DNA from: Neolewinella lacunae
GTDB taxonomy: Bacteria > Bacteroidota > Bacteroidia > Chitinophagales > Saprospiraceae
DNA length: 64,000 nucleotides
Reading direction: 5' to 3'
Assembly: GCF_014349155.1 (NCBI RefSeq)
Contig: NZ_JACSIT010000104.1
Location: 62,001 to 126,000, forward strand
A program made the position numbers and the translations under genes. Positions 1-64,000 of this stretch are shown here, piece by piece. A model generated the notes under the pieces. That model was not told the DNA's origin. It saw only the letters and a program-made list of their open reading frames with translations, and searched no databases. Positions within the stretch are counted from its first letter, which is position 1, and the number at the start of each line of letters is the position of its first letter.

Positions 1-1013
1 CCAAAGACAAGCAGGTGGGGGCTACGCAGGGGGACAAAGACGAGGTCTTCGACCGCACCTTCGCCGGCCTGGAAACGGGAAAGGTAATGTACATCGCTCC
101 GGAAGGCATGAGCGAACTGGAGCGCAAACTCCGGCGCCTCAAGGGTGGGGCCGCCAGCATGGCCCTCGAAGCCGAGCGCCGCAATGACTGGCAGCTGGGC
201 CTCTCCCTCCAGCCCGTCGGGGCCAACTACGAAAGCCCCACCACCTGCTTCAGCCGCGTGTTCATCCGCTACGGCGAACCGGTGGACGTACTGCAATTCC
301 GCGAGCAGTACGAGGCCAGCCCCGTCCGGGCCATCCGCTCCCTCACCAACCTCCTGGCCGAGCGGATGGAGGCACTGCTGATCCAGACCAAAGACAAGGC
401 CGAGGAGCGTCTCCTCCGGCCCATCGAACGTGCCGTGCAAAACGACCATCCTTTGTCGGTAGGCCCCCACCACTACCGTACGCAACGGATCCTGGCGGCC
501 TTGCGCGCGCTGCCCGAAGCGGAACGGGAAGCCCTGCGCACCACCGCCACCGCCTACGAAGAAGGCCTGCGGAAGACCGGGCAGATGGACATCGAGTTCA
601 GCCAGCACCCCGAGCGCAAACTCAAAGCGGGTACGCTATTGGCACTGCCCTTTTTTCTTTACGGACTGCTCAACCACCTCCCCTGGCTGCTGGCCATCAA
701 CGGCATCTGGAAAGCCCTCGGCATCGACCGGGGCTACAAGGCGACGGTGCAGACCCTCGGCAGTTGGATCATCCTGCCGTTGCTCTACCTGCTGCAAACC
801 TTGCTGTTCAATTGGCTCTACCCCGCTGGCTGGGGCTGGTTGTACCTGCTGAGTTTGCCTGTTTCCGGCCTCTTTGCCCTGAAGTACTGGCTGAACTACC
901 GTGCCTTCTGGGCGGGGCGCTTCACTGGCAGTAAGAGCGACGATGCCCAACTGAAAGCCCTCCGCGCAACGATGCTGGCCCAGCTGGGGACGATGGATGC
1001 GGTTGTCGAGTAA
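1..1013 (+). CDS. PlsC-like lysophospholipid acyltransferase, 5' end missing
   Basis: The reading frame is open from base 3, so the true start lies before the window; a GTG at 15 is only an internal codon candidate. The visible part has an acyltransferase signature, YIAPEG followed by LKGGAASMALEA and an RYGEPVDV strand, which matches the FPEG/GAA block of the PlsC (1-acylglycerol-3-phosphate acyltransferase) family. The catalytic NHxxxxD motif would be upstream and cannot be seen. The C-terminal third has about three hydrophobic segments (bases 635-905), so the enzyme is probably membrane-anchored and acts in phospholipid or ornithine-lipid synthesis. Exact substrate unknown. Confidence 0.75.
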   Translation, partial: KDKQVGATQGDKDEVFDRTFAGLETGKVMYIAPEGMSELERKLRRLKGGAASMALEAERRNDWQLGLSLQPVGANYESPTTCFSRVFIRYGEPVDVLQFREQYEASPVRAIRSLTNLLAERMEALLIQTKDKAEERLLRPIERAVQNDHPLSVGPHHYRTQRILAALRALPEAEREALRTTATAYEEGLRKTGQMDIEFSQHPERKLKAGTLLALPFFLYGLLNHLPWLLAINGIWKALGIDRGYKATVQTLGSWIILPLLYLLQTLLFNWLYPAGWGWLYLLSLPVSGLFALKYWLNYRAFWAGRFTGSKSDDAQLKALRATMLAQLGTMDAVVE

Positions 1014-1033
1014 GCTTTTTGGCTGGAAAATCG

Positions 1034-1135
1034 TGGATCTGCATAGGTTTTTATGCAGATCCAGGTTTGAAACGTGGATCTGCATAACTTTTCATGTAAA
1101 TCCATAAGTGCACCGTGGATTTGGATCCATAATCC
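1034..1135. repeat. Cluster of three hairpin repeats after the acyltransferase gene
   Basis: Bases 1034-1045 and 1052-1063 form a perfect 12-bp stem with a 6-base loop (TGGATCTGCATA). A second imperfect copy of the same hairpin lies at 1075-1106 (TGGATCTGCAT with ATGTAAATCCA), and a third decayed copy (TGGATTTGGATCCA) around 1115-1128. The array fills the gap between the acyltransferase stop and the deacetylase. It may serve as a transcription terminator, though no long T tract follows. Confidence 0.7.
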
Positions 1136-1222
1136 TCCTACGCTTAGCAAATGCCTGAAAACCGAATCGACCGCTATTGGGCTAGTGGCCTGCCCCCAAA
1201 AGTTCAGCGTACCTTCGCGCCA

Positions 1223-2389
1223 ATGATCACTTCCCAACCCCTTACCTATACCGAAATCCTGGCCCAGCTGGTGGCCTTTCCCGTCCACGGCGGCGAAGGA
1301 AACCTCTCGATCGCCAACTGGATCAAGGATTATCTGACGGGCTACGGCGTAGCTTACCACACGGTACCCGACGAAACGGGAACGAAAGAAGCCATCCACT
1401 GCCGCATCGGTCCGGCCACGGACGGCGGGATCATTCTGAGTGGGCACATGGACGTGGTACCTACGGTGGGCCAGCCGTGGGAGACGGACCCCTACACCCT
1501 GACGGAGAAAGACGGCCGACTCTACGCCCGGGGCAGTTGCGACATGAAGGGCTTCCTCGCCTGCTGTTTAGCAAGCGTTCCCTTGCTCCTGCGTTCGCGC
1601 CTGAAAAAGCCCGTCTATTTTGCCTTCAGCTTCGACGAAGAGATTGGCTGCATGGCTGGCGACCTGCTGGCCGGAGCCATTCGCGACACCTATTCCGAAA
1701 AACCCGCCGGGGCCATCATCGGCGAGCCCAGCATGATGATGCCCATGGTGGGGCAGAAGGGCATCATGGTGTACACCACCATCGTGCGGGGCAGCCAGGG
1801 CCACAGCAGCCGCATCAAGCAGGAGGTGGACGCCATCCACGAAGCAGCCCGCCTGGTGATTTGGCTGGAAGATAAAATGGACAGCCTCATTGCCGCTGGC
1901 CGCATCGACCCGCGTTTTCACCCCGCCCATACGAGCTTGCACGTGGGCACCATCCAGGGTGGCTCGGCCTTCAACATCATCGCCAACGAGTGTCGCTTCG
2001 ACTGGGATTTTCGCAACATTCCCATGGACGATGCCGCCGCCATCTTCGCCGAGTTTGCGGCGCACTGCCAGCAGCGGGAGGCGCTCCGCCGGGCCGTTTT
2101 CCCGGGCTTTGCCATTGAGCACGTCCCCATGCATCCGCCCGTGCCTGCGCTGGATACGCCCGAGACTGCGGCCATCGTCGACCTCGCCAAGCGGCTCACA
2201 GGCGTGTACACTACGGGTACGGTTTCTTACGCCGCCGAGGCCGGGCAATTTTCCAACGCTGGCTTCCCCGCCGTGATCTGTGGCCCCGGAGACATCGCGC
2301 AGGCGCACCGGGCCAATGAGTTCGTGGACATCGCCCAGCTGGAGGCCTGCCAGTCCTTTTTGCGGCGCTTGGCGGAGGAGCTTTCATAA
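1223..2389 (+). CDS. argE: Acetylornithine deacetylase-type M20 metallopeptidase
   Basis: A 388-residue M20-family enzyme. The metal and catalytic motifs are in place: SGHMDVVP (His ligand and catalytic Asp), ARGSCDMKGF (bridging Asp), DEEIGC (general base Glu and ligand), IIGEPS, RGSQGHSS of the dimerisation domain, and the C-terminal ICGPGDIAQAHRANEFV His. The CDMKGF and GPGxIxQAH blocks fit ArgE, which removes the acetyl group from N-acetylornithine in arginine synthesis, better than DapE. I chose the ATG at 1223 because the protein then starts directly at the family's usual N terminus; the frame is open to an ATG at 1151, which would add 24 residues. No other arginine genes are near, so the substrate stays an inference. 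It seems to be transcribed alone. Confidence 0.8.
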   Translation: MITSQPLTYTEILAQLVAFPVHGGEGNLSIANWIKDYLTGYGVAYHTVPDETGTKEAIHCRIGPATDGGIILSGHMDVVPTVGQPWETDPYTLTEKDGRLYARGSCDMKGFLACCLASVPLLLRSRLKKPVYFAFSFDEEIGCMAGDLLAGAIRDTYSEKPAGAIIGEPSMMMPMVGQKGIMVYTTIVRGSQGHSSRIKQEVDAIHEAARLVIWLEDKMDSLIAAGRIDPRFHPAHTSLHVGTIQGGSAFNIIANECRFDWDFRNIPMDDAAAIFAEFAAHCQQREALRRAVFPGFAIEHVPMHPPVPALDTPETAAIVDLAKRLTGVYTTGTVSYAAEAGQFSNAGFPAVICGPGDIAQAHRANEFVDIAQLEACQSFLRRLAEELS

Positions 2390-2472
2390 ATCTCCTCCCA
2401 CGGAATTTTGCCGCAAAGGCCGGGGACCAAGAGATTTCGCCAACTTTATTACCTTTCCGGTAAAGTCGTTGT

Positions 2473-5400
2473 ATGCGTTATTTCTTTCTCGCCTTGCTCT
2501 TGGGCACGCTGCTGCATTGCGGAGGACCCAGGCCCACCCCCGTCCTCACCCTCCAGCCCAACGACCACATCGTGCTCGTGGGCGGCAACCTCTGCTCGCG
2601 GATGCAGGAATTTGCCCACTTTGAGACGGAGCTCCACCTGCGCTTCCCCAACGAGCGCCTCTTCATCCGCAACCTCTGTGACGCGGGAGACACCCCGGGC
2701 TTCCGGGCCCACTCCGCGCGGCTATCGCCTTTTGCCTTTCCGGGGGCCGAAAAATTCCATACCCAGGACGGTCTTAGCCGCGATTCGGATTCTCAGGGCT
2801 TTTTCCCCACGCCGGAGGAGTGGCTGGCGGAGTTGGAGGCCGACGTCATCCTCGGCTTTTTTGGCTACAGCGAGTCCTTTGCCGGGCCGGAGGGCCTGGA
2901 CAATTTTCGCGGCGAACTGCGGGCCTGGATCGATTACACGAGCCTGGCGGATTACAATGGCGAGGCGCCGCCCCGCATCGCGCTGGTGTCTCCGACGGCT
3001 TTTGAAGACGTGACGGCGCGCCTGGATGTGCCCGACGGCAGCGTGGAAAACAAAAACCTCCAACTTTACACCGAGGCCATGCGCGAGGTAGCCGCCGAGG
3101 CTGGTGTGCCCTTCATCGACCTCTTTACGCCCACCGCAGAGTGGTTTGCCGGGGCCGACGACTACACCACCGACGGCGTACAACTCACCGACGCTGCCTA
3201 CGCCAAGCTGGCCCCGTGGCTGGCCGATCGCCTCTTCGGGGGGCGGGCCGACCAAGGGGCGCGGGCGCAGGTGCAGGGATTGGTGAAGGAGAAAAATTGG
3301 CTCTGGCAGAACGACTACAAAATCCCCAACGGCGTCCACGTCTACGGCCGCCGCCACGCCCCCTTTGGCCCGGATAACTACCCCATGGAGCTGCGCAAAA
3401 TCCGGGAAATGACGCTGCTGCGGGATTCCGCCATCTGGCTGGCCCTCCGGGGCGAAACCCTCGACTTGGTTGCGGCCGACGCCAAGACCTTCTCCCTGCC
3501 GCCCGTTACCACCAACTATTCCCTGACGGAGGAGGACGGCACCGTTGCCTACCGCTACGGCGAAGAACTGATGCAAACCTTCGAGACCGCTCCCGGCTAC
3601 GAACTCCAGCTCTTCGCTTCCGAACAGGAATTCCCCGAGTTGGCCAACCCCGCGCAGATGAGCTTCGATAACCAGGGGCGGCTCTGGATTGCCTGCATGC
3701 CCACCTATCCCCACTACCGGCCGGGAGACCAGCGGCCCAATGACAAACTCATCATCCTGGAAGATACCGACAACGACGGCAAAGCCGATAAATCCACCGT
3801 CTTTGCCGACGACCTCCACGTGCCCGTCGGCTTTGAGCTCGCCCCGGAAGGCGTTTACGTTTCCCAGGGTACCCACCTGAAATTGCTCAGGGACACGGAC
3901 GGCGACGACCGCTACGACGAGGCCGAAATCATCTTCTCCGGTTTCGACGATCACGACACCCACCACACCACCAGTGCTTTCACCACCGACCCCTCGGGAG
4001 CCATCTACATGGGCGAAGGCGTTTTCCTGCACACCAACGTGGAAACGCCCTACGGCCCCGTCCGGGCCACCAACGGTGGTTTCTACCGCTTCAGTCCGCA
4101 GCGCCGCCATTTGGAGCGCACCGCCCAGGTCTCCATCCCCAACCCCTGGGGGATTGCCTTTGACCAGTGGGGGCAACCCTTCTTCGCCCACACTTCGGGC
4201 CCTACCGTCAACTGGATGCTGCCCAGCACCATCCGCAACCAGTACGGTGCCCAGGCTCCGCTGACCCGCGACCTGATCGAAGAAGCCCACCGGGTAAGGC
4301 CTACCTCCGGACTGGAATTCGTATCCAGCCGCCACTTCCCCGACGAGGTACAGGGCGATATGCTCATCAACAACACCATCGGCTTTCTGGGCATGAAACA
4401 GCACCGGATGATCGACGATGGAACGGGCTACGACACCCGCTGGCGGCAGGACCTGGTGAAGGGGACGGACCCCAACTTCCGGCCCGTCGATATGGAATTT
4501 GCGCCCGATGGCTCTCTGTACTTCATCGACTGGCACAACGTTTTGATCGGGCACATGCAGCACAATGCCCGGGATCCTTTGCGCGACCACGTTCACGGCC
4601 GCGTCTACCGCATCACCTATCCCAGCCGGCCGCTGGTGGAGCCGGCCCGGGTGGCTGGCGCGCCCATCGCTACCCTGCTGGAGAACCTGAAACTGCCGGA
4701 ATACCGCAGCCGCTACCGCAGCCACCGGGAGTTGCGCGGCCGCGATTCCGCCGAGGTGCTGCCCGCCGTAAAAAGCTGGGTGGCCGCCCTCGATAAACAA
4801 GACCCCAACTACGAGCAATACCTGCTGGAAGGACTGTGGGTGACCTGGGGACAAAACCGGGTAGACCAAGCTTTACTCGAAGCGGCCCTCGGAGCCAGCG
4901 ATTACCGCGTCCGCGCCGCCGCCGTGCAGGTTCTGCGCTACAGTGGCCACCAGATTGCCCGGCAGACGGAACTGCTCAACGCCGCCGCTGGCGATGCCCA
5001 CGGGCGCGTCCGGATGATGGCCATCGTGGCCGCCACCTGGCTGCCCGAAGACGCCGGGAAAATGGTCTTGGCCACGGCTGGCCAACACGCCATTGACCCC
5101 TGGACGGAAGCCACCTACGCCGCCGCCCCCAAGTTCCTCACGGGCGAAGGGCTGGACCTCACCAAGGAAGCCGAAATCACGGCCAACCACCTCAAAGGGG
5201 CCGACCTGGAGCAGTTTGCCGTTGGCCGGGACATCTACCACCAGGACGGATCCTGCGTAACCTGCCACCAGGGTTCGGGCAAAGGATTGGTCAGCTCCGG
5301 CTTCCCGCCTTTACTGGCTTCCGAGTGGGTGACTGGAGACCCGGAAGTGCTCGCCAAAATCCTCCTCAAAGGACTCATCGGACCCATCAAAGTCCTGGGG

Positions 5401-5619
5401 CGCGAATACCCGGGCCAGGTGCCGATGACGCCCTACGAAGACTTGCTGGACGATGCGCAGATGGCCGCCGTGATGACTTACGTACGCAACTCCTTCGGCA
5501 ACCGGGCTTCGGTGGTGTCGGCAGACTTCGTCGCTGCCGTGCGGGCAAAAGTAGAGGCCTCCGGACAAAAAGGCTACTACCGCGCCGAAGACTTAAGCAG
5601 CCAGGCTTCCCGCAAGTAG
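2473..5619 (+). CDS. SGNH-hydrolase / PVC-type heme domain / HEAT / cytochrome c lipoprotein
   Basis: A 1048-residue multidomain lipoprotein; LLHC in the signal peptide is a lipobox (Cys near residue 16). Residues ~30-255 look like an SGNH/GDSL-type esterase domain (VLVGGN block, late DGVQLTD block). Residues ~365-710 form the PVC-type membrane-bound dehydrogenase beta-propeller (NPAQMSFDNQGRLWIA, LEDTDNDGKADK, a DHDTHH segment). Residues ~720-880 are HEAT-like repeats. A mono-heme cytochrome c domain follows, with CVTCH at residues 928-932 and a PMTPYEDL segment that can give the Met ligand. This architecture is known from Bacteroidota and Planctomycetota and is assumed to act in periplasmic sugar oxidation or deacylation, but the substrate is not established. 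A dispersed repeat copy lies in the linker at 3257-3274. The ThuA-like gene nearby often accompanies this family. Confidence 0.85.
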   Translation: MRYFFLALLLGTLLHCGGPRPTPVLTLQPNDHIVLVGGNLCSRMQEFAHFETELHLRFPNERLFIRNLCDAGDTPGFRAHSARLSPFAFPGAEKFHTQDGLSRDSDSQGFFPTPEEWLAELEADVILGFFGYSESFAGPEGLDNFRGELRAWIDYTSLADYNGEAPPRIALVSPTAFEDVTARLDVPDGSVENKNLQLYTEAMREVAAEAGVPFIDLFTPTAEWFAGADDYTTDGVQLTDAAYAKLAPWLADRLFGGRADQGARAQVQGLVKEKNWLWQNDYKIPNGVHVYGRRHAPFGPDNYPMELRKIREMTLLRDSAIWLALRGETLDLVAADAKTFSLPPVTTNYSLTEEDGTVAYRYGEELMQTFETAPGYELQLFASEQEFPELANPAQMSFDNQGRLWIACMPTYPHYRPGDQRPNDKLIILEDTDNDGKADKSTVFADDLHVPVGFELAPEGVYVSQGTHLKLLRDTDGDDRYDEAEIIFSGFDDHDTHHTTSAFTTDPSGAIYMGEGVFLHTNVETPYGPVRATNGGFYRFSPQRRHLERTAQVSIPNPWGIAFDQWGQPFFAHTSGPTVNWMLPSTIRNQYGAQAPLTRDLIEEAHRVRPTSGLEFVSSRHFPDEVQGDMLINNTIGFLGMKQHRMIDDGTGYDTRWRQDLVKGTDPNFRPVDMEFAPDGSLYFIDWHNVLIGHMQHNARDPLRDHVHGRVYRITYPSRPLVEPARVAGAPIATLLENLKLPEYRSRYRSHRELRGRDSAEVLPAVKSWVAALDKQDPNYEQYLLEGLWVTWGQNRVDQALLEAALGASDYRVRAAAVQVLRYSGHQIARQTELLNAAAGDAHGRVRMMAIVAATWLPEDAGKMVLATAGQHAIDPWTEATYAAAPKFLTGEGLDLTKEAEITANHLKGADLEQFAVGRDIYHQDGSCVTCHQGSGKGLVSSGFPPLLASEWVTGDPEVLAKILLKGLIGPIKVLGREYPGQVPMTPYEDLLDDAQMAAVMTYVRNSFGNRASVVSADFVAAVRAKVEASGQKGYYRAEDLSSQASRK
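3257..3274 (+). repeat. Dispersed GC-rich repeat, forward copy inside a CDS linker
   Basis: GGGCGCGGGCGCAGGTGC, one base from the family consensus GGGCGCGGCCGCAGGTGC and identical to the copy at 30215. It encodes part of the linker between the SGNH and propeller domains (GARAQVQ). Confidence 0.65.
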
Positions 5620-5660
5620 CGGGTTGCCAAAAGCGCCCGGCACCCTCGCGGGGAAATGGG

Positions 5661-5668
5661 TAGTTTTG
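5661..5668 (+). promoter_or_regulatory. Bacteroidota -7 box directly before ktrB
   Basis: TAGTTTTG matches the Bacteroidota -7 consensus TAnnTTTG and ends only four bases before the ktrB ATG at 5673. Transcription would begin about at the start codon, implying a leaderless or nearly leaderless message. No good -33 TTG is seen at the right distance. Confidence 0.5.
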
Positions 5669-5672
5669 CAGT

Positions 5673-7421
5673 ATGAAGTGGAACAGCGCGCTACTGTACC
5701 GGACGGCCCTGTGGACGAGCATTCTGGGGATTTGTGCCTTCGTCGTTGACTTTGGGTTTGACCAATCCGATCTGTACCAGCAGCTGCTGGATGGGTTTTA
5801 TTTCCTGGTCATTGCCGTTGGCCTGGCTGCCACCTTTACGCGCTATTTTCTGGATGCCAAATTGTTCCTTCGGCGGGTATTTGCCTTTGATTTGCTTTCT
5901 GTCCTCTATACCCTGTACATTTTCTACATGTACTTGTTTGTCGGGGAAGCCTTCCAGACGGATTTGATTCTGGAGAACCCCGTATGGGTGGTATTGGCGG
6001 TGATCCTGACGTTTTTCCGGGAGTTTTTTGAAATCCGGCTCAACCTAAGCCGGACCTACCTGAACCCGGCGCAACTTTTCATTTTCAGCTTCCTGACCAT
6101 CATCTTTTTCGGGGCCTTCCTGCTGATGTTGCCCAATGCCGCCAACGAAGACATCGCTTTTCTGGATGCCTTATTTACCTCCACGAGTGCGGTGTGCGTA
6201 ACGGGCTTGATTGTAGTGGATACGGCGACGTATTTTACCCCCTTCGGGCAGTTCATCATCCTGGTACTCATCCAAATCGGGGGCCTGGGTATCCTGACCT
6301 TTGCCAGCTACTTCAGCTACTTCTTCAAGGGCGCGAGTACCTACGAAAACCAGCTTACCCTGAGCGAGATGACCAACTCCCAGAAGGTGGGCGAAGTCTT
6401 CAGCACCCTCAAGTACATTATTCTCATCACCTTCACGGTCGAGGCCGTCTCCGCCCTGTTCATCTATTCTACCCTGAGCAGTGCCGATTTTGGTTCTTAC
6501 CTGGAACGGATGTTTTTCGCGGTCTTCCACGCCGTTTCGGCTTTTTGCAACGCGGGCTTTTCCACGCTGACCAACAGCCTGTACGAAGAGGGCTTCCGCT
6601 TCAACTACGGCCTGCAGTTAATGGTCATATTTACCTTCGTACTTGGCGGCCTGGGCTTTCCGATTGTGGTCAATATCCTGGAGTACCTGCGCTATCGCTT
6701 CATCAATATCTTCCTGAAAAGGAAAGCCAACCAAACCTACCGCCCCTGGGTGCTCAACATCAATAGCCGGATCACCCTGGTAACGACGCTTACCCTGACG
6801 GCCCTGGCCTTCGTACTTTTCTTCATCCTGGAGTACCGAAATACCCTGGCGGACCACTCGCTCTTCGGCAAAATGGTCACGGCCTTATTCGGCGCGGCTA
6901 CTCCCCGTACGGCGGGCTTCAATTCGGTGGACATGACGGCCCTGACCTTCCCAACCATCATGATCACTTTCCTGCTCATGTGGATTGGCGCTTCGCCCGC
7001 CTCAACGGGGGGAGGGATTAAGACCAGCACTTTTGCCATCGCCACCCTCAACATCCTGAGCCTGGCGCGGGGGAAAACGAAGATCGAAGTCTTCCAACGG
7101 GAGATTGCCGACATTTCGGTACGCCGGGCCTTTGCTACCATTTCCCTGTCCCTGATCGTCATCGGGCTGGGCATCCTGCTGATTACGGTCTTCGACCCCG
7201 AGAAAGGGCTGCTGAACATCGGCTTTGAGTGCTTCTCCGCCTACAGTACCGTAGGGCTGAGCCTGGGCATTACGGGGGCTTTGAGCACGGGCAGTAAGCT
7301 GGTCCTCATTGTCATCATGTTCGTGGGCCGGGTGAGCATGCTTTCCATCGTCATTGCGTTCTTCAAGAAGGTAAAACACACCAACTACCGTTATCCCACC
7401 GAAGAGATAACGATCAACTAA
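5673..7421 (+). CDS. ktrB: Potassium uptake channel subunit, KtrB/TrkH family
   Basis: A 582-residue polytopic inner-membrane protein of the Trk/Ktr/HKT superfamily, which translocates K+ through four membrane-pore-membrane repeats. Pore-loop signatures are visible: TSTSAVCVTGL, HAVSAFCNAGF, ATPRTAGFNSVDM and SAYSTVGLSLG, each with the central selectivity Gly. Compared with the ~450-residue core, it carries an extra N-terminal portion of about 130 residues with 3-4 membrane segments before LNPAQLFIFSFL, a form common in Bacteroidota. The neighbouring ktrA starts nine bases after the stop, so the two form an operon. Predicted to work with the cytoplasmic RCK subunit, usually Na+-dependent; ion specificity cannot be read from sequence. 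Confidence 0.93.
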   Translation: MKWNSALLYRTALWTSILGICAFVVDFGFDQSDLYQQLLDGFYFLVIAVGLAATFTRYFLDAKLFLRRVFAFDLLSVLYTLYIFYMYLFVGEAFQTDLILENPVWVVLAVILTFFREFFEIRLNLSRTYLNPAQLFIFSFLTIIFFGAFLLMLPNAANEDIAFLDALFTSTSAVCVTGLIVVDTATYFTPFGQFIILVLIQIGGLGILTFASYFSYFFKGASTYENQLTLSEMTNSQKVGEVFSTLKYIILITFTVEAVSALFIYSTLSSADFGSYLERMFFAVFHAVSAFCNAGFSTLTNSLYEEGFRFNYGLQLMVIFTFVLGGLGFPIVVNILEYLRYRFINIFLKRKANQTYRPWVLNINSRITLVTTLTLTALAFVLFFILEYRNTLADHSLFGKMVTALFGAATPRTAGFNSVDMTALTFPTIMITFLLMWIGASPASTGGGIKTSTFAIATLNILSLARGKTKIEVFQREIADISVRRAFATISLSLIVIGLGILLITVFDPEKGLLNIGFECFSAYSTVGLSLGITGALSTGSKLVLIVIMFVGRVSMLSIVIAFFKKVKHTNYRYPTEEITIN

Positions 7422-7430
7422 GTTTCAAAA

Positions 7431-8114
7431 ATGAAGTACATCATCGTAGGCCTCGGGAATTTCGGTGCTTCGCTCGGCGAGAAACTCACTGCCCAGGGCA
7501 ATGAAGTCATTGGCATCGACAACCGTATGTCTAAAGTCGATGCCCTCAAGGAAAAGATCTCCCACACGATTTGCATGGATGCCCTCGACGAGTTCACGGT
7601 CGTTGGCCTGCCGTTGCTCGACGCCGACGTGGTCGTCATCGCCATCGGCGAAGACCAGGGCGCCAATGTGATGGCCACGGCCTTGTTCAAAAACCTGGGG
7701 GCCAAACGCATCATCAGCCGCTCCGTCAATGCCCTGCACGAGCGGGTGCTGGAGGCCATTGGCGTTACCGAAATCGTCCGTCCCGAAGAAGAAACCGCCG
7801 AGCGCTGGGCCAAAAAACTCTGCCTGACCAACGTGGTGGATTCTTTTGAACTGAGCCCGGATTTCAGCATCATCGAGGTGAAAGTCCCCGAAAAATTCGT
7901 TGGTAAGGCGCTCAAGGACATCAGCCTGCGGGCCGAGTACAACCTGCTGGCCTTAACGACGATCCAAAAAAAAGAAGTGAAAAGCATCGTTGGCAAAAGC
8001 CGCACGGAAAGACAAGTGCAAGGGGTTGCTGGCCCCAACACGGTCTTGGGTGCCGAAGACATCCTCGTAGTTTACGGCTCCAACAAGGACCTGCGTACGT
8101 TCATCAATCAATAA
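7431..8114 (+). CDS. ktrA: Potassium uptake regulatory subunit, KtrA/TrkA (RCK) family
   Basis: A 227-residue cytoplasmic regulator. The N terminus is a Rossmann RCK_N domain with the nucleotide-binding GLGNFGASLGEKL motif and an acidic residue ending strand 2 (EVIGIDN), expected to bind ATP/ADP or NAD(H). Residues ~140-225 are the RCK_C domain. Family members form octameric rings on the KtrB dimer and gate it in response to nucleotide. A nine-base gap from ktrB indicates co-transcription. Single RCK unit, so it is KtrA-sized rather than the duplicated TrkA. Confidence 0.92.
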   Translation: MKYIIVGLGNFGASLGEKLTAQGNEVIGIDNRMSKVDALKEKISHTICMDALDEFTVVGLPLLDADVVVIAIGEDQGANVMATALFKNLGAKRIISRSVNALHERVLEAIGVTEIVRPEEETAERWAKKLCLTNVVDSFELSPDFSIIEVKVPEKFVGKALKDISLRAEYNLLALTTIQKKEVKSIVGKSRTERQVQGVAGPNTVLGAEDILVVYGSNKDLRTFINQ

Positions 8115-8195
8115 GCGCCGCAAACGGAGTAAATTGGTCCGGGTAAAAACCCCCCAGCCTTGGGCTGATCCACACTAAACTTAAGCCTCCACATT

Positions 8196-9173
8196 ATGTC
8201 CACCCTCCGTTTCTCGCTGCTTCTTTTCCTCTTCGGTGCCCTGCTTTGCGCTTGTACGACGGGCCCTGCACCTGCGTCCGCGCCCGAAAAAGCCGCCGAA
8301 CCGCTGCACGTGGTTTTTGTGGCTGGCGACGAAGAGTACCGCTCCGAAGAATCCATGCCGATGCTCGCCAAAATGGTGGCGCGGGAACTCGGCGCCAGGG
8401 TGAGTGTGCGTTTTGCGCTGGACTCGGCGGGCTACGTAAACCCCAACGTGAACGACAACATTCCGGGCCTGGAGGTGCTGGATAGTGCGGACCTGCTGGT
8501 GCTCTTCACCCGCTGGCGCAAACTGCCCGATGCGCAGGCCAGGCACATCACCGATTTTGCCGAGTCTGGCAAGCCGCTGGTGGGCTTCCGGACCAGCACC
8601 CACGCCTTTTTGTACGAAAACGACAGCCTGCGGCAGCACCTCAACGACGCCTGGCCCACCGCCGTTTTCGGGCAGCAGTGGATCACCCACCACGGGCATT
8701 TTGACGACGGCGATGCGCCCCTGACCAGTGTGGAAACCATCGCCGAACGGGCCGATCACCCCATTTTGCGCGGTGTGGAACCCTTCCAGGCCTATTCCTG
8801 GCTATATCACGTCGACGGCGGGCAGTGGAAAATCAACCCCAATACGGTGCATTTGCTGCGGGGGACCTCCCTGCGCTCGCAGCACGAAGCTGAGGGGCGT
8901 CTGGAGGAATTCCCCTTGACCAATCCCGTGGCCTGGACCAACGACTACCACGGTGCCCGCGTGTTTTTTACCACCCTGGGCCACCCTTACGACTGGCGGG
9001 AGGAAAGCATGCGCCGCCTGGTGCTCAACGGCATCGCCTGGGCGCTGGGCCAGGAAGACCGGATACCCGCCGAAGGGCTGGACCCCGCCATTGAGGGCAC
9101 TTACGCCCCCAACAATTCCGGCTTCGGCGCAAAATTCAAAGCGGGATTAAAACCGGAAGATTTTCTGAAGTAG
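8196..9173 (+). CDS. ThuA-like domain lipoprotein
   Basis: A 325-residue lipoprotein; LLCAC gives a lipobox and the mature protein starts in a low-complexity TTGPAPASAP linker. The rest is a ThuA-like class I glutamine amidotransferase-fold domain: VVFVAGDEEYRSEESMP strand, LVLFTRWRKLPDAQ, GKPLVGFRTSTHAF, VEPFQAYSWLYHVD, and WTNDYHGARVFFTTLGHPYDW near the C terminus. ThuA-like proteins often neighbour PVC-type heme/propeller proteins, as at 2473 here, and are thought to act in sugar metabolism, but no reaction is established. The sequence after the lipobox Cys is encoded by a dispersed repeat copy (8268-8285). Confidence 0.82.
   Translation: MSTLRFSLLLFLFGALLCACTTGPAPASAPEKAAEPLHVVFVAGDEEYRSEESMPMLAKMVARELGARVSVRFALDSAGYVNPNVNDNIPGLEVLDSADLLVLFTRWRKLPDAQARHITDFAESGKPLVGFRTSTHAFLYENDSLRQHLNDAWPTAVFGQQWITHHGHFDDGDAPLTSVETIAERADHPILRGVEPFQAYSWLYHVDGGQWKINPNTVHLLRGTSLRSQHEAEGRLEEFPLTNPVAWTNDYHGARVFFTTLGHPYDWREESMRRLVLNGIAWALGQEDRIPAEGLDPAIEGTYAPNNSGFGAKFKAGLKPEDFLK
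8268..8285 (-). repeat. Dispersed GC-rich repeat, reverse copy behind a lipobox
   Basis: GCACCTGCGTCCGCGCCC, one base off consensus. It encodes the PAPASAP linker right after the lipobox cysteine of the ThuA-like lipoprotein, a site that tolerates insertion. Confidence 0.7.
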
Positions 9174-9229
9174 CGGGGGCTTCCCGCTCGACCCACTAAA
9201 GGAAAGGCGAGGAAAATGTAGACAAGCTC

Positions 9230-10099
9230 TTATTCCAGGTCTGCCTCGTAGGCCCGCTGGGCGCGCTTGGCGATGAACACCGAGAGTTCGTAAAGGACGT
9301 AAAGGGGCAGCGCGATGAGGATCTGCGTTACTACGTCGGGCGGGGTAAGAACGCTGGCCAGGACCAGAATACCGACGATGCTGTGCCGCCGGTATTGACG
9401 CATGCCTTGGGCGGTAACCAGGCCAAAACGGGCAAGGAAGTGAATTAAGACGGGCAGTTCAAAAATGATGGCTGCCGGCAGGGTAAACATCAGCATGTAG
9501 CCAATGACGGAGTCCATCGTAGGAATGTTCTTGGCTCCGCCCACCTCGAAGGTGAGCAGGAAGTTGGTCCCAAACGGCGCAATGATGAAAAAGCCAAAGG
9601 CCACGCCGATGAAAAACAGGAGGGAGCAAATGAAAATCACCCCCCGCGTTGCCCGCTGTTCTTCTTTGTAAAGACCGGGCCGGACGAAGGACCACAGCTC
9701 ATAAAAGACGTAGGGGAAGGCGATGACGAAACCGCCGACGAAAGACATCTTAACCGCCGTGATGAACTGCTCGCCGAAGCCGATGGCCTGCACCGTCAGG
9801 TCTTCGGTGGGCGCAATGCACAGCACCTGGCCGGTCCCCAGCCACCCCGAGAGGCGGCAAAACCAGTCGTAGCTGATGAAATCGGTCTTCAAGGGGCCGA
9901 AGAGCACGCGGGAGAAGTACCAGTCGCGCACCAGGAACAACAAAATTCCGCCGATGACGATGGCTACGAGGCTGCGCACAATGTGCCAGCGCAACTCTTC
10001 CAGGTGATCGAGGAAAGACATTTCCTTGTCTTCCGGCGGCTTCGGCCGGCCGTCTTTATCGAGCTCCCATTTGTCTACGTCTACTTGATCCAGTGCCAT
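9230..10099 (-). CDS. tatC: Sec-independent protein translocase subunit TatC
   Basis: A 289-residue polytopic membrane protein. The diagnostic N-terminal block MSFLDHLEELRWHIVRSL is followed by the first membrane helix, then FVIAFPYVFYELWSFVRPGLY (the conserved FY..W.F..PGL motif) and four further helices, giving the expected six. TatC is the receptor for twin-arginine signal peptides and exports folded proteins. I use the ATG at 10099; a GTG at 10117 would add six residues. The N terminus before the core is about 27 residues longer than in E. coli. No tatA/tatB gene is next to it. Confidence 0.93.
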   Translation of the reverse strand: MALDQVDVDKWELDKDGRPKPPEDKEMSFLDHLEELRWHIVRSLVAIVIGGILLFLVRDWYFSRVLFGPLKTDFISYDWFCRLSGWLGTGQVLCIAPTEDLTVQAIGFGEQFITAVKMSFVGGFVIAFPYVFYELWSFVRPGLYKEEQRATRGVIFICSLLFFIGVAFGFFIIAPFGTNFLLTFEVGGAKNIPTMDSVIGYMLMFTLPAAIIFELPVLIHFLARFGLVTAQGMRQYRRHSIVGILVLASVLTPPDVVTQILIALPLYVLYELSVFIAKRAQRAYEADLE

Positions 10100-10103
10100 A
10101 GGG

Positions 10104-10111
10104 CGAAGGTA
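10104..10111 (-). promoter_or_regulatory. -7 box TACCTTCG directly before tatC
   Basis: Read on the minus strand, TACCTTCG fits TAnnTTYG (one base from TAnnTTTG) and ends four bases before the tatC ATG. The same geometry is seen before ktrB, suggesting a leaderless message. Confidence 0.4.
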
Positions 10112-10184
10112 ATACACGGGCAGCTAGGCTGGTAGTGTCGCTGCGGTTGCTTTGGCCTTCCTGACGAGAAAGCGATAAGATTTT

Positions 10185-10202
10185 GGGCGCGGCCGCAGGT
10201 GC
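10185..10202 (+). repeat. Dispersed GC-rich repeat, forward copy
   Basis: Exact match to GGGCGCGGCCGCAGGTGC in the gap between divergent tatC and the TPR gene. It is followed by GGAGGAAAGAGCAAGG, a motif also found downstream of other forward copies. The next copy (12333-12350) is in reverse orientation, so the two bracket the TPR and histidine kinase genes. Confidence 0.85.
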
Positions 10203-10300
10203 GTGCGGTGTCATCCGGAGGAAAGAGCAAGGGAAGTCTGGCCAGCCCTTGTCCGCTGAACGCCATAGCCCGCCCCCACGCTAAAGTCATGGCCAGCCGC

Positions 10301-10308
10301 TATCTTTG
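10301..10308 (+). promoter_or_regulatory. -7 box TATCTTTG of the TPR/kinase operon
   Basis: TATCTTTG is a full match to TAnnTTTG, placed 24 bases before the ATG at 10333. No clear -33 TTG at the standard distance. Confidence 0.5.
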
Positions 10309-10332
10309 CGGGCCGATAAAAATCTGTTTCGC

Positions 10333-10944
10333 ATGTTCGTTATCCCTCCCTACGTCCGTTTTGCCCTGATTGGGGTTTTCTTGCTCGGTGGCATTGCCCT
10401 GTGGGCCAGCCTGGGGGTTTGGTACGGCATTTTTTTCGTGCTCACGGCCGTGTTTCTCTTCGTCGGCTACGTCTTCCTGGGTACGGTAGCACCCGCCGCC
10501 AAGGCCATCCAGGTGCAGGATTTTGACGGTGCCGAAAAACTGCTGGGCCTGACCCTGAAGCCCGAGTGGCTCTACAGCACCAACCGTGCCTTCTACTACA
10601 TGATGAAAGGCAATATTGCCATCAGCCGCAAAGACCTCGACCAGGCCGAGGGCTGGCTGCGCAAGGCTGAATCCATTGACATCCCCACGCCGACGGAACG
10701 CGCCACGCTGCATTTTCAGCTCGCCCAGATCGAATACCAGCGCAAAAACTTCAATGCCGCTAAGAAGTACCTGAAAAAAGCGAAGGAGGCCAACGTTAAA
10801 ATCCCGCAGATCCGCGAGCAGATTGAACTGATGGACCAGGCCCTGAAGCAAACCGGCCAGGTCAAGGCCGTCCAGCGGATGGGCAAAGAAGGTCATGCCA
10901 TGCTGGGCCGCGGCGGCAAACGCCGGCAGCCTAAGCGGCGGTAA
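10333..10944 (+). CDS. TPR-containing membrane protein of unknown function
   Basis: A 203-residue protein with two adjacent N-terminal membrane helices (residues ~9-27 and ~31-52) and a cytoplasmic or periplasmic tail. Residues ~60-165 form two to three tetratricopeptide-like helical pairs (FYYMMKGNIAISRKDLDQAEGWLRKAESI; ATLHFQLAQIEYQRKNFNAAKKYLKKA). The C terminus is strongly basic (GRGGKRRQPKRR). I place the start at the ATG at 10333 since it follows a -7 box at 10301; the TTG at 10306 falls inside that box. It lies 15 bases before the histidine kinase and is probably co-transcribed. Related small TPR proteins are found in Bacteroidota; no function is known. Confidence 0.75.
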   Translation: MFVIPPYVRFALIGVFLLGGIALWASLGVWYGIFFVLTAVFLFVGYVFLGTVAPAAKAIQVQDFDGAEKLLGLTLKPEWLYSTNRAFYYMMKGNIAISRKDLDQAEGWLRKAESIDIPTPTERATLHFQLAQIEYQRKNFNAAKKYLKKAKEANVKIPQIREQIELMDQALKQTGQVKAVQRMGKEGHAMLGRGGKRRQPKRR

Positions 10945-10959
10945 TCCCCCGGCTTCGTC

Positions 10960-12261
10960 TTGTCTTCCAGCGCAAAATACATTCTCTACCTCACGGTGCT
11001 GCACCTGGCACTGGGCGTGGTGGCTTACTACGCCTTTCAGCCCCAGGGGCTTCTCGTGCTGTTGGCTGAACTCGTTTTGCTCTTTTCGGCCTACGTGGCC
11101 TACCGCATTCACCGCTCCATCATTGCCCCGGTGCAACTGCTGGCCCGCGGTGCAGCGGCCTTGGAAGACCAGGACTTTTCGGTCAAGCTACTGCCCACCG
11201 GGAGCCGGGAAATGGACCGCGTGGCCAACATCTACAACCGGATGATCGACCAGCTCCGCGACGAGCGGGTGGCGGGTATGCAGCGCGAAGAATTTCTCGA
11301 TCGCCTCATCAATGCCGCCGAACTGGGCGTGGCGATCCTTGACTTCGACGGACGGGTAGAGAGCATGAACGCCTGGCTGGAAGCCAAGTGTGCGCAGGAG
11401 GCCTTCCGCGTCCAGGTGCTTAATGCCGCCCTGGCCAGTACCACCCCCGCCGTCCAGGAACATGCCGCCAGTGATGTCCACCGGCAGGACGTCCTGATTG
11501 GCCCCGATAACCGCCGCTACCGCGTAGAGGCCGCCAATTTTGTGGACCGCGGCTTCGAGCGTGGCTTTCTGATTGTGCAGGACGTTACGGCCGAGCTCTT
11601 CGCCGCCGAAAAAGAAGCCTACGGCAAAGTCATCCGGATGATGGCCCACGAGGTCAACAACTCCAACGCCGCCATCGTCAGCGTACTGCGCAGCCTCCTG
11701 GAAGTAGCCACCGAAGAAGATGTGGCCCTGGGGGCGCTTAGCAAAGACTACCTGCCGGCCGTCATCAACCGCGCGGAGAACATGACCACCTTCATGCGCA
11801 ACTTCGCCCGCGTCATCCGCCTGCCGGCCGCCGATCTGAAGAAGACCGATCTCAACGCCCTCCTCCGCCGGACGGGCGAAGTGATGCAACCCGTCTTGCG
11901 CGAAGCCAACATCAGCCTCGAATTTGCCCTCACGCCCGACCCTCTCTGGATCCAGGCCGACGCCACCCAGCTGGAGCAAGTGGTCATCAATGCCCTGACC
12001 AACGCCCGCGAGAGCATTGGCCAAAACGGTATTATTCGGGTCAGTTCAGCATCCTTTCCCGCCAGCCTGGTCATTGCCGATAACGGGCCGGGCATCGTCC
12101 CCGCCGCCCGGGGGCAACTCTTCAAGCCGTTCTTCAGCACCAAGCCCAGCGGCCAGGGCGTTGGCCTTACGCTGAGCCGCGACATCCTCGAAGCCCACCG
12201 CGCCACCTACCAGCTCGATACCGAAGCCGATGGCTGGACCCGTTTGCGGATCGGTTTTTGA
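10960..12261 (+). CDS. Membrane sensor histidine kinase (NtrB-like)
   Basis: A 433-residue kinase: two N-terminal membrane helices (~7-45), a HAMP-like linker (RIHRSIIAPVQLLARGAAAL), a PAS-like region (~115-220), a HisKA-type dimerisation helix with MAHEVNN (phospho-acceptor His about residue 230), and a HATPase domain with N box NALTNARESI, G1 DNGPGI, a conserved FFSTKPSGQGVGL lid and an RL-GF end. The lid and H-box resemble NtrB/NtrY-like kinases. There is almost no periplasmic loop, so the signal may be intramembrane or cytoplasmic. No ATG is available: the frame begins with TTG at 10960 just after an in-frame stop, so a TTG start is likely. No response regulator is adjacent, making it an orphan kinase that sits with the TPR gene. 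Confidence 0.85.
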   Translation: MSSSAKYILYLTVLHLALGVVAYYAFQPQGLLVLLAELVLLFSAYVAYRIHRSIIAPVQLLARGAAALEDQDFSVKLLPTGSREMDRVANIYNRMIDQLRDERVAGMQREEFLDRLINAAELGVAILDFDGRVESMNAWLEAKCAQEAFRVQVLNAALASTTPAVQEHAASDVHRQDVLIGPDNRRYRVEAANFVDRGFERGFLIVQDVTAELFAAEKEAYGKVIRMMAHEVNNSNAAIVSVLRSLLEVATEEDVALGALSKDYLPAVINRAENMTTFMRNFARVIRLPAADLKKTDLNALLRRTGEVMQPVLREANISLEFALTPDPLWIQADATQLEQVVINALTNARESIGQNGIIRVSSASFPASLVIADNGPGIVPAARGQLFKPFFSTKPSGQGVGLTLSRDILEAHRATYQLDTEADGWTRLRIGF

Positions 12262-12332
12262 GTTTCCGGAGGGACCCTGGCAGGCCGTAGGAGGAGCCGC
12301 TGGTCTGCGCATTGCCTTATCCAACGGGGCCG

Positions 12333-12350
12333 GCACCTGCGGCCGCGCCC
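12333..12350 (-). repeat. Dispersed GC-rich repeat, reverse copy
   Basis: Exact GCACCTGCGGCCGCGCCC between the convergent histidine kinase and glycosyltransferase genes. Confidence 0.85.
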
Positions 12351-12375
12351 TGAAAAAGGAGGATCAGGTGATCAA

Positions 12376-13989
12376 TTACCGCGCCAGCCGCAGGTGCTTC
12401 ACGCTGTAAAAAAAGATGGCGCCGTAGCCCAGGGCCAGCAAACCATGGAAGACCACGAAGGTGGTGTTTTGCAGGTAGAAGGCTCCCCATACCGCGAAGC
12501 AGAAGTACAGACTCAGTATCCCTTCGCCGATAGTGATGGCGTTGAGGCGGCCGGTGAGGTACTTGCTCGAGGTCAGCCGGTCTTTGATGGTGCTGATGTT
12601 GAACTTGGGGGTGCGTACGAAGGGGCTTTTCTTGCCCCGGTAGCCCTGGAGGACGGCCACGGTATTGTGCAGGGAAAGCCCCATGCTGAGCGCCAGGAAC
12701 AGGGGGAAGAGGAGGATGAACTTACCGACTGAGCGTAAGAAGTTCTTCTCTTTATTGGCTACGCTCTGGACGTTGGCGGTGTAGTAAATGCCGATGACCG
12801 ACAGCAAGCCCGCCAGAAAGATGGCGAAAAAGTTTTTGCTGAAGCCCAGCGCCGCCAGTTCCCCGAAAAGAAAGAGCAAGGGAACGCTGAATACCCCACA
12901 GAGGAAAACGAAAAGAAAAATCGTACTGCCCAGCAGGTGGGCGGTAGCGTGGACCTTATGGCCGAAGCTGAGGGTACTCTTCCATACGTCCGGCAACATC
13001 TTGCGGGCGGTTTCGGCGCCACCCTTCATCCAGCGGTGTTGCTGGCTTTTGAAGCTGTTCATTTCCACGGGCAGTTCCGCCGGGCTGCCCACTTTTTCGA
13101 GGTAATGGATCTTGTAACCGGCCAGTTGGGAGCGGATGCTGAGGTCGAGGTCTTCGGTGAGGGTATCGGGCTGCCAGCCGCCGCCAGCCTCGATGGTGGC
13201 CCGTCGCCAGACCCCGGCCGTGCCATTGAACTGCAACAGGTGGCCACCGTTCATCCGCCCCACCTGCTCGACGGTGAAGTGGACGTTGAGCTGCAGGGCC
13301 TGCAAGCGGGTGATGATGCTGTAGTCCTGGTTGATGTGCTCCCAGCGCGTTTGCACCACGCCCACCTTGGGGTCGGCAAAGTGGGGGATGGTCTTTTGCA
13401 GGAAATCGGGCTCTGGGACGAAGTCGGCGTCAAAAATGGCGATGAATTCTCCCCGGGCTTCCTGCATACCGTCGCGCAGTGCCCCAGCCTTGAAACCTTC
13501 CCGTTTGGGGCGGATGATCTGGCGGATGTCGAAACCCCGGGCCTGGTATTCTTCGACCTTGGCGGCCACCAAGGCAGTGGTTTCGTCGGTACTGTCGTCG
13601 AGGATATGGATTTCAAACCGGTCGCGGGGATAGTCGAAAGCTGCGACGGCATCGATGAGCCGGCCAATGACGAAGTACTCGTTGTAAATCGGCAACTGCA
13701 CGGTCACCAGGGGATAGCAGGCGGCGGAAGCGGGGGCTTCGGCCACGTCGGTCCCGGCGTAGCGGGCAGTGCCAGCATTGTGTGCTTGGGGGATAGCCGG
13801 TTTGTTGGCCGCGTCGGAAGAATTGCCTTTCCCTGCGGTGCGGAAATCATCAAACGATACCGGGTGCTCCGTGGGGTTCAGGCTCTGCTTGTAGTGGTAG
13901 AGCAGGTTGAATTGCAGCAGGCAGTAGAGCGTGATGTAGATCAGGCAACCCGTGTATATGGCCAGTACGAACAAAGCGAGTAGGGTCAT
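12376..13989 (-). CDS. Processive family 2 glycosyltransferase, cellulose synthase-like
   Basis: A 537-residue membrane glycosyltransferase. After one N-terminal helix there is a ~40-residue low-complexity stretch (residues ~48-88) and then a GT-A catalytic domain with all expected acidic motifs: VQLPIYNEYFVIGRL, HILDDSTDET, IAIFDADFVPE (DxD), LTEDLDLSIR (catalytic TED) and SQQHRWMKGG (QxxRW), the signature of processive beta-glycosyltransferases. Four or so helices follow at the C terminus. It is likely to polymerise or transfer a sugar to a lipid or glycan at the inner membrane; the product is unknown as no PilZ domain or Bcs partner is present. It starts two bases after the stop of the glycosyltransferase at 13992, so they form an operon. 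Confidence 0.88.
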   Translation of the reverse strand: MTLLALFVLAIYTGCLIYITLYCLLQFNLLYHYKQSLNPTEHPVSFDDFRTAGKGNSSDAANKPAIPQAHNAGTARYAGTDVAEAPASAACYPLVTVQLPIYNEYFVIGRLIDAVAAFDYPRDRFEIHILDDSTDETTALVAAKVEEYQARGFDIRQIIRPKREGFKAGALRDGMQEARGEFIAIFDADFVPEPDFLQKTIPHFADPKVGVVQTRWEHINQDYSIITRLQALQLNVHFTVEQVGRMNGGHLLQFNGTAGVWRRATIEAGGGWQPDTLTEDLDLSIRSQLAGYKIHYLEKVGSPAELPVEMNSFKSQQHRWMKGGAETARKMLPDVWKSTLSFGHKVHATAHLLGSTIFLFVFLCGVFSVPLLFLFGELAALGFSKNFFAIFLAGLLSVIGIYYTANVQSVANKEKNFLRSVGKFILLFPLFLALSMGLSLHNTVAVLQGYRGKKSPFVRTPKFNISTIKDRLTSSKYLTGRLNAITIGEGILSLYFCFAVWGAFYLQNTTFVVFHGLLALGYGAIFFYSVKHLRLAR

Positions 13990-13991
13990 GA

Positions 13992-14696
13992 TCAGATCAG
14001 TTTGAAGATGGTCCAGAGGATTTTGTGTCCGGCCAGGATGGTGCCCCGGATGGTGCCCGATATCTTAGACACCCCAATCCGCTTTCGGTAACGGACGGGT
14101 ACCTCCGTACAGCGAAGGCGGGCTTTGGCTGCGCGTACCTGCATCTCTACCGTCCAGCCAAAATCCGGGTCGTTCATCCCTAATTCCCGCAGGGCGGGGT
14201 AGCGGATGGCACGGAAGGGGCCCAGGTCAGTAAATGCATTGCCGTAAATGAGTTTGATCAGGCTGGTGGCCAGCCAGTTGCCAAAGACCTGCTGGGGTTG
14301 CATGCTGCCGGGCTCCAGCTCGCCGAGGGCGCGGGAGCCGATGACGAGGTCCACGCCCTCTTCCAGGATGGGGGCAATGAGCTCCGGGAGTTGCTCCGGA
14401 TAGTCGCTGTGGTCTCCGTCGACGAAGACCACAATGTCGGGCCAGTCTTCCGGTGCGCGGGCGGCGATGTGGGCCATGCCCCGCAGGCAGGCGGAGCCGT
14501 AGCCGGGCCGCAGTTCATCCACCACCGTGGCACCCGCTGCTCGGGCTACTTCGGCCGTCCGGTCCTTGCTGTTGTTGTTGCAAACAATGACTTCCCGAAC
14601 CAGCCCGGCGGGGAGTTCGCCCACCACCAGGGCAATGCTATGCTCCTCGTTGTAAGCGGGGATAATGACGTCGATAACGGGAGCGCGAGTGGCCAA
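13992..14696 (-). CDS. Family 2 glycosyltransferase, polyprenyl-phosphate type
   Basis: A 234-residue GT-A enzyme with IDVIIPAYNEEHSIALVV at the nucleotide-sugar site, a NNNSKDRT motif, VVFVDGDHSDYP (DxD-like) and VIGSRALGELEPGSM, the last two typical of DPM1/dolichyl-phosphate or undecaprenyl-phosphate sugar synthases. It has no long C-terminal membrane extension, apart from a weakly hydrophobic end. It probably transfers a hexose from a nucleotide sugar to a polyprenyl phosphate, which could feed the membrane transferase encoded just downstream in the same operon. That link is inference. Confidence 0.87.
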   Translation of the reverse strand: MATRAPVIDVIIPAYNEEHSIALVVGELPAGLVREVIVCNNNSKDRTAEVARAAGATVVDELRPGYGSACLRGMAHIAARAPEDWPDIVVFVDGDHSDYPEQLPELIAPILEEGVDLVIGSRALGELEPGSMQPQQVFGNWLATSLIKLIYGNAFTDLGPFRAIRYPALRELGMNDPDFGWTVEMQVRAAKARLRCTEVPVRYRKRIGVSKISGTIRGTILAGHKILWTIFKLI

Positions 14697-14830
14697 GGGA
14701 AGTTATTTGTTGGCGCCTTTGGGGCAGTTGGAAGTCAATCGCAAGTGTCACCACCAGCGTTTAGCAGGCAAAGGTACGGTCAGCAGCCCCTAAGCACTTG
14801 TCGGCAAAGGACAGGAAGCGTTTCCGACGC

Positions 14831-15565
14831 TTAGCTTAAGCCGCCGTCTACGCCCAGTACCTGACCATTTACGTAAGAACTCAGCTCAGAGCCTAGGAAG
14901 GCACAAACTTTTGCAATTTCTTCCGGGTTGCCCAGGCGCTTGAGGGGGATCTGGCTGAGGTAGCCCTCGCGCAGGGCCTCCGGCAGTTCGTCCGTCATGT
15001 CGGTAACGATGAAGCCCGGGGCTACGACGTTGCAGCGGATGTTGCGCGAGCCCATCTCCTTGGCCAGTGACTTGCTGAAGCCGATGATGCCCGCCTTGGA
15101 AGCTGCGTAATTGGCCTGTCCGGCCTGCCCGGTCACGCCCACGATGCTGGACATATTGATGACCGAACCCGAACCCGACTTCATCAGCGGGCGCAGGGCC
15201 TGTTTGGTGAGGTTGAAAATCGATTTGAGGTTGTTGTTCATCACCTCGTCCCACTGCTCTTCGCTCATGCGCAGCAGCAGCGTATCCCGGGTGATGCCTG
15301 CGTTGTTGACCAGAATGTCAAAGCCGCCGAAGTCTTCGGTGACTTGCTTGACGAGTTCGCCGGCCGCCGCGTAGCTGGCCGCATCACTCTGGTAGGCCCG
15401 TACGCCTTCGCCCAGCTCCTGCACCAAGGCTTCCGCCGGCCCCGCCGAGCGGGCGTAGGTAAAGGCCACCCGGGCTCCTTCGGCCACGAAATACCGGACG
15501 ATGGCAGCACCGATGCCCCGCGATCCGCCGGTGATCAATGCAGTCTTTCCAGTAAGTAATCCCAT
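14831..15565 (-). CDS. fabG: 3-oxoacyl-[acyl-carrier-protein] reductase
   Basis: A 244-residue classical short-chain dehydrogenase. The N-terminal TALITGGSRGIGAAIVRYF is the NADP-binding TGxxxGIG motif, LVNNAGITRDTLLLRM is the NNAG block with the TRD-x-LL sequence typical of FabG, and the catalytic tetrad is INMSSIVG / NYAASKAGIIGFSKSLAKE. The C terminus FIVTDMTDELP and GQVLGVDGG also fit FabG. It reduces 3-ketoacyl-ACP in fatty acid elongation. The frame is open up to 15727, but the ATG at 15565 begins exactly at the family N terminus, and a promoter-like TTG-N18-TATCTTCG sits just upstream (15589-15617, minus). Confidence 0.94.
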   Translation of the reverse strand: MGLLTGKTALITGGSRGIGAAIVRYFVAEGARVAFTYARSAGPAEALVQELGEGVRAYQSDAASYAAAGELVKQVTEDFGGFDILVNNAGITRDTLLLRMSEEQWDEVMNNNLKSIFNLTKQALRPLMKSGSGSVINMSSIVGVTGQAGQANYAASKAGIIGFSKSLAKEMGSRNIRCNVVAPGFIVTDMTDELPEALREGYLSQIPLKRLGNPEEIAKVCAFLGSELSSYVNGQVLGVDGGLS

Positions 15566-15588
15566 GTTTTCTTGCTTTAATTTGGGTG

Positions 15589-15617
15589 CGAAGATAGCCC
15601 TATTGCCGCAATGCCAA
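15589..15617 (-). promoter_or_regulatory. Bacteroidota-type promoter of fabG
   Basis: On the minus strand a -33 TTG (15617-15615) and a -7 TATCTTCG (15596-15589) are separated by 18 bases; the -7 box ends 23 bases before the fabG ATG. Confidence 0.55.
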
Positions 15618-15670
15618 GTGAAGCCCCGGGGAGCAGCCTGGGCGGACCCACCCACGAAGAAAATAAACAA

Positions 15671-15678
15671 TAGCTTTG
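15671..15678 (+). promoter_or_regulatory. -7 box TAGCTTTG before the TauE-like permease gene
   Basis: Full match to TAnnTTTG, 67 bases before the ATG at 15746, divergent from the fabG promoter. No convincing -33 element. Confidence 0.4.
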
Positions 15679-15745
15679 CGGGGGGGGCGGGTGCTTTCTT
15701 CAGGCCCTGGCCCGCCCTTCCCGCCATTTGCTTTGCCTAACTGCT

Positions 15746-16510
15746 ATGGATTACCTGATTGCCCTCGTCGGCGCATTTTTGGCGGGCTCCATCAATACCC
15801 TTTCGGGCAACGGATCGGCCATTACCCTGACGATCTTAATGGAGTTGCTTGGTCTGCCGCCCGACGTGGCCAACGGCACCAACCGCGTTGGCGTTTTGGG
15901 CAACAGCCTGGCCGGCTCCGCCGGCTTTTACCGGGGTGGTCGCTTCACCCTGGCACCCGAGCGGCGGCGGGAGATGTGGGAGATCGTTGCCTACACCACC
16001 CTCGGGGCTCTGCTGGGCATCTACCTGAGCCTGGTGATCAGCAACGAGGCCTACCGCGCTATTTTCCGCTATTTGCTGGTGCTTATGCTGCTCGTCATCC
16101 TCATTAAGCCCAAGCGCTGGCTGGTGACCCACGAGGGCGGGCCCCCTTTGAGCCGCTGGATCAGCATCCCGGTATTCTTCGCCCTGGGCATTTACGGCGG
16201 CTTTATCCAGATGGGCATGGGCGTGTTTTTCATCGCTGTGATGGTGCTGCTGGCCAATTATGAGATCATCCAGGCCAACGTCGTCAAAGCCCCGCTCATC
16301 GTCTTGTACACCTTCTTCGCCGTAGTCATCTACGCCTGGCGGGGGCTCATCGATTGGCAGATCGGTAGCCTCATGGCGGTGGGGCAAATCGTCGGGGGCT
16401 ACCTCACCGCCCGCTTTGCAGCGCGGCATCCGCGGGCTGGGGTGTACGCTTATCGCCTGCTCATTGTCGTCGTGATCGCCGCCATCCTCAAGGCTTTCTG
16501 GCCCGTCTGA
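15746..16510 (+). CDS. TauE/SafE family permease
   Basis: A 254-residue membrane protein with about eight hydrophobic segments and the duplicated architecture of the TauE/SafE (DUF81) family: the first half opens with AGSINTLSGNGSAITLTILMELLGLPPDVANGTNR, close to the family signature G..aG.iNt..G.G....iP.L...G, and the second with GIYGGFIQMGMGVFF. The family includes sulfite/organosulfonate exporters, but most members have no assigned substrate. I use the ATG at 15746; an upstream TTG at 15728 in the same frame is less likely. It is divergent from fabG and followed by a repeat element. Confidence 0.85.
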   Translation: MDYLIALVGAFLAGSINTLSGNGSAITLTILMELLGLPPDVANGTNRVGVLGNSLAGSAGFYRGGRFTLAPERRREMWEIVAYTTLGALLGIYLSLVISNEAYRAIFRYLLVLMLLVILIKPKRWLVTHEGGPPLSRWISIPVFFALGIYGGFIQMGMGVFFIAVMVLLANYEIIQANVVKAPLIVLYTFFAVVIYAWRGLIDWQIGSLMAVGQIVGGYLTARFAARHPRAGVYAYRLLIVVVIAAILKAFWPV

Positions 16511-16517
16511 CCCACGG

Positions 16518-16733
16518 GGGCGCGGTCGCAGGTGCTCCCCCCCGACCCCCCGAAAGGGGGAGTAAGGACAGAGGAGCAAGGTTTGTCCCCGCCCCCGTAT
16601 CTGACCGGTTGAGGGTGTTCCCACCCGAATCTCCTGTTTCGGGCAGGGGCACCCTCAGCCAGGTATTCGCATTCGGGTGGGGAGGCCAAACACTGCTTTT
16701 CGGCGTCCTATCCCGGCACCTGCGTCCGCGCCC
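16518..16733. repeat. Dispersed inverted-repeat element (216 bp) with C7/G5 hairpin
   Basis: This fills most of the ~300-base gap between the permease and tRNA-Asn. A forward arm (16518-16535, GGGCGCGGTCGCAGGTGC) faces a reverse arm (16716-16733, GCACCTGCGTCCGCGCCC). Directly after the forward arm is a hairpin, CTCCCCCCC with GGGGGAG (16535-16562), also present at 30232 and 60121. The interior holds further inverted repeats (GAGGGTG/CACCCTC and CCCACCCGAAT/ATTCGGGTGGG), so the whole unit can fold. No protein is encoded. Confidence 0.85.
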
Positions 16734-16765
16734 GCAACTTTTTTCAATAAAATTTCCTTCTGCAC

Positions 16766-16797
16766 TTGTTCCTTTTCTGGGTGAAGCCGTACATTTG
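16766..16797 (+). promoter_or_regulatory. Promoter of tRNA-Asn
   Basis: A -33 TTG at 16766-16768 and a -7 TACATTTG at 16790-16797 (full TAnnTTTG match), 21 bases apart, lie 18 bases before the mature tRNA 5' end. Confidence 0.65.
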
Positions 16798-16815
16798 CAG
16801 CCGCTTCGCAAAACT

Positions 16816-16892
16816 GCCTCAGTAGCTCAGTCGGTTAGAGCGGCGGACTGTTAATCCGTAGGTCGAAGGTTCGAGCCCTTCCTGAGGCGCCA
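16816..16892 (+). tRNA. tRNA-Asn (anticodon GTT)
   Basis: Complete cloverleaf: acceptor GCCTCAG pairs with CTGAGGC, D stem GCTC/GAGC, anticodon stem GCGGA/TCCGT with loop CTGTTAA (anticodon GTT at 16850-16852), T arm GAAGG-TTCGAGC-CCTTC, discriminator G, and an encoded CCA at 16890-16892. It has its own promoter and terminator. Confidence 0.97.
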
Positions 16893-16926
16893 AAGTCGAG
16901 TACGCAACCCGTGCTCGACTTTTTTA
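16893..16926 (+). terminator. Rho-independent terminator after tRNA-Asn
   Basis: AAGTCGAG and CTCGACTT form a stem (16893-16900 / 16914-16921) with a 13-base loop, running into a T-rich tail. Confidence 0.85.
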
Positions 16927-16951
16927 TTTTACCCTCTTTACTCCCTCCCGC

Positions 16952-17866
16952 ATGAGCCTGTTAGCCATTGGAACCATTGCCTTCGACGACGTCTTCACCC
17001 CCTACGGCGAAGCCCGCATGATTGAGGCAGGCAGCTGTACCTACATTGCTATGGCGGCCACGCACTTTGCGCAGCCCGTACAGCTCGTTTCCGTTATTGG
17101 CGATGATTACAACCAGGACTTCCTGGCCGATCTCCAGCGGAGGGGGGCCGATTTGGCCGGGGTAGAGGTGGTTAAAGGCGGTAAATCCTTCTTCTGGGCG
17201 GGCCGCTACCACGATAATATGATGGGGCGCGATACGCTCGATACCCAGCTTAATGTATTGGCCGATTTCAATCCCCAGCTGCCCGCCAGCTACCGGAATA
17301 CCGACTACGTGATGCTGGGCAACCTTTCGCCCCAGGTCCAGTCGCAGGTCATCGATCAACTCGAAGGCCGCCCCAAGCTCATCGCCCTCGATACGATGAA
17401 CTTTTGGATGGACATCGCTATGGAGCCCCTCAGGGAGGTGCTGCGCCGCATCGATATCCTGATCATTAACGACGAGGAAGCGCGCCAGCTGAGTGGTGAG
17501 CTGAGCCTGCTCAAAGCCGCCGCCAAGATCGTCGATATGGGCCCGCGCATCCTCATCATCAAGAAAGGGGAACACGGTGCACTGCTTTTTGACGGGGATA
17601 AGCTCTTCTCCGCCCCTGCGTTGCTCCTGCCCACCGTGGTGGACCCTACTGGCGCGGGAGATACCTTTGCCGGCGGCCTGATGGGCTACCTGGCCGCTAC
17701 CGACGATACGAGCTTCGAGAACCTCAAGCGGGCCATCATTTACGGCTCGGCGATGGCCAGTTTCGTGGTCGAAGACTTCGGTACCCGCCGCATGCAGACC
17801 CTGGACCAAGCCCAGATTGACGCGCGCATCCGCCAGTTTACTTCCTTGATGGAGGTGGCGCTTTAG
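16952..17866 (+). CDS. PfkB-family carbohydrate kinase
   Basis: A 304-residue ribokinase-fold sugar kinase. The C-terminal signature DPTGAGDTFAGGLMGYLA contains the anion hole GAGD with the catalytic Asp; the N-terminal half has the substrate-side EAGSCTYIAMAATHFAQPVQLVSVIGDD. The N-terminal PfkB signature is only loosely kept, and the IINDEEARQLSG block matches the usual N-x-x-E metal motif. Close relatives in Bacteroidota are annotated only as PfkB or sugar kinases; the substrate could be a sugar, nucleoside or related molecule. It stands alone after the tRNA terminator. Confidence 0.88.
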   Translation: MSLLAIGTIAFDDVFTPYGEARMIEAGSCTYIAMAATHFAQPVQLVSVIGDDYNQDFLADLQRRGADLAGVEVVKGGKSFFWAGRYHDNMMGRDTLDTQLNVLADFNPQLPASYRNTDYVMLGNLSPQVQSQVIDQLEGRPKLIALDTMNFWMDIAMEPLREVLRRIDILIINDEEARQLSGELSLLKAAAKIVDMGPRILIIKKGEHGALLFDGDKLFSAPALLLPTVVDPTGAGDTFAGGLMGYLAATDDTSFENLKRAIIYGSAMASFVVEDFGTRRMQTLDQAQIDARIRQFTSLMEVAL

Positions 17867-17890
17867 TGGGCTGAGCGATCGTGGTTGGTA

Positions 17891-18005
17891 CGGTCGTGTC
17901 CCGAAGATTCGGACATTCGAACATGTTCGAATGTTGGTTGTTTTGACTGGCTGCTTGGGCTGCGCGGTCGTGTCCCGAAGATTCGGACATTCGAACATGT
18001 TCGAA
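17891..18005. repeat. Two 41-bp direct repeats, each with a 16-bp perfect palindrome
   Basis: Bases 17891-17931 and 17965-18005 are identical over 41 bp. Each has a small hairpin (CCGAA-GA-TTCGG) followed by the perfect palindrome TTCGAACATGTTCGAA. The 294-base gap between the PfkB kinase and the giant repeat protein holds nothing else obvious apart from a hairpin near 18097. Could be paired terminators, regulator-binding sites or a small repeat family. Confidence 0.85.
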
Positions 18006-18096
18006 GGTTGACCAGGCGCAATCCATTCACCAGCTACCAAAGTACCCCCCAACAAATACAACGCTGGTTTAAAACTACGGGCCCCTAAATACCAAC

Positions 18097-18127
18097 GGGG
18101 GCTACGGCACACCTGGCCGTAACCCCC
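18097..18127 (-). terminator. Hairpin downstream of the giant repeat protein gene
   Basis: GGGGG-C-TACGG and CCGTA-A-CCCCC pair with one mismatch around a 9-base loop, 34 bases past the stop of the minus-strand gene. There is no clear T tract, so a terminator role is only likely. Confidence 0.4.
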
Positions 18128-18160
18128 GCTGGGAAGAAAGTCGCTTTATTCCGGGAGGAA

Positions 18161-21100
18161 CTAGCGCTTCATGAAGCGGATTGACTGTACACCCGTCGGG
18201 GTACTGAACTGGGCGAAGTACAGGCCAGCGGGCAGGTTGCTGATGTCCAGGCGTACCGTTACGCTTTCAGCGCCGCCGGTAAGTGGTTGGACCTGGTAGG
18301 CACGGCCGTTGAGATCGCGTACCGCAATTTGTCCGGAGGGCAGGCCCAGTTCAGAAGACAACGTGAGGAAAATCTCGCTGCCCGCAGAGGGGTTCGGGAA
18401 GGCGGAGAGCTGCACGTCGTCGGCACCAACTACCGCACCGTTTTCGGCGGGCGTCTCGGCGGCAAAGCCATCGGCTGCTGCGCGGGTTACCGTGACGAAG
18501 TTGTCACTCAGGGCAAAGCAACCGTCGCTCAGTTCCGTAGTAGCCGCGTTGTCTCCAACGGCCGCCAGCAGGTTGCCGGTGTAGGAGAGTCCCCAAACCC
18601 GGCATACGCCGAGGCCCGCCGTGCCAAAGTCGATGGCAGCCGTCGGGGTGATGGCGAGAATGACGTTGTCTTCATCCGTAACCAAATACACGAAACTGTT
18701 GGACGTGGTGGACGTACTGACGAAGTTCACTACGGCGCTGGGGTCCGTGCTGGCCGTATCGATTTCAACGGTGATCTCGGTTGCTCCGTCGGCGGTAGTA
18801 ATCCTGCCACCATCGGGGTCTTCGTAGATCACGGTAATGAAGTTGCTCGTCAGGGCGTAGCAGGCACTGCTCAGGAAGCCGGTGATGGGCTGGTTGATCG
18901 AAACGGTCGCCTCGCCGGTGTAATTGAAGCCGTAGATCCGGTATTCACCAGGGCCGAAAGCGCCGAAGGGCAGGATGTTGCTGGGCAGGTTAGCCGCCCG
19001 GATGATGCCGTTGGCGTTGGTGATGATGTAGCGGTAGTTCGGGCCCACCACGGAAGCTTCCACGATGGCAATCGGGTTATCTCCGGCGGGGATGCAGAAG
19101 TGGATCGTATCACCGGGCTCGTTCAAGTTGACCAGGGTGCCAGCGCTGATGCTGCCGCCCTGGGTCACCGTGGCGAAGTTGCTGGAGAGCTCGTAACAGT
19201 TGTCGGCCAGGGCAACGTCGTCCGCATCGTCTCCAACGGAAACCAGCAGGTTGCCCGTGTAGGCAAGGCCGTGAATGCGGTAATCGCCCACTGGCAAATC
19301 GCCCAGGGGCACGTTGGCCAGGTCGTCAGCAATGAGTTGTACCACGTTGTTGGTGTCGGTAACCAAAACTACGTAGCCCGTCAGGCTGGTGCTGGTGGTA
19401 AGCACGGTAATGTCGCCATCGCCATCCACCGTACAGGAGATGCCGGAGGGGGGGACGCCGCTGAGGCTGACCATGCCACCCTCGGGGGTATCGTTGAACA
19501 CCGTCACGAAGTTATCGGAAAGAGAGACACAGCCGCTGGCCAGCGGGCTGAGCAGCAGGGAAGAGCCCGGCCCTGCGAGGAAGTTGCCCGTGTAGCTGAT
19601 GGCGTACACCCGCAGCTCCTGCAGGGGCAGCGGACCAAAATCGAAGCTGTTGCTGTCCAGTACCGCCAGTATGACGTCCGTAGCCGTCGTGATGACGTAG
19701 CGGAAGAGCGTGTCGTTGAGGATGCTGTTGGTCGTAAACGTCACGAAGCCGTCTTCTGGGTTCTCGGGGCAGAGGTATACCTCCAGTGCGCCGTTGCCCC
19801 GGATGAAGCCGCCGTCCACCCGTGTAACGTTCACGGTGATGGTGTTTTCGCTCAGGTCGAAGCAATCGGTGGAAAGGGCCGTGGTGGCAATTTCCTGCCC
19901 GGGCAGAATCGTCAGCGTGCCCGTGTAGGCCAGACCGTAGATGGTATAGGTGCCAGTGAAGGTATTGCTGAAGTCGAAACTGCTGTCCGTAATGGCCGTC
20001 AGGGCAAAGCCTTCCTGCCCGATGATGTAGGCGTAGCTGGACGAAGTGGTGGAGGTGTTGATGAACACGAGGCTGTCCATCATCGCATCGCCGGAACAGA
20101 ACGAGATCTCGTTGGTACCGTCTTCCAGGCTGATGCTGCCCGCGTCGGGCACTTCCCGGATGACGGTGATGAAGTTGTCGGAGAGGTCAAAGCAGCCCGT
20201 GGCCAGGTCCACCGCCGTAGCCGTGTCTCCCACCATAGCGCTGAGTTCGCCCGCAAAGGCCAGTCCCCAGACCCGGCAGATGCCTTCGCCCGCGCCCTCA
20301 AAGTCGAAACTATTTCCTTCGGCTACGCCCAGAATAACGTTGGCCGAGTCAGTAACTACGTAGAGGTAACTGTTGCCCACGCTACCAGCGGAGGTGAAGG
20401 ACAGCACATCGGCCATCCCGTCGCCGGGGCAAGTCACCACCCGCGTGTCCCCATTGGTCAGGCTGACGGTGCCGCCCATGGCCATCTCGCGGATGACGGT
20501 GACGAAGTTGTCGCTGAGGTCGGAGCAACCCGTCGCCCGTTCCGGGTTGGTAATGGTGTCACCCACAGAGAGCAAAAGGGTACCCTGGTAGGAAAGCCCG
20601 TAAATGCGGGAGGTGCCAAAGCCGGCATCCTCAAAATCGAAAGTGGGGCTGTCCTGGAAGGAAATTACCACGCCCTGGTCGGTAGTGGCAATAAAGATGA
20701 AGCGGGCACCCGAAGCACTGGTGCTGGTTACCGTAATCGGATCGGGGATGCCGTCCATGGAGCAAACCCGTACTTCCGTAGCGCCGTCCAGGGTAGCAAT
20801 GCTACCTCCTACGGGCAATTGCTTGATGACGGTGACGAAGTTTTCGGAGAGCGCGGCGCACTCCGTAGCCAGGGGACCCTGGCCAATGACCAGGCCGAGC
20901 GTAGCGGTAATGACGCCATTGTAGCCCAGGCCCCAAACCCGGCAAACGCCTTCGGGGAAGTTCTCGAAGTCGATCTGGTCAGTAAAGGCTACCTGGATCA
21001 CCGTGTTGTTGGTGTCCGTTACCAGGTAGTTGAAGTTCTCCAGGGTAGTGCCCGTAGAGTCAAAACGAACGGGGTCGGGGATGGCGTCGCCGGGGCAAAC

Positions 21101-23893
21101 CAGGACTTCCGTAGCGCCACTTTCGGTGCTGATGGGGCCGGTGGTGGCGGAGGTGCGGATGACGGTGACGAAGTTATCGGAGAGGGCCGCGCAGGCCGTC
21201 GCCAGCTGGGTCGTGGCGATGTCGTCGCCCTGGCCCGCCAGCACACTGCCGCGGTAAGCCAGGCCGTAAACGCGGCAAGTGCCCGGATCGGCTTCTTCGA
21301 AGTCGATCGAAGCGCCGGGGGGAACACCCAGGATGATGCCGTTTTCGTCGGTGACGATAAAGGTAAACTCATCTCCCGTCGCACCGGTGCTGAGGAAGGA
21401 AAGCACATCCGCAATGCCGTCGCCGGGGCAGATCGTTGCCATCGTAGTGCCATTGGCCAGGCTGACGCTGCCACCGGAGAGCGATTCTTTGATGACCGTC
21501 ACGAAGCCGTCCGTCAGACCAAAGCAGCCGCTGGCCAGGATGGTAGTCGCGGCGTTGTCGCCTACTGCCGCCAGCAGGTCGCCCTGGAAGGAGAGGCCCC
21601 AAACCCGGCAAATGCCCAATTCGGAAGACTCAAAGTCGAAGCTCAGCCCTTCGGGAATAGCCAGGATGTTGTTCGAGGTATCGGTTACCAGCAAGGTGAA
21701 GTTGGCCATGCCCGCGTCGGTCACCTGGAAGCTGATTTCGTCCGCTACGCCGTCGGCAGGGCAGATGCTCAGGGTGTCCTCGCCCGCCACCGTAGTAATG
21801 GTGCCCGGGCTGGGAACGGTGCGGATGACCGTGACGAAGTTGTCAGAAAGCGCAAAGCAGTTGTCAGAAATCGGCACCTCATCCGCGTCCAGGCCCGGGT
21901 TGATGACCAAGCTGCCCTGGTAGGTGACGGACCAGATCCGGCAAGTCCCCACGGGGGCATCTTCAAAGTCAAAGCTGGGCGTAGTAGAGATCTGGAGGAC
22001 TACGTTGTTGGTGTCGGTGACGATGTAGGCCAATTCGCCACCGGAAGTACCCGTCGTAGTCAGTGTAATCAGGTCGGCATTGCCGTCGCCGGGGCAGGTG
22101 ATGACTTCGGTGTCCCCTTCCACCGTAGCAATGGTGCCGCCTACGGGGATTTCCCGGTTGACGGTGACGAAGTTGTCCGACAGTGCGAAGCAGCCACTGG
22201 CCAGTTCCGCCACGGACGCCGTATCTCCGATCATCCCGAGGAAGTCGCCGTAGTAGCTCAGGTTCCAGACGCGGCAAACGCCCACGGCGGCCGTGTCAAA
22301 ATCCGCACTGTTGCCCTCGGGAAGGCCGATGATGACGTTGTTTTCGTCGGTGATGATCAGGCGGGTGTTGGGCGCGCTCGCACCCGTAACGGTGAAGGCA
22401 ATGATGTCGGGGATGCCGTTCTGGGGGCAGGTGCGTACCGCGTCGTCGCCAAAGGCCGTCAGGATGCTGCCGCCGAGGGGGATTTGGTGGACGATGGTCA
22501 CGAAGTTGTCGGACAGTTCAAAACAACCCGTCGCCAGGTTTTCAGTGCGGAAGGGGTCTTCCAGCGCCAGCAGGAAGTCGCCGAAATAGCTGACGTTGTA
22601 CAGGCGGCAAACACCCGCAGGGGCGTTTTCAAAGTCAATCACGTTGCCGGAAGGCAGGCCGATGACCACGTCGTTGGAATCCACGAGAATAAGGCGGGTG
22701 ACTGCGCCGGAAGCGCCGTTCACCACAAAGGTGAGCTCAATGGGCTCGCCCGCAGCGGGGCAAATGGTGAGGTCCGTCGATCCGTCTTGCAGGGCGACGG
22801 TGCCGCCCACGGGCACGTCCCGCGTGACGGACACGAAGTCCGCAGAAAGGTCAAAGCAGCCGCTGGCCAGGGTAGCCGTGGCCGCATCCTGGCCCAGCGC
22901 ACCGAGGAAGTCGCCGTAGTAGCTGACGTTCCACACGCGGCAGGTTCCGGCGGGCGCACCTTCAAAGTCGAAAGTATTGCCCTGGGGAAGGCCGATGATG
23001 ACGTTGTTGGTGTCGGTAAGCAGCAGCTGGGTAGCCTCGCCGATGGCGCCGCTGACCACGAAGGTCAGTTCATCCGCAACGCCGTCTTGGGGGCAGAGGC
23101 TGACTTCCGTAGCGCCGTCTTCGGTAGCGACGGTGCCGCCCTCCACTTCCAGGCGGTTGACGGTGATGAAATCAGTAGAAAGACCGAAGCCACAGCCGGC
23201 CTGACCTTCGAGGCTGGAGATGTTTTCGCCGACTTCAATGCTGAGCCCGGCCAGGGCGTAGATGCGGCAAATGCCGACGCCAGCGCCGTCGAAGTCGATG
23301 GTCCCGGAAGTATTCAAAGCCAAAACGTTGCCCGCCGTATCGGTCACTACGTAAGTGACGTCAACGGCCGTAGAAGACACCGTAATGGAATCTGCAACGC
23401 CGTCGCCGGGGCAGATGTCGTAGGCCGTTTGCCCGGAGCTGATGTCAATGTCCCCAATCATCCCGTTGTTGACCGTGACGAAGTTGGCCGTCAGGCCCGC
23501 ACACGGCGTAGAAAGGGTTGCCGTAGTGAAGTTGTCGCCCACGGAGGCAGTGATGCGGCCGTAGGTGGAAAAGGCGTACACCCGCAACTGACCAGTGGGC
23601 AGCAGATCGAAGTTGATGAAATTGCTGAAGCCGATCCAGCGGATTGTATCACTCGCATCCACCACGAAGTAGGCAAAAGCCTGGCGGAAAGGCACCACCT
23701 GAAAGCGGATGCGGTCCATCACCTCATCATCCGTGCAGGTGAACAGCTCCGTTTCTCCGGAAAAGGCGAGGCTGATCATGGCACCTTCCTGGCAGCGACG
23801 CGGGTCAGCAATGCCAGGAGTTTGGGCGGAGAGAGTGAGTGAGAGCGATAAAAGGAGTAAAAACGAGAGTAAATTGTAGAAAATCTTATTCAT
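18161..23893 (-). CDS. Giant tandem-repeat T9SS-secreted surface protein
   Basis: A 1910-residue protein with a signal peptide (LLSFLLLLSLSLTLSAQ) and about 16 tandem units of ~105 residues. A typical unit reads GGTIATVEGDTEVITCPGDG, then ITLTTTGTSGG, YIVTDTNNVVL, FDFEDAPVGTCRIWSVTYQG, and ends CFALSDNFVTVIR. Each unit has conserved Cys (CPGDG, TCR, xxC) that could form disulfides; units 1 and 13-16 are the most degenerate. The last ~75 residues are a T9SS type A sorting domain (SAFPNPSAG, ISNLPAGLYFAQF, IRFMKR). Exported and attached to or released from the cell surface; perhaps an adhesin or stalk-like fibre. I do not recognise a catalytic domain. Alone in its operon. Confidence 0.88.
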   Translation of the reverse strand: MNKIFYNLLSFLLLLSLSLTLSAQTPGIADPRRCQEGAMISLAFSGETELFTCTDDEVMDRIRFQVVPFRQAFAYFVVDASDTIRWIGFSNFINFDLLPTGQLRVYAFSTYGRITASVGDNFTTATLSTPCAGLTANFVTVNNGMIGDIDISSGQTAYDICPGDGVADSITVSSTAVDVTYVVTDTAGNVLALNTSGTIDFDGAGVGICRIYALAGLSIEVGENISSLEGQAGCGFGLSTDFITVNRLEVEGGTVATEDGATEVSLCPQDGVADELTFVVSGAIGEATQLLLTDTNNVIIGLPQGNTFDFEGAPAGTCRVWNVSYYGDFLGALGQDAATATLASGCFDLSADFVSVTRDVPVGGTVALQDGSTDLTICPAAGEPIELTFVVNGASGAVTRLILVDSNDVVIGLPSGNVIDFENAPAGVCRLYNVSYFGDFLLALEDPFRTENLATGCFELSDNFVTIVHQIPLGGSILTAFGDDAVRTCPQNGIPDIIAFTVTGASAPNTRLIITDENNVIIGLPEGNSADFDTAAVGVCRVWNLSYYGDFLGMIGDTASVAELASGCFALSDNFVTVNREIPVGGTIATVEGDTEVITCPGDGNADLITLTTTGTSGGELAYIVTDTNNVVLQISTTPSFDFEDAPVGTCRIWSVTYQGSLVINPGLDADEVPISDNCFALSDNFVTVIRTVPSPGTITTVAGEDTLSICPADGVADEISFQVTDAGMANFTLLVTDTSNNILAIPEGLSFDFESSELGICRVWGLSFQGDLLAAVGDNAATTILASGCFGLTDGFVTVIKESLSGGSVSLANGTTMATICPGDGIADVLSFLSTGATGDEFTFIVTDENGIILGVPPGASIDFEEADPGTCRVYGLAYRGSVLAGQGDDIATTQLATACAALSDNFVTVIRTSATTGPISTESGATEVLVCPGDAIPDPVRFDSTGTTLENFNYLVTDTNNTVIQVAFTDQIDFENFPEGVCRVWGLGYNGVITATLGLVIGQGPLATECAALSENFVTVIKQLPVGGSIATLDGATEVRVCSMDGIPDPITVTSTSASGARFIFIATTDQGVVISFQDSPTFDFEDAGFGTSRIYGLSYQGTLLLSVGDTITNPERATGCSDLSDNFVTVIREMAMGGTVSLTNGDTRVVTCPGDGMADVLSFTSAGSVGNSYLYVVTDSANVILGVAEGNSFDFEGAGEGICRVWGLAFAGELSAMVGDTATAVDLATGCFDLSDNFITVIREVPDAGSISLEDGTNEISFCSGDAMMDSLVFINTSTTSSSYAYIIGQEGFALTAITDSSFDFSNTFTGTYTIYGLAYTGTLTILPGQEIATTALSTDCFDLSENTITVNVTRVDGGFIRGNGALEVYLCPENPEDGFVTFTTNSILNDTLFRYVITTATDVILAVLDSNSFDFGPLPLQELRVYAISYTGNFLAGPGSSLLLSPLASGCVSLSDNFVTVFNDTPEGGMVSLSGVPPSGISCTVDGDGDITVLTTSTSLTGYVVLVTDTNNVVQLIADDLANVPLGDLPVGDYRIHGLAYTGNLLVSVGDDADDVALADNCYELSSNFATVTQGGSISAGTLVNLNEPGDTIHFCIPAGDNPIAIVEASVVGPNYRYIITNANGIIRAANLPSNILPFGAFGPGEYRIYGFNYTGEATVSINQPITGFLSSACYALTSNFITVIYEDPDGGRITTADGATEITVEIDTASTDPSAVVNFVSTSTTSNSFVYLVTDEDNVILAITPTAAIDFGTAGLGVCRVWGLSYTGNLLAAVGDNAATTELSDGCFALSDNFVTVTRAAADGFAAETPAENGAVVGADDVQLSAFPNPSAGSEIFLTLSSELGLPSGQIAVRDLNGRAYQVQPLTGGAESVTVRLDISNLPAGLYFAQFSTPTGVQSIRFMKR

Positions 23894-24109
23894 GAAACCA
23901 GATTTGCAAAGTGATGGGCAAAGCGTACCCTACCCCGATGATGAGATTATCACGTAAATTTAGGCATTCCCCTCCGATCACAATAAAATTTATATGTGAA
24001 CGATTGAATAAGGTGTATTTTTAACGTCGAATACCGATTTAAGCGTTTGAAACAGGCCACGCGGCGGCCCAACAGGGAACGTGCTCAGGCACCCGCCCGG
24101 GGGAATGCT

Positions 24110-24246
24110 GGCGCGGCCGCAGGTGCAAGGACAAGGACAAAGAGCAAAGAATGACGAAAGAGGATGGCCTTGATCGTGCAACCGCCGTCTGGTGTGCAGA
24201 CGCGCTTTGCTCCTTTCACTTTTCCCCGGCACCTGCGGCCGCGCCC
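24110..24246. repeat. Dispersed inverted-repeat element (137 bp)
   Basis: Lies in the 414-base divergent gap between the two giant T9SS genes. Forward arm GGCGCGGCCGCAGGTGC (24110-24126) faces the exact reverse arm (24229-24246). A second, inner inverted pair is visible: AAAGAGCAAAG (24139-24149) and CTTTGCTCCTTT (24205-24216). The rest of the gap (23894-24109) is AT-richer and probably carries the promoters; I see no firm -7 box in it. Confidence 0.88.
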
Positions 24247-24307
24247 CCCTGGAAAAAGCCAACCGCTTACAACGGATTCAGACCGTAATCTCTGCCAACT
24301 GACACCA

Positions 24308-26965
24308 ATGCGCTTGCTTTTACTGTTGCTCTCTTTGCTTTCGCTGCCCGCTTTCGGCCAGACCCTGGAACTCGACGCGGATTTTACCGCCGAGCGCCTG
24401 GTCAAAGAAGTTTTCGCCTCGGGCCAGTGCGAAACGATCTTTAACATTCGCCAGATCGGGGCGAACCGGGCGGGGATTGGCTCCTTCAGCGGGCCGGAAG
24501 ACATTGTCGGTTTTGGCCGCGGCATCGTCCTTTCCACGGGCCGCATCGTCGATGCGGCCGGACCGAATACGGACACGAACGTGGGCAGCGAGCTGGAGGG
24601 CCGCACCGACGACCCCGACCTGAGCCTGGCCTCCACGGGCCTGATCTACGACCGCAGCGGCATTGAATTTGACTTCATCCCCCTGCAACCCACGGTCACC
24701 TTCCGCTACGTCTTCGCCTCGGAGGAGTACTGTGAGTTTGTCGGCGAGCAATTCAACGACATCTTCGGCTTTTTCATCAGCGGGCCGGGCATCAACGGCC
24801 CCTTCAGCCGGGGGGCCATCAACCTGGCCACCATCCCCGGCACGAACCAGGCGGTGAGCATCAACAACGTCAATTTCGCTACCAACCGCCAGTTTTACCT
24901 CGATAATGAGTTTCCTTCCGTCCGCCAAATTTCCGGCTGCGGAGGCGGTGCGGGCACGGGACCCCGCTTCCAAACGATTGAGTACGACGGGCAGACCGTC
25001 ATCCTGACCGCAACAGTGGAACTCCAGACCTGCGCTACCTACCACATCCGCTTACTGGTGGGGGATGTGCAGGATTCGGACCTTGATTCAGCGGTTTTTC
25101 TGGAGGCGGGCAGCTTTGACCTGGGCGGCAGCGTCTCTCTGGAGGGCGAGGGCGATACCACCCAGGCCACGGTAATCTACGAAGGCTGTGCGCCGGTCAA
25201 TTTCCGGGTGCAGCGCGGAGCCGACAGCAACCCGGCGCGGCCCCAAACCATTGCCTACCGCATTGGCAGCAACTCGGTGGCCACGGAGGGCGTCGATTTC
25301 AGTGCGGGTACGGGCACGGTGACCATCCCTGCGGGTGCCCAGTTTGCGGAGATTCCCATCGAGGCCTTCGCCGATGGCAACGTGGAGGGGCCGGAAAATG
25401 TCTGGCTCTACCTCGATATCCCCTGTGCCTGCTACACCGACTCCATTGAGTTGATCATCGACGAGACAGCACCGCTGGTGGTGGGCCTGGCGGAAGCTTA
25501 CTACTGCCCTGACGAAATGGCCACGCTCAACCCCGAGGTCTCGGGCGGGGCACCCCCTTACAGTTTCGTCTGGAGTTTTGGCAGCACGGACCCTCTGCCG
25601 ACGCTGACTCCGCCGCTTCCTCCCTCCATTGAGCTGACCGTATCGGACGCCTGCGGGCAGACCCAACGCCGGACGATTGCCACCTTCAGCAGTACGCCAC
25701 CGGGGCTGAGCCTGCCGCCGCAAAACCTGACGGCCTGCCGGGGTGAAGACCAGTCCATTGCGCTGGACCTGACGGGCGTGGCCCCCATCACCGTCTATTA
25801 CCGCCTCAACAACGGCTCGGTGGAGCAGCAGGTCTTTGACGGAACCGGCCGGCAGCAATGGCCCATCGACCGCGGCGGAAATTACCGCCTCTTCGCCCTG
25901 GAAGACCGCAGTTGCCGCGTTGAGTTGAACGAAACGGTGCGGGCTGATTTCTTCCGGCCCTCCATCAATCCCCGCCTCGTCAACCCTACCTGCTCGGGCG
26001 ATGCGGATGGCTCCATTACCGTCACCCACCTGCCCACGGTGCCACCGTACACCTACACCTGGACGGGGGTGAACCCGACGGGCCTGAGCATCACCGGGCT
26101 TCCCGCCGGGGCTTACAGCCTGCGGGTAACCGATGCGCTGGGGTGCAGCGACGAGCGGAACCTGACCCTGCGCGACCCCGACGCCCTGCAACCCGTGGAG
26201 ATCACCTGTAACGAGGTGCGCCGGCCACCGCTGACGCCCTCGGCCGAAGGCGGGAGGCCCCCCTACCAGTACAGCATCAACGGAGTGGACTACTGGGGCG
26301 CGGAAGGCTTTGTGAACCTGACGGTGGGGGAGTTTTACCGCCTGCGGATCCGCGATGCGGCGGGCTGTGAACTGCTGCAACCCGACTTCTTCTGGCCCGA
26401 GGCCACCGCTCGCCCGGCGCGGCTGCCCAGCTTCGTAACCCAGGAACTGGCGGGCAGCGTACTGGTGGAGCCCGACTACCGCGTGCCGCCAGACCAGATC
26501 GTCGCCTACCGCTGGTACCCACCTGAACTGTTCGATTGCCCGAGCTGCCCGAACCCTACCTTGCGCGCTCCCAGCAGCCAGACGATCAGCCTGGCCATCG
26601 ATAACCGCTACGCTTGCACGGATAGCCTGGTCACTTTCGTCACCGTCGATGGCCGGGTGCCGGTATACGTACCCAACGCCTTTTCGCCCAACGGCGATGG
26701 CACCAACGACTACGTAGCGATCTACGCCAATACCCTGCAAGTGGAGCTGGTCCGCTCTTTTCGGGTGTTTACGCGCTGGGGGGAAGAAGTCTATTCTGCC
26801 ACCGATTTCCTGCCCAACGACGGCCGGATGGGCTGGGATGGTTACCTGCGGGGCAAGCTGGCGGCGGCGGCGGCCTACGTCTGGGTCGCCGAGGTACAAC
26901 TCACCACGGGAGAGCTTCAACGAGAAACCGGGACGGTAGTGTTGATGGTGGGAAGGAGTGAATGA
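24308..26965 (+). CDS. T9SS type B sorted protein with choice-of-anchor L and Calx-beta-like domains
   Basis: An 885-residue secreted protein starting with a clear signal peptide (MRLLLLLLSLLSLPAFGQ). The frame is open upstream to 24164, but that part is repeat sequence, so I use the ATG at 24308. Residues ~20-265 fit the choice-of-anchor L domain (LVKEVFASGQCETIFNI, GIVLSTGRIVDAAGPN, FRYVFASEEYCEFV, LLVGDVQDSDLDSAVFLEAGSF). A Calx-beta-like part follows (VDFSAGTGTVTIPAG), then SprB-like repeats rich in Asp and Cys (PTCSGDADGSITV). The end (VPNAFSPNGDGTNDYVAIY to GTVVLMVG) is the gliding-motility-associated CHU_C/T9SS type B domain. Probably a surface adhesin. The stop overlaps a short 3' repeat (26958-26980). 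Confidence 0.88.
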   Translation: MRLLLLLLSLLSLPAFGQTLELDADFTAERLVKEVFASGQCETIFNIRQIGANRAGIGSFSGPEDIVGFGRGIVLSTGRIVDAAGPNTDTNVGSELEGRTDDPDLSLASTGLIYDRSGIEFDFIPLQPTVTFRYVFASEEYCEFVGEQFNDIFGFFISGPGINGPFSRGAINLATIPGTNQAVSINNVNFATNRQFYLDNEFPSVRQISGCGGGAGTGPRFQTIEYDGQTVILTATVELQTCATYHIRLLVGDVQDSDLDSAVFLEAGSFDLGGSVSLEGEGDTTQATVIYEGCAPVNFRVQRGADSNPARPQTIAYRIGSNSVATEGVDFSAGTGTVTIPAGAQFAEIPIEAFADGNVEGPENVWLYLDIPCACYTDSIELIIDETAPLVVGLAEAYYCPDEMATLNPEVSGGAPPYSFVWSFGSTDPLPTLTPPLPPSIELTVSDACGQTQRRTIATFSSTPPGLSLPPQNLTACRGEDQSIALDLTGVAPITVYYRLNNGSVEQQVFDGTGRQQWPIDRGGNYRLFALEDRSCRVELNETVRADFFRPSINPRLVNPTCSGDADGSITVTHLPTVPPYTYTWTGVNPTGLSITGLPAGAYSLRVTDALGCSDERNLTLRDPDALQPVEITCNEVRRPPLTPSAEGGRPPYQYSINGVDYWGAEGFVNLTVGEFYRLRIRDAAGCELLQPDFFWPEATARPARLPSFVTQELAGSVLVEPDYRVPPDQIVAYRWYPPELFDCPSCPNPTLRAPSSQTISLAIDNRYACTDSLVTFVTVDGRVPVYVPNAFSPNGDGTNDYVAIYANTLQVELVRSFRVFTRWGEEVYSATDFLPNDGRMGWDGYLRGKLAAAAAYVWVAEVQLTTGELQRETGTVVLMVGRSE

Positions 26966-26980
26966 GAGAATGCGTGAATG
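26958..26980 (+). repeat. 3'-end repeat shared with 63398-63420
   Basis: GTGAATGAGAGAATGCGTGAATG, overlapping the stop codon of the T9SS type B gene. A copy with one difference follows the stop of the esterase gene at 63394. Confidence 0.7.
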
Positions 26981-27052
26981 GCTGCGACTTAGAACGTCTG
27001 GACCTCAGGAGCGCCCGGAAAGGGTATAGAGGAAAGCCGCGCTGGTAAACGA

Positions 27053-27086
27053 TTTGTACCTTACCGGTCGGTGTTTCCTATTTTCG
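27053..27086 (+). promoter_or_regulatory. Promoter-like site of the mscS gene
   Basis: TTTG (27053-27056) and TATTTTCG (27079-27086) are 22 bases apart and fit the -33/-7 pattern with one mismatch. The -7 box ends eight bases before the chosen ATG. Confidence 0.4.
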
Positions 27087-27094
27087 CGCCGGGC

Positions 27095-28477
27095 ATGGAG
27101 AAATTACGTGAAATCGAATTTTACCTGGGGACTTACCCCATCACGCTGTACCAGGTGGTGCTGATCGTGCTCGTTTTGGCGAGCATTGCACTGGCGGCCC
27201 GACTGGTGCTGGGGACGCTGCTGCCCAAATACTACGGCCGGGAGAACATTTCGGCCCGCAACCAGAGCCGCACCAAGCGGGTAATCCGCCTGGTGTTCAT
27301 CAGTCTGCTACTGGTGGCGATCCTGCGGATTTTGGACATTGACTACACCTTCTTTGCGGGCAGTATCCAGGATGCCCCCACGGACGATGGGGCTCCCGTT
27401 TGGCTGACCATCCGCATCAGTACCATTGTCAAAATCCTGGTGGCTTTCATCGTTGCCAACGTGCTGGATCTGGTGGCCGAAGAAGTGCTGGTGCAGCGCT
27501 TTTACACCAGGTCCTTGGGGAAACAGGCACCGGGCGCAGAGCAGAAGGAACTCACGAACCGTTTCAACATCTTGCGGCCCCTGATGTATACGGCGGCCCT
27601 GAGTTTTATTGCCAACGATACAGGCTTATCCCGCTACTACTTGTACCTGGTGAAGAATGGGGAGGAGCTTACGTGGTCTTTGACCGTAGGGAGGGTACTG
27701 CTGATCGGCATCTTATTTTTCTTGTTGAAATTCCTGTTGCGGGTGACGACTACCTTCGTCTTGAGCAGTTACTACCGGCGCAGCAACATTGATACGGGCA
27801 GCCAGTTTGCCATTGACCGCCTGCTGACTTACTTCGTTTACGTCATCGGCACGCTCATCGTCATTCAGGCGGCGGGATTCAACCTTTTGGTGGTGTGGAC
27901 GGGGGCGGCGGCCCTGTTGGTGGGCATCGGCATCGGGCTGCAGCAGACTTTTAACGACCTCATCTGCGGCATCATCATCCTCTTCGAGCGCTCCGTCAAG
28001 GTGGGCGACGTGGTCGAACTCAGCGGCCATCAGGTGGGGGCGGTACGCAAAATCGGCGCCCGCACCAGCATCGTGGAAACACGCGACGACATCATCATCT
28101 TCGTCCCCAACTCTAAACTCATCGGAGAAAACGTGACCAACTGGAGCCAGGTCGAACGCAAAGCCCGCTTTCGGGTTGGGGTTGGGGTGGCCTACGGCTC
28201 TGACCTCGAGGTGGTGAAAGAAATCCTCCTGGCCGTAGCCAACGAACACAGCAGCGTGCTCAAAATGCCAAGTCCCTTCGTGCGGTTTGCCGATTTTGGC
28301 AGCTCTTCGCTGGACTTTGAGATCATTTTCTGGTCCCGCGATTTCCTGAGGATTGAAGTCGTTAAAAGCGACCTTCGTTTTGCCATTGACAAAGCCTTCC
28401 GGGAGAAAGGGGTGGAAATTCCTTTCCCGCAACAGGATGTCTGGATCCGGGGAAACCAAACTTCTCCCGACCTTTAG
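27095..28477 (+). CDS. MscS-family mechanosensitive ion channel
   Basis: A 460-residue membrane protein. Four to five N-terminal hydrophobic segments lead to a C-terminal MscS core: pore helix TM3 in AAALLVGIGIGLQQTFNDLICGIIILFERSVKVGDVVEL (Gly/Ala-rich, then the beta domain), followed by GAVRKIGARTSIVETRDDIIIFVPNSKLIGENVTNWS, a signature block of the family. Such channels open under membrane tension and protect cells against hypo-osmotic shock. Longer than the 286-residue E. coli MscS due to the extra N-terminal helices. I use the ATG at 27095; a GTG at 27071 falls before the -7 box. Confidence 0.9.
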   Translation: MEKLREIEFYLGTYPITLYQVVLIVLVLASIALAARLVLGTLLPKYYGRENISARNQSRTKRVIRLVFISLLLVAILRILDIDYTFFAGSIQDAPTDDGAPVWLTIRISTIVKILVAFIVANVLDLVAEEVLVQRFYTRSLGKQAPGAEQKELTNRFNILRPLMYTAALSFIANDTGLSRYYLYLVKNGEELTWSLTVGRVLLIGILFFLLKFLLRVTTTFVLSSYYRRSNIDTGSQFAIDRLLTYFVYVIGTLIVIQAAGFNLLVVWTGAAALLVGIGIGLQQTFNDLICGIIILFERSVKVGDVVELSGHQVGAVRKIGARTSIVETRDDIIIFVPNSKLIGENVTNWSQVERKARFRVGVGVAYGSDLEVVKEILLAVANEHSSVLKMPSPFVRFADFGSSSLDFEIIFWSRDFLRIEVVKSDLRFAIDKAFREKGVEIPFPQQDVWIRGNQTSPDL

Positions 28478-28535
28478 CCCTGCGCCGCCGTTTTTTTGCC
28501 GTTAATTACCAAATGCGCACAGACCAAATTACAGT

Positions 28536-29369
28536 ATGACCCTTTACGATCAAATCCAGGAGTGCCTCGCCTTTATCCGCCAGCGCTCCACTACCCAACC
28601 CAGACTGGGCATTATTCTGGGCACCGGCCTGAGCTCGCTGGCCGATGACATCGTCGTAGAGCGCGAATTCGTCTATGGGCTGCTGCCTTATTTTGCGGCA
28701 GCTACGGTAGAGTCGCACCGCGGCAAGCTCATTCTGGGCACTTTGCACGGCGTTCCCGTGGTGGCGATGGCCGGCCGGCTGCACTACTACGAAGGCTACA
28801 GCATGCAACAGCTTACCTTCCCGGTGCGCGTACTGGCTGCCCTGGGCATTGAGCAATTGATCATCTCTAACGCCTCGGGAAGCGTCAATAGCGGAATGGA
28901 TGCGGGCGACATCATTTTTGTCCGCGACCACATCAACCTCCAGCCGGAGAACCCCCTGCGCGGCCACAACGACGAGCGCCTCGGCCCCCGCTTCCCCGAT
29001 ATGCTCAGCGCCTACGACCGCCGGCTCAACGCCTGGGCCATCGAACAACTCGCCCGGCACGGCCTGAAGGGCCACGAGGGCGTCTACCTGGCCCTGCCCG
29101 GCCCCAACCTGGAAACCCCCGCCGAGTACCGCATGGCCAACCTCCTGGGGGCCGACTGCATCGGCATGAGCACCGTACCCGAAGTACTGGTAGCCCGGCA
29201 CGCCGGATTGCCCGTCTTCGTCATCTCCGTCGTCTCCAACAAGTGCTTTCCCATCACCGAGATCCAGCCGACTACCGTCGACGACGTCATCGAGACCGTC
29301 CAGGCGGTGGAACCCAAACTCCGGACCTTCATGCGGGATTTGCTGGAGCACCTCGCTGGGGCAAAATAA
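28536..29369 (+). CDS. Purine nucleoside phosphorylase
   Basis: A 277-residue trimeric-type enzyme (PNP/MTAP family) that cleaves inosine and guanosine with phosphate. Motifs: GIILGTGLSSLADDI (phosphate loop), MAGRLHYYEGYSMQQ, ISNASGSVN, DHINLQ, GVYLALPGPNLETPAEYRM (substrate-binding block), IGMSTVPEVLVARH and ISVVSNKC. The Asn (SNKC) in the base pocket fits 6-oxopurine preference rather than methylthioadenosine. Works in purine salvage. Followed after about 115 bases by the outer-membrane gene, an order I have the impression is frequent in Bacteroidota. Confidence 0.93.
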   Translation: MTLYDQIQECLAFIRQRSTTQPRLGIILGTGLSSLADDIVVEREFVYGLLPYFAAATVESHRGKLILGTLHGVPVVAMAGRLHYYEGYSMQQLTFPVRVLAALGIEQLIISNASGSVNSGMDAGDIIFVRDHINLQPENPLRGHNDERLGPRFPDMLSAYDRRLNAWAIEQLARHGLKGHEGVYLALPGPNLETPAEYRMANLLGADCIGMSTVPEVLVARHAGLPVFVISVVSNKCFPITEIQPTTVDDVIETVQAVEPKLRTFMRDLLEHLAGAK

Positions 29370-29483
29370 GTTGGTTCAACTGTAGTCCCGGCTTTACTCC
29401 GACCGTAGCCTGCCCGACGCACCGGCAAAACACCTTGGCCGGGGATAAACCAAGAAGTGCCTTCCAACCGTTCCCCCAAGGTG

Positions 29484-32400
29484 ATGCGAATCAAGGCGTG
29501 GATGTGGTGGTCGGCAGTGCTGCACTTGCTGGCCGGTGGGTGGGCCTTTGCCCAGCAGTCCCCTCTTTCTACGCTCCGGGATACTACGGTGGCCGTCTCC
29601 CCCGCCGGCCAACTGCTCGATACCCTCACGGTGGTGCCGGGCAGCGTGCGGGTACTTCGCCATCCCGATCTTCAAGCCATGCCAACGGGTTCCTATACGG
29701 TGGCCGGCCGCTTCCTGGCCTGGCAGACGGTGGATTTGCCGGACTCCGTGCGGGTGCAGTACCGGATTTTGCCTTTCGCGCTCGATGCCCGGGTGCGGTT
29801 GCTGGACTCGGCAGCGCTCGAAAACCGGGGTGGGGGGCTCATCATTGGCGGCTACGATGAGTACGTCCGTTCCGGCCTCCTGGGCAACGACGGCAAGGTG
29901 CGCACCAGCGGCAGTTTCAGCCGCGCCATCAGTTTTGGCAACCGGCAGGACCTCGTTCTCAACTCCGCTTTCAACTTGCAAATGGACGGCGAGCTGGGCA
30001 ACGGCATTCTGGTTTCGGCGGCCATTACGGACGAGAGTTTGCCGATTCAGCCCGAGGGGACAACGCAGCAACTGCGGGAATTTGACCGCATTTTCATCCA
30101 ATTGCGCAAAAACCGGTCCAGCCTCACCGCTGGCGATTACGAATTGCGCAATCCGGATGGTTATTTCTTGCGCTACTTCAAAAAGCTGGAGGGGGCTACG
30201 TTTACTACGGTTTCGGGCGCGGGCGCAGGTGCTCCCCCCCGGCCCCCCGAAGGGGGGAGTAAAGACGCCCCCCCAACCCCCGACGGGGGAGAGCAGGGGG
30301 AGGGCGCGGGCGGTACGCTTACTACGTCGGCCAGCATCGCCATCGCCCGCGGGCAATTCACCCGCCAGCAAATTCAACCCATTGAAGGCAACCAAGGCCC
30401 CTACCAACTCACGGGCGAAGGCGGTCAGCGCTTCCTCATCGTCCTGGCCGGAACGGAAAGGATTTTTCTCGACGGCCAGCTCCTCACCCGGGGACTGGAT
30501 GGCGACTACATCATCGACTACAACCTGGCCGAACTGACCTTCACCACCCGTCGCCTCATTACCCGCGATTCCCGGATTACGGCCGAGTATGAATACGCCG
30601 ACCAGCGCTACGTTCGCACCCTCGCCACGGCCAGCACCCACTACGCCGGGGAGCGCTTTAGTGCCTACCTCAATGCTTATACCCAGCAAGACAGCCGTAC
30701 GGCGACCGGCGATCTGGAGCTCAACGCCAGCCAGCGGCAGCAGCTCAGCTTGGCCGGAGACCGCCCGGGGGGCATCCCTATCCTCAGCCTCGATACCCTC
30801 GATACCCGTTCGGAGTTGCGGGCCACGTACGCTTTGGTGGATACCACCCTCTGCAACGGCAGTGCGCTCATCGATACCGTTTACCTGCGGGCCGATCCGG
30901 AGGGGCGTTACGTGGCCACCTTTACCGACCGCGGCCCCAACGGCGGCGAGTATGCCCTGGATCCCAGTCGGCCAGCCAACGAAAGGGTCTTTCGTTACGT
31001 GGGCCGCGACGTCCAATCCTGCCAACCCCTGGGTAATTTTGCTCCCCTCATCGACTTGGTCGCTCCCCGGCAACAGCAACTCATTGCCCTGGGCGGTGCT
31101 TACCGCATCGGTCCGGCGGGCAGCGTACGGGTGGAAGGCTCCCGCAGTAAACTCGATCAGAACCGCTTCAGCCGGGCCGACGCCGAAGACGACAATGGCC
31201 ACGCCTTGCGCTTTGACGCAGAGCAGCCCTTTAAAATCGGCCCCGACAGCAGCGGTTGGCAACTCGCTACCCGCGGCCATTTTGAATACGTTGAATCCAC
31301 GTACAACGCCATCAATCCTTACCGCTCCCCGGAATTTTTCCGGAACTGGAACCTCAGCAACCGCCTGGGGACGGCGCTGCCCAGTCCCGAAACCGAACGC
31401 ATCCTCGGCGCGGGCCTGGGCCTGGTAAAGCTGGGCGTTGGCCGGTTGGAATACGACTTCGAACGGTTCACCCGCGGCAGTGCCTACACGGGCACGCGCC
31501 ACGCGGGTGGCGTGCGCCTGCAAAGCCAGGGGTGGCTGCTGGAAGGCAGCATCAACTTGCTGGACAGCGAAGACCCGCTGGCCCGGGGGAAGTTCCAGCG
31601 CCCCAGCCTGGTCCTCAACAAAAGCTTTGCGTCCCTGGGGGGCTGGACGATAAAATCCGCTTACCAGGGTGAGCGGTCGGAGCGACGGCAGCGGAGCGAC
31701 GGCAGCTTGCAGGCCACGTCCTTCGGCTTCGACCGCTACGCCATCGGCCTGGAAACTCCCGTAAAAGACGCCTACCGCCTGGCCCTCAACGCCAATCGCC
31801 GCACGGACTACCTCCCCCGGGGGCAGTCCCTGGTCACCAGCACCGAAGCCACCGAGTTGGGTGCGGAGGGCAACTTCGCGGCCAGCGAAAACCTCCAGCT
31901 GGGGGGCAACTTCACCTACCGCGACCTCCGCATTGCCGACGTGGACCTGGCCGGCGATGTGCCGGGCCGCACCTTCCTCGGCCGCCTTGATCTCCGGGCC
32001 AATGCCCTGAGCCGCAGCCTGCGCACCCAAACGACCTACCAGGTAGGCAGCGGGCAGGAACCCCGGGTGGATTTCCAGTACCTCTACGTTGGCCCCGGCC
32101 TGGGCCAGTACATCTGGCAAGACACCCTGTACAATAACGACGGCAAAATCCAGCCCAATGAAATGGAGATCGCGCCTTTTCAGGACATTGCCGACTACGT
32201 ACGGGTTTCCGTTTTCAGCAATGATTTTATCCGCACGGACAACGTCTCCCTGAACCAGAAAATCACCTGGGACCCCACCCGCATCTGGCGGGAGGCGGAG
32301 GGCGTGCGGAAAGCCCTGCGGCGCTTCAGCCTCAATACCAGCTTGCTGATTGACCGCAAAACGAGGGAGGCGGAAAACATCCAGGCCTGGAATCCGCTGC

Positions 32401-33068
32401 AACTGGCCGTCCCTGACAGCAGCCTCGTGGCGCTGAACCTGAGCCGCCGGCACGGCCTCTTCTTCAACCGGGCCAACCCCCGGTACGATGTCCAACTCTC
32501 CAACAACGACCGCCGCAACCGCCGCGTCCTGACCACTGGCTACGAATCCAGCCGGCAGGAAGACTGGACGCTGCTCTTTCGCTTCCGCCCCAACGACGAG
32601 TTGAGCCTGGAAGCCGCTGGCGTGAGTGGCCGGCGGGAGGCCGACTCCGAATTTTTCGACAACAAAGACTTCCACATCCGGCAGCGCAGCATTGAGCCCA
32701 GCATCAGCTGGCAGCCCGGCGAACTGCGGCTGGTGACCAAAGCCATCATTGGCCGCGAAACCAACGTCTTGCCCGAAGGAATGGGGGAACGCAGTGACCG
32801 CCTGGAGGGGCAGCTGGAAGGAAACTTCAAAAACTGGCTCACCGCCCGCTTCCGCTGGGTAGACATTGCCTTTACGGGGGACGCCCGCAGCCCCGTTGGC
32901 TTCGCCCTCCTGCAAGGCCTTCAGCCGGGTCGCAACCTACTCTGGAACCTCGGCGCCACCCGGCAGCTGGGGCAGTACCTCCAGCTGACCATCACCTACG
33001 ATGGCCGGCAGACGGGGGAGGCGCGCACAGTGCACGTGGGGCGGGCGCAGGTGCAGGCGTTTTTTTAG
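29484..33068 (+). CDS. Large outer-membrane beta-barrel protein of unknown function
   Basis: A 1194-residue protein with a signal peptide (MWWSAVLHLLAGGWAFAQ). From residue ~115 it has GGYDEYVRSG, GSFSRAISFGNRQDLVLNSAFNLQMDG, IQPEGTTQQLREFDRIFIQL and AGDYELRNPDGYFLRYFKKLEGATF, a block I recognise from long conserved Bacteroidota outer-membrane proteins without known function. The remainder has many alternating hydrophobic strands (for example FSLNTSLLIDR, ARFRWVDIAF) like a beta-barrel. I use the ATG at 29484 rather than GTG 29457. An 87-base low-complexity insert (30215-30301) of repeat origin lies in frame after TTVSG, and the last few codons overlap another repeat. Confidence 0.78.
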   Translation: MRIKAWMWWSAVLHLLAGGWAFAQQSPLSTLRDTTVAVSPAGQLLDTLTVVPGSVRVLRHPDLQAMPTGSYTVAGRFLAWQTVDLPDSVRVQYRILPFALDARVRLLDSAALENRGGGLIIGGYDEYVRSGLLGNDGKVRTSGSFSRAISFGNRQDLVLNSAFNLQMDGELGNGILVSAAITDESLPIQPEGTTQQLREFDRIFIQLRKNRSSLTAGDYELRNPDGYFLRYFKKLEGATFTTVSGAGAGAPPRPPEGGSKDAPPTPDGGEQGEGAGGTLTTSASIAIARGQFTRQQIQPIEGNQGPYQLTGEGGQRFLIVLAGTERIFLDGQLLTRGLDGDYIIDYNLAELTFTTRRLITRDSRITAEYEYADQRYVRTLATASTHYAGERFSAYLNAYTQQDSRTATGDLELNASQRQQLSLAGDRPGGIPILSLDTLDTRSELRATYALVDTTLCNGSALIDTVYLRADPEGRYVATFTDRGPNGGEYALDPSRPANERVFRYVGRDVQSCQPLGNFAPLIDLVAPRQQQLIALGGAYRIGPAGSVRVEGSRSKLDQNRFSRADAEDDNGHALRFDAEQPFKIGPDSSGWQLATRGHFEYVESTYNAINPYRSPEFFRNWNLSNRLGTALPSPETERILGAGLGLVKLGVGRLEYDFERFTRGSAYTGTRHAGGVRLQSQGWLLEGSINLLDSEDPLARGKFQRPSLVLNKSFASLGGWTIKSAYQGERSERRQRSDGSLQATSFGFDRYAIGLETPVKDAYRLALNANRRTDYLPRGQSLVTSTEATELGAEGNFAASENLQLGGNFTYRDLRIADVDLAGDVPGRTFLGRLDLRANALSRSLRTQTTYQVGSGQEPRVDFQYLYVGPGLGQYIWQDTLYNNDGKIQPNEMEIAPFQDIADYVRVSVFSNDFIRTDNVSLNQKITWDPTRIWREAEGVRKALRRFSLNTSLLIDRKTREAENIQAWNPLQLAVPDSSLVALNLSRRHGLFFNRANPRYDVQLSNNDRRNRRVLTTGYESSRQEDWTLLFRFRPNDELSLEAAGVSGRREADSEFFDNKDFHIRQRSIEPSISWQPGELRLVTKAIIGRETNVLPEGMGERSDRLEGQLEGNFKNWLTARFRWVDIAFTGDARSPVGFALLQGLQPGRNLLWNLGATRQLGQYLQLTITYDGRQTGEARTVHVGRAQVQAFF
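30215..30313 (+). repeat. Dispersed repeat with two GC hairpins, inserted in frame in a CDS
   Basis: Starts with GGGCGCGGGCGCAGGTGC, continues with the CTCCCCCCC/GGGGGGAG hairpin (30232-30259) and a second C7/G5-rich hairpin (about 30267-30300). The 11-base sequence GGGCGCGGGCG recurs at 30302-30312, so an 87-base (29-codon) unit is bracketed by a direct repeat. It encodes a Gly/Pro/Glu-rich stretch in the outer-membrane protein. Confidence 0.8.
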
Positions 33069-33149
33069 GTTATTTCCGGGGCTGGGGCGGGTTGGCGCTG
33101 GCCCTTCCCTGGCTCCTCAGGCTCGTGCCCGGCACCTGCGGCCGCGCCC
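33041..33149. repeat. Dispersed inverted-repeat element (109 bp) at a gene end
   Basis: Forward arm core GCGGGCGCAGGTGC (33041-33054) lies in the last codons of the outer-membrane gene (GRAQVQ); an exact reverse arm sits at 33132-33149. The loop includes the stop codon, so the element shapes the mRNA 3' end. Confidence 0.75.
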
Positions 33150-33245
33150 GAATGAGACCTTAATCATCCGGCATTACCTCAGGGAGTTGTTATTTTGCCG
33201 CTGCTTACGGATCCAGTAATGCCCATAATGTAGAAAAAATAAGGT

Positions 33246-36200
33246 ATGCTTCGGTGGTTATTGATCGTTTGTTTGGGGATTTGCCTGCCGGGCATACTTG
33301 GCGCACAGTTGATGGTGAAGGGGAAAGTCACGGACGAAACGGGAGAAGCCCTCGTGGGCGTGGCCATCCGCGTAGGGGACAGTGGAAGCGGTACGTTGAG
33401 CGATTTGGACGGCAACTTTGAGTTGAACGTCAAAGACGAGCGGGTCACGCTCTTCCTCAGTTACACGGGCATGCGCAGTTTAACGTACCCGCTGGACCGG
33501 GCCACCATCACCACTACGGCAGGCGGACTGCGGCAGGCGACCTTGTCCCTGGTTTTGCAATCCGACGTTGCCCAGCTCAAGCAGGTGGTGGTTACGGCTT
33601 ACCGGGGTGCCCAGGAACGCAAAGACCTGGTGGGCAGTTACGAAGCAGTGCAGCTGGCGGAACTGGCCCCCGATCGCCCGGAAGAAAGCATTGATAAGCT
33701 GCTGGAGGGCCGGATTGCCGGCGTTCAGGTAAACCTCACCACCGGCGAGCCGGGGCTGCCCGTGGAGGTGAAAATCCGGGGCCAGAGTTCTTTGCCCCGA
33801 ATCGGTTCGGGGGTTGCTGCCTCAACCCAGCCCTTGTTTGTGCTGGATGGCGTTCCGTTGTTCGACGTGACCGAAACGAACAGCACAGGGAGTGTTTTTT
33901 CGGACGTCAACAGCCAACGCATCAATCCCCTGACTTTCCTCAATCCGGAAGACATTGAAAGCATTACGGTGTTGAAGGATGCGTCGGCAACCGCGCTTTA
34001 CGGGGCGGATGCGGCTAATGGGGTGGTCTTGATTACCACTAAGTCGGTGAAAAACCAAGACCGGCTTTCTTTTCAGGTGTCTTACAACCAAGGCTACGCT
34101 AAGCCCATCGACGAAATCAAATTCCTCAATACCGAAGAGTACGTAGAGCTGGCGCGGGAGACCCTGTTCAACAGCAACCGCAACCCCGCCGAGGCCGGCA
34201 CGACGGAGGTATTTACCGATTGGCGGGCCCTGGTGCAACGCACGTCCACCAACCGCGATCTTGACATGGTGCTGTCCGGGGGCTCTGCGAAGGGGGCGGG
34301 TTACCGGATTTCAGCGGGCTACAGTGAACTTCAGGGGGCCCACCTGCGCAATGGCCTGGAGCAGTTGAACCTCAGTGTATCGCTTTCGGTGCCCCTCCAC
34401 GAAAAGCTGGAGCTCGGCCTCCGGGTAAATGGGAGCACCCAAAAACGCGAAGGCATTTCTACCTACAATGCCTTTTCTTACCCCCCGAACTTGCCCGTGC
34501 GCCTGGCGGATGGCAGCTTTAACAATGACGCTTTTTTTGCCCGCCGCCCCAATCCGGTGGCGGCACTGGAGCAAAACGAGGACGAAACGAACAGCAAAAA
34601 CCTCAACAGCCAGATCAATCTTTCTTATGCACCCGGCACTACCCTGCAGTTGCGGTGGCTGGCGGGCATTGATTACATCAGTACCGACCAGTTCCAGTAC
34701 TTTTCCGCACTGAACGGATCGGGCGCGGCCCAGGGTGGTTCCCTGCGCCTGGCGCAGAATGACAACGGGCAATGGGTCAGTAATGTCCAGGCCAGTTGGT
34801 CGCCCCAACTGGGAGATGCGCACCACATCTCCTTACTGGGCGGGGGCGAACTCAACAGTCAAACGCAGCAGCGGCTCGTGGCAACGGGCAATAGTTTTCC
34901 CTTCGATGACCTGCGCCAACTTCGGTTTTTGCCCGCTGACCGGACCCGGGTGTCGGAATCGCTTTTTGAGCGGCGGAAGGCCTCTCTCTACGGCGAATTA
35001 GCCTACAACTACCGCTACCGCTATTACCTCAAGCTCAATGGCCGGCGGGACGCCAGCTCCATTTTTGGCGGCGACCAACAAGCGCAAACCCTCTGGGCCT
35101 TAGGAAGCAGTTGGAACATCAGCGAAGAAAAGTGGTGGGGCAGTCAGCCCCTGGGCATCAGTTTTGCCAAATTGCGTCTCTCCTACGGGATTACTGGCAA
35201 TAGCCGCATTGGGGTCTATACCGCCCGGGGCTTGTACCGCTTTACGAATGACGTTTACGTGGACCAGGTACCGCTGGTGGCTTCGGCTCCCATCAACGAT
35301 TTTCTCGGTTGGGAACGCAAGCAGCAAGCCAACCTTGCTCTTGACCTGGGTTTTGGCACCGACAACCCTTTTCGCCTCACCCTGGAAGTGTACCGCAACA
35401 CCACCGTGGACGCCATCACCTCCGCCGCCGTGCCGCTGGAGAGTGGCTTCACCTCCGTGATTGCCAACGCCGCCAGCCTCCGCAACCAGGGGGTGGAACT
35501 GACTTTTCACTACGACGGAGCGACGGACCGCAAGTGGGTGTACAACAGCAGCTTTAACGTGGCGCGCAACCGCAATGTCTTGCTCGACATCAATACCGAA
35601 GACCTTCCGGCTACCGTCGGCGACCCGAGAGCCTTCCGCATCGGCGAAGACGTCAATTCCTTTTACGGCATCATCTTCGCAGGGGTCGACCCGGCTACGG
35701 GAAAAGAACTTTTCCAACTGGCGGATGGCACCATAACCGACGAGATTGCGCCAACGCGCGAAATCGCCAACCTGGTGAAACTGGGTAGTGGTAGTCCCGA
35801 CTTTTTCGGGGGCTGGTCCCATTCCCTGCGGCACGGGCGTTTTACGGCCGCTGCCCAGTTCAACTTCAGCTACGGAGGGCTCCTCTTTGTAAACGACCTG
35901 ACCTTCCAGGACGGCCGCCAGATCCTTTTCAACAATCAAAGCGTCAATCAACTCGATCGCTGGCAGCAGCCGGGCGACGTAACGGATACCCCCCGGCCTA
36001 GTATCGACAAACCCTTGGTAAGTCGCAGCAGTCGGTACGTTTACCAGATCAATTATCTCCAGTTTGCGAGCCTCAGCCTTAACTATCGCCTGAAAACCGG
36101 TGCGCGTACGCCCTTGAACACCCAGCAGGTTAATCTCTTCGCTCTGGTGAATAACCTGGGCTATTGGTACGACGAACCCCGCAGGGAGAACCGCAATACC

Positions 36201-36269
36201 ATCGCCGAATACCGTTTCAATTTCCCGCAGCAACGCGCGGTGGTGGTTGGCGTAAAGCTGGGTTGGTAG
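33246..36269 (+). CDS. SusC/RagA-family TonB-linked outer-membrane protein
   Basis: A 1007-residue receptor. Signal peptide (LLIVCLGICLPGILGAQ), then a carboxypeptidase-D regulatory-like domain (VKGKVTDETGEALVGVAIRV, LSYTGMRS), TonB-plug domain with VVVTAYRGAQERKDLVGSY, VKIRGQSSLPRIGSG, PLFVLDGVPLF, NPEDIESITVLKDASATALYGADAANGVVLITTK, a hallmark block of SusC proteins, and a 22-strand-type beta barrel. It imports a polymer or peptide with the SusD lipoprotein encoded 69 bases downstream. No glycoside hydrolases or peptidases surround it, so the ligand is unknown. Confidence 0.93.
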   Translation: MLRWLLIVCLGICLPGILGAQLMVKGKVTDETGEALVGVAIRVGDSGSGTLSDLDGNFELNVKDERVTLFLSYTGMRSLTYPLDRATITTTAGGLRQATLSLVLQSDVAQLKQVVVTAYRGAQERKDLVGSYEAVQLAELAPDRPEESIDKLLEGRIAGVQVNLTTGEPGLPVEVKIRGQSSLPRIGSGVAASTQPLFVLDGVPLFDVTETNSTGSVFSDVNSQRINPLTFLNPEDIESITVLKDASATALYGADAANGVVLITTKSVKNQDRLSFQVSYNQGYAKPIDEIKFLNTEEYVELARETLFNSNRNPAEAGTTEVFTDWRALVQRTSTNRDLDMVLSGGSAKGAGYRISAGYSELQGAHLRNGLEQLNLSVSLSVPLHEKLELGLRVNGSTQKREGISTYNAFSYPPNLPVRLADGSFNNDAFFARRPNPVAALEQNEDETNSKNLNSQINLSYAPGTTLQLRWLAGIDYISTDQFQYFSALNGSGAAQGGSLRLAQNDNGQWVSNVQASWSPQLGDAHHISLLGGGELNSQTQQRLVATGNSFPFDDLRQLRFLPADRTRVSESLFERRKASLYGELAYNYRYRYYLKLNGRRDASSIFGGDQQAQTLWALGSSWNISEEKWWGSQPLGISFAKLRLSYGITGNSRIGVYTARGLYRFTNDVYVDQVPLVASAPINDFLGWERKQQANLALDLGFGTDNPFRLTLEVYRNTTVDAITSAAVPLESGFTSVIANAASLRNQGVELTFHYDGATDRKWVYNSSFNVARNRNVLLDINTEDLPATVGDPRAFRIGEDVNSFYGIIFAGVDPATGKELFQLADGTITDEIAPTREIANLVKLGSGSPDFFGGWSHSLRHGRFTAAAQFNFSYGGLLFVNDLTFQDGRQILFNNQSVNQLDRWQQPGDVTDTPRPSIDKPLVSRSSRYVYQINYLQFASLSLNYRLKTGARTPLNTQQVNLFALVNNLGYWYDEPRRENRNTIAEYRFNFPQQRAVVVGVKLGW

Positions 36270-36338
36270 TGGCTGACCGGTTATCAATGGGAAGCACGAA
36301 ATAAGTTCCCCATAAACAAGTTGCGTTCAAGAATAAAT

Positions 36339-37814
36339 ATGAAAACCACAAACTGCTTTTTCGCTGGCTTTTTGCTTTTCGGGGTGATCTTGCTGGTCAG
36401 CAGCGGTTGCAAGGACTTCCTAACGGTAGCCCCGGCCGATGAACTTTCCCGTGAAGAGACCTTTTCCACCCTGCGCGGGACAAATGCTGCGGTGGTGGGC
36501 ATCTATTTACTGCTGGGGGATGGGAACTATTACCGCGATAAAATGCTGATGTACCCCGAAATGGCGGGTAATGCCCAACCCGCGCTGCGGCCGGGTGATA
36601 ACCTACCGGGCACCGGCCCTACGGCAAATACTTATAACGAGGCTTACCAGTTCACCTACCAGCCGGAGTATCAGGACAATACTCTGGGCAGCTTTTACGA
36701 TTACCTCTACCGCTGTTTGTACCAAATCAATGACGTGCTGGCCAACATTGACCAACTAACGGAAGGCAGTGAGGCGGAACGTAATAGCCTCAAGGGGGAA
36801 GCGCTGGCGATGCGGGCCATCGTGCATTTTGATTTAGTGCGGCTGTTTGCGCAGTCCCCACAATTTTCCTCCGGAGCGAATCACCCCGGGATCGTGATTG
36901 CGGATCGTCTGCCGCAGTTTACTGACCAGCAGGACCGGGCCAGCGTGGCGGAGGTGTATGCTTTTATCGAGCAAGACCTTGCCCAGGCGGCCAGCCTCAT
37001 CGATGCGCGGTACAGCCAACGTTCGGAGGGCCCTTTCTGGCTTACCTCCACCGTAATAACGGCCTATCAGGCGCGGGTGGCGGCTTACCTGCAAGCCTGG
37101 GAAGCGGTAATTGCCTTTACCAACGCCCTTCTGGCTTCCCCCTCTCCAATCCAGGCGGCTCCGGCCCTGGCTCCGGCAGACCGCTACTTAGAGGAATGGC
37201 GTACCAACCAACTCAGTGAACGCATCTTTGCCCTGGACCTTAGCCGGGTCACCACCCCGTCGTCTTTGGGGCTGAGTGCTTTGATCGGGGCAGGCATTAG
37301 TGAGCCAGTCTTAAACATCAGCTCCGATCTGGTGGCGCTCTATCCTCCCGAGGACTTACGGCGAGAGCTACTGGTGATGACGGGCGGAGGTGGAACAGTG
37401 AGCGATAAATACCGGCTTGACCCCGGCAACACCCGACTGCCCGACCCGATCCTGCTGCGGACCAGTGAACTCTACTTATTGCGCGCCGAAGCTTACGCTG
37501 CCCTCGGGCGCACGGCCGAAGCCCAGGCCGATTATAACCTCATTCACCAAAGGGCCAACCCCGGGGCGATAAACATCGATCTGGAGAGCGAAGCGCTGCA
37601 GGAAGCTATCCGAACCGAAAGAAGGCGCGAGCTGGCCCTGGAAGGACATTATCTCTTCGACCTCAGTCGCTGGGGACAACCCGTTGACCGGGACGCCTGT
37701 TTAGAATTTGTCTTAACTTGTGACCTGGATTACCCCGACTACCGCTACGCCTTGCCCATTCCGCAGGCGGCAATCTTCAACAACCCAAATCTAGTGCAGA
37801 ATGAAGGTTACTAG
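36339..37814 (+). CDS. SusD/RagB-family nutrient-binding lipoprotein
   Basis: A 491-residue lipoprotein: lipobox LLVSSGC near residue 22, then KDFLTVAPADELSREETFST (the typical N-terminal CxxFLxxxP start of SusD), TPR-like helices (EAERNSLKGEALAMRAIVHFDLVRLFA, ASVAEVYAFIEQDLAQAASLI), and RTSELYLLRAEAYAALGRTAEAQADYNLIHQRA and ERRRELALEGHYLFDLSRWG near the end. It caps the SusC barrel and binds the ligand. The ATG at 36339 is used; an upstream TTG (36321) is less likely. Its stop codon lies 14 bases into the next gene. Confidence 0.93.
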   Translation: MKTTNCFFAGFLLFGVILLVSSGCKDFLTVAPADELSREETFSTLRGTNAAVVGIYLLLGDGNYYRDKMLMYPEMAGNAQPALRPGDNLPGTGPTANTYNEAYQFTYQPEYQDNTLGSFYDYLYRCLYQINDVLANIDQLTEGSEAERNSLKGEALAMRAIVHFDLVRLFAQSPQFSSGANHPGIVIADRLPQFTDQQDRASVAEVYAFIEQDLAQAASLIDARYSQRSEGPFWLTSTVITAYQARVAAYLQAWEAVIAFTNALLASPSPIQAAPALAPADRYLEEWRTNQLSERIFALDLSRVTTPSSLGLSALIGAGISEPVLNISSDLVALYPPEDLRRELLVMTGGGGTVSDKYRLDPGNTRLPDPILLRTSELYLLRAEAYAALGRTAEAQADYNLIHQRANPGAINIDLESEALQEAIRTERRRELALEGHYLFDLSRWGQPVDRDACLEFVLTCDLDYPDYRYALPIPQAAIFNNPNLVQNEGY

Positions 37815-38748
37815 CCCCTACGCATTGCTCTTGTTGCTTGCTGGCCTGTTGCTTTGGGCGAGCGGCTGCCCGGAGCGGGAAGAGGAGCTGAACCTCCAGC
37901 CCCCCATCTTTGGTTTTGGGGAGACAGATGCTACCTTGAGCCTGGCGGGAGATACTTTGCTTTTGCCCATTTATTTTAGCCGGGCCCTGGCAGAAGACGT
38001 GGAGTTGTCTTTCGATCTGGGGGGGACCGCCCAAGTGGGCCAAGACTTTACCTTACTGGATGGCCCCGAACTTTTCGTAGCGGCGGGTACTGATCTCCCC
38101 GTATTGCGCCTGCTGGCAAACAACAATCCTGACCCCACTCGGCTGGATCGCTATATCGATTTGCGCCTGCTGCCTAACCCCTCCCTTCGTCTGAGTAATC
38201 GGGACAGTACGCGCATCATTTTCTCCCTGCCGCACACCGCCAATTTGAGCGTATTTGCCCCCAATGAGCCTTTTCCGCAGCTGTGGGGCTATACTTCCTT
38301 CGGGGCCGAGCCCGTGCCCCCGGGCCGGGGTCTGCAAGCCGGGGCCCACTTTTGCTTTGCCCACCCAAGCCGTACCCAAACCAACGTGATCGGGCTGTAC
38401 AATACCGAGCCAGGCAACAGTACGAATGCGCTCAATATGCACCGCCTGTACGCGGACTACGAAGTGTCAACCGGCTCGGCCAATATCCGCATTCCGGAGT
38501 TCGTCCGCCTCACCCCCAGTTCCGTCGGCAGTACTACCGGTACGGCGGAAGTGATTCCCCAGCGGGTGACCATTACGCGCCGGGCCGCTTCGGGTTTACC
38601 CCCGTTCACGGTGGGCATTTCTGGTTCGGGCACGTACAACGAAAACACGGGCGTCATTAGCCTCGACATCTATTTCGACGAAACGGAAATAGGTGGTGAA
38701 CCCAATAAACTTAGGCGTTATTCCCTTGAGGCAAATGAGCGCCAATAA
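37801..38748 (+). CDS. Cell-surface lipoprotein with Calx-beta-like domain, SusCD accessory
   Basis: A 315-residue lipoprotein with lipobox LWASGC. Residues ~45-150 have the Calx-beta-like pattern (LPIYFSRALAEDVELSFDLGGTAQVGQDFTLL); the rest is beta-rich with no family I recognise, ending in a TGVISLDIYFDETE segment like that of DUF4843-type proteins. The ATG overlaps the susD stop by 14 bases, so translation is coupled and the protein is most likely a surface partner of the SusC/SusD pair, perhaps a ligand-binding lipoprotein like SusE/SusF. No function is shown. Confidence 0.75.
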   Translation: MKVTSPYALLLLLAGLLLWASGCPEREEELNLQPPIFGFGETDATLSLAGDTLLLPIYFSRALAEDVELSFDLGGTAQVGQDFTLLDGPELFVAAGTDLPVLRLLANNNPDPTRLDRYIDLRLLPNPSLRLSNRDSTRIIFSLPHTANLSVFAPNEPFPQLWGYTSFGAEPVPPGRGLQAGAHFCFAHPSRTQTNVIGLYNTEPGNSTNALNMHRLYADYEVSTGSANIRIPEFVRLTPSSVGSTTGTAEVIPQRVTITRRAASGLPPFTVGISGSGTYNENTGVISLDIYFDETEIGGEPNKLRRYSLEANERQ

Positions 38749-38790
38749 ACGCCTCAGCGCGCACCTTTCTTCTATTTAAATTCGCATCAT

Positions 38791-41115
38791 ATGAAACAAC
38801 TCTTCACTCTATTCTCCCTCTTTCTGGCCAGCGCCAGCCTGTGGGCCCAGCCGGTGCTGGTGAAAGACATTAACCCCGGCACTGAAAACGCCAGCCCGAC
38901 CCGCTTTTTCCCCTACGGAGACCGACTCCTCTTCCGCGCCAATGACGGCCAAACGGGGGTAGAACTCTGGATCACCGACGGTACAGAGGCGGGCACCAAC
39001 CTGATCCAAGACATTAACCTCGGCGACACCGTCAGCCAGGGCAATGCCAACCCCGATAACTTCATCATCTACAACGACCGGGTCTACTTCAAAGCCCGCT
39101 CCGCCAGCTTCGGCGACGAGTTATTCGTTACCGATGGCGAATCGGCTGGCCTCATCAAAGATATCCAGGAGGGGAGTGGCAATGCTAACCCCTTCGATAT
39201 GGTCCTGCTCAATGACCGCTTCTACTTTACGGCCAACGACGGGGTGAATTCCTCCGAACTCTGGAGCAGTGATGGCACGACCGAAGGCACCAACCTGGTG
39301 GTCGATATCCGGCCCGGCAACGCGGGCAACCCCATTAATAAAACCATTTTCGGCAACCAAATCGTCTTCACGGGCAACGACGGGGCCAACGGCAGTGAAG
39401 TTTGGATCACGGACGGAACGGCGGAGGGCACCAGAATGATTAAAGACATTCGGCCGGGTTCCGCCAATAGCCTGCCCAGCCAGTTCTTTGTTTTCAACGA
39501 CGAGGTCTACTTCCGCGCCAATGACGGCAGCAACGGTACGGAACTGTGGAAGAGCGACGGCACCGAAGAAGGAACTGTGCTCGTAAAAGACATTCGCCCG
39601 GGAAGCGGGAACAGCTCGCCTGGCGACTTCTTCGTCGCAGGCGGTAAACTCTGCTTCGTCGCAGACGATGGCGTAGCGGGCAGCGAAATCTGGACCACCG
39701 ACGGCACCGAAGCGGGCACCACCCTGCTCACCGATCTAAACCCCAACGGAAGCAGCGACCCCAGCGACTTCCTCGTGCTCTTAGACGGCCAGTTCGTCCT
39801 TTTTGCTGCGGACAATGGTGCTTCAGGCAAAGAACTCTTCAGCCTGTTAATCGATGGGGAGGACTTCGACGTTGAGCTCTCCGCCGATTTGGAGCCCGGC
39901 GCTGGAAGCAGCAATCCCCGCGATTTCGTCTTTACCGGAGCCGCCGTCTACTTCAGCGCCGAAACTACCGAAGCCGGGCGGGAGCTGTACGAGTTTGAGG
40001 TGATTGGAGAATCTCCCGAGCGGGTCTCCGATATTTTCCCAGGGGAGGGATCTTCCAACATCAATAGCCTTACGCGAGTGGGCCGCGACCTCTACTTCGC
40101 AGCCACCGACACGGTAGTGGGCACGGAGTTGTACACTTTCCCGGCTAAAACAGCCGAAATGGTCTTCAGGCTCGAGGGCAACACCATACAGCCTGGTGAT
40201 ACGATTGACCTGGGAACGGTCCTGGTCGGGGTGGACGAATTGATCGACACTATCCTCGTGCTTAGCAACGTTGGCACGGGAGCAGCCTTAGTCTTTGACG
40301 ATAACGTAGGCGAACTTTCTTCCCCCTTTGCAGGAAATTTCATCGGCCTGATTTTTGGCATTATTCCGGCGGATGACAACGCTGCGCTGGTGCTCGACTT
40401 TGCGCCAACGACCGCAGGGAGTTTCCTGGATTCTTTCTATCTGGATATTCCCGTACTGGAGGGCGAATTCCGCAGTGTATTTTACGTGAAAGGGGTGGGA
40501 GAGTTGCCCGTCCCCGACGCTACCTTCAGCATTGCCGGAAATGCCGTGGTGAGCGGTACTATGCTGGATTTCGGAGAGCTTTCCCTCCGTCAAGACAGCA
40601 CAGTAGACGTCACGATCACCAACAATGGGCAAATTGCGTTAGCGCTGGATACGATCACCTTATCGGCCACCGACCATTTCAGCCTCGGGGTGAGTGAGCA
40701 GCCAGCGGCAATTGCTGTTGGCGAATCCTTCACCTTTACGGTCACCTACGCACCCGCCGAGGTGGGTGCGCATACCGGTACGGTGACAATTGTCAATGCC
40801 GCCAGCGAAGCGCCTGGTTTCATCATCAACCTCGCCGGTGCGGCAACGCCGAGCAGCATCAACGAATTTGGTATTCAAGCCAGCCGGGCCTTTCCCAACC
40901 CCGCCGACCAATTCTTTTGGGTGGAACTGGCCGAGTCTTTGCCCCGGGCCAGCTACCGCCTTCTGGATATCCAGGGTCGGGTGGTGCAGCAAGGGCAGTG
41001 GCCCGCGGGGGCTGACCGCCACCGCTTCGACTTGAGTGGGGTAGTCCGTGGCCAATATTACCTGGAGGTGCTCGCAGGAGAAAAACGCCTGGTAGTGGAG
41101 CTGGTCAAACGTTAA
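38791..41115 (+). CDS. ELWxxDGT-repeat protein with T9SS type A sorting domain
   Basis: A 774-residue secreted protein with a signal peptide (LFTLFSLFLASASLWAQ). About seven ELWxxDGT repeats make up residues ~15-450 (VELWITDGTEAGTNLIQDI, SELWSSDGTTEGTNLVVDI, TELWKSDGTEEGTVLVKDI and others), probably forming a beta-propeller. Two choice-of-anchor-D/ASH-like immunoglobulin domains follow (~470-580 and ~585-685). The C terminus (RAFPNPADQFFWVEL, GQYYLEVLAGEKRLVVEL) is a T9SS type A sorting domain. Located 42 bases after the SusCD accessory gene, likely in the same operon, so it may be a surface-exposed partner of that uptake system. Confidence 0.87.
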   Translation: MKQLFTLFSLFLASASLWAQPVLVKDINPGTENASPTRFFPYGDRLLFRANDGQTGVELWITDGTEAGTNLIQDINLGDTVSQGNANPDNFIIYNDRVYFKARSASFGDELFVTDGESAGLIKDIQEGSGNANPFDMVLLNDRFYFTANDGVNSSELWSSDGTTEGTNLVVDIRPGNAGNPINKTIFGNQIVFTGNDGANGSEVWITDGTAEGTRMIKDIRPGSANSLPSQFFVFNDEVYFRANDGSNGTELWKSDGTEEGTVLVKDIRPGSGNSSPGDFFVAGGKLCFVADDGVAGSEIWTTDGTEAGTTLLTDLNPNGSSDPSDFLVLLDGQFVLFAADNGASGKELFSLLIDGEDFDVELSADLEPGAGSSNPRDFVFTGAAVYFSAETTEAGRELYEFEVIGESPERVSDIFPGEGSSNINSLTRVGRDLYFAATDTVVGTELYTFPAKTAEMVFRLEGNTIQPGDTIDLGTVLVGVDELIDTILVLSNVGTGAALVFDDNVGELSSPFAGNFIGLIFGIIPADDNAALVLDFAPTTAGSFLDSFYLDIPVLEGEFRSVFYVKGVGELPVPDATFSIAGNAVVSGTMLDFGELSLRQDSTVDVTITNNGQIALALDTITLSATDHFSLGVSEQPAAIAVGESFTFTVTYAPAEVGAHTGTVTIVNAASEAPGFIINLAGAATPSSINEFGIQASRAFPNPADQFFWVELAESLPRASYRLLDIQGRVVQQGQWPAGADRHRFDLSGVVRGQYYLEVLAGEKRLVVELVKR

Positions 41116-41126
41116 TTTAGCTTACT

Positions 41127-41170
41127 GGGTAGGGCCGCCGTTTCTTGGGGTGGCCCTACCCACTTTATTC
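41127..41170 (+). terminator. Terminator after the ELWxxDGT gene
   Basis: GGGTAGGGCC (41127-41136) pairs perfectly with GGCCCTACCC (41152-41161), followed by a T-rich tail, eleven bases after the stop. Confidence 0.7.
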
Positions 41171-41178
41171 ATTCTGGT

Positions 41179-42333
41179 ATGTCAACCCCTCAAGTTTCCT
41201 GTTTTTCGCTGCGGTACGGGCTGCTTGCCCTGGCATCCATCGTGGTGCTTGTTCTGACGCAAGGGACCTGTGCGTCCCCGCAGCGCCAAGCAGCGACGCC
41301 GGCCGGGGCAAGCGATTTAGGCAGTGCCTACGGCGGCCCCATCAGCACCTGGCCTGCGGCGGAGCTGGATAGCGGGGCAGTTTTCGTAGAGCTGGGGCCA
41401 CTGCCTAAGTACGCTGGCCCGGCCTACACCGCAGAGCAAATAGCGTTGGGCAAAGACCTGTTCTTCGACCCCAGGCTCTCCGCTAGCAACCAGATCAGTT
41501 GCGCCTCCTGCCATACGCCAGAACTGGGGTGGGGCGACGGCCTCATCCAAAGCATCGGCCACGACCGGCAACGGGGCAAACGCAACGCCCCCAGCCTGCT
41601 TAACGTCGCCGACTGGCAACACTTCTTCTGGGACGGCCGTGCGACTTCCCTCGAAGCCCAGGTTTTCTTCCCCATCCAGGCCCACGATGAGATGAACCAA
41701 AGCCTGGAAGACCTACCCGATAAATTGGCCGCCATCCCCGGCTACCCAGAAAAATTTAAGGCCGCTTTCCAACAAGACAGCATCCAGCTGGGCGCCATCG
41801 CCCAGGCCATCGCCGCCTTCGAAACCACGATCCGTAGCCGCGAAAGCCGCTTCGATCGTTTCGTCAAAGGCCACTACGATGCCCTGACCGAACAAGAAAT
41901 TCGCGGGCTGGACCTTTTTCGCACCAAAGCCCGCTGCATCAATTGCCACAACGGCCCGCTTTTCTCCGACCAGCAGTTTCACAACAGCGGGCAACACCTC
42001 ATCGGAAGATCGCAGGAGGACCTGGGGCGCTTCCTCATCACCCAGGATAGTGCCGACATCGGAAAGTTCCGTACCCCCAGCCTGCGCGACATTGCCTTTA
42101 CCGGCCCCTATTTGCACCACGGTAACGTCCTCGAACTCCGTGAAGTACTCACCATGTACAATAGCGGAATGCCCCAGATCATCCCGAAAAGCCTCCTCGA
42201 TAAGCAAGTTTTTGTGCCCACCCACGATCCGCTCTTTCAACCCCTGGGCCTTGATGATGGAGAAATAGATGATCTGTTGGCCTTTTTGCAAGCCATTTCT
42301 ACCCGCCCCCGCCCCATTCGTACGCCGGGGTAG
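41179..42333 (+). CDS. Di-heme cytochrome c peroxidase (CcpA/MauG family)
   Basis: A 384-residue periplasmic or lipid-anchored protein; TQGTC near residue 31 may be a lipobox. Two CxxCH heme sites: CASCH at residues 108-112 and CINCH at 253-257. Supporting motifs are FFDPRLSASNQISC, GKRNAPSLLNVADWQHFFWDGRA, FPIQAHDEMN, and FRTPSLRDIAFTGPYLHHGNVLELREVLTMYNSG, which carry the distal ligand and the loop of the family. It reduces hydrogen peroxide or, like MauG relatives, oxidises another protein. Preceded by a terminator, so it might be transcribed separately from the SusCD genes. Confidence 0.92.
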   Translation: MSTPQVSCFSLRYGLLALASIVVLVLTQGTCASPQRQAATPAGASDLGSAYGGPISTWPAAELDSGAVFVELGPLPKYAGPAYTAEQIALGKDLFFDPRLSASNQISCASCHTPELGWGDGLIQSIGHDRQRGKRNAPSLLNVADWQHFFWDGRATSLEAQVFFPIQAHDEMNQSLEDLPDKLAAIPGYPEKFKAAFQQDSIQLGAIAQAIAAFETTIRSRESRFDRFVKGHYDALTEQEIRGLDLFRTKARCINCHNGPLFSDQQFHNSGQHLIGRSQEDLGRFLITQDSADIGKFRTPSLRDIAFTGPYLHHGNVLELREVLTMYNSGMPQIIPKSLLDKQVFVPTHDPLFQPLGLDDGEIDDLLAFLQAISTRPRPIRTPG

Positions 42334-42352
42334 TTTAACTATAGATGCTTTT

Positions 42353-42448
42353 GCGCGGCCGCAGGTGCAAAGAGAGGTCGTTGAAGAGCAAAGTGGGTTT
42401 TGGCCGATCTCTGCTCCTCAAGCCATCCCTTGCACCTGCGTCCGCGCC
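42353..42448. repeat. Dispersed inverted-repeat element (96 bp), most complete example
   Basis: Forward arm GCGCGGCCGCAGGTGCAA (from 42353) faces TTGCACCTGCGTCCGCGC (ending 42448), a stem of about 18 bp with one mismatch. Inside it are inner inverted pairs AGAGAGGTCG/CGATCTCT and TTGAAGAGCA (42381-42390)/TGCTCCTCAA (42412-42421). The unit folds along nearly its whole length and fills most of the gap between the peroxidase and the next gene. Confidence 0.88.
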
Positions 42449-42508
42449 ATACGAAAACGCGGCTGGTGATACCAATTCATGCTGCCACAACCTTGGGCCC
42501 ATAGTCGG

Positions 42509-43537
42509 CTAACGGCGCCGAAAATCATCCCTGCCAAGCCGGTATCCAACGCCAATAAAAAAGTGGGCACCGGTACCTTCCTTGTTGCCATAATAGCGGT
42601 AGCGCAGGCCTCCCGTAAAATTGACGGCCGAATAGCGGGCGGTAACGTGCTCGTCGATGATCCCCGGATTTGGCGAGAAACGGCTGAAGCGCCAGGCGAA
42701 ATTGAAGTGCACCCCAGTGTGAAGGCCCCGGTACTGCACCCAACCCTCTTCCAGATCCGGATCAATGCGGTTCGCGGCGTTGAGCGCGCCGTAGGCCAGT
42801 TCTCCACGCACGGAAAGCAAGCCCCGGTCGGTCATCTTCAGGTCGTGATTGACGAGACCACCGACCCAGACGCCAGACGCTGCATCCAAGCGTCCCGGAA
42901 TCGGATCATCGGGGAAAGAACGCTGCTTGCCGTTGAATTCAACTCCCATGGCAAGGGCTGCACCCCAGTGTGGGTTCCAATTTCCACCAATGTACACATC
43001 AAAACCGACACCGCTTTTCAGGTAGCTTCCCGGGGTGCCCAAATGGTTGAGGAAATTGAGGTTAAAATCCAGAAAAACGGCATTGTAATCCTTCACGTAC
43101 TTTTCCGCAAGTTCTTCCCGGCTGATCGGGACAAAGTAATTAAAGAAGAGAATAGAATCCCTACTGGCCACCCGCTGGTAGGCGGGAAATGAGAAGCGGA
43201 TGGAGTAAATACTTTCTACAAAAACGCCTCCCTGTCGGGCCGGGGTGAAATAGGGCAAACTACCGGTAGCGATGGAGAAACTGTCCTGCACGGATTGGTC
43301 AGGAAGGCCGCGGGAGGCCTGCAAAAAGGGTTCGCCCACTTTGTCGATCAGGTAAACCAGTTCAACTTCCTGCCCCGCGAGCGCCTTCCACTGCTCATCC
43401 GTCCATTTAATACTGTAGTAATGCAAGGCCATGCGGGTTACGCTGAACGGTGGCTCGGCCGGTACGTAGGTGGTGTCTTGGGCGTGGACGGTGAGGAAGC
43501 TGCAAAAAAAGACCAAAAATGCGATTAATTTCTTCAT
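42509..43537 (-). CDS. Outer-membrane protein of unknown function
   Basis: A 342-residue protein with signal peptide MKKLIAFLVFFCSFLTVHAQ. The first half resembles a soluble or surface domain (TDEQWKALAGQEVELVYLIDKVGEPFLQASRG, reminiscent of TonB-C-like wording), the second half has barrel-like amphipathic strands and ends in FIGVGYRLG-DDFRRR. I recognise no family. The ATG at 43537 is used because the signal peptide begins there; a start at 43552 would add five residues. It has a plausible promoter at 43569-43576 and is transcribed alone. Confidence 0.65.
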   Translation of the reverse strand: MKKLIAFLVFFCSFLTVHAQDTTYVPAEPPFSVTRMALHYYSIKWTDEQWKALAGQEVELVYLIDKVGEPFLQASRGLPDQSVQDSFSIATGSLPYFTPARQGGVFVESIYSIRFSFPAYQRVASRDSILFFNYFVPISREELAEKYVKDYNAVFLDFNLNFLNHLGTPGSYLKSGVGFDVYIGGNWNPHWGAALAMGVEFNGKQRSFPDDPIPGRLDAASGVWVGGLVNHDLKMTDRGLLSVRGELAYGALNAANRIDPDLEEGWVQYRGLHTGVHFNFAWRFSRFSPNPGIIDEHVTARYSAVNFTGGLRYRYYGNKEGTGAHFFIGVGYRLGRDDFRRR

Positions 43538-43568
43538 GGGGATGACTGGCAAAGAATGGTAGAGATAG

Positions 43569-43576
43569 CAAAAATA
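43569..43576 (-). promoter_or_regulatory. -7 box of the 42509 gene
   Basis: On the minus strand TATTTTTG is a full TAnnTTTG match, 31 bases before the ATG at 43537. Confidence 0.5.
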
Positions 43577-43758
43577 AGCTTAGTCCAGCCGCTTTGGCGT
43601 AGATTGTATGTACCTTTAACAAGGTATTCGTTCAAGGCTGATCTCTTCCACAATTCCCGTTTAGACAAGCGTTTGGCCTTCCGCTTGGAAACCCTGTTTC
43701 GCCAGGCTTTTTAGCAAGGATGGGTAGAAGAGAAATCCAGGATGAAAGCGCAAACCCG

Positions 43759-44379
43759 CTAAACGATCGTACCCTTCATCGCCCACATAAAGCGGCTGGC
43801 GTAGCTCCGGTACGGCCGCCAAGGTTCCGTGACGCGCAGGATTTCTTCGTTGAGTTTCTTGCCCTTCAGGGTGTCCGTATCGATGCCGAAGAGGGTGACG
43901 ATGTTGCGCTTGACGACCAGGTCGTCGAGCGGGAGCAAGTCCGGACGTTTGAGGACGAACATAAGCACCATTTCTACCGTCCACTGCCCGACGCCCTTGA
44001 TGGCGGTCAGTAGGGTGATGATTTCCTCGTCCGTCCACTGCGCCCAGTCGGCGTTGATGAGGCGATGGTCGAGCCAGTACTGCGCCACGTTTTTGAGGTA
44101 CTTGATTTTGGACCAACTCATGCCCGCGGCCCGGATGGCGGCTTCGTCCATTTCCAGGAGCTGCTCGGGGTGAGGGTAGCCGTCGGGGAAGAGCCCGAGG
44201 AAACGCCCGAAGATGGTACTGGCTGCTTTGCCACTCAACTGCTGGAAAGCGATGGAGCGCTGGAGACCGAGGTAGACGTCGCCGCCGTGGTCGGGTCGTT
44301 CGGGGATGACGAGCTGGGCGACGATGGGGGCGATGTTGGGTTCTTTGGCCAGGTGGGCGCGGATGCTGGGGTCTATCAT
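43759..44379 (-). CDS. alkA: DNA-3-methyladenine glycosylase II (AlkA family)
   Basis: A 206-residue HhH-GPD glycosylase that removes alkylated purines from DNA. Seen: helix-hairpin-helix LLTAIKGVGQWTVEMVLMF at residues ~123-141 and the catalytic Asp at residue 152 or 153 (LPLDDLVVKRN). No FeS-binding Cys cluster is present, as expected for AlkA. I start at the ATG at 44379 (MIDPSIRAHL) because this matches the compact ~205-residue family members; the frame is open to 44604 but those 75 residues overlap the leader of the neighbouring plus-strand gene and look unrelated. Gene stands alone and divergent from the Ddl fusion. Confidence 0.88.
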   Translation of the reverse strand: MIDPSIRAHLAKEPNIAPIVAQLVIPERPDHGGDVYLGLQRSIAFQQLSGKAASTIFGRFLGLFPDGYPHPEQLLEMDEAAIRAAGMSWSKIKYLKNVAQYWLDHRLINADWAQWTDEEIITLLTAIKGVGQWTVEMVLMFVLKRPDLLPLDDLVVKRNIVTLFGIDTDTLKGKKLNEEILRVTEPWRPYRSYASRFMWAMKGTIV

Positions 44380-44612
44380 GGGGCAGATTTTGGCAGGTGG
44401 GCCGAACGACTTTCCGTAGGGCAGCATAATGATAGGATGTTTTCCGCGTTCGCAACAAGGGGAAAGCGTTATCGATGCCCCCGAAACAGTAGCCTTGAGG
44501 GGAGTTGCACCGCTAAAATACCCACCCATCTCCCCCAATCTGCCTACCTTCGCCGAATGTTTAGGGACTGGCCATTCCCCACCCCGCTGGATTTTAACGG
44601 ACAAACCAACGT

Positions 44613-47600
44613 ATGAGCATCAAAGTAGGCATCTTCTTCGGTGGCCCCAGCCGCGAGCGGGAAATTTCCTTTGCCGGTGGCCGGACCGTTTACGATAACT
44701 TGGATAAGGAGCTCTTCGAGGCCATCCCCATTTTTGTGGACAGTTTCCGCCGTTGGTATCTGCTCGATTGGCATTACCTCTACCGGGGTACCGTGCGCGA
44801 CTTTTTTCCGCCCATTGACCTGGCCCCTAAGTCGGCCCACGGCTTCCAGGTGTACCAGGAGAGCCTCGGCCCGCTTGATGAACTGTCGCTGGAGGCGATG
44901 GGCCGCCGCGTGGGCCGCCGCATCCGCCGCCACGAATTGCCGGAGCTGATCGATGTTGCTTTCCTGGCCCTCCACGGCGAGTACGGCGAAGACGGGCAGC
45001 TGCAAAAAGAACTTGAGTACGCGGGCATTCCCTACACGGGCAGCGGCGTCCGGGCCAGCGAAATTGGGATGGACAAAGCCCTGCAAAAAGAGCTCATGGC
45101 CAACCTGGGCTTCGCCGCCCCGGCCATCCGCGTGATCACCAAGGGCGACTTTGACGGCTCCCGCGTGACGGAGCACTTCGCCGTCTGCGAGCGCGAGATT
45201 GGCTGGCCGATGGTCGTCCGACCCGCCCGCCAGGGCAGTTCCATTGGCGTCAGCATTCTGGCCCAGAGCGACGGACTCGAAGCCTTTGAACGCTCCGTCA
45301 ACGCCGCCTTCTTCCGCGAGGTGCTGCCCGTCAGCGAATACGAAGCCCGCGACGCCTACGAGCGCCTTGAGTACGTCCGCCAGCTCAGCGACCTGCGCGA
45401 CGGCATCGCCTTCCCCCTCGACGCGCGCCGCGGAGACCACGAGCTGACGCTTTACACCCCGGACGAGCTCTTCGATTACCTCGAAGCGGCAGTAGCTGCC
45501 CCCGGTCAGGACCCCCTGATCGTCTTCACTGGCCACCAGAGCGAGGAGCGCGTCATCGTCGAAAGCTTCATCGACGGCAAGGAATTCAGCTGCATTGTGG
45601 TGCGCACGCCCGAGGGACAGGCCGTCGCGCTGCCGCCCACCGAGATCGTCAAGCCCAGCAACGAGCTCTTCGACTATCGCAGCAAATACATGCCCGGCCG
45701 CAGCCGCAAGGTGACGCCCATCGAGTTGCCTACCGACCGCATCCAGGCCATCCGCGCCGAGTGCGAGCGCCTCTTCACCGAGCTGGGTTTCCAGGTGTAC
45801 GCCCGCATTGACGGCTTCCACACGCCCGGCGGCGGCATCTACCTCAACGACCCGAACACCACCTCGGGCATGATGCCCAGCAGCTTCTTCTTCCACCAGG
45901 CGGCGGAAATTGGCCTCAACCCCAGCCAGTTCCTCACTTTCATCATTCGCACTTCTTTGCGCGAACGCGGGATGCAGTGGGGCGGACCAGGAGCAATGGA
46001 AGTGGCCGACGAACTGGGCCACCAGCTGGATGCCGCCCTCGACGCCCAGCGCGCTGCGGTGACTACCAAAGAACGCATCGCCGTCCTCCTCGGCGGCACC
46101 AGCTTCGAACGCCACATCAGCGTAGAATCCGGCCGCAACGTCTACGAGAAGCTCAGCTCCTCCGAAGGCTACCGCCCCGTGCCCGTCTTCCTGACCGCCG
46201 CCCCCGGCCGACCTGCCGACTGGCAGCTCTACCAACTCCCCATCAACCTGTTGCTGAAGGACAACGCCGACGACATCCGCGACAAAGTAGCCAAGCCGAC
46301 GGAGCACTCCGTGGTGGCCGACATTCGCCTGGCCTGCGCCAGCATCACTGCGCGCTTTGCCGACCCCGACGTCGTTTTCCAGCCCCGGCCCCTTACCTGG
46401 CAGGAACTGCCAGCGCTGGCCGATGGCGTCTTCATCGCCCTTCACGGCCGGCCGGGCGAAGACGGCCAGGTGCAGGCCAAACTGGAACCCCTGGGCCTCT
46501 ACTACAACGGCTCCGGCATTGCCAGCTCGCGCATCACCATCGATAAGTACGCCACGCTGCATACCCTGGCCGACGCCGGTTTGCTGGTCACCCAGCAGTG
46601 GTTGGCCACGGCCGCCGAGTTTGCCGCTGGCCCCGAGGCCTTTTTCGACGCCGTGGAGGCCCGCTTCGGTTACCCCCTGATCGCCAAACCCGTGGACGAC
46701 GGTTGCAGCTCTGCCGTAAAGCTCATCAAGAGCCGCCCGGAACTCCTCGCCTACTGCCACCTCACTTTCCAACCGGCGGGGATGGACACCGCCCGCTGCC
46801 GCCAGCAGATGAAACTGGCCGCCAAAGACGAGTGGCCCATCGGCAAAGACACCATCCTCTTCGAAAAAGCCATCACCGCCGCCGGGGCCGATAAATTCCT
46901 GGAAATTACCGGGGGTATGCTCACCCACCGGGGCGTCGATGGCAACCGCCGCTACGAAGTATTCGAACCCAGCGAAACCCTGGCCGGCGGCGAAGTGCTC
47001 AGCCTGGAAGAAAAATTCCTGGCCGGCGAAGGACAAAACCTCACCCCCGCCCGCCTGGCCACGGACGACTACAGCTACGACTACGTGGCCGGACAAGTCC
47101 GGGCCGATCTGGAACGCGCCGCCCGCGCCGTCGGCATCGAAGGCTACTGCCGCATCGATGCCTTCGTCCGCGTCTTCGCCGATGGCCGCGTAGAGACCAT
47201 TCCCATTGAGATCAACAGCCTGCCGGGGATGACCCCCGCCACGGCCATTTTTCACCAGGCCGCCCTCGCTGGCTACCAACCCGCTGAATTCATCGACCGC
47301 ATCCTCCAATACGGCAAAAGCCGCCGCGACACTGCTCCGGCTGCGCCCACCCCGCCTGCCGCGGCCCCCCAACCTGCGCCGGTTCCGGCGGCCGTTACCG
47401 TAAGTGCCGCTACGACTCCCCAAGCCACCGAGGTCGTCTTTACGGACGCTGCTCCTGAAGAGACGTCCCCGGCACCTGCGCTCAGCGCCCCCTACCAGCC
47501 GCCCCGCCCCGCTTATGATGCCCCGCCGGATCGTAGTCCGCTACCCCGCCGGGAAGGACTGCTGAACAGCACCATAGCGCTGTTCAAAAGCAGCTACTTC

Positions 47601-48356
47601 TGGAAAAACGCCGGCGCGGCGCTGGTCTTTCTGCTGCTCTGCTTCCTGGTGCTGCGGGTGGGCCTGAACTGGTACACCTCCCACGGAAAAAGTACCGAAC
47701 TGCCCAATTTTGTGGGCATGATGCGTACCGACGCAGAAGACCTGGGCGATAAAATGGGCCTGAAAATCGAGTTCGAAAAAGGACCTTTCGACCCCAACCG
47801 CCCCGCCGGCGAAGTGGTGCTCCAACACCCTAAGGCGGGCAGCGGCGTGAAGAAAAACCGCTCGATCTTCCTGACCATTCTCAACGACGAGGCCCCGCTG
47901 ATCCGCCTCCCGTCGCTGGTGGGCAACTACGACTACACGAACTACTCCGACCGCATTGCGGCCATCGGCCACATCAAATCCCGCATCCGCGAGCAAGTCT
48001 ACGACCCCAAACAGGAAGAAAACTCCATCCTTTATCTCTACGACGGCGAACGTAAGGTGACCGACGCCGACCTGCGCGCCGGCTACGAAGTGAAGCAGGG
48101 CAGTACCCTCGATTTTGTGGTCACCGTTCGCCAAACCGGCGAGGTAGAGGTGCCCGACATCAGATGCCAGCAATTTGGGGTGGTGGAATTCCAGCTGGAT
48201 GCCTCCAACCTGCTGGTGGGCACCATCCACGGCGACGTGGCCAACCGCGCCGAAGCCTACGTGGTGCGCACCGAGCCAGCCGGGGGTAAGATGGTGCCGG
48301 TGGGCTCAAAATTTGACATCTACCTCTCCGACGCGCTGCCCGACGGCTGTGAGTAA
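44613..48356 (+). CDS. Tandem D-Ala-D-Ala ligase fused to a membrane anchor and PASTA domains
   Basis: A 1247-residue fusion. Residues 1-~460 form a first Ddl-type ATP-grasp ligase (FFGGPSREREISFAGGRTV; ALHGEYGEDG; ARQGSSIGVS; FDYRSKYMPG; ARIDGFHTPGGGIYLNDPNTTSGM). Residues ~488-900 are a second (LLGGTSFERHISVESG; ALHGRPGEDGQ; DDGCSSAV; RIDAFV; IEINSLPGMTP). A Pro/Ala linker (~905-990), one membrane helix (~998-1020) and three PASTA-like domains (from TELPNFVGMM, IRLPSLVGNY, VEVPDIRC) follow. Copy 1 keeps the Ddl Tyr/Lys loop but has Asp where the metal Glu is usual; copy 2 keeps E-x-N but lacks the FDYxxKY loop. The ligases would be cytoplasmic and PASTA periplasmic. Likely makes D-Ala-D-Ala for peptidoglycan; coupling to wall sensing is inference. 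Confidence 0.88.
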   Translation: MSIKVGIFFGGPSREREISFAGGRTVYDNLDKELFEAIPIFVDSFRRWYLLDWHYLYRGTVRDFFPPIDLAPKSAHGFQVYQESLGPLDELSLEAMGRRVGRRIRRHELPELIDVAFLALHGEYGEDGQLQKELEYAGIPYTGSGVRASEIGMDKALQKELMANLGFAAPAIRVITKGDFDGSRVTEHFAVCEREIGWPMVVRPARQGSSIGVSILAQSDGLEAFERSVNAAFFREVLPVSEYEARDAYERLEYVRQLSDLRDGIAFPLDARRGDHELTLYTPDELFDYLEAAVAAPGQDPLIVFTGHQSEERVIVESFIDGKEFSCIVVRTPEGQAVALPPTEIVKPSNELFDYRSKYMPGRSRKVTPIELPTDRIQAIRAECERLFTELGFQVYARIDGFHTPGGGIYLNDPNTTSGMMPSSFFFHQAAEIGLNPSQFLTFIIRTSLRERGMQWGGPGAMEVADELGHQLDAALDAQRAAVTTKERIAVLLGGTSFERHISVESGRNVYEKLSSSEGYRPVPVFLTAAPGRPADWQLYQLPINLLLKDNADDIRDKVAKPTEHSVVADIRLACASITARFADPDVVFQPRPLTWQELPALADGVFIALHGRPGEDGQVQAKLEPLGLYYNGSGIASSRITIDKYATLHTLADAGLLVTQQWLATAAEFAAGPEAFFDAVEARFGYPLIAKPVDDGCSSAVKLIKSRPELLAYCHLTFQPAGMDTARCRQQMKLAAKDEWPIGKDTILFEKAITAAGADKFLEITGGMLTHRGVDGNRRYEVFEPSETLAGGEVLSLEEKFLAGEGQNLTPARLATDDYSYDYVAGQVRADLERAARAVGIEGYCRIDAFVRVFADGRVETIPIEINSLPGMTPATAIFHQAALAGYQPAEFIDRILQYGKSRRDTAPAAPTPPAAAPQPAPVPAAVTVSAATTPQATEVVFTDAAPEETSPAPALSAPYQPPRPAYDAPPDRSPLPRREGLLNSTIALFKSSYFWKNAGAALVFLLLCFLVLRVGLNWYTSHGKSTELPNFVGMMRTDAEDLGDKMGLKIEFEKGPFDPNRPAGEVVLQHPKAGSGVKKNRSIFLTILNDEAPLIRLPSLVGNYDYTNYSDRIAAIGHIKSRIREQVYDPKQEENSILYLYDGERKVTDADLRAGYEVKQGSTLDFVVTVRQTGEVEVPDIRCQQFGVVEFQLDASNLLVGTIHGDVANRAEAYVVRTEPAGGKMVPVGSKFDIYLSDALPDGCE
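47472..47490 (-). repeat. Divergent dispersed repeat copy in the Pro-rich linker
   Basis: GCACCTGCG-CTCA-GCGCCC, a reverse-oriented copy with an extra base, encoding PAPALSAP between ligase and membrane helix. Could be chance similarity in a Pro/Ala-rich stretch. Confidence 0.4.
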
Positions 48357-48475
48357 AGATGGGTGGGAGGAATTTGGTCCGCTGACCGACCGCTGAGGTC
48401 CTACCCAGCGCATTAGGGACGATCGAGCGGTTGTTACAGCAACGGCCCGCCCCGCAGTGCGGCACGATCAGGGGC

Positions 48476-48509
48476 AAAACGTACACCAAAGCGCGCGGGT
48501 GTGCGTTTT
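48476..48509 (+). terminator. Terminator after the Ddl-PASTA gene
   Basis: AAAACGTACACC (48476-48487) pairs with GGTGTGCGTTTT (48498-48509) with a single G-T pair, 10-base loop. A second hairpin, CCCCGGG/CCCGGGG (48550-48572), lies nearer the next gene. The rest of the 270-base gap shows no gene. Confidence 0.6.
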
Positions 48510-48628
48510 AAGGCATGCTGTGTAAGCTCGGCTGACACAGTTTTCCAAACCCCGGGGTGCCCCTTCCCGGGGTGGATCTGGCGGTGCCGGAACTTCGGTT
48601 TTGGTGGCGCGATAAGCAAGTGAATCAA

Positions 48629-51106
48629 ATGAACGTAAGACTACTCTTGCCAGCCCTTTTGCTCGGGCTGGGTTTTTCTCCCCTCTTCGCCCAGGAATTT
48701 CGGCCCTTGGCTGGCTACGATCAATTGCAACCCGCTGCGGAGGCCAAGGCCCCGCCGGTGGTGGAGAAGCGGGTGTGCAGCACGTTTGATCTGGAAGGCA
48801 TCACGCTGCTGGCACCGGGAGAAAATCTGGAGTTGCGGGCGGGCCTCGATACCACGGGGCTGGGCGATAAGCTCGTCTTCGGCTGCGAGGGTTGTGCGGA
48901 CGCCAGCGGGGGCATTGCCACTTTCCGGCTGGATACTTTGCGGTATGGCGCGGCCTCAGGTGCAGTGCAAGAACTGGATACGCTCGTCCTTTCCGTCTGC
49001 AACCAAGCTGGCGACTGTGCGGAGCCACTGACCGTAATCGTGCTGGTGCAAAGGGCGGGTAGGACCATCGAACTGGGTGACCAGGCGGTCGACCCCGGTG
49101 GCGTTGCCAACGTGGTGGTGCCCCCGGCGGACCTCCCCGGCGGAGCCTTTTGCCGCAGCATTGCCGGTTGCGCACCCACCTACCCGGGGCGCGGGCAGGA
49201 TTTTTACTTCCTCAACGGGTTTGAAAACAATAACAACTTCCGCTACTTCGCCACCCGCTACGGTGGGACGGACGCGGTTTGCGTTACCGTTTGCAACGAG
49301 CTGGGACTCTGCGACGTGTACCGAAGCACCTTTACCGTGACCCGGAATACGACGGATTTGCCCTTTTTCGATGACTTCAGCTACGGTGGTTTCCGGCCAG
49401 CCGAAGACCTGTGGCAAGACGAAGACGTACTGATCAACCGCAACTTTGCCATCAACCCGCCGTCCGTGGGCGTGGCCACCTTCGACGCGGTCAACAGCCA
49501 GGGCGCGCCCTACACGGCCACGGGGACGTCGCTGGCGTCCTTCCGCGACTTCCTGACCTCCACGCCCATCGACTTGCAGGGGGCGGCGAATACGGCGCTT
49601 AACTTTTACCTCCAGCCCCGGGGCCTGGGCAACCGGCCGGAGCGGCAGGACAGCTTCGTGGTGCAGTTCCTCACCCCGGCGGGCAACTGGAACACCGTTT
49701 TCAGTGTGCCGGGCATGCCCACTACCGAAGGCAACAACTCCGATCGCCCCTTCATCGGCTACACTATTCCCGTAGGACCGGAGTACCAGTACTTCGGCTT
49801 CCAGTTCCGCTTCGCCTCCAAGAGTACCGAGCAGGGGGCGGTGGATATGTGGCATTTGGATTATGTGAAGTTGGACAACCTCTCCAATACCCTCATCACC
49901 CAAGACATGGCCTTTGTCAATCCGCCCGAAGGCATCCTGGAACCCTATACGGCCTTGCCGATCCGGCAGTACCAGGCGGCGGGTAACGACTTGTTGCGGG
50001 ACAGTTTCCGGCTGGCGGTGTACAACTTGCGCAACGACATTACGCCGATGAGCTCGGGCAATCTGGTCATCAGCACGGGCAGCGGACAGGCCATTACCTC
50101 GGGGGGCTTGCTTTCACCGGAGCTTTTTGGCGGGGCAACTGGCTTTGCGCCTCAGGCTTATGACTTCCGGGCGATGGACTTCCGTGGCTGGAACGGCTTT
50201 GCCGACCTCTCCGCTTTCCTGGCGGGTCTGGACAGTGCCGCGCCGCCGTTTAAGGTCCGGACGAGCTACCGGATGATCGTAGATACCGAAGACCGCAGTT
50301 TCGCCCCCGGCATCGTACAAAACGACACCGTCAGCACCCTCACCTGTTTTGACGAGTTCATGGCTTACGACGACGGCACCGCCGAGGTAACCCTGGAAGG
50401 GCAGGAAGGCACCGTGATTTTGCAGCAGTTTGACGCGTTTGTGCCCGATATGCTGGTGGGCCTGCGCATCCGCATTCCGCGGGGGCTCGGCGGACTGGGC
50501 GATCAGCCACTGCGGCTGGTGGTGTACACCGGCGATACCGTGCCCGTGACCCGGATCTACGAAGAAGACTTCCCGATCCTCTACGCTGAATCCTTCAACC
50601 GCGACACGCTGCAGGGGTACACGACCTACTTGTTTGAGGAGCGACTGGACCTGCCCGTGGGTCGTTTCTTCGTGGGCTGGGAACAGCAGCGGGCCAACCG
50701 CAACATTGGCATTGGCTTTGACCGCAACAACCAACCGGAGAACGTGCAGTGGTTCGATTTTGGCAATGGCTGGCAGCGCCTGACGGGGACGACGCGCGGG
50801 GCCATCATGGTCCGGCCCCTCCTGGCTGGCTTCGACGATTTCCAGACGAGCGTTTCCACGCCTACGCCCCCGACGGAGTTGGTAACGGTATACCCCAACC
50901 CGACCAGCGGAACCCTGCACCTGCGGCCGCGCCCCGGAACCCATCTGTATTCCCTGGAAGTTCGCCTCTACACCGCAAATGGCAGCCTCCTGCGGACCCA
51001 GCGGGGTACCGCGCAGCTTGCCCTGGATGACCTGCCTGCGGGCCTCTACCTCCTGCAAGTCAGCGACGGGCAGCAGCGCAGCCACCACAAAATCATCCGC
51101 CGCTAA
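48629..51106 (+). CDS. Secreted protein with T9SS type A sorting domain
   Basis: An 825-residue protein with signal peptide (LLLPALLLGLGFSPLFAQ). It begins with Cys-containing modules (CSTFDLEGITLLAPGENLELRAG; VCNQAGDC; VCNELGLCDVY), then a stretch FFDDFSYGGFRPAEDLWQDEDVLINRNFAINPPSVGVATFDAVN that I have seen in Bacteroidota secreted proteins, and beta-rich regions to residue ~740. The end (VYPNPTSGTLHL, LALDDLPAGLYLLQV, KIIRR) is a type A sorting domain. No enzyme motif is recognised. Start chosen at ATG 48629; the frame is open to 48557. Two dispersed-repeat copies lie inside (48947 and 50917). Confidence 0.82.
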   Translation: MNVRLLLPALLLGLGFSPLFAQEFRPLAGYDQLQPAAEAKAPPVVEKRVCSTFDLEGITLLAPGENLELRAGLDTTGLGDKLVFGCEGCADASGGIATFRLDTLRYGAASGAVQELDTLVLSVCNQAGDCAEPLTVIVLVQRAGRTIELGDQAVDPGGVANVVVPPADLPGGAFCRSIAGCAPTYPGRGQDFYFLNGFENNNNFRYFATRYGGTDAVCVTVCNELGLCDVYRSTFTVTRNTTDLPFFDDFSYGGFRPAEDLWQDEDVLINRNFAINPPSVGVATFDAVNSQGAPYTATGTSLASFRDFLTSTPIDLQGAANTALNFYLQPRGLGNRPERQDSFVVQFLTPAGNWNTVFSVPGMPTTEGNNSDRPFIGYTIPVGPEYQYFGFQFRFASKSTEQGAVDMWHLDYVKLDNLSNTLITQDMAFVNPPEGILEPYTALPIRQYQAAGNDLLRDSFRLAVYNLRNDITPMSSGNLVISTGSGQAITSGGLLSPELFGGATGFAPQAYDFRAMDFRGWNGFADLSAFLAGLDSAAPPFKVRTSYRMIVDTEDRSFAPGIVQNDTVSTLTCFDEFMAYDDGTAEVTLEGQEGTVILQQFDAFVPDMLVGLRIRIPRGLGGLGDQPLRLVVYTGDTVPVTRIYEEDFPILYAESFNRDTLQGYTTYLFEERLDLPVGRFFVGWEQQRANRNIGIGFDRNNQPENVQWFDFGNGWQRLTGTTRGAIMVRPLLAGFDDFQTSVSTPTPPTELVTVYPNPTSGTLHLRPRPGTHLYSLEVRLYTANGSLLRTQRGTAQLALDDLPAGLYLLQVSDGQQRSHHKIIRR
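48947..48963 (+). repeat. Possible dispersed repeat copy inside the T9SS gene
   Basis: GGCGCGGCCTCAGGTGC differs at one position from the family core; encodes GAASGAV. Confidence 0.45.
50917..50934 (-). repeat. Dispersed repeat copy at the T9SS sorting domain
   Basis: Exact GCACCTGCGGCCGCGCCC, reading HLRPRPG inside the C-terminal sorting domain right after the PNPTSGTL strand. Confidence 0.75.
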
Positions 51107-51156
51107 TCCATTTCCCGCCCTGCGGTGTTGAAGGGGATCAAAACGACGAAACGAAT

Positions 51157-51453
51157 ATGGACGCAAGCATTCAGGAACTCAAAGAGCGCGAAGCCGAGGG
51201 CAAAAAAGATTACGTCTTGCTGGACGTGCGCGAAGACTACGAGCGCGAGGAATTCAACATCGGTGGCATCCACATCCCGTTGGGCAATCTGATGGCCTCG
51301 TTCGATAAACTGGCCGCCCACAAGAACAGCGAAATGATCGTGTACTGCCGCAGCGGCAAGCGTTCGGCCATGGCCCAGGAGTTGCTCCGGCAGTCGGGCT
51401 TCACCAACGTTCGTAACCTGGAAGGGGGGATGTTGGCCTGGTTGGCGGAGTAG
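51157..51453 (+). CDS. Rhodanese-like sulfurtransferase
   Basis: A 98-residue single-domain rhodanese. LLDVREDYEREEFNIGGIHIPLGNL is the family N-terminal block, and VYCRSGKRSAMAQELL holds the catalytic Cys (residue 64) and the six-residue active-site loop CRSGKR, of the size that fits sulfur transfer rather than arsenate/phosphatase loops. The C terminus NLEGGMLAW is typical. Probably moves persulfide sulfur in the cytoplasm (GlpE-like). No neighbour points to a specific pathway. Confidence 0.92.
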   Translation: MDASIQELKEREAEGKKDYVLLDVREDYEREEFNIGGIHIPLGNLMASFDKLAAHKNSEMIVYCRSGKRSAMAQELLRQSGFTNVRNLEGGMLAWLAE

Positions 51454-51573
51454 GGCCACCGGGCCGGAGAGGTGCCAGGTTTTTAAAAAAATTAGGATAA
51501 CTAAAAATTAACATCCCGCAGCAAGCCAAAACAATTCTCGCCACGTCTGTTGTATCTGTACCCAAGATATTAT

Positions 51574-51591
51574 GGGCAAGAATTCTTGCCC
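51574..51591. promoter_or_regulatory. Perfect 18-bp palindrome before a TonB receptor gene
   Basis: GGGCAAGAATTCTTGCCC is a perfect inverted repeat ending 18 bases before the receptor ATG. Its position suits an operator or a mRNA hairpin over the ribosome entry site; the regulator is unknown. Confidence 0.5.
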
Positions 51592-51609
51592 CCGAAGAAC
51601 CAAAGACCT

Positions 51610-53991
51610 ATGCGAAAATTTTACTTGCTGGTGCTCCTCACCGTAGCCTTTGCGGCTGCGCTCGGCGCCCAAACCCGCGTGACCGTGAAAGGCTACGTGC
51701 GCGATGCCTCCAACGGCGAAACCCTCATCGGGGCTACCGTTTTCCTGAACGGCACCAATAAAGGCACCACCACTAACGAATACGGCTTTTACTCCCTGAC
51801 CGTCGACCCCGGCCAGTACACGCTCGTGGCCAGCTACCTCGGCTTCCAGGACCAGCGGCGGGAGGTAGACCTGTTGGGCAACTTTACGGCCGACTTTGAA
51901 CTCTCCGACGCCGGCACCCTGCTGGAAGAAGTAGTGGTGGTGGCCGAGGAAGAAGACCAGAACGTGAGTGACGTCCAGATGAGCGTCGAACAGCTCGACA
52001 TGGGCACGATCGAACGCCTGCCCGCCCTGTTGGGGGAGGTGGACGTGTTGCGCAGCATCCAGTTGCTGCCCGGCGTGACTTCCGTCGGCGAAGGAGCGGC
52101 GGGCTTTAACGTCCGGGGCGGCTCCATCGACCAGAACCTGGTCATCCTCGACGAGGCTCCGGTGTTCAATTCCAGCCACCTGTTCGGCTTCTTTTCCGTG
52201 TTCAACCCCGATGCGGTCAAGAACGTCAAGCTCTACAAAGGCGGCATTCCCTCCCGCTACGGTGGCCGACTTTCCTCCATCCTCGACGTGCGGATGAAGG
52301 AAGGCAACACCAAGCAGTTTGAAGCCCAGGGCGGTATTGGTACCATTTTCAGCCGCCTGAGCCTGGAGGCCCCGATTGTGAAAGACAAATCCTCCTTCCT
52401 CCTCGCCGGCCGCCGCTCCTACATCGACGTGCTGGCCGCACCCTTTCTGGGCGACGACCTGGCGGATACCAAGCTGAACTTCTACGACCTCACGCTGAAG
52501 ACCAACTACCGCTTCAGCGACAAAGACCAGGTCTTCCTCAGTGGTTACCTAGGGCGCGACGTTTTCCAACCGGGCGACCAGGCGGGCTTCAGCTGGGGCA
52601 ACACCACCGGCACCCTGCGCTGGAACCACTTGTTCAACGACCGCCTTTTCTCCAACCTCACCCTCTACTACAGCGATTACGACTACGCGATCAACTTCGG
52701 TTCCGACGACCAGGACGCCTTTGACTGGGACGCCAGCATCGTCAACCTCAGTGCCAAGCCAGAATTCAGCTACTTCATCACGCCGGAGAACGTCCTGCGC
52801 TTCGGCGGTCAGGGCATCTACTACCGCTTCGAGCCCGCCAATGCGGTGGCCATCAGCGACGGCGATGAGATCGACATCTCGATCAACAACCAGTGGGCGG
52901 TGGAAAGCGCCGTGTTCCTGGAGCACGAGCTGAGCCTGTTTACGGGCAAGGTCAAGCTCAACTACGGCCTGCGCGCCAGCCACTTTGCCTACCTCGGCGG
53001 CCGGCCCGTGTACGAATTTGGCGAAGCCCCCGCCGAAGGCTTTGCCCGCCCCCTGACGGGCATCACCCAAACGGAAAAGGGCGAAACCATCAAAGACTGG
53101 TTCAACCTCGAGCCCCGCATCGCGGTGCAGTACCAGCTCACCCCCCAGAGCTCCCTCAAGAGCAGCTACCAGCGCACCGCCCAGTACATTCACCTGCTGA
53201 GCAACACGACGGCTTCCATCCCCCTCGACATCTGGACGCCGAGCACCAACAACATCGAACCCCAGCTGGCCGACCAGTTTGCCATCGGCTACTTCCGCAA
53301 CTTCAAGGACAATGCCTACGAGGCCAGCTTTGAGACCTACTACAAAGACTTTCAACAGCTGATCGACTACGTCGACGGTGCCGACCTGGTCTTGAACGAA
53401 CTCGTGGAGGGGCAAGTCGTCTCCGGCGACGGGCGGGCCTACGGTGCCGAAGTGCAGGTCAAGAAGGTGAAAGGCCGCCTCAACGGCTGGATCAGCTACA
53501 CCCTGGCCAAAACCGAGCGCCTCACTCCCGGGGTGAACAACAACGACTGGTACCCCAGCCGTTTTGACCAGACCCACAACTTCAACCTCACGGGTTTTTA
53601 CGAGCTCACGGAGCGGGCCAGCCTGAGTGCTACGTTCGTCTACAACACGGGCACGCCCGTGACCCTGGCCAGCTCGGGCTACTACCAGCTGGGCTTTTTT
53701 GTCCCCCACAACGAGGGCAACGGCCGCAACAACTTCCGCATCCCCGATTACCACCGCCTCGACGTTTCAATCACGCTCGACCCCAAGCCGGAGAAAGCGG
53801 GCAGACGCTGGCAGGGGCAGTGGATCTTTGGGGTATACAACCTTTACGGCCGCCGCAACGCCTTCACCGTAGCGGGCACCCAGAGTGAGGGACGTCCGAT
53901 CCTGGGGCAGCCCATTATGACGGAATCCAACCAGCTGAGCGTCGTCGGCAGCCCCATCCCCAGCATCAGCTACAACTTCAAATTTAAGTAA
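51610..53991 (+). CDS. TonB-dependent receptor with carboxypeptidase-like N-terminal domain
   Basis: A 793-residue outer-membrane receptor: signal peptide (YLLVLLTVAFAAALGAQ), carboxypeptidase-regulatory-like domain (VTVKGYVRDASNGETLIGATVF, YSLTVDPGQYTLVASYLGFQ), plug domain (GAAGFNVRGGSIDQNLVILDEAPVFN, RYGGRLSSILDVRMKEG) and barrel to the terminal Phe-Lys. It lacks the SusC-specific repeat features. The 83-base gap to the DUF4249 lipoprotein gene suggests a conserved pair of the kind common in Bacteroidota. ATG 51610 is used; the open frame to 51550 lacks signal-peptide character. Ligand unknown (iron chelate, cobalamin or small carbohydrate). Confidence 0.92.
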   Translation: MRKFYLLVLLTVAFAAALGAQTRVTVKGYVRDASNGETLIGATVFLNGTNKGTTTNEYGFYSLTVDPGQYTLVASYLGFQDQRREVDLLGNFTADFELSDAGTLLEEVVVVAEEEDQNVSDVQMSVEQLDMGTIERLPALLGEVDVLRSIQLLPGVTSVGEGAAGFNVRGGSIDQNLVILDEAPVFNSSHLFGFFSVFNPDAVKNVKLYKGGIPSRYGGRLSSILDVRMKEGNTKQFEAQGGIGTIFSRLSLEAPIVKDKSSFLLAGRRSYIDVLAAPFLGDDLADTKLNFYDLTLKTNYRFSDKDQVFLSGYLGRDVFQPGDQAGFSWGNTTGTLRWNHLFNDRLFSNLTLYYSDYDYAINFGSDDQDAFDWDASIVNLSAKPEFSYFITPENVLRFGGQGIYYRFEPANAVAISDGDEIDISINNQWAVESAVFLEHELSLFTGKVKLNYGLRASHFAYLGGRPVYEFGEAPAEGFARPLTGITQTEKGETIKDWFNLEPRIAVQYQLTPQSSLKSSYQRTAQYIHLLSNTTASIPLDIWTPSTNNIEPQLADQFAIGYFRNFKDNAYEASFETYYKDFQQLIDYVDGADLVLNELVEGQVVSGDGRAYGAEVQVKKVKGRLNGWISYTLAKTERLTPGVNNNDWYPSRFDQTHNFNLTGFYELTERASLSATFVYNTGTPVTLASSGYYQLGFFVPHNEGNGRNNFRIPDYHRLDVSITLDPKPEKAGRRWQGQWIFGVYNLYGRRNAFTVAGTQSEGRPILGQPIMTESNQLSVVGSPIPSISYNFKFK

Positions 53992-54004
53992 CGACCTGCT
54001 TTTT

Positions 54005-54022
54005 GGGCGCTTACGCAGGTGC
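54005..54022 (+). repeat. Dispersed GC-rich repeat, decayed forward copy
   Basis: GGGCGCTTACGCAGGTGC, three bases from consensus, followed by AGCAAAGG as at other copies, between the receptor and DUF4249 genes. Confidence 0.5.
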
Positions 54023-54073
54023 TGCGGAAGTCTTCCCAGAACAGCAAAGGACGTTGGACAAATACCACCCGCC

Positions 54074-54967
54074 ATGAAACAATTATTGCTGCTTACCCTT
54101 CTTGGCCTGGCCCTGTGGCGTTGCGAAGACCCCGTCACGCTCGATAGCCGCTTCGTTGGCCCCGAGCTCGTCGTCGAAGCCTGGATCAACAATGCCTCCG
54201 AGCCCCAGACCATCCTCCTGACGGAAAGCCAGGACTACTACGCCAACCGCCTGCCGACGCCAGTGACCGACGCGCAGGTCGTCATCTGCGAAACGGAGAA
54301 CCAGCAGCCGACGAGCAACTGCTTTCTCTTCATTCACCAGGATAGCGGCCGCTACGTCTGGACCCCTGGCCCCGGCGAAACGATCGGCGATGTCGGCACC
54401 GAATACGGCCTCGGCATCCAGCGGGGCGACAAACAGTACGCCTCCTTTTCCACGATGAACCGTACGGCAATGGTCGATTCGATCAGCTTTCAGTTCGAGG
54501 AAGCCTCCCTGGGCCTCGAAGAAGGCCTCTACGCCCAGCTCTACGCCCGGGACCAGGTGGGGCAGGGTGACGCCTACCTGATCCGGAGCACCATCAACGA
54601 TACGCTGCTCATCCGTCCCTTCGAGTTGATTTTGGCCTACGATGCCACCTTCAGCCCCGGCAACGACGCCGACGGGATCACCTTCATCTTCCCCATTCGC
54701 TTTGGCATCAACAAGTTGGACGAAAATGGCGCGCCCATCCCGCTGGTGAGCGGGGATAAAGTAGAGGCGGAGGTCATCTCCCTGAGTCAGGAGGCCTACC
54801 TCTTTCTCCGCATCGTCCAGGAGCAAATCAACAACGGGGGGTCTGGGCTTTTTGACCGGCCGGTAGCGAACTCTCCTGGCAACGTTATCGACCTGGAGAC
54901 GGGGGAAACCGTCCTGGGCTTCTTCAACGTGGGGGCCGTGGCTCGCGCGGAGCGGACGGTGGAGTAA
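54074..54967 (+). CDS. DUF4249 family lipoprotein
   Basis: A 297-residue lipoprotein with lipobox LALWRC near residue 15. PELVVEAWINNASEPQTILLTESQDYY, and VTDAQVVICETEN, fit the DUF4249 family of surface lipoproteins that accompany TonB receptors in Bacteroidota. Probably a binding partner of the receptor at 51610, but the role of the family is not established. Confidence 0.87.
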   Translation: MKQLLLLTLLGLALWRCEDPVTLDSRFVGPELVVEAWINNASEPQTILLTESQDYYANRLPTPVTDAQVVICETENQQPTSNCFLFIHQDSGRYVWTPGPGETIGDVGTEYGLGIQRGDKQYASFSTMNRTAMVDSISFQFEEASLGLEEGLYAQLYARDQVGQGDAYLIRSTINDTLLIRPFELILAYDATFSPGNDADGITFIFPIRFGINKLDENGAPIPLVSGDKVEAEVISLSQEAYLFLRIVQEQINNGGSGLFDRPVANSPGNVIDLETGETVLGFFNVGAVARAERTVE

Positions 54968-54973
54968 GGGTGC

Positions 54974-55034
54974 TTGTTGGGTAGTTTTATCGGGATGCTC
55001 CCGACATGGGGTTGGTCGGGATAAATCCCAACAA
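54974..55034. terminator. Hairpins between convergent DUF4249 and tdk genes
   Basis: TTGTTGGG (54974-54981) can pair with CCCAACAA (55027-55034), enclosing an inner TCGGGA/TCCCGA stem (54990-55004). Possible bidirectional terminator; only the inverted repeats are seen. Confidence 0.4.
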
Positions 55035-55043
55035 TACCTTGCG

Positions 55044-55628
55044 CTACTTCAAATCGAGGATATTGCCCATCGCGTAGCAGCGGCGGCAGCGGGCCTCGTA
55101 GAGGTCTTTTTCGCCGAGCACGACGGTTTCCTGATTTTGTACCAGGCGATAGGAGTGGGTGGCCAGGTTACCGCAGTGGGAGCAGATGGCGTGGACTTTG
55201 GTGATGTATTCCGCCACGGCCAGCAGTTGACAGATGGGGCCGAAGGGTTCGCCGCGGAAGTCCATATCCAGGCCAGCGATGACGACGCGCTTACCCCGGC
55301 GGGCGAGTTCCTGGACGTGCCTGACCACGGCGGGCTCGAAGAACTGGGCTTCGTCCAGTCCCACGACGGTGGTGGTATCGGGGATGTCCAGCAGCCGACG
55401 GGTATCGGTGATGGGGGTGGCCAGCAGGGAGTTGCTGTCGTGGGAGACCACCTGTCCTTCCCCGTAGCGGGTGTCCATGCGGGGTTTGAAGATTTCGACC
55501 TGCTGGCCAGCAATGCGGGCCCGCTTGAGCCGGCGGATCAATTCCTCGGTTTTGCCAGAAAACATGCTGCCGCAGATAACTTCCAGCCAGCCGCTGCGTT
55601 GACCGCTGAAGTGAGGCTCTAAAAACAT
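55044..55628 (-). CDS. tdk: Thymidine kinase
   Basis: A 194-residue type II thymidine kinase. The P-loop is GSMFSGKTEELIRRL, the DEAQFF box gives the catalytic Glu, the IAGLDMDFRGEPFGP loop matches family TK1, and two CxxC pairs (CSHCG and CRRCY) form the zinc site of the lasso domain. Phosphorylates thymidine with ATP in salvage. Start ATG at 55628. Confidence 0.96.
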   Translation of the reverse strand: MFLEPHFSGQRSGWLEVICGSMFSGKTEELIRRLKRARIAGQQVEIFKPRMDTRYGEGQVVSHDSNSLLATPITDTRRLLDIPDTTTVVGLDEAQFFEPAVVRHVQELARRGKRVVIAGLDMDFRGEPFGPICQLLAVAEYITKVHAICSHCGNLATHSYRLVQNQETVVLGEKDLYEARCRRCYAMGNILDLK

Positions 55629-55698
55629 GGTCTTATTTTCTTTTGCTGCGTGGAGATCAGTTAACCAAAGCTTCTCACCAACTAAGGAGCGTAAGGGC

Positions 55699-55706
55699 TA
55701 ACTTTG
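55699..55706 (+). promoter_or_regulatory. -7 box TAACTTTG of the 55738 operon
   Basis: Full TAnnTTTG match, 31 bases before the ATG at 55738, between divergent tdk and the proline-rich gene. Confidence 0.5.
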
Positions 55707-55737
55707 CGGCGCGCCAAAATACCATAAATTCTTCCAC

Positions 55738-56478
55738 ATGCCCCAGTCTTCTGCCGATCGATTGCTCAGTCGCATCACCGCCCTGCACAAAAGCCTACAA
55801 CTGGATGAAGGTGGTCAGCTCTCTGCCATGGAGCGCGACCTGATGCTGGGGTACCTGCGGGAACTCTACGAAATTTACGCCGAGACGACGCCCGCGCCAC
55901 CGCCAGCTTTTTCCCGTTCCACCCCGTCGCTGAGCCCCGTGGCCCCAACGCCACCCCCCGCTCCGCCCGTGACGCCGCCGCCCCCCGTGACGCCACCCCC
56001 TGCACCCGTCGCTCCGCCGCCCCCAACGCCGGCAGCCCCGCCCGCACCGGAACCCGCTCCACCCGTCGCTCCTCCCGCCCCCGAACCGGCTCCTTTCGTA
56101 GCCCCACCACCTCCTCCGCCCCCGCCGATGCCCACCTACACGGCTCCACCGGCTCCGGAACCCGAGCATTCTACTGCTTCGCGGGAGATCAATGCCCTCT
56201 TCCTCGACGAGGGCAGCGCCAGCCCCTTCGGTCGCCAGGCCTTGCCGGATCTGACGCGGGGATTGACGATCAACAACCGGGTGCTCTTCGCCCGGGACCT
56301 TTTCAACCAGGATACCGACTTGCTCAACACCACCCTGCGTACGCTGAATAGTTCGGGATCCTTTGCCGCCGCCCGGCCGGTGTTGGAAAGCCTCGCCCGT
56401 CGCTTCGACTGGGTCGACGAAAGCAAGCGGGAGACTGCGGGTGAGTTCATCGAATTAGTCCGTCGCCGCTATGCTTAA
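55738..56478 (+). CDS. Proline-rich protein with conserved C-terminal domain, function unknown
   Basis: A 246-residue protein in three parts: an N-terminal helical ~50 residues (SADRLLSRITALHKSLQ, MERDLMLGYLRELYEIYAE), a Pro/Ala/Val-rich linker (residues ~55-140), and a C-terminal ~100-residue domain (EINALFLDEGSASPFGRQALPDLTRGLTINNRVLFARDLFNQD, LARRFDWVDESKRETAGEFIELVRRRYA). The C-terminal domain recurs in small Bacteroidota proteins of unknown function. No signal peptide, so cytoplasmic. It overlaps the PhoD-like gene by eight bases, showing co-transcription. Confidence 0.78.
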   Translation: MPQSSADRLLSRITALHKSLQLDEGGQLSAMERDLMLGYLRELYEIYAETTPAPPPAFSRSTPSLSPVAPTPPPAPPVTPPPPVTPPPAPVAPPPPTPAAPPAPEPAPPVAPPAPEPAPFVAPPPPPPPPMPTYTAPPAPEPEHSTASREINALFLDEGSASPFGRQALPDLTRGLTINNRVLFARDLFNQDTDLLNTTLRTLNSSGSFAAARPVLESLARRFDWVDESKRETAGEFIELVRRRYA

Positions 56479-57946
56479 GACCTTGCTCCGCTTGTTCCTT
56501 GCCCTGCTGCTGGCGGGCCTTGCCTACCTGTTTTACCAGGCCCACCGGTCCGAAACAGTAGTCCCTGCCACCCTCAGCGCCAGCGGTGCCGCCCCCGCAG
56601 AAGTGCTCACCATCGCCTTCGGCAGCTGCAACCGCCAGGATCGGCCGCAGGGGTACTGGGACGTAATCCGCAGCCACCACCCCGCCGCCTGGCTGTGGCT
56701 GGGGGACAATGTCTACGCCGATACCGATAACCTCCGGAAAATGGCCGCCGACTACCAGCAGCAAAAAACGGCCCCGGAATACGCCGCCTTCCGGGCCGAA
56801 GTCCCGCAGGTTTACGGCATTTGGGACGACCACGACTACGGCATCAACGACGGCGGCCGCGAATGGCCCCACAAAGACTCCGCCAAACAACTGCTGCTCG
56901 ACTTTCTGGACGTACCCGCCAACGCCGCCGTCAGGACCCACCCCGGTACCTACCAAGCTTACACCATCAACCAGGGCGAACGGAGCGTGAAAGTCATCTT
57001 GCTCGATACCCGCTACTTCCGGGACGCCCTCGCGCCGGCCACCAAGCAAGGCCACCGCTACGGGCAGGACCCCGACGGCGACATCCTGGGCGCAGAACAG
57101 TGGGCCTGGCTGGAGCAGCAACTCCGCAACAGTACCGCCGACGCCCACCTCATTGTTTCCAGCATCCAGGTACTACCCCAAGACCACGGCTACGAAAAGT
57201 GGGACCTCTTCCCCACCGCCCGGCAGCGCCTGCTTGATCTCCTGGCCAGCACCCAGCCCCGGCTCCCCCTTTTGCTGAGCGGCGACCGCCACCTCGGCGA
57301 AATCAGCCGCGTGGAGCACCAGGGCATGACGATCTACGAAGTGACGGCCAGCGGCCTCACCCACGCCTACGAAAATGCCGACGAGGCCAACGGCCACCGC
57401 CAGGGGCCACTGGTAAACGTAAAAAATTATGGACTACTGCACTTCCTGCCCGCCGGTGATGGTTGGAGCGTTTTGGCCGAAATCCGCACCATCGAAGGAG
57501 ACGCCGTAGCCAATGCCGTGGCCCTGGACAGCAGTTTGCAAGCCCAGGACGTGGCGAGCCTCAGCCAGTTCGTCCACCCCGCCGGCGCACTGCCCACAAG
57601 TTTGCAGCCCTGCCCGGCCAGCCCCAACTGCGTCAGCACCCAGAGTACCCAGGCCGATAAAAAGCGCGAACCCCTGGCCTTCACGGGCACGACCGCCGCA
57701 GCGCAGGCCCGGATCAAGTCGATCGTCGATGCCCTGCCACGGACGACCCTGCAGCAAGAAGCCCCGGGCTACTTGCACTACACTTTCCGGGCGGTGGGCA
57801 TTCCCTTCATTGACGACGTAGAATTTCTGTTCGACGAAGCCACCCAGCAAATCCACTACCGCAGCGCCAGCCGCGTAGGGTACAGCGACCTGGGGGCCAA
57901 CAATCGCCGGATGGCCAAAATCGTGGCCGCCTACGGGCAGCAATAA
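56471..57946 (+). CDS. PhoD-like metallophosphatase fused to DUF1499
   Basis: A 491-residue protein with an N-terminal membrane anchor or signal (LLRLFLALLLAGLAYLFYQA). Residues ~45-340 are a PhoD-type phosphatase: IAFGSCNRQDRPQGYWDVI, LGDNVYAD, GIWDDHDYGINDGGREWPHKDSAKQLLLDFL, ILLDTRYFRD and LLSGDRHLGEIS are metal-site motifs. Residues ~375-490 match DUF1499: LQPCPASPNCVSTQST, followed by HYTFRAVGIPFIDDVEFLFD and IHYRSASRVGYSDLGANNRRM. I know of DUF1499 as separate small proteins; the fusion is unusual. Likely a periplasm-facing phosphodiesterase; substrate unknown. Confidence 0.85.
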   Translation: MLKTLLRLFLALLLAGLAYLFYQAHRSETVVPATLSASGAAPAEVLTIAFGSCNRQDRPQGYWDVIRSHHPAAWLWLGDNVYADTDNLRKMAADYQQQKTAPEYAAFRAEVPQVYGIWDDHDYGINDGGREWPHKDSAKQLLLDFLDVPANAAVRTHPGTYQAYTINQGERSVKVILLDTRYFRDALAPATKQGHRYGQDPDGDILGAEQWAWLEQQLRNSTADAHLIVSSIQVLPQDHGYEKWDLFPTARQRLLDLLASTQPRLPLLLSGDRHLGEISRVEHQGMTIYEVTASGLTHAYENADEANGHRQGPLVNVKNYGLLHFLPAGDGWSVLAEIRTIEGDAVANAVALDSSLQAQDVASLSQFVHPAGALPTSLQPCPASPNCVSTQSTQADKKREPLAFTGTTAAAQARIKSIVDALPRTTLQQEAPGYLHYTFRAVGIPFIDDVEFLFDEATQQIHYRSASRVGYSDLGANNRRMAKIVAAYGQQ

Positions 57947-57956
57947 GTCACGCCGG

Positions 57957-58373
57957 ATGTCCCAGAGATTCTACCGCGACGAACGCCTCAAAGCGAGGAA
58001 AGAAATTGAACGCCTGTTTACGCCCGCTGGCAAATCCCTCAGTTCCTACCCCATCCGGCTGGTCTACGTGGAGACCCAGGAGGTGCGGGGGACCTTTGCG
58101 GTGCAGGCCGGTTTTGTGGTCCCCAAACGGCGTTTTAAAAAGGCGGTGGACCGCAACCTCATCAAGCGGCGTCTGCGCGAAGCGTACCGCCTGAACAAGC
58201 ATATTTTGGGCGAAAGGGACCCGGAGGAGCTTACCGTTCATCCGCCCTTGGATCGGCAGTTTGCGCTGATGTTCATTTACACGGGTGCGGAGGCGATGCC
58301 GTTTAAGTACATTGATCGCAAGATGAAGAAGCTGTTGGGGGAGTTGGCGAAGTTGTTGGGGGAGGTGGGGTGA
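57957..58373 (+). CDS. rnpA: Ribonuclease P protein component
   Basis: A 138-residue basic protein. RDERLKARKEIERLF at the N terminus and FVVPKRRFKKAVDRNLIKRRLREAYRLNK, containing the RNR signature (DRNLIKRRLRE), identify RnpA, which assists RNase P RNA in 5' tRNA maturation. It begins ten bases after the PhoD-like stop and is probably in the same operon; rpmH and yidC, its usual neighbours, are absent. Confidence 0.92.
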   Translation: MSQRFYRDERLKARKEIERLFTPAGKSLSSYPIRLVYVETQEVRGTFAVQAGFVVPKRRFKKAVDRNLIKRRLREAYRLNKHILGERDPEELTVHPPLDRQFALMFIYTGAEAMPFKYIDRKMKKLLGELAKLLGEVG

Positions 58374-58394
58374 GGGCTCCCAATTCGGAGGGAT

Positions 58395-58724
58395 TCACCT
58401 ACTTGCCAAATTTTTTTTAAGGGTCTCGGGGCTTTGTTGGCTGCTTACTACCTCCACTACCAATACCATAATCTCGTCTTTGTCGACCGTAAAAATTATC
58501 CGGTAATTCCATTTGAGAATTCGTCGGTACTCGATTATTTCGTCACTGATCAAATGTTCGACCTCGTGGGATTCTGGTAAAAGGGCCAAAGATCTGATGG
58601 CATTATTTATCCCTTTAAGTACATGACTTGCGGTTTGGTCGGAAATGGTAGCCCGCAGACGATCAACAATTCTGCGAATACTTTCCTGCGCTCTCGGGGT
58701 GACGACAACGCTGTGGCTTACCAT
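58395..58724 (-). CDS. RelE/ParE family toxin
   Basis: A 109-residue basic protein with the RelE/ParE fold pattern: VVVTPRAQESIRRIVDRLRAT at the start, a LLPESHEVEHLI block, and a YRRILKWNYRIIFTVDKDEIMVLVVEVV core, the YRI..v.d..i.vl.v.hrr strands. Probable ribonuclease- or gyrase-type toxin. Its start overlaps the antitoxin gene by seven bases, indicating a coupled module. Confidence 0.88.
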   Translation of the reverse strand: MVSHSVVVTPRAQESIRRIVDRLRATISDQTASHVLKGINNAIRSLALLPESHEVEHLISDEIIEYRRILKWNYRIIFTVDKDEIMVLVVEVVSSQQSPETLKKNLASR

Positions 58725-58975
58725 GTTTCAGACTGTTTTTCAAAGTCGTCGATGCTCAGGTAATCGCCGCGTTTTACACCAGCTACTTCGGCTGCGTACA
58801 CGCTTTTCATGTCTTCGGCGTGCAGGACGGTGCCATCGGCATCATAACCGAAGATGGGGTCTTTTTTTTGCTGGCTCACGTAAGTCCCCACCATGGCGTG
58901 TAGTGCGACTAAAAAATGGTCATCTAATTCATCCAGCCAGTGGCTTACGTCGCTGCGCATATCTGCGGTAGTCAT
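58718..58975 (-). CDS. Antitoxin of a type II toxin-antitoxin pair
   Basis: An 85-residue acidic protein upstream of and overlapping the RelE/ParE toxin gene by seven bases. The segment DPIFGYDADGTVLHAEDMKSVYAAEVAG resembles antitoxins paired with ParE-like toxins in Bacteroidota. No classic DNA-binding motif is obvious; it should bind and neutralise the toxin. Confidence 0.8.
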   Translation of the reverse strand: MTTADMRSDVSHWLDELDDHFLVALHAMVGTYVSQQKKDPIFGYDADGTVLHAEDMKSVYAAEVAGVKRGDYLSIDDFEKQSETW

Positions 58976-59150
58976 AGTCGATTTTTTGTTAGGAGTTGCT
59001 AAGATAACGATTTACGACTTCAGCAGGTTGCTCCCTGGTTATTAAGGCGTGCTTCGTGCCATTAGTGGAAACGCAGCGTAAGCATAAGCTGTTTCCCCGC
59101 TTTTTCTCGGAGAGCGGTGGTATTTTACTGCCCGTTCAAACTTTCCGATC

Positions 59151-60095
59151 ATGCACAACTTTCGCCTGACTTTCCTGGCTCCTTTGTTTTTTCTTGGCAC
59201 CTGCGTCAGCGCCCAACAAGCCACGCCTAACCTGGCCGAGCGCCTGGGCTATCCGGCGGATACCAAGTTGCTCATCGTCCACGCCGACGATCTGGGGGTG
59301 ACCCATGCGACCAACACGGCCAGCCTGGCGGCCCTGGAAAAAGGCAGCGTCAGTTCCGCCAGCGTGATGGCCAACTGCCCCTGGCTGCCCGAAGTGGCCG
59401 AATGGGCGCGCGCCAACCCGGAACACGACCTGGGGATGCACCTGGTGCTGACCAGCGAATGGCGGCTGCTGCGCTGGGGCAGTGTGGCCCCCGCCGATCA
59501 GGTAGCGAGTTTGCTCGACAGCAGCGGCTATCTGAAGCCCCTCTGCGACTTGATGGCCGAAAATGCCGACCCCGAGGAGGTCGAGCGGGAAATCCGCGCC
59601 CAAATTGAGCGGGCGCGCAGCCTTGGCCTGGAGCCCACCCACCTCGATTCCCACATGGGCTGCCTGGTTTATTACCCGCAGTTCTTCGCCCGCTACCTTA
59701 AAGTCGCCCGGGAATACGGCGTGCCGGCCATGGTATCGCGCCACGAAATCCTGGAAATCGGGCCGGAATGGGCGCAAATGATGACGCCCGAAGACCTGGT
59801 GATTGACCACATTTACACGGCGGGTACGCCCGATTACGCGCTAGGTCTCGACAATTACTACCGGGGCGTGCTGGCGAAACTTGACCCCGGCGTCAGTGTG
59901 TTGCTGATCCACACCGCCCTCGACGGCGCAGAGTCGGCGGGCATGGCCGGCGGCGTGGAAGGCTGGGGCAACCGCTGGAGGCAGCAGGATTTCAATTTTT
60001 TTACTAGCGAAGACTTTCTCAACATCCTGCGCGACGAGAAAATAAGCCTCATCACCTGGCGGGAACTGGCGCAGCGCTGGGCCGCAAGGAAATGA
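59151..60095 (+). CDS. YdjC/ChbG-like carbohydrate deacetylase, secreted
   Basis: A 314-residue protein with signal peptide (LTFLAPLFFLGTCVSAQ). KLLIVHADDLGVTHATNTASLAAL carries the HADDLG motif with the metal-binding Asp, followed by LGMHLVLT and LEPTHLDSHMGC with the paired His ligands, typical of the YdjC deacetylase family acting on acetylated oligosaccharides such as chitooligosaccharides. Its exported location is unusual for E. coli ChbG but common in Bacteroidota. The signal-peptide end is encoded by a dispersed repeat copy (59197-59214). Confidence 0.85.
   Translation: MHNFRLTFLAPLFFLGTCVSAQQATPNLAERLGYPADTKLLIVHADDLGVTHATNTASLAALEKGSVSSASVMANCPWLPEVAEWARANPEHDLGMHLVLTSEWRLLRWGSVAPADQVASLLDSSGYLKPLCDLMAENADPEEVEREIRAQIERARSLGLEPTHLDSHMGCLVYYPQFFARYLKVAREYGVPAMVSRHEILEIGPEWAQMMTPEDLVIDHIYTAGTPDYALGLDNYYRGVLAKLDPGVSVLLIHTALDGAESAGMAGGVEGWGNRWRQQDFNFFTSEDFLNILRDEKISLITWRELAQRWAARK
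59197..59214 (-). repeat. Dispersed repeat-like copy at a signal-peptide junction
   Basis: GCACCTGCGTCAGCGCCC, two bases from consensus, encoding GTCVSAQ at the cleavage region of the YdjC-like protein. Confidence 0.5.
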
Positions 60096-60103
60096 CGTAA
60101 TAG

Positions 60104-60148
60104 GGGCGCGGCCGCAGGTGCTCCCCCCCGACCCCCCGAAGGGGGGAG
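60104..60148 (+). repeat. Dispersed repeat with C7/G6 hairpin
   Basis: Exact GGGCGCGGCCGCAGGTGC followed by CTCCCCCC (60121-60128) pairing with GGGGGGAG (60141-60148). Near-identical to the start of the 16518 element. It is also followed by a GGAGCAGTG segment like the GAGCAAAG of other copies. Confidence 0.85.
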
Positions 60149-60213
60149 AAGGTTGAAGGAGCAGTGGGAGGCCCCATCCCTCAAAGGTGAGTTGCCTCGA
60201 AGGGGAAAGCCAT

Positions 60214-60252
60214 AAAAAAAGGGTTGTGGGGAATGAACGTTCCCCACAACCC
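60214..60252 (-). terminator. Terminator of the subtilase gene
   Basis: GGGTTGTGGGGA (60221-60232) and TCCCCACAACCC (60241-60252) form a perfect 12-bp stem; on the minus strand it is followed by seven T (60220-60214). 27 bases after the stop. Confidence 0.9.
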
Positions 60253-60278
60253 TGGATGTAAAAGAAGAGGTTAAAGCA

Positions 60279-62057
60279 CTAGTTCGGCTCCGTGCGGAGG
60301 CAAATCGGCAGGTATTGCCGGCGGAAGATGGGCTGGAAGAAATTGGTGGAGTTGCGCAGGAGGTTTTGGTAATCGTTCAAAGCACCGGTATTGGCCAGGG
60401 AATTGGCTATCTCACTAGCAACTACGGGAGCGGAGATGGACGTTCCGGCCTTGAAGTTGAAATCGGTCAGGCCGTAGCCGGGTGTTTTGGCGGTCAGGTA
60501 GGCCGCTACGCGCACGGCGGGGTCGCCGAAGTTGGAGAAGGCCGAGACGTAAGGTGCGTCAGTAATTTCGGGGGCTTCAAACTGGTAGGAGGCCACGGAG
60601 ATGACGTGTTGGTAGCGTTCGCCGAAGCTGGCGGGCCACTGGGGGGCGCTGGAAAGACTGATGTCGTTGGCGTCGTTGCCGGCGGAAGTGACTACGACGA
60701 CTTTATTGTCTCCGGCGTAGCGGATGGCACATTCCATGGCCCGCGGGGTGACATTGTCTACGTAGCCCCAGCTGCAGTTGATGACGTTGCTGCCGATGTC
60801 TACGGCGCTGAACAGGGCCACCAGGGCACCGTAGTAGGTAGAGAGGCCTTCGGCGCCGAAGACTTTGTAGTTGACCACCGTCAGGGGGAGATCTCCGGAG
60901 TAATTGCCGATGAGTGCGCCGGTGGTGTTGGTGCCGTGGCCGATGTTGTCTTCGGGTTCGGGGTCGCCGTAGAAGAAGTCGTAGCCCAGGCGATTGAGGC
61001 CCAGGAACTGGTCTTGGGTGGATTGGTTGACGTGGCGCTCCCACTCGCGGTCCCAGTTGCCCCCCAGTTCTACGCCGCTATCGATCATCGTGACGATCAT
61101 TTGCTTGCCGCGGTCTTGGGTAGAAGGGTTACCGGGTTCGTAGAGGAGGCAATCGTAGACCTCGTTGGGTTCACGGCCTTCGAACTGGCCGAAGTCGATC
61201 AAGCCGCCACTGGAGGGGCCGGGGACGGTAATGATGAAGTCTTCTTCGACGATGAAGTCGTCTTCGTTGCGGTCCAGGCGTTTCTGGGAAACGGCAGGCC
61301 CGACGGTGTTGGGGTCGAGGCCGGGGGGCACGTCCACGGCGGTTGCCTGGCCGCCCCGGCCCTGGTAGCTTTCGCTGGCGTTGAGTCCCGTTTCGTTGAC
61401 CCAGGCGGCGAGATCGGCGGAGGGGTCGCAGGTGAAGAGGATGAGGCGCTGGAAGCTGCGACCGTTGCAGGAGGCAGTGATGCGCTGGCCGGGAAAATCG
61501 CCGTTGGTGCCGCCGTATTTGATGGTTCTTCCCGTGGTGATTTGGGGGCTGGTGGCCAGGGAAACGAAGTCGGCGGCTTCGGCGCGCATGGGGTTGCCGG
61601 ATTCGTCGGTGAAGTCGAGGCGCACGAAGACTTCGCTGTACTGGGCGAGGTTATTGAGAGGGATAAGCTCCGCCGCCGCCGTAATGGGCGTGCAGGGGAG
61701 GATGGTCTGGTAGTTTTCGTCGCAGGCGAAGGTGCCAAACACTTGGAGGTAGAGGATGCCGCGGGTGCCGTTGTAGACCTGAAGTTGCAGGGTGTTGTCG
61801 TTAGGCCCTTTGCTGAGCTGGGCGGTGCGGGTGAGGCCATTGTCCACGCCGCAGTCGGCGGGCAGGGCGGGGCCGGAGCTGTTGACGGGGGCATCGAGTT
61901 TGCCGAAGGTGACCAGGGCCGGTTCGCAGGAGTTGCTGGGGCGAACGGTGGGAATATCGAAGTTGCAGCTGACGGGGACATCGTCATCGTCTTCACAGGC
62001 GGACCAGCCCAGGATGACGCACAGGAGGGCGAGGTAAAAGAGTTTGGAAATGCGCAT
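60279..62057 (-). CDS. S8 (subtilisin-like) serine peptidase lipoprotein
   Basis: A 592-residue lipoprotein; signal MRISKLFYLALLCVILGWSAC has a lipobox with Cys near residue 21. The C-terminal ~300 residues are an S8 peptidase: VTMIDSGVELGG (Asp), DNIGHGTNTTGALIG (His), and KAGTSISAPVVASEIA (Ser), with a conserved NCSWGYVD near the oxyanion region. The first ~230 residues are unassigned beta-rich sequence. Probably a surface-attached protease. The ATG at 62057 begins the signal peptide; the frame is open to 62117. Confidence 0.9.
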   Translation of the reverse strand: MRISKLFYLALLCVILGWSACEDDDDVPVSCNFDIPTVRPSNSCEPALVTFGKLDAPVNSSGPALPADCGVDNGLTRTAQLSKGPNDNTLQLQVYNGTRGILYLQVFGTFACDENYQTILPCTPITAAAELIPLNNLAQYSEVFVRLDFTDESGNPMRAEAADFVSLATSPQITTGRTIKYGGTNGDFPGQRITASCNGRSFQRLILFTCDPSADLAAWVNETGLNASESYQGRGGQATAVDVPPGLDPNTVGPAVSQKRLDRNEDDFIVEEDFIITVPGPSSGGLIDFGQFEGREPNEVYDCLLYEPGNPSTQDRGKQMIVTMIDSGVELGGNWDREWERHVNQSTQDQFLGLNRLGYDFFYGDPEPEDNIGHGTNTTGALIGNYSGDLPLTVVNYKVFGAEGLSTYYGALVALFSAVDIGSNVINCSWGYVDNVTPRAMECAIRYAGDNKVVVVTSAGNDANDISLSSAPQWPASFGERYQHVISVASYQFEAPEITDAPYVSAFSNFGDPAVRVAAYLTAKTPGYGLTDFNFKAGTSISAPVVASEIANSLANTGALNDYQNLLRNSTNFFQPIFRRQYLPICLRTEPN

Positions 62058-62308
62058 AGTATTATGTGTTGAGAGCGGTGAAGGGGGATAGGAAGCCCAC
62101 GGAAGAAAGGCTTGCACCGCTGGATGACGGGAGGGATGAATGCGTTACGAAAATACGCGACTTTTTTAGGGGCCGCAAGCCGGCAAAACTTTCTGGGGCC
62201 GAAACTGCGGGGTGTGCTGGGTTGGGCCGTGGATTTTGTGCCCACACCGGACTTGCAGGGGGAGGGAGAAGCCCCGAACTTGCGCCCTCGAATACCCCGC
62301 ACTTGACG

Positions 62309-63394
62309 ATGCCCCAACGGACCCTCCGGCTCATTACAGATACCCACCTTGACGACCGCCCGATCTACGTGGCCGGGAACTTCAACAACTGGCAGGTTGC
62401 CGACGAGCGCTACTGCCTGCGGCCCGGCGGGGAAACCGGGCATTTTGTTTACGACTTCGATTTACCCGAAGACCTGGCCTTTTTGGAGTACAAGTACACC
62501 CGCGGCGGCTGGGAGGCCGTAGAGTTGGGTCCGCACGGCGAGAGCGCCCACAACCACCGGCGGGCCGTCGCGGGGTCGGATTGGTCGCAGCCCGACCGCG
62601 TGGCGCGGTGGGCCAGCCCCGGGCTGCACTTCAACCCGGCCTTGTTGCCGAAAATAGTGGTCATCAACGAATCTTTTGAGATTCCCGAACTGATCCGCAC
62701 CCGCCGCGTAGCTGCCCTGCTGCCCCACGATTACTACACCAGCGATAAGCGCTACCCGGTGCTCTACCTCCAGGACGGGCAGAACCTCTTCGACGAAAAC
62801 GCGCCCTACGGGTACTGGGGCGTGGATAAGCGCCTGGCCGCCCTGGCCGCGCGGGGGCTGGGCGACCTCATCGTGGTGGGCATTGACCACGCGGATGACA
62901 AGCGGGTGGTGGAATTTACCCCGGGCTTTAAGACTCGGTTGGGCCTGGGCGACGGCCGCGAGTACTGCCGCTTTCTGGCTCAAACCCTCAAGCCGTACAT
63001 CGACCAGCATTTCCGGACGCGGCCGGAGGCGGAGTACACGGGCATTGGCGGCAGTTCCCTCGGCGGGCTCATCAGCATTTACGCGGGCATTCTTTACCCG
63101 CAGGTGTACGACCGGCTGATGATTTTCAGTCCTTCCCTTTGGGTGACGCCGTCCATACCTTTCGACCAGACGAAGCTGACGCACAAGTTCCGGGGCCGGA
63201 TTTACCTCTACGGCGGGGAGGCCGAGAGTGCTACGATGGTCCCCAATCTGCGGCGCTTCCGGGAAGAGCTGGAGGCGCGCACGCTCGCCGGGCAGGTAAT
63301 GTTCCGCACCGAAATCGACCCCCACGGTCAACACAACGAGGCCCGCTGGGGGCAGGAGTTTCCGAAGGCGGTGGAGTGGTTGTTCTTTGGTTAA
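62309..63394 (+). CDS. Esterase with CBM48-like N-terminal domain
   Basis: A 361-residue cytoplasmic enzyme. The N-terminal ~100 residues (VAGNFNNWQVADERYCLRPGGETGHFVYDFDLP) fit the carbohydrate-binding E-set/CBM48 fold. Residues ~130-360 are an alpha/beta-hydrolase esterase like enterochelin esterase/esterase D: YPVLYLQDGQNLFDE, and the nucleophile motif GGSSLGGLIS with Ser, plus ATMVPNLRRF and DPHGQHNEARW (His). The frame extends to 62066, but the protein motif starts at ATG 62309. Followed by a short 3'-end repeat (63398). Confidence 0.85.
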   Translation: MPQRTLRLITDTHLDDRPIYVAGNFNNWQVADERYCLRPGGETGHFVYDFDLPEDLAFLEYKYTRGGWEAVELGPHGESAHNHRRAVAGSDWSQPDRVARWASPGLHFNPALLPKIVVINESFEIPELIRTRRVAALLPHDYYTSDKRYPVLYLQDGQNLFDENAPYGYWGVDKRLAALAARGLGDLIVVGIDHADDKRVVEFTPGFKTRLGLGDGREYCRFLAQTLKPYIDQHFRTRPEAEYTGIGGSSLGGLISIYAGILYPQVYDRLMIFSPSLWVTPSIPFDQTKLTHKFRGRIYLYGGEAESATMVPNLRRFREELEARTLAGQVMFRTEIDPHGQHNEARWGQEFPKAVEWLFFG

Positions 63395-63397
63395 TGT

Positions 63398-63452
63398 GTG
63401 AATGAGCGAATGCGTGAATGAGTGGATGAGTGAATGGGCTACCGCACTGGGC
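63398..63452 (+). repeat. Short tandem repeat after the esterase gene
   Basis: GTGAATGAGCGAATGCGTGAATG (63398-63420), one base different from 26958-26980, then GAGTGGATGAGTGAATG. The next bases hold tandem CAGGCTACCGCAC-like repeats. Confidence 0.65.
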
Positions 63453-63527
63453 AGGCTACCGCACGAGGCAGGCTAACGTGACCGCCGTAGGCAGCAAAGC
63501 AGCTAATGAGCGAATTAAGGGAGGTTG

Positions 63528-64000
63528 GAGACTGTTCAGCTTGAGTGTGTCTACTGAAGAGACTGTTCATCTAAGTGTGTCTACATTCACACAACTTAGA
63601 TTCGTGATTTATGGCAAAGAAAAGTAAAAATCCCACGCTGGAAGAGTTGTTCAGCGATCCTGAGCAGTTCCGGCAGATGCACGAGCAGCTTTACTCGCGT
63701 AAACCCCTACTAGAGCAAGGTAGCCCGTTTGCTCATCTGCTCCAGACGATGGTTAATGCCGCCCTGGACGGCGAGGTCCTAGGCCATGTTGCTGAGACGA
63801 GAGCCCAAGGGGAGGAGAACAAGCGTAACGGCTACACCGACAAGACGATTCTTTCCGAAGCTGGCCCCTTGTCGATCCGTACGCCGCGGGACCGGCAGGG
63901 GACCTTTGAGCCCCAGCTAGTACCCAAGCGAGAGCGAGAGCTATCGAGTGGTTTGGACACGCAGATACTAGCTCTGTATGCGCAGGGTAATTCGGTTGAG
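63528..64000 (+). mobile_element. IS256-family element, left part only
   Basis: Starts around two near-identical 26-27-base repeats: GAGACTGTTCAGCTTGAGTG..CTAC (63528-63554) and GAGACTGTTCATCTAAGTG..CTAC (63559-63584), likely the left terminal inverted repeat and a second copy. A transposase gene follows and runs off the window. Right end not seen. Confidence 0.75.
63611..64000 (+). CDS. IS256-family transposase, 3' end cut by the window
   Basis: Open from the ATG at 63611 to the last base (130 codons visible). MAKKSKNPTLEELFSDPEQ, LDGEVLGHVAETRA, KRNGYTDKTI, LSIRTPRDRQGTFEPQLVPK and LDTQILALYAQGNSVE match the N-terminal part of IS256/transposase_mut proteins, before the DDE catalytic core. 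The full protein would be ~400 residues. Confidence 0.93.
   Translation, partial: MAKKSKNPTLEELFSDPEQFRQMHEQLYSRKPLLEQGSPFAHLLQTMVNAALDGEVLGHVAETRAQGEENKRNGYTDKTILSEAGPLSIRTPRDRQGTFEPQLVPKRERELSSGLDTQILALYAQGNSVE

What the first reader, a model, noticed from the sequence alone, without database searches (positions are those of the whole stretch)
3257..60121. Dispersed 18-bp repeat, 19 copies in both orientations across 57 kb
The sequence GCACCTGCGGCCGCGCCC or its complement occurs at 3257, 8268, 10185, 12333, 16518, 16716, 24110, 24229, 30215, 33041, 33132, 42353, 42432, 47472, 48947, 50917, 54005, 59197 and 60104. Six are exact 18-mers (10185, 12333, 24229, 33132, 50917, 60104); most others differ at one or two positions. 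About eleven lie between genes. Forward and reverse copies alternate along the window with only two exceptions. This density and exactness are not expected from GC-rich base composition alone. I know of no named family with this core.
Basis: seen in the sequence. Interest (0 to 1): 0.85.

Follow-up and report, generated by a model that had tools for sequence, protein, structure and literature searches.

The report
Genome-wide one-way DNA signal in Neolewinella
A long, directional DNA word is scattered more than a thousand times through the chromosomes of a group of marine bacteria, with copies facing the same way kept about three kilobases apart; it behaves like the 'take me up' tags that some transformable bacteria use to recognise their own DNA, which would be new for this branch of life.

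Summary
The repeat is real, and the window is a sample of a genome-wide system. G000 (genus Neolewinella/Lewinella) holds 1028 exact GCACCTGCGNNCGCGCC against 0 for the reversed pattern. The unit is about 45 bp: a TTGCTCCTT-like box ~20 bp upstream, the core, then A-rich DNA. It is well above control in 18 of 21 genus genomes, with dialects, and nearly absent from other genera. G108, which lacks it, carries 668 copies of a different word found once in the other 20 genomes.

New finding: same-orientation copies avoid each other within about 3 kb (38 same versus 158 opposite pairs in G000; 14:61 and 2:33 in two more species), while opposite copies lie near random density. It held in held-out DNA and, on small numbers, for G108's word.

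Copies lie in genes and between them, come or go by substitution in CobB, and occur in phage contigs.

Best reading: an uptake-signal-like self-recognition tag spread by transformation, acting on one strand or side. No full-length type IV pilus-type ATPase was found, so known uptake machinery does not fit. Uptake itself is untested.

The parts
3257..3274 (-). core copy, inside gene 2473-5619
8268..8285 (+). core copy, inside gene 8196-9173, in the lipoprotein-signal-like N-terminus
10185..10202 (-). core copy upstream of tatC (9230-10099 -); recognisable copies at the same place in 5 of 15 related loci
12333..12350 (+). core copy, intergenic, convergent genes
16518..16535 (-). core copy with C-rich/G-rich hairpin between TGCTC box and core, just after a TauE gene
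16716..16733 (+). core copy, divergent partner of 16518
24109..24126 (-). core copy, intergenic, pair with 24229
24229..24246 (+). core copy, exact, with TTTGCTCCTT box upstream
30215..30232 (-). core copy with hairpin, inside gene 29502-33068, in a length-variable loop of the protein
33037..33054 (-). degenerate core copy at the 3' end of gene 29502-33068
33132..33149 (+). core copy, exact, intergenic
42351..42368 (-). core copy, intergenic pair with 42432
42432..42449 (+). core copy, intergenic
47472..47489 (+). gapped variant of the core inside gene 44613-48356
48946..48963 (-). core copy inside gene 48659-51106; shared with the G106 orthologue
50917..50934 (+). core copy, exact, inside gene 48659-51106; shared with the G106 orthologue
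54005..54022 (-). core copy, intergenic
59197..59214 (+). core copy encoding the end of a signal-peptide-like leader (GTCVSAQ)
60104..60121 (-). core copy, exact, with hairpin, intergenic

Best explanation
The repeat is the core of a ~45 bp, polar recognition sequence that works like a DNA uptake sequence (DUS/USS): a tag recognised on DNA from kin, so that tagged fragments are taken up and recombined more often and tags accumulate by molecular drive. Shown: extreme copy number, polarity, dialects and one outright replacement in the genus, copies both in and between genes, partial conservation at orthologous places, copies in phage contigs, and exclusion of same-orientation copies within ~3 kb. 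Inferred: that the process is natural transformation, that ~3 kb is the length of strand imported or converted, that orientation decides which strand or side is imported, and that a receptor of a pilus-independent Bacteroidota uptake machine reads it.
For: Copy number: 1028 exact, control 0. Genus-limited: 3 of 100 family genomes, one being G000 itself, one congeneric (20 copies) and one with a single copy; 18 of 21 genus genomes are 3.6-fold or more above the reversed control at up to 2 mismatches. Upstream box at fixed distance: GCTC starts 18-21 bp before the core in 77 of 184 hairpin-less G000 sites; in G106 64 GCTC/GCTT occurrences fall there for 112 sites. Dialects: GCACCTGCGGCAGCGCC in G107, GCTCCTGCG in G006; G108 has 668 copies of TTGCTACTTTGNYAGYCAAAA (up to 2 mismatches), own reversed control 0, one copy in the other 20 genomes. 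No large orientation bias along four long contigs (59:57, 40:47, 54:54, 39:49). 71 of 230 copies coding, near the 34-42% tabulated for Neisseria DUS (PMC2397512, section 7 read). Substitution in CobB. Same-strand exclusion under 3 kb: G000 38:158, G106 14:61, G107 2:33; none of 2000 strand shuffles reached the observed value in any; 268 control words had same fractions 0.387-0.780 against 0.194. DUS spacing is reported to match conversion-fragment length. Temperate phages of Pasteurellaceae accumulate USS (PMC6776037 passages); here phage contigs carry the motif, one with integrase and repressor-like genes. Riemerella is transformable without pilus homologues (PMC8459023, passages and two sections); ComEC in 21 of 21 genomes.
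Against: No uptake or transformation has been tested in this genus. All DUS/USS receptors known to me (recalled) are type IV pilus linked; PF00437 gives only weak partial matches in 20 of 21 genomes (11 just over the cut-off). ComEC is near-universal and is also present in G108, G110 and G118, so it does not track the motif. In H. influenzae uptake is reported independent of USS orientation (PMC1939737 passages), so strand-specific spacing is not a known DUS property. The unit is longer than known DUS. 17 of 25 unshared coding copies lie next to alignment gaps, so insertion or recombination may contribute; the CobB changes are not polarised, so they could be losses. Shared occupancy of gene ends between G000 and G106 is clear only for 5' ends. 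Intergenic copies prefer to point towards the nearest gene, which uptake does not explain. Phage hosts are inferred from the motif itself.
Confidence: 0.6

Rival explanations
1. A polar intracellular signal read by a directional DNA machine, Chi-like (repair/recombination) or a self-mark that protects DNA from a host nuclease or defence system; one mark per strand every few kb is enough.
For: Polarity and same-strand spacing are what a one-way machine would want; phage contigs carry the motif; ComEC does not track the motif.
Against: Chi sites are short and enriched in coding DNA (recalled); this unit is ~45 bp with a box about two helical turns from the core and is enriched between genes. Replacement of the word in G108 fits a receptor dialect better than a core repair enzyme. 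No large orientation bias on four long contigs.
Confidence: 0.2
2. A boundary or terminator element for transcription: copies flank genes and point into them from both sides.
For: Intergenic enrichment and toward-gene orientation: 64:24 at 3' ends and 46:21 at 5' ends in G000, 20:8 and 23:16 in G106; 46 of 230 sites have a hairpin.
Against: 71 of 230 copies are in genes, those in gene bodies on both strands about equally (28 same, 32 opposite); alternation is as strong for coding copies (neighbours under 4 kb, coding/coding 11 alternating and 3 same). 184 of 230 sites have no such hairpin. Rfam finds nothing at the sites in the window.
Confidence: 0.08
3. REP/REPIN-type repeats moved by a RAYT (Y1) transposase.
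For: Hundreds of copies, inverted close pairs (21 of 27 close pairs in G000 are divergent), optional hairpin; Y1 genes in 20 of 21 genomes.
Against: 16 of 31 Y1 loci examined have no copy with up to 2 mismatches within ~1.5 kb and 15 have one to three, 19 copies in about 100 kb, which is the general density (my arithmetic); a Y1 gene of G000 has its own different repeat array; G114, a fragmented draft, has no Y1 hit but 1261 copies. The core is not kept palindromic; 31% coding; substitution in CobB.
Confidence: 0.05
4. The same-strand spacing is only a by-product of deletion between direct repeats (inverted copies are safe, direct copies delete the DNA between them).
For: It would deplete direct but not inverted neighbours.
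Against: The deficit has no trend from 0 to 2.5 kb (0.05-0.25 of expectation) and then rises to about 1 at 4 kb, whereas repeat-mediated deletion should be steepest at the shortest distances; it also appears for the 21 bp word of G108 (0:8 and 1:5; small numbers, partial list).
Confidence: 0.07

Closest known systems
Neisseriaceae DNA uptake sequences (DUS)
   Same: Over a thousand copies, about a third in genes, dialects between species, spacing on the scale of conversion fragments, a polar word (PMC3630211 passages, PMC2397512 passages and section 7).
   Different: DUS are 10-12 bp and bound by the pilin ComP; here ~45 bp, no full-length pilus-type ATPase found, and spacing is strand-specific. 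I saw no orientation-resolved spacing in the passages I read.
Pasteurellaceae uptake signal sequences (USS)
   Same: High copy, molecular drive, accumulation in temperate phages (PMC7811141 and PMC6776037 passages); core plus weaker flanking segments (recalled).
   Different: Uptake there is reported not to depend on USS orientation (PMC1939737 passages); sequence and phylum differ.
REP/REPIN with RAYT
   Same: High copy, inverted pairs, some hairpins.
   Different: About half of the Y1 loci examined have no copy near them; copies in coding DNA; core not kept palindromic.
Chi sites
   Same: Polar, frequent, kilobase range (recalled).
   Different: Length, intergenic enrichment, dialect replacement.

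Membership tests
DUS/USS (uptake sequences) | short word in far higher copy than chance, in both orientations | tested here: met
   508 forward and 520 reverse against 0 in the reversed control
DUS/USS (uptake sequences) | dialects among related species | tested here: met
DUS/USS (uptake sequences) | copies in genes and, over-represented, between them | tested here: met
   71 of 230 coding, 155 intergenic, 4 at edges, where 81% of the DNA is coding (own gene caller)
DUS/USS (uptake sequences) | raises DNA uptake or transformation | not testable with these tools
   needs a bench assay
DUS/USS (uptake sequences) | read by a type IV pilus machine, as in the known cases (recalled) | tested here: not met
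   PF00437: only partial matches (about positions 139-222 or 110-174 of 370, 19-25 bits) in 20 of 21 genomes, 11 just over the cut-off; other pilus genes were not searched. I therefore do not file it as a member, only as working like one
DUS/USS (uptake sequences) | orientation does not matter (as reported for H. influenzae) | tested here: not met
   same-strand exclusion; this is genome spacing, not an uptake measurement
REP/REPIN | linked RAYT gene flanked by the repeat | tested here: not met
   16 of 31 Y1 loci without any copy, the rest at background density
REP/REPIN | palindromic, extragenic | tested here: not met
   variable middle position in the core; 31% coding
Chi sites | changes RecBCD/AddAB activity | not testable with these tools
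   none
Intrinsic terminators | stem-loop followed by T run at 3' ends | tested here: not met
   hairpin in 46 of 230 sites only, and many copies inside genes

The most novel reading that the evidence does not exclude
Neolewinella has a sequence-specific, strand-directed gene-exchange system without type IV pili: a long polar tag sets which strand (or side) of kin DNA is imported, about 3 kb at a time. The genome itself records that length as a strand-specific exclusion zone, and the tag can be swapped whole for another word, as in G108.
Probability: 0.45. Interest if true: 0.93.

Novelty: new variant of a known kind. Interest (0 to 1): 0.82.

Why it matters
Uptake sequences are described, as far as I recall, only in Neisseriaceae and Pasteurellaceae, with type IV pili. 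My searches of the open-licence library for uptake sequences together with Bacteroidetes (3 papers, seen as a listing, titles on other subjects), Saprospiraceae (0) and Flavobacteriaceae (0) gave nothing on the subject. A further, independent case in a phylum whose uptake machine is little known would give a bait to find that machine. The strand-specific spacing is a statistical signature that can be looked for in any genome and would test how directional DNA import is.

Tried and rejected
RAYT/Y1 linkage was rejected. Orientation bias along contigs: none large seen. A gene-orientation rule as the cause of the alternation was rejected, because coding copies and both neighbour orders alternate alike. 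A gene transfer agent packaging signal: phage contigs with the motif suggested it, but their terminase matched in 0 of 21 genus genomes (the tool warns that an empty answer alone shows nothing), and one such contig has an integrase. Rfam: nothing at the sites in the window; two further stretches gave one SAM riboswitch. My first CobB alignment picked the wrong reading frames and was redone with tblastn. One search failed on file names and was rerun; one search failed half-way and its control part was redone. In the records counted, one GC-rich record (G128) had 12 matches with up to 2 mismatches against 4 in its control, about half of them a local cluster, so loose counts in single records are not proof. 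PMC5217627 (spaced motifs in genomes, passages) did not mention Bacteroidetes. Lewinella/Neolewinella paper searches were seen as listings only. Maughan et al. 2010 is not held and is known only through other papers.
Full report
CHECK. In the window 18 copies of GCACCTGCGGCCGCGCCC occur with up to 3 mismatches, against 0.34 expected from shuffles. The whole assembly G000 (5.8 Mb, 154 contigs, window = C86:62001-126000) has 508 forward and 520 reverse exact GCACCTGCGNNCGCGCC, and none of the reversed control pattern.

ANATOMY. Aligning 123 copies (up to 1 mismatch) from 464 kb shows more than the 18-mer. The constancy of the core positions is partly forced by how copies were picked; not forced are the second middle position (C in 90%), the base after the pattern (C in 81%), the A-rich stretch that follows (43-46% A over four positions) and a pyrimidine-rich stretch upstream. 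The first middle position varies (G 62%, T 21%, A 10%, C 7%). In hairpin-less sites the four letters GCTC of a TTGCTCCTT-like box start 18-21 bp before the core in 77 of 184. G106 shows the same plan, with 64 GCTC/GCTT occurrences at -21 to -18 for 112 sites. In G107 the CT-rich flank and A-rich tail are there but the box itself is faint; its core is GCACCTGCGGCAGCGCC. In 46 of 230 G000 sites a CCCCCC-TTCG-GGGGGG hairpin sits between box and core; by counting on the printed sequences it adds about 21 bp, two helical turns, which is my reading and not a computed statistic.

DISTRIBUTION. Of 100 genomes of the family, 3 have exact copies: G000, the congener G006 (20) and one with a single copy. 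Within the genus all 21 have matches with up to 2 mismatches; 18 stand 3.6-fold or more above the reversed-pattern control, G118 twofold (126 against 63), and G108 (23 against 17) and G110 (44 against 48) at about control level. G108 has instead TTGCTACTTTGNYAGYCAAAA: 336 forward and 332 reverse copies with up to 2 mismatches, none in its reversed control, and one copy in the other 20 genomes. It keeps a TTGCT-CTTT box and a CAAAA end but lacks the GC core. G110 has a sparse related word, CTGCGCCCCGCC followed by GC and mostly A-rich DNA (4 copies in 80 kb).

WHERE COPIES LIE. With my own codon-based gene caller (not a standard tool; at least one 'coding' hit looks like a false gene) 71 of 230 copies in 848 kb of G000 are coding, 155 intergenic and 4 at contig edges, where 81% of the DNA is coding. 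In G106 44 of 112 are coding. Eleven (G000) and ten (G106) coding copies are in the first 110 bp of a gene on its own strand; of the nine printed, eight encode leader ends such as CTCVSAQ or GTCVRAQ and one (window 8268) APASAPE. Intergenic copies prefer to point towards the nearest gene (64:24 and 46:21 in G000; 20:8 and 23:16 in G106). I cannot explain this.

ORIGIN AND AGE. In CobB, in 20 genomes aligned without a gap, the core stands at one place in G000 and G117 (exact), in G006 and G112 (as GCTCCTGCG) and in G105 (one change); the other 15 lack it. So it came or went by substitution there, not insertion; the direction was not tested. Upstream of tatC, copies recognisable by eye stand at the same place in 5 of 15 related loci, three within one mismatch, although the flanks have changed; in most of the others a gene lies directly upstream. 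Among 108 reciprocal best pairs of G000 and G106 genes, 11 of 36 occupied gene ends in G000 are also occupied in G106, against 20 of 180 unoccupied ones (Fisher p 0.007; 5' ends alone p 0.006, 3' ends alone p 0.19), with orientation agreeing in 8 of 11; 11 of 22 coding copies in G000 are shared. Against a pure substitution story: 17 of 25 unshared coding copies are beside alignment gaps, and the copy at window 30215 sits in a loop whose length varies among species.

SPACING RULE. Neighbouring copies alternate (G000, up to 2 mismatches: 94 alternating, 37 same in the first 464 kb). Pair statistics show why: same-orientation pairs are rare below 3 kb, opposite pairs are not. I fixed this on 848 kb of G000 and 440 kb of G106, then tested it on 400 kb of held-out G000 (6 same, 35 opposite below 3 kb) and 400 kb of G107 (2 and 33). 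Of 2000 strand shuffles each, none reached the observed same-strand counts in G000 (38; 352 copies in 1.25 Mb), G106 (14) or G107 (2). Of 268 control 8-mers with 180-500 copies, the lowest same fraction was 0.387 (a word of the motif's own hairpin) and the median 0.55; the motif has 0.194. Pooled, same-strand pairs are at 0.05-0.25 of the uniform expectation from 0 to 2.5 kb, 0.45 at 2.5-3 kb, 0.65 and 0.88 in the next two half-kilobases and 0.89-1.04 beyond 4 kb; opposite pairs are in excess (2.9) below 250 bp, somewhat low at 250-1000 bp (0.80, 0.63) and 0.80-1.03 from 1 kb on. At up to 3 mismatches the effect weakens (G106 42:88, G107 28:59), as expected if the added hits are mostly background. 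G108's word gives 0 same and 8 opposite pairs below 3 kb among 100 exact copies from a partial list, and 1 and 5 in 80 kb. The rule is therefore strand-specific with a length scale of about 3 kb, independent of coding state and perhaps of the word itself.

PHAGES. L309 and L310 encode terminase-like proteins, L287 a head maturation protease and L296 collagen-like tail proteins. Record G121 (44.6 kb) has 11 copies with up to 2 mismatches against 2 in its reversed control, no same-strand pair below 3 kb and 4 opposite. Of 12 loci with an L310-type terminase (L310's own and L295's contig among them), 7 have copies and 5 (4.4-9.5 kb) have none. One (L375) has integrase and repressor-like genes. 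That terminase matched in 0 of 21 genus genomes, so the hosts are inferred, not shown. Pasteurellaceae temperate phages likewise gather USS (PMC6776037 passages).

MECHANISM. A polar word copied by the thousand, with dialects, in and between genes, partly kept in orthologous places and found in phages, is the pattern of uptake sequences. Treangen et al. report that DUS spacing matches conversion-fragment length (PMC2397512, section 7 read). If orientation fixes which strand or side enters, a second copy in the same orientation within one imported length adds nothing, while an opposite copy does: this would yield the rule seen. A strand effect with single-stranded DNA is on record for N. gonorrhoeae (Duffin and Seifert, as cited in PMC12061091 passages); orientation independence is on record for H. 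influenzae (PMC1939737 passages), which speaks against a general rule. In the genus PF00437 finds only partial matches of 19-25 bits, mostly in long frames, 11 genomes just passing the cut-off; I take these for other P-loop ATPases (inference), so no PilB/PilT-like ATPase was found, and other pilus genes were not searched. ComEC is in 21 of 21 genomes, the three without many cores included. Riemerella, also Bacteroidota, is transformable without pilus homologues, by genes of a proposed new machinery (PMC8459023). I therefore propose 'works like a DUS' and do not file it as a DUS.

LIMITS. Gene calls are mine; G000 is a draft in 154 contigs and I examined 1.25 of 5.8 Mb for spacing; place lists of whole-genome pattern searches are partial; the literature library is open-licence only; no function was measured.

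Noticed in passing
L058:1990-2480 (G000 C73, beside a Y1 transposase gene): Array of a different repeat around GTCTTGACCTCACCTGAGGTCGAGACGTTT, looking like a REP array of its own transposase.
   Followed up: no
L097/L098 (G110): TGGAGCTCC-type words about 25 times in 40 kb against 0.4 expected; absent from the top list when counted by dispersed places, so probably a local array.
   Followed up: partly
L094-L096 (G101): CTACCGCCTACC-type words over-represented (about 16 copies in 60 kb), nature unknown.
   Followed up: no
window 8268, 59197 and the 11 N-terminal coding copies in 848 kb of G000: The motif doubles as the coding sequence of signal-peptide-like leader ends (LLLVL...CTCVSAQ).
   Followed up: partly
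window 16518, 30215, 60104: C-rich/TTCG/G-rich hairpin between box and core; in the 848 kb sample 35 of 40 such hairpins are followed by the core.
   Followed up: partly
window 16816-16889 (+): tRNA gene next to the 16518/16716 pair.
   Followed up: no
G110, L097:6443, 12263; L371:5927; L372:5586: Sparse related word CTGCGCCCCGCCGC, possibly a dialect in decline.
   Followed up: partly
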